Source: Cochliopodium minus (lineage: Eukaryota > Discosea > Himatismenida > Cochliopodiidae). From it: a stretch of DNA of 46,453 nt. Both the position numbers and the translations under genes were made by a program. The stretch lies in assembly GCA_024220525.1 (NCBI GenBank), contig JAMYWO010000205.1, positions 1-46,453 of the forward strand. Direction: 5' to 3'. Numbering within the stretch: position 1 is the first letter of the stretch; every line of letters begins with the position of its first letter. The notes under the pieces are model-generated. The model was not told the origin of the DNA and did no database searches. It worked only from the letters and a program-made list of their open reading frames with translations. This document shows, one piece after another, positions 1 to 46,453 of this stretch.

Positions 1-1341
1 GCAATTGAAGCAAATAAAAGAAAAATCAGTTGGAATACAAAGGAAGGAGTGAAAGAACCAAATTACTGGGGAAGTATCACTCAATCATCCACTGTATCAA
101 TTGGAATTGATGAGAAAGGAGATGATGTTTACATTCCTTTGGGAAATCTTCTTCCAATGGTTCATCCAAATGATATCGTGATTGGAGGATGGGATATCAA
201 CAAAGCAAACATTGCTGAATCAATGAAACGTGCATGTGTTTTCGATTATGATCTTCAAAGACAATTGCATCCTCATCTTGAACATTTGATTCCAATGCCA
301 TCGATCTATTATCCTGATTTCATTGCAGCAAATCAAAGTGATAGAGCAGACAATTTGATTGAGGGAGATGATAAACAAAAACATCTTGAAAGAATCCGTT
401 CTGACATTCAAAAGTTCAAACAAAGCAACAGCTTGGACAAGGTTGTTGTCATTTGGTCTGCAAACACTGAAAGATTCGCTGAAATCATTGAAGGAGTGAA
501 TGATACTGCAGATAACCTTTTGAAATCAATCAAAATCTCACACTCTGAAGTATCTCCATCAACCATCTTTGCAGTTGCTTGTATTCTTGAAGGAGTTCCT
601 TTCATAAATGGATCTCCTCAAAACACTTTTGTTCCTGGTGCAGTTGAACTTGCAGAGAAACACAAATCTTTCATTGGAGGAGATGATTTCAAGAGTGGAC
701 AAACCAAAATGAAATCAGTTCTTGTTGATTTTCTTGTTTCAGCAGGTATCAAACCTGTTTCGATCACTTCTTACAATCACTTGGGAAATAATGATGGAAA
801 GAATTTGTCTGCTCCTTCTCAATTTCGCTCCAAAGAAATCTCAAAATCAAATGTTGTTGATGATATGGTTGCATCCAACGATATTCTTTACAAAGAAGGA
901 GAACATCCAGATCACATCGTTGTTATCAAGTATGTTCCATATGTAAAAGACTCAAAGAGAGCACTTGATGAATACATCAGTGAAATCTTTATGGGAGGAC
1001 AAAACACCATCTCAATGCATAACACTTGTGAAGATTCTCTTTTGGCCTCTCCTTTGATTTTGGATTTGGTAATTATGGCAGAGTTGTTCACAAGAATCCA
1101 ATACAAAACTGAAACAATGAGAAACTTTTCTCCTTTCCACTCTGTTTTGTCGATCCTTTCATACTTGCTCAAAGCTCCTCTTGTTCAAAAAGGGACTCCT
1201 GTTGTCAACTCTCTTTTCAAACAAAGAAGTTGTATTGTTAACATCTTTAGAGCTTGTATCGGTCTTCCTCCAACCAATGAAATGCAACTTGAGAACAGAA
1301 CTTGGAAGACAACTGGAGAATCAATCTTGACTCCAAATTAA
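1..1341 (+). CDS. INO1: myo-inositol-3-phosphate synthase, C-terminal 446 codons (5' end cut by window edge)
   Basis: Converts glucose 6-phosphate to 1L-myo-inositol 3-phosphate with NAD, the first step of inositol and phosphoinositide synthesis in the cytosol. The frame is open from base 1 (AIEANKRK...), so the apparent GTG start at 49 is internal. Family landmarks are [20 protein letters not shown], the catalytic-region [36 protein letters not shown] and [20 protein letters not shown]. There are no introns. The missing N-terminus, with the NAD-binding glycine loop, is found at 19809-20054 and 18016-18249, and base 1 follows on exactly from the codon where those fragments stop. TAA stop at 1339-1341, then convergent PEX11 after 155 bp. 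The identification is secure; which of the two N-termini belongs to it is inferred. Confidence 0.95.
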
Positions 1342-1496
1342 AATATTTATTTGTTAATTAAACTTTTCCGAAAATAATCTTTCTTTTTCAAAAATAGTTT
1401 TTATTTTTAAATAATTTAATTTTTAATAAATCATTGATTTCCACCATAGCTTGTACAATTCAAATATTAAATAATTTCATGCTTATTATCCACTCT

Positions 1497-2165
1497 TCAT
1501 TTCCATCTCTTATAGATTCCAATCAATCCATTTATCATTCCAAAGTAACCAATAGACTTTGAAGACCAGTTATTCTTCCAATTAGGAAAACAGAAATAGA
1601 TAGCCAGCTGCAAATCAGCAAAGTAGGAGATGAGGGTGATGATGGTCTCCTTTATCTTCTCACGTCTCTGCAATTCCTGCTTATGATCGCCTGATTTCTT
1701 TGAAATTTCTCTATTTAACTCCCTTATTTCATAAGCTATCCATACTAACACAGATACCATCCATGACCAACTTCCCACAAAATTATAGCTCCAATCTGAG
1801 AATTTTTTATTTAGCGGCAATATATTGTAATCCACAAGGAACGGTATATTATCAACGAAATAGTAGAAAAAATCAGAGATATGTGCACATAGCAATGCTA
1901 TCCACATTACCTTATTTTCTCTTTTAATATTTTCTTTGGAGAAATGATCTATCAATCCTGGCACTATATTGAGGGACATGAAAAACCTCCCTACTCTTCT
2001 GGCAGATCCCATTGATTGTCTGAATTCTTCCAATGTTTTTGCTCTCTCCTCATTTCCACTTTCTTTTGCTCTCTCTATGAATATTCTTGATCCATAATGC
2101 AACACCTTTACTATTTTATCTCTTCCACCATGATTATCCAACAAATTATTGATCTTTGACAACAT
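1497..2165 (-). CDS. PEX11: peroxisomal membrane biogenesis protein PEX11, 222 aa
   Basis: PEX11 proteins bind and elongate the peroxisomal membrane and promote peroxisome division. The N-terminus has the family signature DKIVKVLHYGSRIF (residues about 15-28), a mid-region SMGSARRVGRFF and a hydrophobic C-terminal half (WIALLCAHISDFFYYFVDNI and a second segment near the end). The frame is open upstream of the first ATG, but only a TTG lies there, within A-rich DNA, so I start at the ATG at 2165 (MLSKINNLLDNHGGRD). That gives 222 aa, usual for the PEX11C-like type. It is a single exon, unlike most genes here. It lies convergent to the inositol-3-phosphate synthase gene and tail-to-tail in order with NOC3 on the same strand. 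The ECH/ECI-like gene at 20993-22348 is the other peroxisomal gene in the window. Confidence 0.88.
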   Translation of the reverse strand: MLSKINNLLDNHGGRDKIVKVLHYGSRIFIERAKESGNEERAKTLEEFRQSMGSARRVGRFFMSLNIVPGLIDHFSKENIKRENKVMWIALLCAHISDFFYYFVDNIPFLVDYNILPLNKKFSDWSYNFVGSWSWMVSVLVWIAYEIRELNREISKKSGDHKQELQRREKIKETIITLISYFADLQLAIYFCFPNWKNNWSSKSIGYFGMINGLIGIYKRWK

Positions 2166-2396
2166 TTTTTTCCAAATCAATTTTTTTTTTTTCAATAAAG
2201 AAAAAACTTGGGATTTTATATTTTACCAAACAAATTTAAAAAGAAAACAAAAAGAAAAATCAATAAATTTTTAACTAACTTATAAATTATCTAAACACTG
2301 CTAGAAACTTTAACTTGCCTTTAATAGACGAAAAATTTTTCTTTTACAAATAGTTTTAAATTCAAATAGATTAATTAACAAATAAATAAAAAGTTT

Positions 2397-5300
2397 TTAA
2401 TTTCTTTTCTTTTTGTGATATTTGAAGGAGAGTTTCTCATAAAGATCATCTTCTTTAAGCAAGAGTTTCTGGGAGTCAATGAGAAAATCGCTTGGGATAT
2501 TCTCGGGAGCCTCCCTAATTAACAATTCTACCATTTTCTTTCTCTTTTTGCTTTCAGGCAACTAGAAAAAACAATATTAAAAAAAGAACATAAAAAAAAA
2601 TGAAAATAAAATAAAAAATTATAAATAAAAGTGAAATAAAAATATTTTTTTTGTCAGAAATTTTATTAGGTAGCTCAGAGTTGTCTGCAAAGAATTAAGA
2701 CAAATGCCTGAAATCATCATGATCAAAAAATATGATTCAAAAAAAAAAAAGGGGTACAGAAAAATAAAAAATAAAAATAAAATAAAAAATAAAAATAAAA
2801 AAAATTGTAGAAATAAAATAAAATAAAAAATTAAAAATAAGAATAAAATAAAAATTAATAAATTTTTTTTTCTACCTTTGTTATTTTTAAATATTTTTTA
2901 TCCAAAGGATGTTTTTTAGGTTTTTCAATGGGAGGATTAAAACCGCCAGTAGAAGTGTCATAAGCAGTGACCTCATGCAAAGCATCAAATCTTTCATTCA
3001 AAGGAATTTCTTTGCCTTGCAATATGTCACGGGAGACTCTTGAGATGGAGGGGTGGTAGTGTTGGGTGAGTAATGGGAGCTCCCACAGGCCGGTGGAGAA
3101 AGCGGAGCTGTGGTCTGGATCTTCTACGAATGGCAAGAAAGTACCTGCTCCTGTTGTTTCTTCGTCCAACATTTGTTGTAATCTTTTTTTTTTTTTTGTT
3201 ATTGGAAATGGTGAGTAATGATAATAAAAATTAAAAAAATAAAATAAAACCATTGTTAATAAAACAATTGAAATAAAAATTAAAAAAATTGAATAATACT
3301 TTAATTTGAGGTTTAAATAAGTTAAAAAAAACAATTTGGTAAAATCAAAATAAATGGAATTTAATTTAAATAAAAAATAAAAAATAAAAAATAAAAAATA
3401 AAAAATAAAAAATAAAAAATAAAAAATAAAAAATAAAAAATAAAAAAATCACAAAAGGAGAAATATAAAAATTTTAAAAAATAAATTTAAAAACCTTGGC
3501 TCGTGTTGCAACATCATTCGAATTACTCTCAAAAAACCCATGGTCAAATTAGGAGCACTGACAAGAGACAAAGTGGCCATTCTCTTCATATAAGCACCAC
3601 TTCTCAACAAGAAGGTCATCTTTCTTTGGATGAACATGGTTTGGAGACACTTCACTGCTGCGAGGGATATTTTGTTTTCTCTTCTTTCTGTGATTTCTGT
3701 GATACGTGGGTAGAGATATTTGAAAAATTCTCCAAGGTCTACGTTCAATACGTCACCAGTACCTTTGAAGAGAAAAAAAAAAGATTAAAATTAATGGTGA
3801 TATTATTAAAAAAAAAAATAAATAAATAAGAATTAAAATAACAATTAGAAAAACACAAAATAAGATAAAACAATGAATAACAGAACAACAAAAGTAAAAT
3901 TTACTCATGTAAAAAATTTTTATTGAAATTAAATTTGGAAAAAAAATAATAAAAAAAAATAATGAAAAAAAAATAATGAAATAATAAAAAAAAGAATAAA
4001 AAAAAATTAATCGTAAATTCTTTGTGAATTGTAACAAGACAAAATGAAATATTTTACTTTCTTGAAGTCCAAAAGCAGCCAAAACAGCATTCAAAGAACT
4101 TTCCAAGGAGAGTTTTTGTTCGATCAAAATGTCTCTGAGAGTTTTCAACAAATCATCCATAAAGTCAACGTTGATGAGATGCGCATACTTTGCAAGACCC
4201 TCCAACACAGGAGGCAACAACTTGTTGTTGTTGGTGTACTTCAAAATTCTGAAGTAGGTCAAGAACATCGACTTGAGGATGTTAGTTTGGAACATTTGTT
4301 CTTGTTGTTTGTTCTTTTCTGCTTTGGAGTGTTCCATTTCCTTTTCGAATTCTTTGTTTTCTTTGTGTTCCTAATAAAAAATAAATATTAAAATTATAAA
4401 AATATTAACACAAAATGAAAAAGATTCAAAATTTTTTGGAAATGATTTTGAAATATTCAAAATTAAATTAATAGACAAATATTTATCTAAATATTAAGAT
4501 AAAATATTGAATAAAATTACTAAAATGTTGATATAAAGAATTTAACTTTAATAAATTATAAATAAAATTGAAATAAAATATTGAAATAAAGATTCAAGAT
4601 GGTTGTTTTACTTTTTTCTGTTTACGAGACATTCTCTTTTTGGAGTTTGGATTTATTGTTGGCTCATATGGGTTGATATTTTTGACCTCTGATGTAAAGT
4701 TGACGGACATGAAACTTTCGATGATTTCTGGTCTAACATTGAACTCTAATTTAGGAAAAAAATAAAATAAAAAAATATTTAAAAATCGTTTTTGAAAATA
4801 AAAAAGTTACTTTTAAATTTTATAGATTGGGTTACAAGTTGTACAGCTTCTAAAACAGAATCTAAATTCTTGTTCATAGAAAAGACAGAAGAAATGGAAG
4901 AGATAGCAATCTTGGAGACGTCAGGATTATTGGAGTGCATCAAAGGAACCAAAACAGAGACGATATTCTTACTGAAATTGAAGCTAGGATTAAAGATCAA
5001 AAGCTCAGAAAGACACTTGATGGCAATCAACTTGAACTTTGTGACTTGGTTGGATTCGTACTTGGAAAAGTTGGTTTTGAGCACTTTGTCTATTTGATCG
5101 TTTTGTTTGATCTTGATGATGTTCTCCAAAATGAGCAAGTACTTTCTGTAGTTCTCCAACAAGCTAGCTTCGAACTTTCTTCTCTTCAGAACATCTTTGG
5201 AGACCTTGGATTTAAGTTCTTCTTCGGTGGGCATTCTGAGTCTGTACATAGGACGAAGATCTTTGTAGATGGACATTATGGAACCAATAGCCAACTTCTT

Positions 5301-6108
5301 TACGGTGATATCGCTATCGTAGATGAGTTTATTCAGTCCTGTTATTTTAAGGATGTTTTGTTCGGGATCTTCCAAGATGGAAGAAGCGATCGAGGCGATC
5401 TCTTCTTTTTTCTGTGTCATTCTTTCGTTTCTTTTTTTGAAGAGTTCCATTTCGAGCATTCTGGGATCCTGATTCGCCAACTCCTCCAAATTTTTATCAT
5501 CTTGACTGTATTCCTCGACAACTTCGATATCCATATCATCATCTTCATCATCTTCCTTGTTTCCCTCCCCGATATCTTCTCCTTCCTCCTCATCCTCTTC
5601 ACTGGATGATATCGAATCGAATACTAAATCTGTTCTCTTTTTGAGAAATCCATCTTTGGTTTTGATAGGTAACAAATTTCCTCTCTTTTCTTCATCTCTC
5701 CATTCTTTTGGAGCCTTTCTTGGCTGTTTCTCGAATTCCGATTCTATTGTTTTTTCTTCTTTATTATTCTTTTTTGATAGTTTCTTCTGTTTCAATTTTT
5801 CTCTTTCTTGTCTCTCATTCAATGCTTTGCTTTAAAGAGGAGATATAAATTTTAAAAATTGATAAATTATAAAGAAAAAAAATCTACTTTGTAGGAATAT
5901 CATTTTCATTTTCGAGCAAAAATGATATTTTATCTTGATTTTCTTCAATGAAATCAATATCTTCTTTTGTAACTCCATGTTCCAATTTATCTTTGTAAAT
6001 ATCTGTTTTTATAATTCTCTTTTTTTGTTTATTAGGTTTTTTTGATTTTGGTTTGTTATTGTTTGGTTTTAAATTGTTTTGATTTTTCTTAGCATTCTTC
6101 TTATTCAT
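2397..6108 (-). CDS. NOC3: nucleolar complex protein 3 (NOC3/NOC3L), 7 exons, 808 aa
   Basis: NOC3 pairs with NOC2 to carry pre-60S ribosomal particles from the nucleolus to the nucleoplasm; yeast Noc3 is also tied to replication origin licensing. Inferred exons: 6108-5888, 5829-4811, 4745-4612, 4370-4058, 3762-3495, 3182-2876, 2561-2397; all phases agree and give 808 aa, close to the human protein (about 800). Recognisable segments are KDLRPMYRLRMPTEEELKSK, FNFSKNIVSVLVPLMHSNNP, FLTYFRILKYTNNNKLLPPV, LEGLAKYAHLINVDFMDDLL, GAGTFLPFVEDPDHSSAFST and GLWELPLLTQHYHPSISRVS. The N-terminus is lysine-rich and basic, followed by a long acidic stretch (codons at about 5490-5610) typical of nucleolar factors. 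It is transcribed away from the V-ATPase gene across a 457 bp shared spacer. The A-rich intron at 3183-3494 (forward view) contains a heptamer array. Confidence 0.93.
3369..3448. repeat. (AAAAAAT)n heptamer microsatellite in a NOC3 intron
   Basis: About 11 nearly perfect copies of the heptamer AAAAAAT, seen directly. It sits inside the intron between NOC3 exons 5 and 6. The same heptamer (or its complement) recurs at 20056-20130 and 45666-45720. Confidence 0.95.
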
Positions 6109-6565
6109 ATTTGGTGATTTTGCATTTTTTTTCTGTTGTGATCAAAATTATTGTAAGGAAACATGTGGAAGATTTATATTCGATACATACCATCATTTTG
6201 AATAAAATTCTGTTTTTCTCAATTATTTATCAAACAAATCTCAAAATCTTGATTTTTTTTTTTTTAATTTTTCTCCATTTTTTATTTTCTTTTTTCAATT
6301 TATTGGAGGTTATAGAATTTTATTCAATCAATTTTAATTCAAATTTAGATCCAATTAGAAAATTTTGATACAATGTATCTTTTTATTTGAAAGAATATAC
6401 TTTTAGAAAGAAAAAGTGAAAGAATTATAAAAACCAATCAAAAATAATTTTAAAATAATATATAAAAAAAAAAATAAAGGTAATATAAATATTTTTAAAA
6501 ATACTCACCTATCCAAAAAAACATGAATTCATAATTGTTAAAATATCAAAAATAAAGTTTTTAAG
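6109..6565. promoter_or_regulatory. divergent intergenic region between NOC3 and V-ATPase subunit a
   Basis: 457 bp of AT-rich DNA between two start codons on opposite strands, so it must hold both promoters unless these lie within genes. I see no clear TATA or initiator element that stands out from the AT background. The open frame across 6111-6368 has only low-complexity hydrophobic coding potential and is not called as a gene. Confidence 0.55.
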
Positions 6566-9207
6566 ATGGTAAAAAAAAATATCTCATAAACAATTTTTAT
6601 CCCTTTATATATTAATATATCAAATCATAAATATAAATAGGGAGAACTCTTTAGAAGTCAAGAAATCCAATTAATACAGCTCTTTATCCAGTTTGATGCA
6701 GCTCATGATACTGTTGAAGAGCTTGGTAATCTTGGGAGAGTACAATTTAGAGATGTAATATTTAAAAAAAAATTTTTTTTTTTTCAATGAATATAAAATC
6801 TATGGAGAAATAAATTATACTATAATTTTAACCAATAATAATGTATATATTAGTTAAATTCAGAGGATACTGCTTTCCAACGTAATTTCGTTAATGATGT
6901 TAAAAGATGTGATGAAATGGAAGATAGATTAATCACAATCTTAAACGAACTTGCAAGAGAAAAGAAAGAAGGAGCAGATTTTATTGTGGAAGATTCTGGG
7001 CTTGATAATAAACCAATCACTATGGATGCTTTGGAGGTATAATTTTTTATATTCATTGATCTTTCTGAAAAATTAATTAATATTTTTAAAAAAAATTATA
7101 GCAAAGATTAGAATTAGAAGAAAGAGAATTGGTTGGTGAAAACAGCAATACCGAACAATTGGAAAGAAGAAAGAATGAATTGACTGAACTTAAACATGTA
7201 TTAGAGAAAGATTCCACCTTCTTCCATGAAGCAGGAGATATCAGAGGAGAATCAAATCTTGAGGGAGAATCTATCAACCTCATTTCTGGAGAAAAGGGAA
7301 AAGATGATGATTTTGAAACTCCATATCCAAAAATGGGATTTAATTTGGGATTCATCACTGGTGTCATCCAAGAAGATAAATTCCTTGCTTTTGAACGTGT
7401 CTTATGGAGAGCAACAAGAGGAAACTTGTTCATGAGAAGCGAACAAATCCATGATTATATCATTGATCCACATACAAGAGAAGAAGTCACCAAAGTTGTA
7501 TTCATCATTTTCTTCCAAGGTCAAAGAATCCAAAACAAAATCAAAAAAATCTGTGAAGCATTCAAGGCGAACATCTACCAATGTCCTGAAAGCGCAAATG
7601 AAAGAAATGAATTGTTGAGAGAGATCAAGACCCAATTGAAGAATTTAGAAATTGTTATCGAGAAGGGTAAAGAACATAGATTGAAAATCCTTAGAAGATG
7701 TGGTTCTGAAATTAGAAACTGGGAAGTTAAAGTAGCAACTGAGAAATCAATCTATCACACCATGAACTTGTTTAACTATGATCATGGGCGTAGATGTTTG
7801 ATTGCAGAAGGATGGTGCCCAAAAGAATGCATAAATGAAGTACAATATGCTCTCCGTAAAGCAACCGAAAGATCTGGTTCTGTTGTTCCATCCATTTTAT
7901 CCATCATTCAACCTAACGAAACTCCACCAACCTACTTTAAGGTAAACAAGTATACTGCTGCTTACCAAGATATTGTTGATGCTTACGGTATTCCTCATTA
8001 TGGAGAAATCAATCCTACTGTATTTACCATCATGACCTTTCCTTTCCTCTTTGCAGTGATGTATGGAGATATCGGTCATGGTATTTTGATTTTGTTGTTT
8101 GCTATTGCTCTCCTCGCAAATGAAAAGAAACTCGCAAAAGTAAAGATGAATGAAATCTTGCAAATGATGTTTGATGGTCGTTATGTCTTGCTTATGATGG
8201 CTATCGGAACATTGTATACTGGTCTTTTATACAATGAGTTTTTTGCTATTCCTATGAACATCTTTGGATCAAAGTGGGAGAAATGTACTGGTCCTTATTT
8301 GTGCCCAAATCCTAACAAACCTACCTATCCTTTTGGTGTTGATCCTGCATGGAAAGGTTCAAAGAACGAATTGATCTTCCTCAACTCTTTGAAGATGAAA
8401 TTGTCTGTCATCATTGGAGTAATTCAAATGATGATGGGTATCTTTATGCATTGTTTGAATGCTATTCACTTCAAGAAGTGGTACAACATCTTTTTTGAGT
8501 TTATCCCTCAAACTCTCTTCATGTTGTCCATCTTTGGTTACATGGACTTTTTGATCATTCTTAAATGGGTTAAACCATGGCCTGATCCATCCAAAGCACC
8601 AAACATTATCAACGTCCTCATTCAAATGTTCTTGCAACCAACCTCCCCTGATGCAATCAATCTCAACCTCCTCGGATCTGTCCAAAAACCAATCCAAATC
8701 GTTCTCGTCATCATTGCAGGTATCTGTATCCCAATCATGTTATTGCCTAAACCTTTACTCTTGAGAAGAGATGCTATGAGAGGACACCACGATCCTGAGC
8801 ATGGAGATCATTTTGAATTCGGAGAAGTCTTCATTCATCAATTGATTCACACCATTGAGTTTGTTCTTGGATCCATTTCCAACACTGCTAGTTATTTGCG
8901 TTTGTGGGCTCTTTCTCTTGCCCATGCTGAACTTTCCATTGTGTTTTGGGAAAAGATCATGGTTGCTATGTTGGGTCTTTCTGATGGATCTAGTGCTGGG
9001 TTCGTTTACATGTATGTTGGTTTTGCTGTCTGGGCTGCTTTCACTGTTGGTGTGTTACTTATTATGGAATCTTTGAGTGCCTTTCTTCATGCTTTGAGAT
9101 TACATTGGGTAGAGTTCCAAAATAAGTTCTACCTTGGTGATGGACGTAAATTTGCTCCTTACAGATTTAATGATCTTGTCCTTGCCAACTCATTTATTCA
9201 AGTTTAA
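6566..9207 (+). CDS. V-type ATPase 100/116-kDa subunit a, 4 exons, 801 aa
   Basis: Subunit a of the membrane Vo sector forms the proton half-channels of the vacuolar/endosomal H+ pump. Exons: 6566-6568, 6641-6754, 6854-7036, 7102-9207. Exon 1 is the start codon alone (ATG then GT), and exon 2 continues GELFRSQEIQLIQLFI; together they give MGELFRS, the same first seven residues as I recall for animal a1 subunits. The cytosolic N-terminal half has LGNLGRVQFRD and LNSEDTAFQRNFVNDVKRCD. The C-terminal half has about eight membrane segments, including FPFLFAVMYGDIGHGI. The essential proton-pathway arginine is present at residue 700 in SYLRLWALSLAHAEL. Same strand as UBA1, 202 bp upstream of it. 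Family assignment is certain; the single-codon exon is inferred. Confidence 0.96.
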
Positions 9208-9409
9208 TCACAAAAATTAAAAAAAATTTATATTTCCACATAATTTGAAATACAAATATTCCAATTAAACATGTTATTTAATACCAAATATACCCATCAT
9301 TAGTTTGATGAGTTTTTAAATTGTAGATAATAAAAATTGTAATGTATTAAATAAAATAATAAAAAAATAAAATCGAAAAAAGTACAATATCAAACAAAAT
9401 CCATAACAA

Positions 9410-12400
9410 ATGAACGAGAATAAAGAGAATTTAGAATATGATGATAAATGGTCAAGGTAAAATTTTTTCTTTCAAATTTAAATAGGACAACAAATTTACT
9501 TTTCATAATTTGCTTTTAAATAGATTGATTCACGCAATTGGAAAGGAAGCTTTGATGAAGATGGTATTCAAAATTTTTTAAAACAATTTCTTCAACTCAT
9601 TATTAAATTATCCTCCTAATAAAATTTAATTAGCAACAAGCAAAAATTTTAGTATCAGGATTGAAAGGTCTTGGAATGGAAATTGGTAAATATTTTTGAT
9701 ATATATCTTGAAATTTATTTTTTAATTCCTCATCAAATCTTGATATTTATAGCTAAAAATGTTGTATTGATGGGTATTAGAAAATGCACAATCTATGATA
9801 ATGAAAAAGTAGAAATCAGAGATCTTTCATCCCAAGTAAAAACATTTTTTTCGATTTTATCACTAAATAATTCAAAAAAAAAAATATATTTCAATATTTG
9901 AAATATCATCCAATTTAAATTTTTCTTTTTAGTTCTTTTTGAGAGAAGGAGATGTTGGAAAAATTCGTTCTGAAGTAGTCAGACCTAGACTCCAAGAATT
10001 GAATGATGGATGTAATTTGGATGTTGCCAAAGAAATCAACGACGAAATCTTGCTCCAACACACTATTGTCATCATGACAAATAACAAATCTCTCACTGAA
10101 TTGAAGAGAGTCTCAGAATTGTGCCATGAAAAAGGTATTGCATTCATTTGTACTGATACTTTTGGATTGTGGGGTTATGGTTTTGCTGATTTTGGAAAGG
10201 AGCACATAATTACTGATAAGAATGGAGAACCTGCAACTGAAGGATATATTTTGGCTTTGATTAAAGATGAAAACAATCAAGGTAAAATTAAATTATAATT
10301 GAATAATATACTATCATGAAGTTTTATAAAAACAAATTATCTTTTAAAAACAAGATGTACAATTAATTTTTTAAATCATCTTTATTTTAAAGGATATATC
10401 ACTTCTCAAACAAGACATAATCTCGAAGATGGAGATATCATCAAAATCGAAGAGGTAGAAGGATACAGCTCTTTGAACGGAAACAGTTTCAAGGTTGAAG
10501 TGAAGGGTCCTTTCGATTTGGCCATTGGAGATTTGAGCAAGTACGAAGGAAACTACGTTAAAGGAGGAATGTACATTTTGCAAAAGCTTCCAACCAAACA
10601 TTCCTACAATTCTATGGGATCTTTGTTGGCTGAACCTATTGCTTTTGACAAGGTTGTTACTTTGGATTGGGCATACATGGGAGAAAATGCACAAAATGTT
10701 GTTCTTTTCCAAGCTTTGCTCGCTTTCAGAGAAAAACACAATGGTGATTTGCCTCGTTCTTACAATGACGAAGATACCAATGAAGTCCTCGAGTTGGCAA
10801 AGAAAATCAATGATGAAACTGAAAAAACAGAGTTGAACATTGACTTGTTGAAGAGAATCATCAGACAATCCAGAGGAGACTTAAACTGTATGGCTGCATT
10901 CTTTGGAGGTATTTTGGCCCAAGAAGCTATCAAATCTCAATCCGGTAAATATGTTCCTCTTGATCAATTCTTCTTCTATGATGCAGTAAGAAATTGCTTG
11001 CCAGAGAAAGAGTTGGACTTGTCTGAATACAAAGAAGAAGGAACAAGATACGATGGTCAAATTTGTGTTCTAGGAAAAACAGTACAACATCAATTGGAAA
11101 ACTTGAAGTACTTTTTGGTCGGAGCAGGAGCTATTGGATGTGAAATGTTGAAAAACTTTTGCATGATCGGTCTCTCTGCAGGTAAGGAAGGATTGCTCAA
11201 AATCGTAGATTTGGATATCATTGAAATCTCCAACTTGAATCGTCAGTTCCTTTACAGACCTCATGATGTAAAGAAACCAAAAGCAGAGTGCAGTGCTAGA
11301 GCTGCAAAGGTGATGAACCCTAACATCAACATCCAAACCTTTACCACCAAAGTATGCCCTGAAACCGAAGATGTATATAACGATGAGTATTGGAATGGTT
11401 TGGACGGTGTTTGTAACGCTCTTGATAACTTGCAAGCCAGACTTTATGTTGATTCCAGATGTGTTTTCTACAGAAAGAGTCTTTTGGAGAGTGGTACCTT
11501 GGGAACTAAAGGTAACACCCAAGTTATTGTTCCTGGATTGACTCAATACTATGGTGAAAGTAGAGATCCTGAACCTACTGAAACTGCTAGAGTAATTCTT
11601 CACATTCTTCTTTTTTTTTTCGTCAACTTTTTATTTACCAAAATTTTTTTTTTAGTGTTTGTTACATTCTTTCCCATCTAACATTGATATGTGTCTTCAA
11701 TGGGCTAGAGAATTGATCTTTGAAGGAGAGTTTGTAAGTTACATCGAATCATTCAACAACTACCTCAAAAAAGCAGATTACATTGACACCATGGAAGAGA
11801 TGCAACTCAGAAAGACTTTGGACAACTTTAAGAAGATCCTTCCTCTCCCAAAGAGCTTTGATGATTGTATCGTATGGGCAAGAACTCAATTCCAACAATA
11901 CTACAACCACGATCCTAAACAATTGATCCACAACTTCCCTCTTGACAAAAAAGATAACAATGGAACTCCTTTCTGGACTGGAACAAGAAGACCTCCTATT
12001 TCATTGGAATTTGATGCTAAGAACGATGATCATGCAAACTTTGTTGTTTCTGCTACCTTTTTGAGAGCTTACACTTGTGGTATCATCGATAATGAATTGA
12101 AACCTGGTGATATTGAAGACAAAGTGAAACACATTCTTAGTGTTGCTTCAAAGGTCACCTTCCCTCCTTTTGTACCTGCCAAGGGTTTGAAGATTGCAAC
12201 CAACGAAGAAGAAGAAAAAGAATTGCAAAAGTCTGAATCATCTGGAACCAAAGAGGAACTTCTCAAGATTCTTCCTCCACGTGAATCCACCAAACCTTTG
12301 GTTATTTGCGATTTCGAAAAGGATGATGACAGAAACTTCCACATTGACTTTATTCACTCTAGTTCCAACTTGAAAGCAGCTGCATACAGCATCAAATTAG

Positions 12401-12963
12401 TCACCAGATTACAAGCTAAATTGATTGCAGGTCGTATTGTCCCTGCTATCGTTACTACCACTGCTTCTGTTGCAGGTCTCGTAATTTTTGAATTGTACAA
12501 GTTGCTCCGTAAAGATATCAAGCTCGAAAACTTTAGAAACTCTTTTTTCACTCTTGCTCTCGATATCTTTCAAATTTCCGAGCCTATGCCTCCTAGATCT
12601 TACACCTTCAAAGGTGAAAAGAAAACTTCCTGGGATTTGATCAAGTTTCAAGAAGGTGATTTGACTGTCAACCAGTTCTTGGAGAAATTCAAAGAGAAAT
12701 TTGGATTTGATATCTTGACCATAGAGTATAACACTGGTTCTAAGGATAAAGAAGGAAAGGATGTCATCAAACTCCTCTACAAGAGTTTTGGTAACGAAGA
12801 TATCAAGGGTGATTTTGATAAAAAACTTTCCGAGTTGGTTTCTCGTCATAAAAAGGGTGGTCTTTCCAAGACTGATAATTGTTTTCCTCTTATTGTTGTT
12901 CTTGATTCTGATGATGAGGACAATGAAGATGAATGCCCTCCTGTCTATTTATTCTTCCGTTAA
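9410..12963 (+). CDS. UBA1: ubiquitin-activating enzyme E1, 7 exons, 1025 aa
   Basis: E1 adenylates ubiquitin with ATP, takes it onto a cysteine as a thioester and passes it to E2 enzymes, at the head of all ubiquitin conjugation. Exons: 9410-9456, 9524-9563, 9634-9685, 9753-9835, 9933-10281, 10393-11591, 11656-12963; phases agree. The inactive adenylation half has VSGLKGLGMEIAKNVVLMG. The active one has YFLVGAGAIGCEMLKN (about residue 430), DLDIIEISNLNRQFLYR and the ATP-site TLGTKGNTQVIVPG. The catalytic cysteine is C591 (CLLHSFP, like CTLKNFP in animals) and is the first codon of the last exon. IVPAIVTTTASVAGLVIFEL and a C-terminal ubiquitin-fold domain follow. The first four exons are only 40-83 nt. 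Complete and apparently intact. UBA1 rather than UBA6 is judged from overall similarity to UBA1 as I recall it. Confidence 0.96.
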
Positions 12964-13414
12964 AAACCAATTCATAAATAAATTCTATTCAAAAAACATA
13001 ATAAAATTAAAAATTTTTTTATTTGAACAAAGCAAATTCATATTCTTTAATGATCGAGTATTATTTTGTGAAAGAGTATTCTCTTTTCTTTTGAGTTTGC
13101 TTTTGATTGAATCAATTAGTATAGAAGTAACAAGTTTGGATCGATGTAATCAAAATTGGATTGTTTGATTGCAAAGTCATCAGAAAAAAGAATTTTGTGA
13201 CTGCTTTTCAATTTTGGGCATGACAATATGAATACATAATTGAAAAGAAACATCAAAGTTTGTTGATCTTCCTATCTTATGTTTTTGTTTTTGTGAGTTC
13301 TAGATCATCAAAAATGAAGAAACAAAGAATAAAATTTTATTCTTTTGACAATAAAATTTTAATAAAATATTTTTTTTTTTGAAAACAAGAAAATAAAAGT
13401 CAAATTCGTTTGTT
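12964..13414. other. convergent intergenic region, UBA1 / eIF2 beta
   Basis: 451 bp between two 3' ends. AT-rich, with poly-A and poly-T tracts that may serve as polyadenylation signals for each side. No open frame with coding character, and no tRNA-like cloverleaf that I can see. Confidence 0.5.
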
Positions 13415-15159
13415 TTAGACTTTGATCTTGCTTCTCTTGATAGTATGGACATAACCTGCTTTGATAGTTTGTACAGTTCTTCTTGAAAGACAAGAGTTAC
13501 AGTAGAGGAAGTGCATTCTGTTCTCTTTTTTCAAGACGGTGTCTACGCTTTGGCAAGTGTTGCACTTGACAAACTCACTGATGTAATGCTTAATTACGGT
13601 TTCTGCTTGTTTAGGTTGAAATCTTCCTTTGATGGTCAAAGCAGAGTTCACATCTAAATTTTTTTAAAAATAAATAAAAATAAATAAGCAAAAATAATGA
13701 AATATTTCGTGTTAAACAATATAATTAAACAAAGTAAAAAAAAATGTTTTTAAAAAAAGAAATGTTTGAGCAGAAAATAATAATAATAATAAAAATTTAA
13801 AAACTAAAATTTTTTTTTTGACCCAAAGAACCAGTGGTGTTCAATTCGACGAGAGCGTAGTTTTGAAAATGCTCAATAGGACGATTCATTTTTGAGCAAA
13901 TGACTGGAAAGTTGCTCCATACAGTCTTGGTGGTACCATCTCTTACGAGAACAGGAGGTGGGAGTTTCATCTTGGCTGCTTGTCCACTAAAAAAATTGAA
14001 AAAAGAAAATAAAAAATAAAAAAAAAAAAGAAATTGTATAAAGAAAAATAAAAAATAAAAATCAAAAAAAATAAAAAATAAAAAATAAAAATTATGAATA
14101 AAAATAAAAAAACTTTGAATGAACTTTTTTTTTAATTTTACCTTGAAGAACCAGACTCTTGCAACAAACCTTGAATTCTGTTCAACAATTCAAAGTAGTC
14201 GTAGTCTCGCTCGTTATCGTTCCAATTCTCCTCCACGGGAGTTTCTTTAGGGGAACCCTTCTTTTTTCCGCTGAGATCGAGTTCGGGCAAAAGTTCCTCG
14301 ATTTTGTTAACTGGTTCTTTCTTTTCTACAATCTCTGTGCTTTCTGTTTCTTTGGTCTTTTTAATTCAAAGTTTTTTAAGAAAAATTTAGTTTTATTTGG
14401 TAATTTTTATTGTGATGGTATAATGCTCTCTTTTGGGTATTGATTCTAAAATCTAATATATTCTACTTTGATATTTTTTTAAGAGATCTCCAAAATCTCT
14501 AACTTTTATAATTTGTTGTTAGATTTGATCAATATTTTTTAATAATGATCTATGATATTGTTATATTTGAGTTCAATGCAAAAATTATAGTATATTTTAG
14601 TATTTCTTCATTTAGAAATGGATTAATGAATAATTTTGTTATTATACTTTTAAATTTTCATAATATTTGAATATAATGACCAATAATAATAATTTTCAAG
14701 AATATTCTTTATATTAATGATTTTATCTCACATATTCCTGTAATATATTAATTTATTGAGCTGATGGAAATTTTTTATGTTTCTTACAATTGGTTTTTTG
14801 GTCTTTTTGACTCCTGTCTTTTTCTTCTTTATCTTCTTTTTCTTCAAATCCAAATCTAATTTTGGTTGTTCTCCTTCCTATAATGAGAATTAGAGAAATT
14901 ATTGAGAAATAGGCGAAAATTTATAAATATATATGAGTTTAAATTTTGCTTTATAATAAGATTTGATGGAAAATACCAATGTATTACTCATTTTTGTTTG
15001 TTTTATGTGTATGATCTGATATGATTTTTTTTTTAATTTTTTTCTCCTTTTATTTTTTCTGAAAGAGAATAATAAAGAAATGAAAAGAGATATGATAAGA
15101 GATCTCTTTAGTATAAAAATATGATCCCTGATATTACCAATATTTTCTTTATAAGCCAT
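13415..15159 (-). CDS. translation initiation factor eIF2 subunit beta, 5 exons, 241 aa
   Basis: eIF2 beta helps eIF2 carry initiator tRNA to the 40S subunit and contacts eIF5 and eIF2B. Exons: 15159-15138, 14873-14788, 14356-14142, 13986-13823, 13653-13415; phases agree. The N-terminus has lysine blocks (LDLDLKKKKIKKKKTG and LDLSGKKKGS), the kind that bind eIF5 and eIF2B epsilon. It is followed by the conserved core NERDYDYFELLNRIQGLL, KLPPPVLVRDGTTKTVWSNF, LNTTGSLDVNSALTIKGRFQ and a C-terminal C2C2 zinc ribbon (CNTC...YCNSC). It is shorter than the human protein (about 333 aa) because the acidic N-terminal linker is reduced to one or two lysine blocks. Intron 2 (14357-14787) is about 430 bp, unusually long here. 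The first exon (MAYKENI) rests on phase and a weak acceptor and is the least certain part. Confidence 0.9.
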
Positions 15160-15426
15160 TTTATTTGAATAATCAGTTAAATAAATTTAAAAATCCTTTC
15201 CTTCAACAATACATCTTTTTTGTGATGTTTCGTAATTAGAGAAAAAATTGAATCTCTTTAGAATTTTCAAAAAGAAAAAAAAATTGATTGTTTGCTTTTA
15301 TTAAAGATAGTGTTCCTCCTGCACTATTATTCATATATCTTTTTGGAAATCAAATCTAACATCATAAAATAAATATATTTGAAGAATAAAGAAGAAAAAA
15401 TATAAAAAAAAGATATAACATAGAAA

Positions 15427-17892
15427 ATGAAAATCCTGATAGTATTGCTCCTCCTCTTGTTATCATTATCAAATCTACAAAGTAAAAAATTCGGCCAATA
15501 TTAACAAAATAATTAATAATTTGAAGAAAAATTTGATAAGATTGAATATAGCAAAATATAATTTGAAATACTTGTTTGGAATTCTATCGATTTTATTTTA
15601 AATTTAATTTTATGTTGAATTAATCTTTTTTAAAATTATTTTTTTATTTTTTTTTAGTCATATACAAAGAAGATGTTTTGTTTGGAGAGGACGAGTGTCC
15701 GTTCGACTGCTACAACACTACCAGCCAAGGAGTATGTTTCGATGGAACGTGCCAATGTAATCAGCCATACTTGCCTCCATATTGTGCTTTCTGTAAAAGA
15801 AATAAAAAAAAAACAAAAAAAATATAAATAATAAAATAAAATAAAATAAAAATAAAAATTAAAAATTAAAAATTAAATAATAAAAATAAGTAAAATAAAA
15901 ACTAAACAAAAAAAATAAAATTCAAATTGAAATTATTCAATATTTTTTTAAAGCAAATGTCCCAATTGTATCAAATCAAACTACTAATGGAACTATAAGT
16001 GGAAGTGGATATTCTTACTATAATTTCCAAGTTGGAACCCTCAATCAAATAACCATCACTTTAAATATTGTAACTCCTGAGTATGATGGTAAGAAGAAAA
16101 TTTTTTAAAAGTAATAAATTAAATTGATGAAATAATGAATGATAAAAAAAAAATAATGATTTTCAAAATGATAAAATTATTGGAAATAAAATTATTAAAT
16201 TTAAAAAAATCTTAAAATGAAAATTAAAAAAAATATAAAAAAATGTCGATTATAAATCTTAAAAAAAACTTTGAACAAGTATTAAAAAAAATCAAAATTT
16301 TAAAATGAAAATCTTTGATGAAAATTAAAAACAGAAAAAAAAATAAAAATAAATATTAAAAAAAAGTTAATTAAAATATTTTTCTACCAAAAAAAATAAA
16401 AAAATAAAAAAATAAAAATAAAAAATAAAAAATAAAATATAAAATATAAAATAAAATAACCTTTTTTTTTTGATCAAAATATAAAGGAACAGCATCTTTA
16501 CTTTTGCAAAACGGAGACACAATACCAGACATCACAAACTACGACTTTGCAAACCAATCAGAAGTGAACCAAACAACATTAACGTTGACAATAAACCTTT
16601 CTAATCAAGCAGTGTTCCAAAGCAATTGGGAGATGGGCGTTTATTGCAACACTTCTTGTAATTTCACTGTTTTCTATGTCGCTTCTTATGTTTGTCCTAA
16701 TTCTTGCTCTCAAAATGGCTTTTGTTCTCAGGCTACTGCAGTTGTCAATGTAACACCAATTTCTACATGCCTGATTGTTCCATACGTAAAAAACATAACT
16801 TTAAATACTTTTTGAAATTAAATTTATTTCTTTTCATTTATATATATTTTTAACCTTTTTTATTGTTGTTTTTAGGTTTATTTTTATTTTTGTTTTTATT
16901 GTTTTTATTAAATTTTTAATTTTTAAAACTTTTTTATTTTTAAAAAATTTTATTAATTTTTAAAAATTTTTATTATTTTCATTCTTTAAATTATTATTTT
17001 CATTTTTAAATTATTTGATTTATTTTAATTGATCATTTTTTTCATTTTTATTTATTTTTTTATTTTTATTTATTTTTCATTTAGAGGTTTCCAAAATTGC
17101 TACACAGTCTAATTTGCCTCTAATTTCATCTACGGTTGGAACTATTTCTACTTCAACATTTCTTCTTCTTCAGGAGACCAGCTCAACATCACTGTCTCTC
17201 CCCTTTTAAACAGTCAAGTCTTTGTGTAAAATCAAAATTTTAATAATAAAATAAATAATAAATAAATAATTAAAAATAAAATATAAATATGAAAATAAAA
17301 ATAAAAAATAAAAACAAAAATAAAAATTAAAAATAAATGAAAAATAAAAAATTAAAATTAAAAATATATTAAATAAAAACAAAAATAATCAAAATAAAAA
17401 AATAAAAATAAAAATAAATTCAAATTTAAAATAAATAATTAAAAAGAAGAATAAAACATTTTTATTTAAACAAAAATAATTAGATATATCCAACAATACA
17501 CATTCCAACAATCTTCAGCTACACCAACTATTTTGAAGCTGTAAACTCCCACAATGTATTAATAACCAAACCAACTCCATCATTGTGGTACATCGGTAAA
17601 AAAATAAAAGTTATTTTATTTAATTTTTATTTTTATTTTATTTCATATTTTATTAATATTTTAATTTTATTTATTAAAAATTTTTTTATTTTTTATTTTT
17701 AAATAGTATATATTCTACAAGCACTGTCACTTATTCTCTTTACACAAACTACCAACCTTTGTCCCAACAACTGTAATGGGAACGGAGGCTGCTTCCAAAT
17801 GGAATTTGTAGCTGTACTCCTCCATATCAAGACTTGATTGTTCTTTATGTAAAAAAATTTCTAAAATTTAAATTAATTTTTTTATTTTTTTT
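15427..17892 (+). CDS. secreted EGF-like/repeat protein, 3' half frameshifted and cut by gap
   Basis: A hydrophobic signal peptide opens exon 1 (15427-15481, MKILIVLLLLLLSLSNLQ). It is followed by an EGF-like module (exon 15658-15792; CPFDCYNTTSQGVCFDGTCQ then CNQPYLPPYC) and beta-rich, Asn/Ser/Thr-rich repeats (exons 15954-16088 and 16487-16785). A second EGF-like unit starts CPNSCSQNGFC and a third starts CPNNCNGNGGC at about 17760. From about 16725 on, the recognisable reading jumps frame several times: CSCQCNTNFYMPDCS lies in another frame than the preceding NGFC, YGWNYFYFNISSSSGD is offset, and NGICSCTPPYQD is offset by one base. Each needs a single-base indel, often beside a short homopolymer. 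Because the block ends at 17892, poor consensus at a contig end is as likely as a decaying pseudogene. Exact function unknown; adhesion or surface roles are common for such architectures. Confidence 0.6.
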
Positions 17893-18015
17893 NNNNNNNN
17901 NNNNNNNNNNNNNNNNNNNNNNNNNNNNNNNNNNNNNNNNNNNNNNNNNNNNNNNNNNNNNNNNNNNNNNNNNNNNNNNNNNNNNNNNNNNNNNNNNNNN
18001 NNNNNNNNNNNNNNN
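17893..18015. other. assembly gap (123 n) between blocks A and B
   Basis: Run of n. The EGF-like gene is cut on the left and an inositol-3-phosphate synthase 5' end on the right. The two are not parts of one gene, so this join does not reflect true adjacency. Confidence 1.
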
Positions 18016-18249
18016 CCCAGTTATGGTGGATCCATTGTTTCCTCCCCATCCAACAACGAGCATTCCCAATTTTGGCACAGTTGATTCAGTTTGGAAGGTA
18101 TATTGTTCGCTCTTTGGATTGACAATATATTGTCCTTGTTCATTCTTTGTCACTACTTCAGTATTGTAGGTATACTTTGATGTGATTTTATCTTGGCTAT
18201 AGACGACGTTTGGTGAATTTACTTTAAAAGAAAAAGAGGATGTTTGCAT
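18016..18249 (-). CDS. INO1: myo-inositol-3-phosphate synthase copy 2, N-terminal 78 codons
   Basis: Starts at the ATG at 18249 (MQTSSFSFKVNSPNVVYSQD) and runs to the gap. It carries the NAD-binding glycine loop GWGGNNGST (about residues 68-76) and stops at ...TITG, the same codon at which the plus-strand copy at 20054 stops. The first 15 or so residues differ from the other copy, then SKYTYNTEVVTKNEQGQYIV and what follows is almost identical at DNA level, with only a few substitutions. The rest of this gene probably ends at 27502. Cut by assembly, not by mutation. Confidence 0.92.
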
Positions 18250-19808
18250 TTTTTAGATTTCCAGTGGTTGATGATTTTTTAGAATGTTGATTATGTGAAG
18301 AATAGAGAAGGTTTGCGTACCTATAAATAAAAGGAATAATTAATTATTTTGTTATTTAAAAAAAAAATTTTATTTCTTACATTAATTTTAATATACTTTT
18401 ACTTTTATGTTAACACAGAGATTCTGAGTTAATTTTAGAAGCTTTTTTTTTTTATTTTTAGTTTGTTAGAAAGAAATTTTTTTTATTTGTGATCTGAAAA
18501 AAGAGAAAAGTGATTTTCTTAATAATTTAAATTAAAATAATAAATAAAGAAAAATATTTTTTAAAATTAGATTGACTCCTTGCTTTGATCAAAGCAAGAA
18601 GATTGTCCGTGATAAAATAGAGAATATAAAAATGAAAAAATAATCTTAAAATAATTTTCCTTTTTACTCTTTTCTTTTGATAATAATTATATAAATAAAA
18701 TTATATAATTTTATTTTATAATAAAAATATCATTTAGTCCAAATCTAAGTGAAAAAATACCTATGAATTTTAATATATTTGATTAGAAAACTTACTAATT
18801 AATAGATTGATTTTGTTCTTAAATATCTTTTCACAATCAAAATTTTTTTATAATCAAATTTGAAAGCATGGAATACTCAGTATTCCAGTGAGTGAAAATA
18901 TTTATTTATCAACAGTTTGAAGCAAAAATAAATAAAATATTTGAAATTAAATGAAATTTTATCAACATTTTTTTTTAAACACGTCATTAAAATAAAAAAA
19001 TATTTTTTTATTATTTAGATCCTCTTGCAATATAAAATGGATATATTCAAATAATCAAAGATTAGATGCAAAATATACAAAATGGATGGACATATCTATC
19101 AAATAAAGATGGAATGGAAGTAAAATTTGAATTTGATTAAAAGTTGTAAATAAAATTAAAATAAATTTAAAAAAAATAATATTTAATTGATCCACTTTGA
19201 AAATGTTTTTCTTAGATTCTTGATAAAATGATGTTTTAAAAATAAAAATATTTAGACTTTTGAATTTGGCATTCTAATGTTACGAAAACAGGCCGAAGTT
19301 TTGTAGATTCAAAAGAACTGTTCCGAAAAATCAATTATCAAGTAAATAAATGGAATTTATTCGATATTTAGTCAATAAATAACAAAAGAGACTATATTCC
19401 CCTTATGACTTTAAGAGTAAAATCTTTTATCAATAAATTTTTAAAAAAAATTATTTTTCACTGAAAATATTTTGATTGTAAAAATATTTTTGCATGAAAA
19501 CTTGACAAGATTTGAAGTATTAAATTCTCATAATAATGTATTTTTAAGTCGGCGAAAGAAAATTAAATTGAATTTCGAATCAACGGAGAAATAAAAGTAA
19601 CAAAATGTGATTTTATATTTTGATCTAAAATAAATTGAAATTATGACGAGAATATCTAGATCGGAGGAAGAAAAATACTCACCAATGTGATTTTTAAAAT
19701 CAAAATATTTTATCTCTTTGAAAGCAAAATCAAAAATAATTAAATAAATAAAAAAAAAATCAGATAAAAGAAAAATAAAAGAAAAAAAATCATAAATCTT
19801 TTGAGAAA
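18250..19808. promoter_or_regulatory. 1.56 kb spacer between divergent INO1 copies
   Basis: AT-rich DNA between two start codons on opposite strands, so it should contain both promoters. It is not palindromic as a whole, so the inverted duplication covers the coding regions and not the spacer. No convincing coding frame, tRNA or transposon ends were found. The 98-codon frame at 19528-19824 (minus) is low-complexity and overlaps the other gene's start; I reject it. Confidence 0.55.
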
Positions 19809-20054
19809 ATGAATAATAACACAAATCAACAAAATTTTACTTTCACAGTAAATTCACCAAATGTAGAATACACACAAGAGAAAATCACATCGAAATATAC
19901 CTACAATACTGAAGTAGTGACAAAGAATGAACAAGGACAATATATTGTCAATCCAAAGAGTGAACAATATACCTTCCAAACTGAAAGAATCGTGCCAAAA
20001 TTGGGAATGCTCGTTGTTGGATGGGGAGGAAACAATGGATCCACCATAACTGGA
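19809..20054 (+). CDS. INO1: myo-inositol-3-phosphate synthase copy 1, N-terminal 82 codons
   Basis: Starts at the ATG at 19809 (MNNNTNQQNFTFTVNSPNVE) and includes the NAD-binding loop GWGGNNGST. It ends with GGATCCACCATAACTGGA at the single n. The next codon expected from the family, alanine of AIEANK, is exactly base 1 of the window, so 19809-20054 plus 1-1341 makes a complete uninterrupted enzyme of about 528 aa. The DNA that follows here (a heptamer array and TPR exons) is unrelated to this enzyme. Confidence 0.93.
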
Positions 20055-20055
20055 N
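20055..20055. other. single-n join between blocks B and C
   Basis: One n inside what would be a conserved codon run of inositol-3-phosphate synthase. The coding context changes completely across it. Some scaffolders write one n where they expected contigs to overlap but found no overlap. Confidence 0.95.
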
Positions 20056-20130
20056 TTTTATTTTTTATTTTTTATTTTTTATTTTTTATTTTTTATTTTT
20101 TATTTTTTATTTTTTATTTTTTATTTTTTA
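20056..20130. repeat. (TTTTTTA)n heptamer microsatellite at a block edge
   Basis: About ten copies of the heptamer run straight from the n. It is likely part of an intron of the CLU/TPR gene. Its true length is unknown because the block begins inside it. Confidence 0.9.
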
Positions 20131-20143
20131 CGACTCTTTTTAG

Positions 20144-20859
20144 ATTGGAAAAATTGATAGATAATAAAGGAGTGCAAACGATGAACGAAATAACCATCGA
20201 AAAACAGCATCCTTTGATCATCACTGCGGACAATTATTTCAAAAAGGCAATTCGCTATGACAGAAACTCTGTTGCTTCTTTTACTGCATATGCAAAAGTA
20301 AAAAATAAAATAAAAACATTTAATTTTTATTTTTTCATTTTTATTTTTTATTTTTTAATTTTCAATTTATTTGTTTTTAAATTTTATTTATTTATTTTTA
20401 AATTTTTTTTTAAATTGTTATTTTAAATTTTAATTTAAATTTTTATTTTTAATTTTTATTTTAAATTTTTATTTTAAAAGTTTTTGGGACAATGTGGGAG
20501 GTATGAAGACTCGGAGGATCATTTCCTCCAAATTTTGAAGAAGAACCCCAACAACATCAACGCCATCACCAAGTACGCCTTCTTCCTCGAGAAGATCGTT
20601 CCCCAAGCACGTACCTCCACTTCCATGCAACTCTACAAAAGAGGTTGAAAAAAAAAATTTTAATTTTTAATTTTAAAAATTTTTTCATAATTTTTTACCT
20701 TTTTTAATTTTATTTTTTTTTTTAGCTTATGAATTGGAAGTCAAGCATCACCAAATCAAAAAGGAGATAGAAGTTCTCAAAAAAAGAATTGATGAAAAGG
20801 AGTATCGTGAGCTTCACTTGTCCTGGCAGCTCGAACATGAGAATGAGGAAGAAATCTGA
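20144..20859 (+). CDS. C-terminal TPR exons of a CLU-family protein (5' part missing)
   Basis: Three exons in phase: 20144-20297, 20481-20643, 20726-20859, ending in TGA. They encode about 150 aa. Two TPR-like helical hairpins are visible (NYFKKAIRYDRNSVASFTAY and GRYEDSEDHFLQILKKNPNN), then a charged coiled coil (KKEIEVLKKRIDEKEYRELH) and an acidic tail. There is no start, because the block begins just upstream. The content fits the missing 3' end of the RGS-CLU gene that runs off the right edge of the window. That gene stops inside the same kind of TPR array (SYEQALNSNPTDPRLLRNLA), and CLU proteins typically end in TPRs. The linkage is inferred; another TPR gene is possible. Convergent with the ECH/ECI-like gene, 133 bp away. 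Confidence 0.7.
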
Positions 20860-20992
20860 GAAAAAAAATTTTGTTGAAATTTTTTGATTTAAAATAAATT
20901 TATTTTTTTTTTTTTTGTAAAAAATAAAGATGTTCGAGAAATAATTTTTTTCTTTTTTTTTTTAAAAAATGAATTAATAAAAAATATTTTAA

Positions 20993-22348
20993 TTATAATT
21001 TGGAAGGTATGATCCCATTTGGCAACTTTAGTAACTTTTCAGTAAAAACAGGAGTTTGTTTCCTAGCAAAAGAAACGATCCCATTAAGTCCATCTTCCCT
21101 ACCTGCAAGGAATTGTTGGAAGACTGCTTCATAGTGTTGGGTAGTGAGAAGATCTTCTTTTTCGGAGATATGGGATAACTGTTTGGACAAATTTACTGCG
21201 TTAACTGGTTTTTTGGATATTTCAGTAGCCCATTTAATAGTTTCTTGCAATAAGTTTTGGCTAGGGATAACTTTCAAAAAAAAATTATTTTTAATTTTTA
21301 ATTTTTAATTTTTTGTTTTAAATTTGTTTTACCTTTGTTCACTAAGCCATGTTCCAAACATTCTGAAGCTGGTACTTTAGTTCCTTCCAAAATATATTGA
21401 AGAGCTTTCTTTTTGCCAAACCCTTTCACAAAATAATGACTATTCAAAAATAAAAATGAAATTTAAAAAATAAAAAATAGTAAAAAGATCCAATTTTGAA
21501 AACTTTTTACGTCACTCCGAAATCAGGAACTAAAGCAATGTTAATAAATGCAGACTAAAAAAATTAATTTTAAGAAAAAAATGAAGAAATTTATTTACCA
21601 TCAAATAAGATTTATCAGACATCACAACCAAATCACATACCAATGCTGTTTTTTTTGAATAATAAAATTCACTAATTAAATTTTTGTGTTTGTTCATTTA
21701 CCCAATCCGATTCCTTTTTAATTTTTTCATTATTATTTGAATTTAAAAATTAAAATTTACGAACCTGCCCTTTTAGTTTTGGTTGAAATTTAAATTTAAA
21801 GTTTTTGAAACCAAGCTTAATTTCTTATTATTTTACCCAGCACATGCTCCATTCACTTTAAAAATATAAAAAAAAGTAAAAAAAGAATAGGAAATTCTAT
21901 TGAGAATGATATTTTCTACCCAAAATTTTTTTATCAAATATATTTAAATATAAATATATATTTATTCAATGAATATAATAAAGTCTGAAATGTTAAAAAA
22001 TATTGGATTTGAAAGATTACCTGCTGAGATAATCACCTTGGGACATTTTCTTATCAATTCACCCAATGGAAAGAAATAATTGTTAAGATATTGGAAGGTA
22101 TTATTCCCCATATCTTCGCCGCTAGGTGATGATCCCTTATTCTTGATATCTTGTCCTGCACAAAAGATATTACCTTTCCCTGTCAAGATAATCGCTTTGA
22201 TATTTTCATCTTCACTTGCATATTTTATTGAGGTGATCAATTCACTTATCAATCCTTCATTGAGGGAATTGGCTGGGGCATTGTTGAGAGTTATGATGGC
22301 AATATTGGAATTCTCAACAGAATAAAGTATATTTTTAAAGTTATTCAT
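20993..22348 (-). CDS. peroxisomal enoyl-CoA hydratase/isomerase family protein, 8 exons, 279 aa
   Basis: A crotonase-fold enzyme, probably an enoyl-CoA isomerase or hydratase of fatty-acid beta-oxidation. Exons: 22348-22021, 21855-21837, 21769-21765, 21713-21702, 21645-21599, 21554-21511, 21439-21333, 21270-20993; phases agree. Motifs are IITLNNAPANSL, the oxyanion-hole segment GKGNIFCAGQDI, the second glycine motif VNGACAGAGIGLALVCDL and INIALVPDFGVTHYF. The last has Asp where hydratases have the second catalytic Glu, as in PaaG-type isomerases. The C-terminus is SKL, a type-1 peroxisomal targeting signal. Exons 2-4 are only 19, 5 and 12 nt and together encode the glycine motif. Candidates are ECI2-like delta3,delta2-enoyl-CoA isomerase or a PaaG-like enzyme; substrate not determinable. 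Confidence 0.88.
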
Positions 22349-22657
22349 TTTCTTTTTACAATTTAAATCTCAATTTGATTTTTTTTTAAATTCAAAGATT
22401 TTTGGGATTTATTTTTTTTGAGAAACAAAAAATAAACTGAACAACCAATTGAGAATACAATTCAAGGAGTTTGTTTAATTCTTCAAAAGATTTAAATTTT
22501 ATTTGAGGAATTGGGGGAAAAATATCCGCTTTGAGAAAAATAGTAAAAAATTCAAAAATTCAAAAATCAAAAAAAAAAAGAAATAAATTGACATGTCAAT
22601 CAGATGTAAACAAGGTTTTGAATTGGAAAACAAATTCTTTATTTCAATTAAAAAATT
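22349..22657. other. intergenic region between the ECH/ECI-like gene and NCAP-D3
   Basis: 309 bp between the start of the ECH/ECI-like gene and the 3' end of NCAP-D3 on the same strand. It should hold the promoter of the former and the 3' UTR of the latter. No distinct motif seen. Confidence 0.45.
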
Positions 22658-25600
22658 TTATTTTTGTTTTCTCCTCTTGGAGACGTCAGTCTTTTGAAAG
22701 ACTTTCTTCTTGGGAGTTTCCTCATCCTCGTAGCTGTCATCAACTTTCTTGGACTTCTTGGGCTTGGAAGAGTCCTTCTTGGTGTCATTTCTCTTCTTGG
22801 GGTTGACGGCCTTCTTCTTGGAGATGATCTGCTCTGGAGACTCATTAAACTCTACAGAACTGACATCCATATCTTTGATATTCCATTCAGAAGTTTGTTT
22901 CTTTTTGTAGGGAGATTCAAGAACGATGTGGCGGTTGTTTTTTTTATTCTCCTTGTCGGAGGGAGAATCATCCTCAAAGTCCAAAAACCCCTTGGGATCT
23001 CTTTCTATTGGAGAAAGGATGCGGGAGATGGAAGGAGTGTTTTTCGAAGAGATAGGGGTGGAGATGGATTGGCGTCTGTCGCCCCTGTTGAAAGGAGACT
23101 TGAAGCTGGATGTATCGGTGGATCGGTTCAATCTGTTGACAGAAGCCAAGTGATCTTCTACCGTCTTGTACTTGTTGATGTTGACAGGTGTTCCGATTGT
23201 TTTTCTCACACTTGGTACATTAAATTGGGTGTAACCTATTCTAGGAGACTTTGCATTTTTAAGGGGAGTTGCGTTAGCTACGATGGATTTTCTCATGTTT
23301 ACTTGACGAGGGGATTTGGATGAATGGTCGGGTGATTTGAATGTTTCTGCCTTTTTCATGTCGTGCTTCAATTCCGAGGCGAGTTGTGGATCTCCTAAGA
23401 GTATCTCGTTGACTTCTTCTTTGTACTCTTTCATGAGATCTTTGAGGTATTGCATCAAGTATTTGAGGAGTGAGGATTTGTTTTTTTCGAACAGATGTTT
23501 GAGATTGATCAAAACAGGTACAACATTCTCGATTGTATTCTTTTTGAATAACTATAAAAAATAATAAGGATTAAAAAAAGAGTAATAAGGATTAACATTT
23601 AAAAAACAAAAATAAAACTAAAAAATTTTACAGTGTTCAGAATCTTTCCTTTTGCTTCGTTCACACTAGTTGATTCATTTGTTTCCTCTTTTTCTTCATC
23701 ATCATCAACAGTAACAACCTTTTTTCCCGAAACTTTGAGTTGTTTGGAGGACAAAATCTTGAAAGCATCAATAACGAGTTCGTAGCTGGTTTTAAAAGGG
23801 ATCTTCTCATCCACAACAGATGTCAAGATTTCAGAGCAAATCTTTGCAGAGACCTGGAATTTGAGTTCATCATCAAGAGGAGCCATGAGAATCTGATAAA
23901 TCTTCATTCTGTTCTCACGATTCTTTTCTCCCTTCAAAGTGAAGATTTGACGATCACGTAATGTTTGAGGGAACTGATTGTAAGTTGGATGATCCATGAA
24001 ATCGTTGAGATGGAAGATGGCCTCGATGAAATGTGAGAAGAAAAGTTGGCTGGTGGTGGAATTTTTAATTTGGGAGATGTTGGTCAAACAAGACTTTGCA
24101 GCAGAGGAAATTTGGGGACATGGATCAATAGTGGAAAGCAGGATTCTGTAGAACAAAATATTTTTCCATTTGAGATAATTTTGTTTGAGAAGATGGGATA
24201 ACAAGATCAATGTTTGTTTTCTGACTACCAAGTTGGAATCTTGTAAACATGATGCAATGTTGGAGATGTAAGGTTCGATGATACCATTAAACTTTTTACA
24301 AATGTCACACATGATGAAAATGATGTTGTTACGGATGATGGGAGATTGGGAGATCTCTAATTCACGGGCAAAGACAGAACTGTATTTCTTTGCTAACTTT
24401 TCGTTTTCGAGGCAAAGTTTTCCGAGAGTGATGAACGCTATTGCTCTCACTTGAGGTGTGACAAGATACTCTTTATTTCCTTCCTTTTGAGAGACTAGGG
24501 TTTGTACGATGGTGGTCAAACGTTCAGGAAAATCTCCAAAACAAACTTGTGCAATCGACCCAGCAGTGTAAAGATAAGCAATGATTTCGATATCGGTCAA
24601 ATTTAGTTTCTCAATACTGTCATCTTTTTTGGAGTTGTTGTTAGACATGACGTATTTTGTGAGAACATCATCACAAGTCTTCATGAGATCGCCTGTCCAC
24701 TCCAAAATTCTGTTCTTCACATTCTTCTCACTGTTTGGCTCAATAGAATGGCAAACAGAAATGATAGTGTCAACGTAAGATTGGATCAACATTGCAGGCA
24801 AAGTGAAAGAGGAGAGATCTTCCAAAAGTTCTTTGTTAAGCTTTTTGAGTTGTTTCTGTCCAAGTCTGTCACTGCAACAACAAAGCATCTTCAAGAGAAG
24901 TTGTGTTTTTTGTGCATCTTCAGATTTGTTCTCGATTTTGTTCCAATGATCATACAAGAGTTCGCTGTCGATATTCTCAGGAAAATGAGGAGCAAGTTCA
25001 CATAACAACACCCATGATTGCTTTTCGTTTCTTCCTACTTCTATGCAGCTTTGGAGAGAACTGATCAAGTTTTTAGGTACTTTTTTCTTTGATACCAAAA
25101 ACTGGCAGACAAATTGCATAAACTTTAGAGCATCCCCTTCTAATTGATCAACAATAAGCCAAACGTCTTGATCCTTTGATCCTTTTTTACTTGCGGAGAT
25201 TAATCTTTGGAATAAAGTTTCATCTATCACATCCACTGCCTTTTGTTGTACAGATTGCTCAGGATCCAAAACTCTTGGAAGAACAGAGTTGAGCCAAGTT
25301 TTGATAAGATCTACGTTTGAAGGGTTTGACATGAGCAATTCAGTGATGGATTGGATACCTTGCCTCCTTGTAGCAAGAGATGGATCTTGGCAAAGTCTTG
25401 CAAAGATTTCGATATCAGATTTAGTGAATTTGAATTCTTTAATAGACAAAGACAAGACTTCCAAAGCTTGCATCGCAAATTTTCTCACACTACTTTTAGG
25501 ATCTTGAACTCTTCTTCTAATGAGCCCGAACAAATCGATCTTCTCATCAGACAAAATCTCCTCCTTCAAAAAACATTCTAAACTCTCCTTCTTTAGTTTG

Positions 25601-27249
25601 AATACCGAAATGATGGAAGCGATAGACTTTGATCTTACTGTCATTATGGAATCAGAAGCCCTATCGATCAGTGTTTTCATCAAAGTCATCAAAATTTCTT
25701 TCTCCTCCTCACTCCATTTCTTCTTGGAAGAATAATACTCTACAAGTTCAGTGGACAACTCTACCGAGAACACTCTGTGTGAAGTTTTGGTGTTTTTGGA
25801 TAACTTACTGAACCAGTTGATGATTTTCACTTGTTGTTTGAGAGGTGTTCTTTTGAAGATGGAGACGATAGTTTCGCAGGCAAGGGCCTTGTAAGATGCC
25901 TTTTCCGGAACATTCAAAGCAACATGTTGAACAAACTTTTCGGTTGTGTCAAAAAAACTAAAATCTTCAATTTCCATAGCATCTCTAAGAGTAAAGAAAA
26001 CAAATAAAAACAAAATAAATGTCCAAAAAAAAAAATTTTACATAATGAATTGCAATGAATAGCTTCTTGTTAATAGTTTGTGCTTTTGGATGGTTGGAGT
26101 GATGTCTCCATAGTTAAGAAGGATGTTAGGCATCAACCTTGTCAAAACTTGCTTGAAAATCTCCTCAACATCTCCGTGATCAGGAGAAAGAAGGAGCTTC
26201 AAGGAGAAGATGGAGAGCTCGATTGGATTGTTATCTTCGATGAAGCTGTTCACATTACTTTTGCTTATTTTTTTCATATCTTCCTTTGAGTGAGAAACAA
26301 AGAGATTGAATCTTGCTATTTCGCAAAATGCACTGATAGCTTTAGAAAGATTAAAGATTAGGATTGAATAATAAAAAGAAATTTCAATATTATAAGGAGA
26401 TTAATTAATTTCAAGAATGATTTGAATAAGGAATTTTTGATTGTTTTACATGTATTTACACATTCTGGATAATTTGATAATGGAAAAGATGATATCAAAG
26501 ATTGAAGAGCTTTTAACATAGTGATGACCATTGATAACATTGTTGTATCTTCAACAAGATCTTTTATAAAAAACATTAATATCTTCTTATATCAGTGTTT
26601 ATATTTAATTTTTTTTACCTTCAGAGATATCCTCATCTTCTGTGACAATTTTTTTCTTTTTGGCGGTTTTCTTTTTTGATTTTGATTTCGATTCGCCTTG
26701 ATTTGGATTAACCCTACAATAGATTGGATAATCCCTGAGCAATTCAAAGACATAACAAACCACAGTTGGATGGAATACTTCACTCTTGCTGCTTCCTTTG
26801 ATGCAGAGGAGAGTGATATAGATATGTGAAGAGAGATAAGCAGCTTTGATCTTATCTTGGTCCCTCATCATGATATATTGGCTCAAATTGGCGATCATGC
26901 TTCTCAATTCAATATTCTGTTCGATTATGTGCTGAAAATATCCTGGAAATTCTTTTTGGCATATTTTTTCTAAATTAGATAATAATGCAATCATATCATC
27001 GATGTTTATTTCATCACTATCCCCTTCTTCTTTCTTAGTTTTTTTTTTATTGTTGTTTTTCTTTTTTGATTTTTTTCCCCATAATTCGTTTGACCATTCT
27101 GTATGATTATCGAGACACATCTGCTTAATTTGTTCTACAGATTCATTAAATAAAATATTCATTTCCTCTTTATCTATTGAGCTATCATTCATTATTGATG
27201 CTTCATTCTTTAATTGGTTCTTACTTGAATTCTTTTTCTGTTTCTTCAT
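22658..27249 (-). CDS. NCAPD3: condensin II HEAT-repeat subunit NCAP-D3, 5 exons, 1424 aa
   Basis: Non-SMC subunit of condensin II, which compacts mitotic chromosomes and organises interphase nuclei. Exons: 27249-26619, 26560-26462, 26339-26042, 25984-23632, 23551-22658; phases agree. HEAT repeats fill the middle (QDPKSSVRKFAMQALEVLSL, DPSLATRRQGIQSITELL). The condensin core RNNIIFIMCDICKKFNGIIE is followed by QDSNLVVRKQTLILLSHLLK. The D3-specific run FFSHFIEAIFHLNDFMDHPT with QTLRDRQIFTLKGEKNRENR is diagnostic of D3 over the condensin I subunit D2. The C-terminus (KKNTIENVVPVLINLKHLFE, then about 220 residues) is disordered, basic and rich in SP sites (KSPRQV, AKSPRI, LSPIER, ESPYKK), as expected for CDK regulation. 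The N-terminus is charged and lysine-rich. The gene looks complete. The donor of exon 2 was chosen by phase. Confidence 0.93.
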
Positions 27250-27501
27250 CTTAAATTTTTTTTTTAAATTTTTAAAATATTTGGCGCAAAAAATTAAATG
27301 AAAGAATTTTTGTCCAGTATTTTATATTCAAAGATGATAAAACCACTTACTATTTGAAATTTATATCTCTTTGAAGATCTGAAGTCGATTTAAGAGCCTT
27401 ATAATTCAAATTATAAATAATGATTGAAAGGAAAATGTTGGTTATAGAATGAATTTATTGAAGTTAAGTTTTTTTTTGAAATTTTTTAAGTAGAAAGAAT
27501 T

Positions 27502-27575
27502 TTAATTTGGAGTCAAGATTGATTCTCCAGTTGTCTTCCAAGTTCTGTTCTCAAGTTGCATTTCATTGGTTGGAG
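27502..27575 (-). CDS. INO1: myo-inositol-3-phosphate synthase, last 24 codons and stop
   Basis: The reverse complement is identical, base for base over the whole visible coding tail, to 1268-1341, including the stop; it ends GENRTWKT...TGESILTPN-type coding ([15 protein letters not shown], then TAA). Identity ends only a few bases after the stop: ATATTTATT in block A against TCTTTCTAC here. It is therefore the 3' end of a second copy with its own 3' flank. The rest of the gene is absent from block C and belongs with 18016-18249. Confidence 0.95.
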
Positions 27576-27576
27576 N
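27576..27576. other. single-n join between blocks C and D
   Basis: One n that abruptly joins a minus-strand INO1 tail to a plus-strand USP40-like exon. Each gene is cut mid-exon at this point. Confidence 0.95.
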
Positions 27577-29427
27577 TCCACCACTATCTACCAGCTCAGA
27601 ATGAAAATCAACGAGATTATCTTTGGGGAGAATTGTCAAGATATCCACACTCGTTTATTAAGAACATCAAATAATTCTTCTGGTTATAAAAAAACTTTTT
27701 ATTTTTTTTTTTTAAATTTTTATTTTTATTTTTATTTTTATTTTTATTTTTATTTTTATTTTTATTTTTATTTTTATTCATTTTTATATTAAAATTTTAT
27801 TTTTTCGTTTAAAAGTATTTACTTACTTTTTATTTTTTAGGCGAGGCTTTCAAGAATGAATCCTCTTCTTTGAAGGATGTGGGAATTACTAACCTCACCA
27901 CTGTAATCATAGAACTAGGCAAAATAGAATATCAAATCCAAGAACTCAAACTCAATGTTGTTTGGGTAAAACAAAAAAATTATAAACAGTTTCTTTTTAA
28001 ATTTATTTTCGTTTTTTTTAATTAATTTTTGTTTTTTTTTGATTAATTTTTGTTTTTTTTTAATTTTTATTTTTAAAATAATTTTTTAAAAGAGAGAATC
28101 TTCTTTGAAGGAAAAAGAACTCCATTCACAAACACTCAAATTCAAAAAAGATCAAAAGATGGGAGAAGTCAAGAAAATGATTCAGGAGTCCTTTCAAATA
28201 GAATTCTCCGACAAAGTGAAATATAGGCTCAGATCGAGTGATATGTGGCAAGAGGCTGACAAAATAATCACTGATGAAGATTTGACATTAGAAAAATTGA
28301 ATTTCAAAGATGGTGAGACTCTTTTTTTCGAAGAAGGAGCAATCCCACAAAAAGGTAAGATATTTAAAACATTTTTTATTCTTTTTATTTTTTTTGTTTT
28401 TTTATTTTATTTTTAATTACATAATATTTTAAATTTTTTTTTAAAAATCTTTATTTTTTATCTTTTTTTTTATTTTTTGTTATTATATCATATTTTTTAT
28501 TTTTATTTTTATTTGTTTGATAATTTAGGTGATATCGAACTTTACTTTGAAACAAGAAGTCTGGTGTTCGAATCAGTGGAGAAATTATGGGCAACTTCAC
28601 CATTCCCAGGATCCCACCTCTTCCCTAAATCAACCACCTCCGTCCTCTTCCTCAAACAACACATTTTCCATCACTACGGTCTTGAAAAGTTGGTTGATAA
28701 TCCTTCTTTCTTGCGTTTGTGGTCTTCCAAAAGAATCTTAAAGAATGATAATGATTATTTAAAGCAACTTCATATTCCGAATGGTAAGTATTTAGTTAAA
28801 TTATTAATTTTAATTTTTGTTATCAAATTTTTTCAATAGGTAGCACTATTTCAGTCGAATTCTTGCCAGAACAAGAAACTTTGTCCCAAAATTCAATTTA
28901 TTTGTTCGTCTCCCAAAGAAATTGCGACTCTAGATCCTTTCTCCAACCAATTCAATTCATCTATAACAAACCCAACAACAAAAAGATGATTTCTTCTCAA
29001 CATTTTTTGTCGGAACTAGAAAATTTTTTGAAGATTGAAAGGAAACATCTTTACATTTCTAAATATAGTGTAACTTGGAAAGAGTTGTACAGTTCTTATC
29101 ATGACAATCATGTTGAACTTTCTGAAATAAAGGAGGGAAACATTGTGGTAAAAAAATTTTTATTTTTTTTTTTTTAATATATTTTTACTTTTTTTTCATT
29201 CTTTTTTCAAGGAACAAAACAAAGAAAGAGATGTGGTAAATTTTTATTTGAATGATTCTGATTTGATTTGTTGGAAAGATACTCGTGAAGATCCCGAGAA
29301 CAAAGATCATTTCATGAGAAAAATCAAATCAAATAACCCTCAATACATCACTAGTTTTGAAAAGTCAAGCAGAATAATGCCAAAACAAAAAGAAGAATCT
29401 TTGAAAATTGATTTGATATTTAAATAA
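27577..29427 (+). CDS. USP40-like ubiquitin protease, C-terminal ubiquitin-like region (5' part missing), 423 aa
   Basis: Six exons in phase: 27577-27682, 27841-27965, 28093-28354, 28529-28783, 28840-29147, 29212-29427, with a TAA stop. No catalytic domain is in view. The visible part is a chain of ubiquitin-like folds with USP40/USP47-style transitions: GITNLTTVIIELGKIEYQIQ, EDLTLEKLNFKDGETLFFEE then GAIPQKGDIELYF, and STISVEFLPEQETLSQNSIY. The tail (KERDVVNFYLNDSDLICWKD then TREDPE) resembles the USP40 end, where a ubiquitin-like domain is followed by a charged tail. The frame is open at the left edge, so the catalytic half lies beyond the block join. It ends 25 bp from the convergent gene. 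USP47 or another multi-UBL protease is the alternative. Confidence 0.7.
27717..27778. repeat. (TTTTTA)n hexamer microsatellite in a USP40-like intron
   Basis: About ten copies of the hexamer TTTTTA, seen directly, in the first visible intron of the USP40-like gene. Confidence 0.95.
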
Positions 29428-29452
29428 TAATAAATGTTATCTAATTAATTAT

Positions 29453-30857
29453 TTATTTCTTTTGATCAATAACACTTATTTCCTCCTTTAAGTAATAATA
29501 TTGTTCAATAAACTGTTGGTGTAAAGGCTTTACAGTTTCAGAAACACCTTTACCGTGAATTTCCACAGCCTCCTTTAAAAGATCGCTCAATCTTAAAAGT
29601 TGAGCTTTCAATAATTCAAACTGAGAATAAGTGAGAGTTTTGGAAGCAACATCAATAACATCAGAAACAACAAATCCAGTGTTCAACAAAACACCATGTA
29701 AAACTTGAGTCATTCTTGTCATCACCACTTGTTTCCCTCCAGAGTTTTTGACCAACAAACCAAATTTAACATTTACCAAAGAAAGTTGTTCATTTTTCTT
29801 AACGATGCTTTCTAACAAACTGAAAGCAGGGCTGATAAGTACCTTTTCTGTTTTTGAAATGAAGGAAATTTGTGAAGAACAAGGCATAATGTTGCAACTT
29901 TTGTAATATCTCCTACACAAAAATGTTTATTTAAATTTTTATTTTCTTAAAGTGAAAAAATAAAAACAATCACTTTTCAATGAAAACAGATTTCCATCCT
30001 TCTAAAGTTGGATCCTCACATTTTATTGGTTTATTGAAAAGGAAAAGATCCGTGATACTAAATACATATTCATTATTACTTTAAATTAATTTTATTTTTT
30101 ACCCAACAATGACACCAGAAGAGAGGCCTTGCTCGTATTGGTCGCGACTCACAGGCATTACTCTGAATATTTGTATGAATTTTTTTGATGGATGCTCGAT
30201 TATCTCTTGAGATGGTTTGTTTGCGTGTTCCTTAAAAAAAAAAAAATAAAAAGTGTTAAAAAAAAATGAAAAAAAATAAAAATGTTAAATTAATAAATAA
30301 AAGTAATAATGATAAAAAATAAAAATAAAATAAAAATAAAAAGAGTTAAATTAGATAAAAGTAATGATTACAAAAAATTATTACAATAACTTCATCAACA
30401 CCAATTTTATTTTTGAGTTTTTCGACAAATTCCTGGAGTCTTTTTATAATTATTAAAAGAAAAGGATGAATGACAAAAAGAAATTTAATTATTTTCACCT
30501 TTCTAATTTCTCGTCATTTTTCCAAATTAATTCTCTATTCCTAAATTAAATAAAAATAAAAAATGAATAAAATAAAATTAATAAAATTGATAAAAAAAAT
30601 TATAATATTAAAAAAATAAAAAAATAAAATTAAAAAAATAAAAATTACTTGAGAATTTCAGGGAAACTTCCATAGAAAGCAACATAAAAAAAACAACATT
30701 CGATTTTCATGTTGTTGGACAAATCAGACTCCTCCAAAGCTTCCTTCAATTTTCCCTTCCTCGAGTCATCGTCAAAGCTTTTATCCTTGTTGATCAATCC
30801 TAGCATGTCGTAAGCTAAATAGTACAATTTCTCCTCTGAAAGAATTATCCTGAACAT
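29453..30857 (-). CDS. unrecognised protein, 6 exons, 325 aa
   Basis: Exons: 30857-30649, 30540-30499, 30439-30385, 30230-30103, 30057-29974, 29912-29453; phases agree, from MFRIILSEEKLYYLAYDMLG to a C-terminus of ISVIDQKK. I do not recognise the family. The N-terminal 70 residues are helical and hydrophobic but without a clear membrane segment. The middle has a short beta-type stretch (KFIQIFRVMPVSRDQYEQGL, SSGVIVGITDLFLF). The C-terminal 150 residues look all-helical and amphipathic (FELLKAQLLRLSDLLKEAVE, HQQFIEQYYYLKEEISVI). The consistent splice phases and regular protein composition argue for a real gene. Tail-to-tail with the USP40-like gene (25 bp apart). The F-box gene lies about 210 bp upstream on the same strand. 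Confidence 0.72.
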
Positions 30858-31069
30858 TTTTTCGATAACGTTTCTTTCTTTTCTTTCCTTTTAAATTGAT
30901 TTTAATTTATTTGATATTTTTTAATTGACTTAATTATTATTAAATTTGAATTTTTTTAAATAGAAATTTTTGAAATATATATTCTTTTTATTATCATTTA
31001 AAATTCTTCTTGCTTATTTTTTATTTAAAATATTAGAATATTTTCAATAAATTTATAGTTTTAATGAAT

Positions 31070-31787
31070 CTAATTTTTTTCAAAAAATTTTTGTACTTTT
31101 TTAGGATTTTTTAAGGCTTTATAGAAACTGAACATGTACTTCTCTAATACCAAATTGCTCGGTATGTTCTTTTGTAAAAGATCGAGGTATTTTGTTTCTT
31201 GCTTCCCATCATTTATCCCTTTGAAATATTCCTATTTTTCAAGAAAAATTGAATTATTTTGAAATTTTAAATTTCAGTGAAAAACAATATAAATATTTTT
31301 TTTTTTATTACGTATAATGATAACAATGTAAAATTATATAATGGTATTGTCAGATAATCTTTCGTCTTTTGCGCATATTCGTGCAATTCTTTGATATCTT
31401 TCAATGGCATGCCCATTAAATCTATAAATTGTTTTTGAAATGAGGATTAATGAATAGCAACGATTTGGTAGGTTTTGAATTTACGATATTCTTTGAATGA
31501 TTGTTTCCAATTATCATTCTCTTGGATGGATTTGCTGTCTGGAAAATTTCTGATGCATAAATTCTTCCATAATATATTGTTTGAGAAAATTCTTTTGTCA
31601 AATAAATGTTCAATAAGAATATTCAAATTTGATTGGGGGTATAAGCTTTCAAATTAAATTTTTTTATATTTTTATTTTTTTGGGTTTACTTGTTGAATGA
31701 TTTTGATGTTGATAAACATCTTTTAATATCATGAATGTTTAAATAACTGGAGATTTTAGCAATAACAAGCAAAGGAAACAATTCCAT
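31070..31787 (-). CDS. small F-box-like protein, 4 exons, 176 aa
   Basis: Exons: 31787-31690, 31645-31485, 31421-31312, 31231-31070 (TAG stop); phases agree. The first 45 residues read as an F-box: FPLLVIAKISSYLNIHDIKR followed by CLSTSKSFN. After it comes the usual second signature of these proteins, NILWKNLCIRNFPDSK with DNWKQSFKEY. The remaining about 80 residues are helical with no recognised substrate-binding repeat. F-box proteins bind SKP1 and recruit targets to SCF ubiquitin ligases. It is very short, so it may be an F-box-only adaptor or a gene with a reduced C-terminus. The exon 2 donor was fixed by phase against the next two exons. Confidence 0.72.
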
Positions 31788-32348
31788 AAGGATTTATTTT
31801 CGATATTAATTTTTTTTATTATAAATTTCCAATTTTGGAAGATTGATTGAATCAAAATTCAAAAAAAAGAAAATCAAAACAAAAGATCAAAATTAGTGAT
31901 GGAAAGTCAAAGTTTTAATTTGTGAGACAAAAGAAATTAATAATAGAACATAATTAAAAATGATGAAGTGATTCTAAACATTCTGGTATAAAAAAACACC
32001 AAAACTGCATTCCATTTTAGATTTTAATTCTTCTTATTCAAATGAAAAAGCTTTTTATTAACTATTTCAATCATTCTAAAAGAGACTGTAATCTTGAAAT
32101 CTAATAAAAGAAATCTGATCTACAACCAAACCCAGTGAATAGTAAACTAAATAATTTTGACAATCTCAAGCAATCTCCAACAAAAATTTCTAAATCATTT
32201 CAAGAAATAATGCTTTTTAAAATTGATAATAAAAAAAAAACCTGTATTTAAATGATAATATAGAAAAATCGATTCTATAAAACCATTATAGATCCAATAA
32301 TGTACATTCTATAAATATAATTTTTAATGTTGCAAAAGTTTTATACTG
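31788..32348. other. intergenic region upstream of the F-box gene
   Basis: 561 bp between the F-box start codon and the stop of the next minus-strand gene. It contains A/T-rich sequence with no coding frame, no repeat array and no RNA-like structure that I can recognise. Confidence 0.45.
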
Positions 32349-32788
32349 TCATATTTTGTCGTTTTCATTATTCAAAATGATTTTCTCCACATTATTGGGA
32401 AGGTTGTAGTTGAATTCAATTTGAATCTCAGAGATCTTCTCATAATCATGCTGTACAACTTCCTTTTCTTCATTTTCTACGAATAATTTTTTCTTCACAC
32501 CATCATCTATACCTTCATTCTTCAACTCTTGTATCATACTCTTCTTTTCTTTATGATATTAAGAAATTATTATTATTTTTTATATTTTTAAATTTCTTAC
32601 TGAGAGATGATCCATTCAATGAAGGTGATTCAGTTCCAAATGTTTTTTCTGAATCATCAAAATCCTTCAAATCAAATACTTCTGATTCTCTTTTTTTTTA
32701 ATTGTTGTTTGTATTTAAAAGGAAGATTAATTGATAGGGATTTACAATATATGAAACCATATTACTTTAATGCGTTGATAAAATTCAT
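32349..32788 (-). CDS. small charged protein, 3 exons, 103 aa, unrecognised
   Basis: Inferred exons 32788-32766, 32689-32601, 32548-32349; phases agree and give 103 aa. The protein begins MNFINALKESEVFDLKDFDD and is rich in Lys, Glu, Asp and Asn, with no membrane segment or known domain (IQELKNEGIDDGVKKKLFVE in the middle). It may be mostly disordered. The first exon is only 23 nt and the model leans on phase consistency, so the start could be wrong. It sits immediately downstream (about 95 bp) of the cluster of three related genes and on the same strand. Confidence 0.5.
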
Positions 32789-32883
32789 TTGAAGAAAAAT
32801 TTATAGTCTTATATTGAAATCAAACACTATTTTTCTTTTTATTTATTTTTTTTTTTTTTTTTTATTTAAATTATTTTGAAGGA

Positions 32884-34320
32884 TCATTTGGAAATGATGA
32901 AGTTATTGATGATATAAGTGATAGGTTTAGGAAACTTTCCTAATTTCTTGTAATTTTTGTTCCAACGATAAATAATCATCAAAAATAGTCTGATTCTTGT
33001 TTGAATCTAAAAACAAAAAATTATAATTAATTGAAGTAAAACCAAATAAAATTAAGTGATCATAAATAAGTTTTGATTTCGGATTTTACTCCCAAAGAAA
33101 ATTGTTGATGAACTTCAGTAGACCATTCAATTTTTTTCGAAACATATCTTAAACATCTTTTGAGTATCTCCACTTCTTTAGGGTCTGAAATACTTTAAAA
33201 TTTCAAACAAAAATTAAATAAATGATGAAATATCACTTATAATCAAAAAAAGGATATACTTAGAAGCAAAAGATATAACTTTTCCTAGTCCATAACTTTT
33301 TTCTGCGATCATAGGAAGACCATTTGAATAACTTGCTAATTTAAATTTATAAATTATTTATTTTTTAAATTTTTATTTATTTTATTTATTACAAACTTTT
33401 AAAAACATTTTACCGATTAGTTTTGAACCTTCTGTAAGCTCTAATTTTAAGCCACTAGCATTAAACGACTCTATTCCCAATAATAACTCATGAACATGGC
33501 CCTCAGGGACATAATCAGAAGAAACATTAAGATCTGACCACGTGGGAACAACTGTAAAAACAAAAAGTAAAATTAAATTTACACAAAAGGAAAGAAATAA
33601 GAAAATTAATGTGATGTTTACCATTTACATCTAGATGTCCATTGTTCAAGTGCAAAGGATCTTTTTTTAAACAAAAAAATTATCGAAAAGTGTAAATAAA
33701 AAAGAGGAAAAATGGAAATTGGTTTACGAGGAAACCTGTAAGGTAGACACCATGTTGCTCCAGAACCAAAGTTATTTCCAGGCTTTTTAAAAATTACAAT
33801 AATTTAAAATAATATGATTAACTCCTTTATTACCTTGAATATAACTACTCCTCCTTTTTCATTTGTTTTAAAATTAATTAGGGAATTATGAAACAATTTT
33901 TGTGTTTCTATTTGTACCATTTTTAACATACTCCATCAAGGTATCACATGTTTTCTCCCTATCTATTAACTCCGTTCCTATCATTTCAAATAAAATTTTA
34001 ATATAACATTTTTATTTGGGTTATTAAAATATCAACCACTACATGTGAATACAGCTCTTTATTATTTCGAATAATTAAATAAAGAAAAAAATCTATTCCT
34101 TTTCCAATTCACCTATAATCTATTATTTCATTCAATTCCAATGCTTTTTTGCAAAATATCACTGATTTGCATTTTGAAAGCATATCATCCCCTGAAACTC
34201 CAGAATTCCTGGATATCAAGAAATAAGATTCAAATAAATAAATGAAAGAAAATAAATATATAACCCTGCTGTATTCAAGAAAATGTAATAATCCTGCTCT
34301 TTTTGAAGAATTTCTTGCAT
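32884..34320 (-). CDS. GATase-like-fold protein, cluster member 1, multi-exon
   Basis: Starts MQEILQKEQDYYIFLNTAG (34320) and ends ...YIINNFIISK with TGA at 32884. Exons recognised by comparison with members 2 and 3: around 34320-34264, 34210-34130, 34000-33914, then GGVVIFK / PGNNFGSGATWCLPYRFP, DPLHLNNGHLDV, TWSDLNVSSDYVPEGHVHEL, LPMIAEKSYGLGKVISFA, RCLRYVSKKIEWSTEVHQQF and IQTRIRLFLMIIYRWNK. The pattern of a Gly-rich strand after an EYV helix (GGGVVIF...), an H-x-L-L-x-G-I-x-S-F segment and a late P-M-I-A-E-K-x-Y-G-L-G-K-V strand is that of class I glutamine-amidotransferase-like domains. No catalytic Cys-His-Glu triad is evident, so a non-enzymatic or ThuA-like role is possible. This copy alone has a 51-nt intron (33783-33833) inside IFK/PGNN. 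Confidence 0.65.
33914..34225. repeat. three-copy near-identical block, copy in member 1
   Basis: About 310 bp spanning two exons and two introns, matched almost base for base at 35151-35463 and 36752-37063. The only differences I see by eye are a few single bases (for example GCATATCATCCCC here against GCATTTCATCCCG in the other two). Introns are as conserved as exons. Confidence 0.9.
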
Positions 34321-34370
34321 CAATTTTTTTTTATTTATTTTTAATTGTATTTGATTTTTTAACCAAAATA

Positions 34371-35553
34371 TTATACTAAATGTAAATTACAACAAGAATG
34401 AAATGGGATTCTTTTAAATAAACTCATTTTGACATATTTGGTTAGAAAATTCTCCAAACAATATCCTATTTCATCAAAAGTCAGATCATTTGGACATCTT
34501 TTGAGAATCTCCACTTCTTTTTTAAGTTTACAACTATATTTAAGAATAAAAAAATAAAGTAACAATTAGAAATCAAACAATTAGTCTAAAAGAGAACCCA
34601 AAGCTAAAGATATCACTTTTCCTAGTCCATAACTTTTTTCCGCAATCATGGGAATCCGAAAAACTGGCCAAAAATTATTTTTTTTTTTGTTAATTAAAAA
34701 TATTTTAAATTTTAATTTTAAAAAGATTTTATTTTTAAAAGATTTTATTTTTACCTATTAGTGTTGATCCTTCTGTTAGTTCTAACTTTACAGCATAAGA
34801 TCGAAAAGGTTCTGTTCCAACCAACAAATCATGAACTTCGCTCTGAGGATAATAATTAGAAAGAGTATAACCAATCAGTCCCAACTGTAAAAAACAACAA
34901 ATCAGTATTCAAAAGAAATAAAATGTTTATCATTATCAAGGTGACCATCTTTTATATGCAGAGGATCTTGTTTTCAAAATTTTTTGTTAAAAAGTTATTT
35001 AAAAAAAATAATATATCAGTTTACGAGGAAATCTGTAAGGAAGACACCAGTCAGCTCCAGATCCAAAATTATTTCCTGGCTTAAATATAACTACTCCTCC
35101 CCCTTTTTTCATTTGTTTTTAAAATATTTAGAAGAATTATTAACAATTTTTGTACCATTTTTAACATACTCCATCAAGGTATCACATGTTTTCTCCCTAT
35201 CTATTAACTCCGTTCCTATCATTTCAAATAAAATTTTAATATAACATTTTTATTTGGGTTATTAAAATATCAACCACTACATGTGAATACAGCTCTTTAT
35301 TATTTCGAATAATTAAATAAAGAAAAAAATCTATTCCTTTTCCAATTCACCTATAATCTATTATTTCATTCAATTCCAATGCTTTTTTGCAAAATATCAC
35401 TGATTTGCATTTTGAAAGCATTTCATCCCGTGAAACTCCAGAATTCCTGGATATCAAGAAATATAATTCAAAAAATAACAAAAAGTAAATATGTTACCAG
35501 GATGAATTCGAGTAAATGAAATTATTGTGCTCATCTTTTATTATTTCTTCCAT
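34371..35553 (-). CDS. GATase-like-fold protein, cluster member 2, diverged 3' end
   Basis: Starts MEEIIKDEHNNFIYSNSS (35553). The second to fourth exons are nearly identical in DNA to member 3, introns included (35020-35463), encoding GVSRDEMLSKCKSVIFCKKA and GVVIFKPGNNFGSGADWCLP. The next exons have diverged (EVHDLLVGTEPFRSYAVKLE, IPMIAEKSYGLGKVISLA). The C-terminus is unlike that of the other two members: VEILKRCPNDLTFDEIGYCL, then a shorter tail ending at TAA 34371. Only 50 bp separate this stop from member 1's start codon. The divergent tail may be a fused or replaced exon. Some splice phases in the 3' part did not resolve cleanly by hand, so this member could be partly decayed. Confidence 0.55.
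35020..35463. repeat. near-identical block, copy in member 2
   Basis: Matches 36617-37063 over about 445 bp with almost no differences, introns included. Its right-hand 310 bp are also shared with 33914-34225. Confidence 0.9.
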
Positions 35554-35640
35554 CAATTTTTTTTTTTTATTTTTAATTTGATTTTTTTTTATTTTTAATA
35601 TGTATACAAAATAATTGTTTATTTAAATATCTAATTTTCA

Positions 35641-37264
35641 TCAATTCAAAATGATCAAGTTATTGACGATATAAGTGATAGGTTTAGGAAACTTTCCAAA
35701 GTTCTTGTTAGTTTTGTTCCAACGATAAATAATCATCAAAAATAGTCTGATTCTTGTTTGAATCTAAAAACAAAAAAAATAATTTAAAATTAAAGTAAAG
35801 CCAAATAAAATTAAGTGATCATAAATAAGTTTTGATTTCGGGTTTTACTTCCAAAGAAAATTGTTGATGAACTTCAGTAGACCATTCAATTTTTTTCGAA
35901 ACATATCTTAAACATCTTTTGAGAATCTCCACCTCATCTTTATTTGAACACCTGTTAAAAGTGATATAAAAAAATTATTAATTAACAAAGAAGCAATTAT
36001 TTTGAAAAAGATACTCAGAGGCAAAAGATATTACTTTTCCTAGTCCATAACTTTTTTCTGCGATCATAGGAAGACCATTTGAATAACTTGCTAATTTAAA
36101 TTTAAAAAATTAATTAATTTTTATATTTTTACATATTTTTAAAAGATTGAATATCTCCAAAAAAAAATTATATTTACCAATTAGTGTTGAACCTTCTGTT
36201 AGCTCCAATTTTACGCCACTAGCATTGAAAGATCCTATTCCAACCAACAAATCATGAACATGGCTCCCAGGGATATAATCAGAAGAAACATTAAGATCTG
36301 ACCATGAAGATTCGACTGTTTTGCAAAAAAAATCAAAATTATATTGAAAATTTCTTAGTAAAAATGATATATAAGGGTCAATATTATAATATGATAATTT
36401 GGATCTCATTTATAGTTTTTATGTTAGACATAAAAATTGATCCAAATTATATGGCTCATATTAAATTCTCACAAAAAAATTTTGATTTTCATGAAAAAAA
36501 AATTAGATTTTCATAAAAAAAGTAATTTAACCTTTTAAATCTAGATGTCCATTTTTACAGTGCAAAGGATCTTTCAAAATTTTTTGTTAAAAGGTTAGAT
36601 CGAAAAAAATAATATATCAGTTTACGAGGAAATCTGTAAGGAAGACACCAGTCAGCTCCAGATCCAAAATTATTTCCTGGCTTAAATATAACTACTCCTC
36701 CCCCTTTTTTCATTTGTTTTTAAAATATTTAGAAGAATTATTAACAATTTTTGTACCATTTTTAACATACTCCATCAAGGTATCACATGTTTTCTCCCTA
36801 TCTATTAACTCCGTTCCTATCATTTCAAATAAAATTTTAATATAACATTTTTATTTGGGTTATTAAAATATCAACCACTACATGTGAATACAGCTCTTTA
36901 TTATTTCGAATAATTAAATAAAGAAAAAAATCTATTCCTTTTCCAATTCACCTATAATCTATTATTTCATTCAATTCCAATGCTTTTTTGCAAAATATCA
37001 CTGATTTGCATTTTGAAAGCATTTCATCCCGTGAAACTCCAGAATTCCTGGATATCAAGAAATAAGATTCAACTAAATGAAAGAAAATAAAATATATAAC
37101 CCTGCTGTATTCAAGAAAATGTAATAATCCTGCTCGTTTTCTTTTATCTCCATTATCCATTCTTTCTTTTTTTCTTTTCTTTCCTTTTCTTTTTTTTCTT
37201 CTTTTTTTTCTTCTTTTATTTCTTTTTTGTCTTTCTTTTTAAATAAATTCTTGAATACTTTCAT
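35641..37264 (-). CDS. GATase-like-fold protein, cluster member 3, multi-exon
   Basis: Most complete of the three. A Lys/Glu-rich N-terminal extension (MKVFKNLFKKKDKKEIKEEK...) precedes NEQDYYIFLNTAG. An internal ATG at MEIKENEQ is an alternative start matching members 1 and 2. Exons then encode SGVSRDEMLSKCKSVIFCKK, REKTCDTLMEYVKN, GGGVVIFKPGNNFGSGADWC, HPLHCKNGHLDLK, WSDLNVSSDYIPGSHVHDLL with VGIGSFNASGVKLELTEGST, SYSNGLPMIAEKSYGLGKVI, EVEILKRCLRYVSKKIEWST and FLMIIYRWNKTNKNFGKFPK, with TGA at 35641-35643. The exon between DYR and REKTC (AVFT) is my least certain junction. The 87 bp spacer to member 2 and the shared orientation point to tandem duplication. Function unknown; the fold call is by strand pattern only. 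Confidence 0.65.
36617..37063. repeat. near-identical block, copy in member 3
   Basis: Partner of 35020-35463. Identity extends from the exon encoding VVIFKPGNNFGSGADWCLPY through the exon encoding SGVSRDEMLSKCK. Confidence 0.9.
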
Positions 37265-37572
37265 TCCAATTCAATGTATTTGTTTCTCTTGATATGAAGA
37301 TTTTATCTTCTTTTTGCTATATTTGATTTTTTTTTTATATAATTGTTATTGTTGAATTAAAATCAAAATATATGTGCAAAGAGATTGGAGTTTGGTTTCA
37401 AAATGATCAAATTTTTTTCCAATATCAAATGTTAAAGAAATATTTTTTTAGTTTGCCAAAATATAAAAAAAAAATTTATAAATATATATTTTCTCTTCAT
37501 TTATACTTCTCAATCTATCTCACGAGAGATAATATCATCAAACATTATAATTATAGAAGAATATAAATTCAA
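37265..37572. promoter_or_regulatory. divergent spacer between cluster member 3 and the F-BAR gene
   Basis: 308 bp between opposite start codons, AT-rich. A short open frame (37372-37566, plus) is low-complexity and overlaps nothing conserved. Presumed bidirectional promoter; no specific motif recognised. Confidence 0.45.
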
Positions 37573-39991
37573 ATGTCATTAACATATGGAAATGAAATGA
37601 AGGTATAGGATAAAAATATTTCATATAATCACCATAATGGCGATTATTTTCGAATATTATCTCATAATATAAACTTGTAGGATGGATGGGATGCAGTTTT
37701 TAAGAAAACAGAAGAATCTACATCATCTTTGGGCGAAGTAAGCAGTTTTTTGTCCAAGGTACATGAAGCAGAGAATTCACACGGAAAAAGCCTTCAAAAA
37801 ATATCAAAAGTCCAATTTGATAAAAAGGGTACAAAATCTTATAGAAAATCAAAGGTGATGGATTATGAAGATGGAACTGTAAAATCAATGTTTACTGAAT
37901 TTCATGAAAAATTATATGAAAGTGGAAATAAACACATTGAATTTTCTACAAATGTATTAAAATTACATGAAGAGATAGAAAATTGGTTGAAAGAAGCTGA
38001 AAAGAATAGGAAAAAGGTATAAAAATATAAAATTTATTTTTACATTCAAAGAGATTGATTCTATACAAAGATAATCATCCAAAAAAAAATAAAGGATTTT
38101 AAATATTTCAACATTAAATTTACTTTATTGTACTATTCACTTTATATAAATAAATATCATAATGTTTCCTCATAATCTTAAAATTCCTCAATCCTTATCT
38201 TCCTCCAATCAAAATTTTTTTTTTATAGTTAATAAATGATGCAAAAGAAGCAAAGAAAGAATATGATACTGCACTTGATAAATTGAAAGAATCTCGCCAA
38301 GTATATGAAAGAACATGCAAGGAAGCAGATAATTCTATCGACAGTTATTTACAATTTAAAAACAGTAAGGATGCAAAGGAGAAGGATGTGAGAAAGAAGG
38401 CCAGTTCTTGCAAACAATTGATTGAGAAAGCAGATACTGCTGATACAGCATATAAATCTACTTTGCAAAAAACAAATCAAACCCAAACTTCTTATTATGA
38501 TCAAAAAATGCCTCATATCTTGAAGGTAAAAGAAATTTTGTTTTTTATTGAATTTCTTCTTTTATATCAAATATGAGATTATATCTCCTTTTAGATAATT
38601 TCCTTATCACGTAATATGGAAATTTTATTTCCCAAATTAATTATAAAACAAATGATTCAATGAAAATTAAAATCATGACTCAATATAATTTATCATATTA
38701 CTATAAAATGATGTAATCTCCCATCCAATATAAAATTAATCTAACAATATTACGATCAATATAGAACTTTGAAGAATTTGAAAGATCCAGAATAGTATTT
38801 CTTAAATCAGTTTTTGTCAAATTCATGAATCTTCAGAATGAATTCCCCAATTTCGTTCAATCTTACACCACCTCTCTCCAAAACGTAGTGGATTCCATAG
38901 ATAGTGAGCAAGATATCCAAATCTATCTCGGAAAAAGTAAAACTGGTGTGGTCAATCCTAAAGAAATCGATTATCAACCATATGATAATGCCAATCCTGA
39001 TTTCAAAACATCTAGAATGAGCAAACAATCAAGTGGTCAAACATTGAGTAAAATAAAAAAAAAAAAAATCGACTAATTAGATTCAATTTAATTTGAAATT
39101 TAAAATTTTAAAAGAAATTTATCATTTAATAATCATTTTTTTTAATAAACTTTTTTTTTTTTTTGTTTTTATAATTTAGTTACTGACATTAACACTAATT
39201 CTGGTCCAACTATCTCAACTAAGAGCAGCACAAGTTTAAGTCATTCTAGTATCTCCACATTCAACCCAAGCTCTGAGCCCAAAGAGAGCAAAGATGGAAA
39301 CCCAAGTGATCTGTATCCTGGTTTGACAAACGAAATTTCAAATCTAGCTTTCGAGGATCAAAAAAAACATCTTGATAATCAATTAAATGAAATAAAAGGG
39401 AAAATAAGGTAATCTTTTCTTTTTTTTTCTCTAAAAATATTAATTTTTCATTATTTTTTATTTAATTTAATTTTTAAAATTTTCTCAAAACTTACCATTT
39501 ATTTTTTTACTTTTAGAACATTAATTAAAACCAAAAAAGAACTTCAAAAGTTAGTCTCATTTTACCAAAACGATCCCAAAGCAGCAGGTAGCGCCCAACA
39601 AGCAGTGGAAACCCAACAAAACCTCATTCAAAAGTGGAAGGACCAAAAAGCCAAAATCTTGCAAGACTTGCAATCCATTTCTGGTGAAGAAAATGTAGGT
39701 GAAGATGATAATGAAGGTGAGGGTGGTAATGTTCAAGAATCTTCTCCTAGTACTGGTGGTGGTGCCAAAGCTATTTGTCTTTATGATTATGACGCTGCTA
39801 ATGACACTGAGCTTTCTTTCAGGGAAAACGATATTGTTTACGTCACTGAGGAGGACGATTCTGGTTGGTGGTATGCTGAACTTAACGGAAAGATGGGTTT
39901 TATTCCCAACAATTGTAAAAGTTTTTTCTTACTTTTTTTTTATTTTTTATTTTTTATTATTAATTTTTTTTTAGATGTCAAGAAACTCTGA
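37573..39991 (+). CDS. F-BAR / HR1-like / SH3 protein (CIP4/TOCA-like), 7 exons, 529 aa
   Basis: Membrane-curving adaptor that couples endocytic or protrusive membranes to actin assembly. Exons: 37573-37602, 37681-38016, 38229-38525, 38765-39047, 39180-39408, 39517-39914, 39975-39991; phases agree. Residues 1 to about 260 are an F-BAR coiled coil (GEVSSFLSKVHEAENSHGKS, YDTALDKLKESRQVYERTCK, SYYDQKMPHILKNFEEFERS). After a Ser/Pro-rich linker comes an HR1-like antiparallel coil (about 370-450: LDNQLNEIKGKIRTLIKTKK). An SH3 domain closes the protein (about 474-529: AICLYDYDAANDTELSF, SGWWYAELNGKMGFIPNNYV). The domain order matches CIP4/FBP17/TOCA proteins, in which HR1 binds Cdc42 and SH3 binds WASP-family proteins. 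The 17-nt last exon supplies the end of the SH3 domain. Confidence 0.9.
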
Positions 39992-40301
39992 TTTCGACAC
40001 TAATTTTCACTCAACGTGTTCTGTTTCATGTTGTGCGCAATTATAAAAACAATTTTTTTTAATAAAATTTTATTTGATTTATAAACAATCTCCTTTTCTT
40101 TAAACTTTTACCAACATTGAAGAGATCTTTACATTTTCTAATAAAGGTTTTTCTTCCAAAACAACAATTTGTTCTTTTTGACATATTGTCGAATTCACAG
40201 AAAAAAAAAATAAAAAAAATTGTCATCTGATTTTCAATTTTGATTTTACCTTCAAAAGAGAAAGAATTCTTATTTATCCCTTTCCATAGATTTTTGTATA
40301 C
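39992..40301. other. intergenic region between the F-BAR gene and the RGS-CLU gene
   Basis: 310 bp between two plus-strand genes. It holds the presumed terminator of the first and the promoter of the second. No recognisable element. Confidence 0.45.
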
Positions 40302-43300
40302 ATGATGAATCAAAAGAGAAATGATACTTTGAATATAGCTGCAGAATTATATTCGATATGGGGAAGCCCAGATAGAAGCCAAAGGTTCGAGAATTTCTTG
40401 AGATCGAGATTATGTGAGGAGCCATGGCTTTGTTGGTCTTCCATCTCTGATTTCCTCGAATGGATCAGAAATGATACGATAGGCGGTGTCAAACAAAGGA
40501 ATACCACCTTCATAAAGATCGTGGAGGATTTCATTGAAGAAGGGGAGGATAAACACACAATAAATATCTCTGAAAAAGATTTTAGGGAAAAGTTATTGTA
40601 CATCAAAGAGGATTTGAAGCAGGGTAACGATAATGAATTTGATATACGTCCCATCTTTGAATTGCAGGCCAAAACCGAGATTTTGATCGCAGAGAATTTG
40701 AAGCAGTTTTTATTCGAGAAGCAGACTGATGGTGAGACTAATAATGGAAAGCAGACAGAAAGTCTTATCTTGGATAAAATCATGGAATTATGTGTAGTGT
40801 CTTTATTTGAGCTACAAACAGGTATATCGAAAGAAAAAAAAAATATTAATATAAAGTTCATAATTTGAAACAAAAATATTAATATAAAGTTCATTAGGAA
40901 CATTACAAAAAAATTTGATTATCATCATATTATGTGGATATATATTTATCGATTTTCAAAATAAAAGGAAAAACAAAGAGAATATATAAAAAGAACAGAT
41001 GTGTATTGAATCCCACCAACAAAACCCTCACCCTCTACAACCAAGATGGAGAATCCTACTATGATTACAACGTGATAGATCTCAAATACGTGAGATTCAT
41101 CTACCCAGACGAGAAAGAGAAGATCAAGAACTTTGAGATACAGTATCTCACACCCACATCACAAAGGATCTTTTATTTCAAAACGCCACTGGCACAAGCA
41201 GAGATGTTTGCCTCACTAATAAACTTGATAACAAAGGAAAGAGACGAGAAAATCAAGACGGTGAACCAAGAGGTGATGCATTATCTCCGAATCCCTGTTA
41301 TTCATCCTCTCAACAGCTTTTTGGAGATTCTTAGAAGACACATCCAATTGAAGGAAGAAAGCATGGTTCTTCTCGAGAACCAGATCCTCATCGAAAACAA
41401 CAACGAGTCTCCCACTTTGAAAAAAGAGAGCGAAACGGACATTTTCACCAACGAAACAAGCTCGGACGTTTCAGACAAGAAAAAGAAGAAGAAAAAAGGC
41501 AAGAAAGGCTCTTCGGAGTCAAAATCCAAAGCAATCTCTTCCTACATCACCTCCATGCCCAACTCGATGATCTCCAAGTACGGAAACCCTTTGCCCAAAA
41601 TCAGCGGGAACAATCCCAACCCCATTTTTAGCTACAGTTCCGTTTTACCCGAAAACATGAATGGAGGAAACAGTGATAAATCTAAAGAATCTCCCCGTTT
41701 TTTGGAGTGGTCCCAGGATACTAAGAGTGAGGACGATTCTTCCAGTGAAAAGGACGAAAATGTTAAGGACACTGGCATTTTGGACTTTAATGGGAAGTTC
41801 CAGCTCTTGATCGAGAAGCTCCGTAAGATTCCTGACAGGTTCATCCAAGAGAAGTTGTCAGTGCAACAAGAATTAATCCATTTGTCCCAAGATTTTACCA
41901 AGTCAGCTAGGTATTTCATATTTTTTATTTGATTATTTTATTTTGTTTCATTTTATTTTTTATTATGAATTATTTATTTTAATTTTGTTCGATTCATTAT
42001 TTTTTTTTATTTTTTGTTGTGAATTATTTATTTTAATTTTGTTCGATTCATTATTTTTTATAGATTATTTATTTTTTATTTTTTTTCATTTTTTTATTAT
42101 TTATTATTTATTTGTTATTTTTTATTTTGACAATTATCATTTCATATTTTTATTTTCATTTTATTTTTACTTTTTATTATTTATTATTTGAAGGCGTTAC
42201 GGAAAGATCATCATCTCAGAAGTTTATAGACCAAATAAATTCAAAACAATCAAACCTAAAGATGTGGGAGGAGTGATCGGTGGTGAAAAATATATTGTCA
42301 ACAACATTCTCTTCAAGTTTGCTGTTGACCATCACAAATTATTGGGCGAAAATGGAGATGCTTATGCTGCCAAGATTGCAGGGCGTAAACATTTTTTTTT
42401 TTGAATCTTTTTTAAAGTTTTATTATTTTTTTTTTATTAATAATTTAGATGAGTTGAAGGGATTAAAAGCTTTTTTCAATTTGAATTTCAGTGGAATAAG
42501 TTTTCCTTTGGTAAATATTCATTTTTTTTTAATTTTCTTAAAATTTTATTTAATTTTTATTTTTGTGAAATTTTATATTTTACATTTTTATTTTTATTTT
42601 TATTTAAATGAATATTTAATATAAAACAGATGTCATTGATAGATTACAAAGGATTCCGTTTGATTGCTGTGTCATTGCTCCCTTTGTCCAAAAATTCTCT
42701 CATTTATGGATCCAACGATGCAGGAGAAACCATCCATAGAGAAATTCCTGAACTCAACAGAAACATCGATGCTGCTGCGAAAAAACTCAACTTGAAACCT
42801 CACAAATGTGGTAAAAAAGGAATTTTGATGGGTGCTTGTGTAGATTTAGAAGGTAAAAGAAAAAATTAATAATAAAATAATTAAAAATAAATGTTAAATA
42901 AATGCAAAAAAAGTTAAAAGTTAAAATATGATAAAATAAAATTAAAAATTTTTTAAAAAGTAATTTAGTGAAAATTTTTAATAATTATAATGTCAAAAAA
43001 TAATTTAAAATATAGAGATGTTCAAAACTTTACAACAGTTCAAAATTTGTTAGTTATAAATTAATATTCGCTAACAAAGTTATAAATTTTGGACATGTCT
43101 ATTTAAAATATTTAAAAAGAAGTAATAATAAATAATATTTGTAAAAATAAAAATAAGATTGGATGCAAAAAAAAAAATTATGTTTGAAATATTTGATAAA
43201 TAATAAAATTAATAATTTAAAAATAGATGAATTTAAAATTGAAAATTAAAAAACAAAATAAAAAATTTTTTTTTTGGAATGTAGGACACAGAGGCACTGA

Positions 43301-46300
43301 TGGAAGGTTTTATATGTTAGATTATTCCAGAACTTTTCCTTGTGTGAAGCCAGAGTCAAGCATAGTGGGAGGACATCTCTTCAGAATGTTCAGACCTGAA
43401 TTTGTTGTCAACTTTAAGTTTTTTCCTCTTTGTTCTGACGCATATTCTCGTTTCATTGAGTAAAAAAAAAATAATAATAAAAATATTAAAAAAATATTAA
43501 AAATAAATATTAAATAAAAATAAAATAAACAAAATTATAAAATAAAAAATGAAATAATTTAGGAAATAAGATTATAAAAAATGAAATGTTACAAAATGAA
43601 ATAATGAAAAAATAAAAAATAAAAAATGAAATAACAAATAAAATAAAATAAATAATTAAATAATAAATTGGAATAATAATAGAAATAAATAATAAATAAA
43701 AAAATAAAAAATAAAACATTAAAACATTAAAACTTTTTTTTAGAACTCAGCCTGATGCAGAAGAACACAACAGAGAAATAGACAGTGCTACTAAAGAGTT
43801 GATAAATGTTGTTATTCCCAATTTTGCCAGAGAATTGCTCCAACTCATGGAAGTTGAAGTCAAGTTAAAAGGTAAAACCAAAAAACTAAAATAATAAAAT
43901 AAAATAATAAAAAATAAAATTAAATTGATCTAAATTAATAAAAATAAATAAAAATGTAAAAAATAAAAAGAAAAAGTAAAAAAAAAAATTAATGTAATAC
44001 TAATGTAAATATAAACGCAATAAAAATAAATAAATAAAAATAAATTAAAATAAAAAAAATTAAATTGATGAAAATTAAAAAAAAATGAACAAAATATAAA
44101 TAAAAAAATAAAAACCCACATAATTAAAATAATTAATGAAATTTTATTTAGGAACGATTTATGACTTCAGGTTGACAGAAGTAGTCCATTCAAATGGAAT
44201 AAATATGAGATACATGGGATTGATCATCAAGAAGATGGGAAGACACAAATACAAGGATGCCATTCTTGTCAATATGATTGCTCGTATCATCAAAAACCAA
44301 ATCAGAGCCCTTCTCAGAAAGGAGATGTACAAAGAAAAACTTGCTATCGATGAACCATACAGGTAAAAAAAAAAATTAAATATTTCCATTTTTTATTGAA
44401 AAATTTTTTAAATTTTTATTTTTAATTCTTTTATTTGAATTATTTATCTTTTTATTTTAATTCTTATTTTTATCAAATTTTTAGAATTTTTATTTGAATT
44501 ATTCATCTTTTTATTTTAATTCTTATTTTTATCAAATTTTTATTTTTAATTTCTTTATTTGAATTATTCATCTTTTATTTTTATTTTAATTCTTCTTTTT
44601 ATTAAATTTTTAATTTTACTCATTTTTATCTTCTTTTTTATTTACATCTTTTTCTATTGAATTATTTAGTCTTTAAATGAAAATTTCTGAATTATATTAA
44701 TCTATTTTTCAAAATTTCTGGATTATATTAATTTATTTTTATTTTTCTTGTTAATTATTTAATTTAAAATAAATTTTTATTAATCTTTTTTTTTTTCATT
44801 TGTTTTCAAAGAATTGCAGTGATGGATTTTTTGAATCTTATTTTCGGTAACACTGAAGAGTCTGTTAAGTTTTGGTCTGAAGTTATTGTTTCCCAGCTCA
44901 AGGAAAAGTTCAACCTGTATCCCGAAAGTTGGAACGATTTTCCTGTAAAAATACAACAAAATAAAAAAATAAAAAAAATGAGAATTGTGATAAACTAAAA
45001 AAAAATGAAAAATATTAACTAAAAATAATAACTAACAAAATAACAATTAAAAAAAATATTTGAATTAAAAAAAATAATGAATAATAAATAATTCGAAAAA
45101 TAAAAAATACAAATAATAATATTAAAAAATAAATTATAAAGAATTAAAATGAAAAAATTAAAATAAAAAGAATTAAAATGAAAAAATAAATAATCATAAA
45201 AAAATAAAATTAAATATAAATAATAATATGAAATAATAAAATAAAAAATGAAAGAAATAAAAAATAAACAAAATTAATCCAAAAAAATTTTAAAAAAATT
45301 ATTTTGAACAGAAAAATTTAAGAGCTTATGTATTTGGGAACGAAGAAGATAAACAAGAAAAAGAAATGGTTACCAATTCGATCAACTCTCTCAAACTTTC
45401 CACCATTAATACAAATAATCCTCCCAAGGAGGTGGAGGCTTTTGATAGAAGGTACTATCTCTTCAAAGAAGTCCAAAAGATGGTTGGGTAAAAATAAAAA
45501 ATAAAATAAAAACAAAATTAAAAAATTAAATTTAAAAAAAAAAAATAAACATTAAATATAAAAAAATAAAATAAACATTAAAAATAAAATAAAAAATAAA
45601 CATTAAAAATAAAATAAAAAATATTAAAAACTAAGATTTAAAAATAAAAAATATTAAATAAAAAAATATAAAAAATAAAAAATAAAAAATAAAAAATAAA
45701 AAATAAAAAATAAAAAATAAATTCAATAAAAATAGTATTAAAATAAAATAAAAACAAAAAATAAAAATAAATAAATAAAAAATGAAATCAAAAAAAATAA
45801 AAATCAACAAATATTAACACAATTTTTTGGATAATTGAAACTTACTTAAACCAAAAAAAAAATTTTAGAATTAAATTCGCACCTTCTGTTTACACGCTTT
45901 TGAAAAACCATCCAACGATCTACGAGCAAAAAGAAATTTTCAGCGATACCGACGTGTTGGGACTGGGAATCAAAATGAAGAACTTGGACATCATCTCCAA
46001 TGCCAAGGGATATGTCTATCAAATCAAAGGACAAGGTGATAAAATAATAATTTTTTATTTTCATTATTACTTTTAATTTTTATTATTTTATTATTTTTTT
46101 TTAATTATTTTTATTTTTTTGAATTTTTTAACAGAAAAAGAAACATCTGGATTTTACCCCTCCGCAAAGAGTTTGTACGAGCAGGCCAAGGACTCTTATG
46201 AACAAGCGCTCAACTCCAATCCCACTGACCCTCGTCTCCTTCGTAACTTGGCTTCGGTCATCTACAAAATATACAAGTAAAAAAAATTTTATTTTTATTT

Positions 46301-46453
46301 TAATTTTAATATTTTATTTTTATGAAATATTTTAATTTTTAATTTTTAATTTTTATTTTTAATTTTTAATTTTTTAATTTAATATTTTTTTTTGTATTTT
46401 TATCATTTTTATTTTATATTTTTTTTAGCTCCTAATTTGATAAATCAAGTTGC
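40302..46453 (+). CDS. RGS + PH-like + CLU + TPR protein, at least 1023 aa, runs to window end
   Basis: Exons: 40302-40821, 40968-41910, 42194-42384, 42449-42510, 42630-42852, 43285-43459, 43744-43871, 44152-44362, 44812-44944, 45312-45487, 45869-46035, 46135-46276, 46429-. Residues about 15-150 look like an RGS domain (RFENFLRSRLCEEPWLCWSS, FIKIVEDFIEEGEDKHTINI, PIFELQAKTEILIAENLKQF). About 175-275 is PH-like (NRCVLNPTNKTLTLYNQDGE, IQYLTPTSQRIFYFKTPLAQ). Then a Ser/Lys-rich linker, a CLU domain at about 490-800 (GKIIISEVYRPNKFKT, SLIYGSNDAGETIHREIPEL, HRGTDGRFYMLDYSRTFPC, GINMRYMGLIIKKMGRHKYK) and TPR-like helices (ESLY-type, SYEQALNSNPTDPRLLRNLA). CLU proteins act in mitochondrial distribution and mRNA binding; RGS domains switch off G-alpha subunits. 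The last exon reads into TAA (46433-46435) in the expected phase; one base of shift would keep it open (APNLINQV). The probable 3' end is at 20144-20859. Confidence 0.85.
41956..42060. repeat. two-copy tandem repeat in an RGS-CLU intron
   Basis: A unit of about 55 bp occurs twice in a row, recognisable by the phrase AATTTTGTTCGATTCATTA at about 41983 and again at about 42038. It lies in the intron 41911-42193. Confidence 0.8.
43013..43101. repeat. imperfect 89-bp inverted repeat in an RGS-CLU intron
   Basis: The left arm TAGAGATGTTCAAAA and the reverse complement of the right arm, TAGACATGTCCAAAA, match at 13 of 15 positions. A second inner pair (TTTGTTAG / CTAACAAA) flanks a loop of about 17 nt. 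The intron (42853-43284) is otherwise plain A/T-rich filler. It could be a tiny foldback (MITE-like) insertion or a transcribed hairpin. Confidence 0.7.
44422..44612. repeat. three-copy degenerate minisatellite in an RGS-CLU intron
   Basis: A unit of roughly 60 bp containing TTTGAATTATTCATCTTTTT and TTATTTTTATCAAATTTTTA is repeated about three times with small length differences. It lies in the T-rich intron 44363-44811. Confidence 0.75.
45666..45720. repeat. (AAAAAAT)n heptamer microsatellite in an RGS-CLU intron
   Basis: About eight copies of the heptamer, the same motif as at 3369-3448 on this strand. It lies in the intron 45488-45868. Confidence 0.9.

Follow-up and report, generated by a model that had tools for sequence, protein, structure and literature searches.

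Genes cut at the block edges

The window analyzed here is the whole of contig C205 (46,453 nt), part of a 44.65-Mb Cochliopodium minus assembly of 598 contigs. Runs of N divide it into four blocks, A to D, whose edges cut through a gene with RGS-like, CLU, and TPR exons (blocks D and C) and through INO1, pieces of which lie in blocks A, B, and C:

1–17892, block A
1–1338, plus strand, INO1 core (Pfam) lacking ~80 residues at the N-terminus, truncated by the scaffold start and beginning at the base after the heads in B end
1–1344, plus strand, stretch probably identical in both INO1 copies and assembled once, as judged from the head difference before base 1 and the match of the C tail to 1268–1344, and presumably identical in between
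17893–18015, gap A/B, 123 N
18016–20054, block B
18016–18249, minus strand, INO1 head 1, 78 codons, exiting B leftward
19809–20054, plus strand, INO1 head 2, 82 codons, exiting B rightward
20055, gap B/C, one N
20056–27575, block C
20056–20130, plus strand, perfect period-7 array (TTTTATT)n, 75 nt long, intronic, lying against the left edge of C
20144–20858, plus strand, three TPR exons, interrupted by two introns, that close the CLU-TPR gene and come into C across its left edge
27502–27575, minus strand, 3' tail of a second INO1 copy, coming into C across its right edge
27576, gap C/D, one N
27577–46453, block D
40290–40865, plus strand, RGS-like exon, start of the gene leaving D (PF00615, E 0.0021, below the Pfam curated cut-off)
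42192–43340, plus strand, CLU domain exons (PF13236, E 2.4e-32)
46135–46276, plus strand, first TPR exon, with a donor GT at 46277 and the next exon at 20144

The gene that leaves block D on the right encodes a CLU domain followed by TPRs, as a CLU-TPR protein does, and two of the five queries in the Pfam scan covering it returned no family. Its last exon in D (46135–46276) and the first exon of the group in C (20144–20297) splice in phase, with one of the three frames open over the join. When the joined peptide was compared with eight paralogous loci, six aligned, each over the junction (L036, L038, L039, L040, L041, and L043), and L037 and L042 gave no alignment at E 1. With a longer C205 reference, L042 (on contig C74) also aligned, as a single piece spanning reference residues 18 to 603 (this comparison did not include L037). 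The original prediction of a CLU-TPR gene leaving D on the right and re-entering C on the left is thus borne out by the in-phase splice, but with the cut placed inside an intron: the next exon does not follow on in the final 25 nt of D, and splicing the D exon to them would give a frame mismatch and a stop after two residues. These 25 nt occur once in the genome, in a search to one mismatch. Block D taken alone would allow a gene that ends within it; the paralogs do continue. The intron that holds the D/C break has the period-7 A/T array nearby.

The INO1 core at the start of block A spans 446 codons from base 1 and matches both Pfam domains of myo-inositol-1-phosphate synthase (inositol-3-phosphate synthase), i.e., NAD_binding_5 (E 1.6e-135) and Inos-1-P_synth (E 1.6e-37), while Pfam returned no family for four of the ten window ORFs scanned, both INO1 heads among these. 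The two heads point outward at the ends of block B and are divergent near their start codons. They share 62 identical nt directly ahead of their final base, a G in one head and an A in the other, and both end in a Gly codon. The first base of block A is the base next after either head, and the same Ala codon, the next codon of INO1, opens A; heads had indeed been predicted to leave B on both sides at the very codon before base 1. Joined across the gap, head 2 and the core are colinear, along almost the entire length, with four solved INO1 chains, without a gap at the junction in the two alignments printed, and the score against the best solved chain rises from 635.8 bits with the core alone to 729.3 bits with the head added. 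The 3' tail expected to enter C from the right was recovered as an identity of exactly 77 nt to A 1268–1344, after which the 3' flanks diverge.

Outside C205, the core protein search matched no INO1 in the readable part of the genome, and a search with the head DNA of B returned, among the 40 of 174 candidates scored, only itself and A/T-rich stretches. No INO1 pieces besides the core, the two heads, and the 77-nt tail turned up in these searches of the genome. The plain reading of these pieces would be two head-to-head INO1 genes whose identical cores appear a single time in the assembly, the contigs stopping where the repeat does.

Block layouts that rejoin the genes

Overall, the four blocks can be arranged in 192 distinct orders and orientations, of which 94 heal no join, 78 heal one, 18 heal two, and 2 heal all three. 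The layout as written belongs to the first group: at each of the three gaps, none of the joins heals, as had been anticipated. The two fully healing layouts are A-,B+,C-,D- and A-,B-,C-,D-, which differ only in the orientation of B. The proposal that reverse-complementing A, C, and D would heal all three joins at once therefore stands, but only one INO1 is made whole, and 1267 nt of the second copy, presumably collapsed into A, are missing between B and C. As also foreseen, block B fits either way, because it carries an INO1 head at each end, and each head closes on a Gly codon that the same Ala codon would follow.

All three joins heal without changing the neighbors of any block. Since the other strand of the healing layouts reads D-C-B-A with A, C, and D unflipped, the simplest fault is a reversed contig order without complementing, and "right order, flipped in place" and "reverse order, nothing flipped" describe one and the same molecule. 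The earlier reading of contigs placed in order but written on the wrong strand is supported in this equivalent and simpler form. We consider it highly likely, judging from the sequence, that C205 consists of four real contigs that are true neighbors and were concatenated in reverse order, or, equivalently, each written on the wrong strand; the molecule would run D-C-B-A on the plus strand of the blocks.

Genomes do rearrange, and the DNA molecules were not read directly here, so that the blocks could in principle be truly ordered as written, through a real chromosomal rearrangement that left the genes as broken pseudogenes. Against this, every break examined, in C205 and in five further scaffolds (C32, C61, C159, C192, and C324), lies at an N run or a scaffold end, contig-end overlaps measure exactly 77 nt, and, as far as the search shows, the genome would lack an unbroken INO1. 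We regard such a rearrangement as extremely unlikely. The breaks have the properties of a misassembly, i.e., they are located at gaps or scaffold ends, and conserved genes that are cut as written become continuous in the other layout. The block order is a scaffolding artefact, not biology.

Cut genes in other scaffolds

Beyond the original prediction, which concerned C205, five more scaffolds carry the same reversal signature. CLU matches in the genome comprised 151 pieces (nearly all of them listed), and the TPR query hit 12 places, spread over 11 scaffolds other than C205. A narrow literature search yielded no paper on a CLU/RGS expansion. The TPR part follows shortly after CLU, in normal order, in C84, C269, C196, C74, C80, and C170 (judged by coordinates only for C170, and from CLU-like exons in L037, with no Pfam match, for C269). 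In C192, C324, C61, C32, and C159, the TPR part lies on the same scaffold and the same strand as CLU, but on the wrong side. For these five scaffolds, the gap positions at the cut CLU-TPR edges were predicted before their sequence was examined, and a gap or a scaffold end was found at the predicted cut edges in all five:

C324, gap at 33400; the CLU N-part runs off the scaffold start
C192, gap at 40069; the gap at 59953 had already been seen before the prediction
C61, gap at 156349; the CLU part runs off the scaffold end, where a gap had been predicted
C159, gaps at 9603 and 44277
C32, gap at 63570; the 3' part runs in at the scaffold start

For C192, C61, C159, and C32, the first stretch on the tested side was gapless and was extended, by up to ~2 kb, until a gap was met. 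The prediction for C32 allowed two CLU copies, and the result refers to the one other than that at 17189–17755.

We compared the halves against a reference built from the C205 exons. The 5' half extends to, and the 3' half starts from, reference positions 413 and 412 in C192, 215 and 221 in C61, 217 and 247 in C159, and 286 and 297 in C32; for C205 against itself, these positions are 517 and 512. In C324, the 5' half reaches position 183 of 225 of the Pfam CLU model and the 3' half, which includes the last part of CLU, starts from reference position 174, two values on different scales. The halves overlap by a few residues at most, and their cut points mostly differ between scaffolds, with those of C61 and C159 close to each other. 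None of the seven as-written neighbor stretches (430 to 969 nt) matched the CLU-TPR reference. By reading of the translations, the as-written neighbor resembles a phosphoribosyltransferase in C32 and a secreted enzyme in C192. At the gap C192:59953, the CLU gene on the left finds no continuation on the right. The right block there opens with an ORF to which a single A in place of the N would give a start codon, so that this join could be readable as written.

Halves in consecutive contigs were seen in the fully read scaffolds C205, C580, and C598, the sequence between the halves being mostly unread in C32, C61, C159, C192, and C324. The right piece of C580 carries a diverged copy of genes that stand leftmost in its left piece, and the two pieces overlap there by 77 nt; this appears to fit a reverse order, more weakly than a cut single gene would, and C598 also seems to fit it.

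Gaps were infrequent in 20 ten-kilobase samples from mostly small scaffolds (3 short gaps per 172,940 readable bases), and six new ones were found within 12,543 bases of targeted sequence at the CLU-TPR edges of the other scaffolds. This density is not discriminating, however, because a gene that is cut has to stop at a gap whichever hypothesis holds; the discriminating result is the side and strand of the other gene half.

Side and strand bear on two further explanations. Single-join scaffolding errors are common, and the fault could have been a local mistake confined to C205; yet all five predicted scaffolds showed the same strand and the wrong side, with C598 and C580 fitting, which leaves a one-off mistake highly improbable. 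Contigs of each scaffold placed in random order and orientation, e.g., after orientation flags were dropped, would likewise break genes at gaps. Under random placement, however, we estimate that the same strand and the wrong side would be expected in about one quarter of cases, whereas they were seen in five of five scaffolds and at the C205 D/C join, and the three C205 joins all heal with no neighbor changed; we give this explanation even less credence.

With cut genes in five further scaffolds and two more scaffolds that fit, the reversal is very probably a systematic fault of the assembly, and it is likely that every multi-contig scaffold of the 44.65-Mb assembly was concatenated in reverse contig order. 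The reversed order splits gap-spanning genes and creates false neighbors, and claims of synteny or gene fusion across the gaps of this assembly are unsafe until checked. If the fault is genome-wide, gene models and synteny would be wrong across all gaps, and one simple re-ordering would restore them. Complementary gene halves found on one scaffold, on the same strand and on the wrong side, offer a cheap, read-free test for other assemblies.

Contig ends, candidate causes, and known systems

An exact 77-nt overlap between contig ends occurs twice, between the right edge of C205 block C and A 1268–1344, and between the right edge of the right piece (Y) of C580 and its left piece (X). Block B abuts A without overlap at either end. 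In addition, many contigs end in perfect period-7 A/T arrays, which measure at most 76 nt at the gap edges read. Stretches with such arrays were sampled, 20 out of 363 pattern matches (overlapping matches of longer arrays counted) and six more later. Among the 22 distinct single-N gaps in all the sequence examined, a non-random sample in which many gaps were found through arrays or CLU genes, 16 had a period-7 array (a run of at least 28 nt within 12 nt of the N) on at least one side and 2 had arrays on opposite strands, and in none of the 22 did same-strand arrays flank the gap on both sides as written. In reverse order, same-strand arrays lie at both edges of the join in C61, C159, and C598. 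The C205 D/C join has an array at one edge only; in C192 and C32, one edge carries an array with a period other than 7, and in C324 a period-7 array on one edge faces a different repeat unit on the opposite one.

These contig ends suggest that a short-read de Bruijn assembler with k about 77 would have broken the contigs at the near-identical head-to-head INO1 genes and in the CLU-TPR intron; the recurrent 77-nt length points to a k=77 graph as a putative origin of the contigs, a length that the ends of B do not show. The candidate causes of the subsequent reversal are strand flags that were inverted, a path read out from the opposite end and left uncomplemented, and a wrongly declared relative orientation of the read pairs. 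We judge it about an even choice whether the path output was inverted in strand (or reversed in order) or whether read pairs were misoriented. The gap lengths clash with a clean reversal, with a single N between B and C despite the 1267 nt of INO1 missing there, and 123 N between A and B though B abuts A; misoriented read pairs would also explain such meaningless gap sizes. A misoriented-pair cause should, however, be hard to obtain with contigs of 18 kb. Joins inside genes would suit transcript-guided scaffolding too, a weak hint because the joins were searched, and the loci found, through genes.

Three known situations resemble parts of this pattern. In de Bruijn assembly at k=77, e.g., by SPAdes with k up to 77, a repeat break likewise leaves contigs that stop at the edge of an identical repeat and have exactly 77 nt in common, but B abuts A here with zero overlap at either end. 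Outward-facing pairs treated as inward-facing are a known library-orientation error. Such a misdeclared library would swap neighbors, keep strands, and leave gap sizes without meaning, although with long contigs many such links should fail a distance check. Short literature searches, in the parts of the sources they covered, yielded no published case of a uniform contig-order reversal. Scaffolding misassembly, i.e., an error of order or orientation, is treated in an evaluation of scaffolding tools (PMC4053845); it shares with our case linked neighbors placed in the wrong order or orientation at N gaps, but here every testable cut gene shows the same reversal, instead of a join that is wrong now and then.

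Paired INO1 genes

Two INO1 genes lie head-to-head (window 18016-20054 with 1-1344 and 27502-27575). Their N-termini differ, while the core of ~1.34 kb is apparently identical in both copies, a combination of like core and unlike N-termini that suggests recent gene conversion or duplication.

CLU genes and the right end of block D

CLU genes have undergone a large expansion in this genome, in which a genome-wide search returned 151 matches to the family, these being pieces rather than genes. The last 25 nt of block D (46429-46453) follow an AG, are out of frame, have a lower A/T content than the preceding intron and occur only once in the genome.

CLU gene and period-7 arrays of the window
40290-46276 and 20144-20858: CLU gene with an RGS-like N-terminus
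3368-3447: TTTTATT period-7 array
20056-20130: TTTTATT period-7 array

Contig ends and other gapped scaffolds

The TTTTATT array is frequently found at contig ends, with 363 perfect 70-nt matches genome-wide, overlapping ones included (192 on the plus and 171 on the minus strand). In scaffold C580, the right piece overlaps the left end of the left piece by exactly 77 nt. The right piece also bears a diverged copy of the left piece's left-end genes (stretches L020, 1-930, and L045). In scaffold C32, sequence reading points to a putative phosphoribosyltransferase-like gene at 63571-64000 (stretch L085), which lacks its N-terminus and opens at the gap at 63570.
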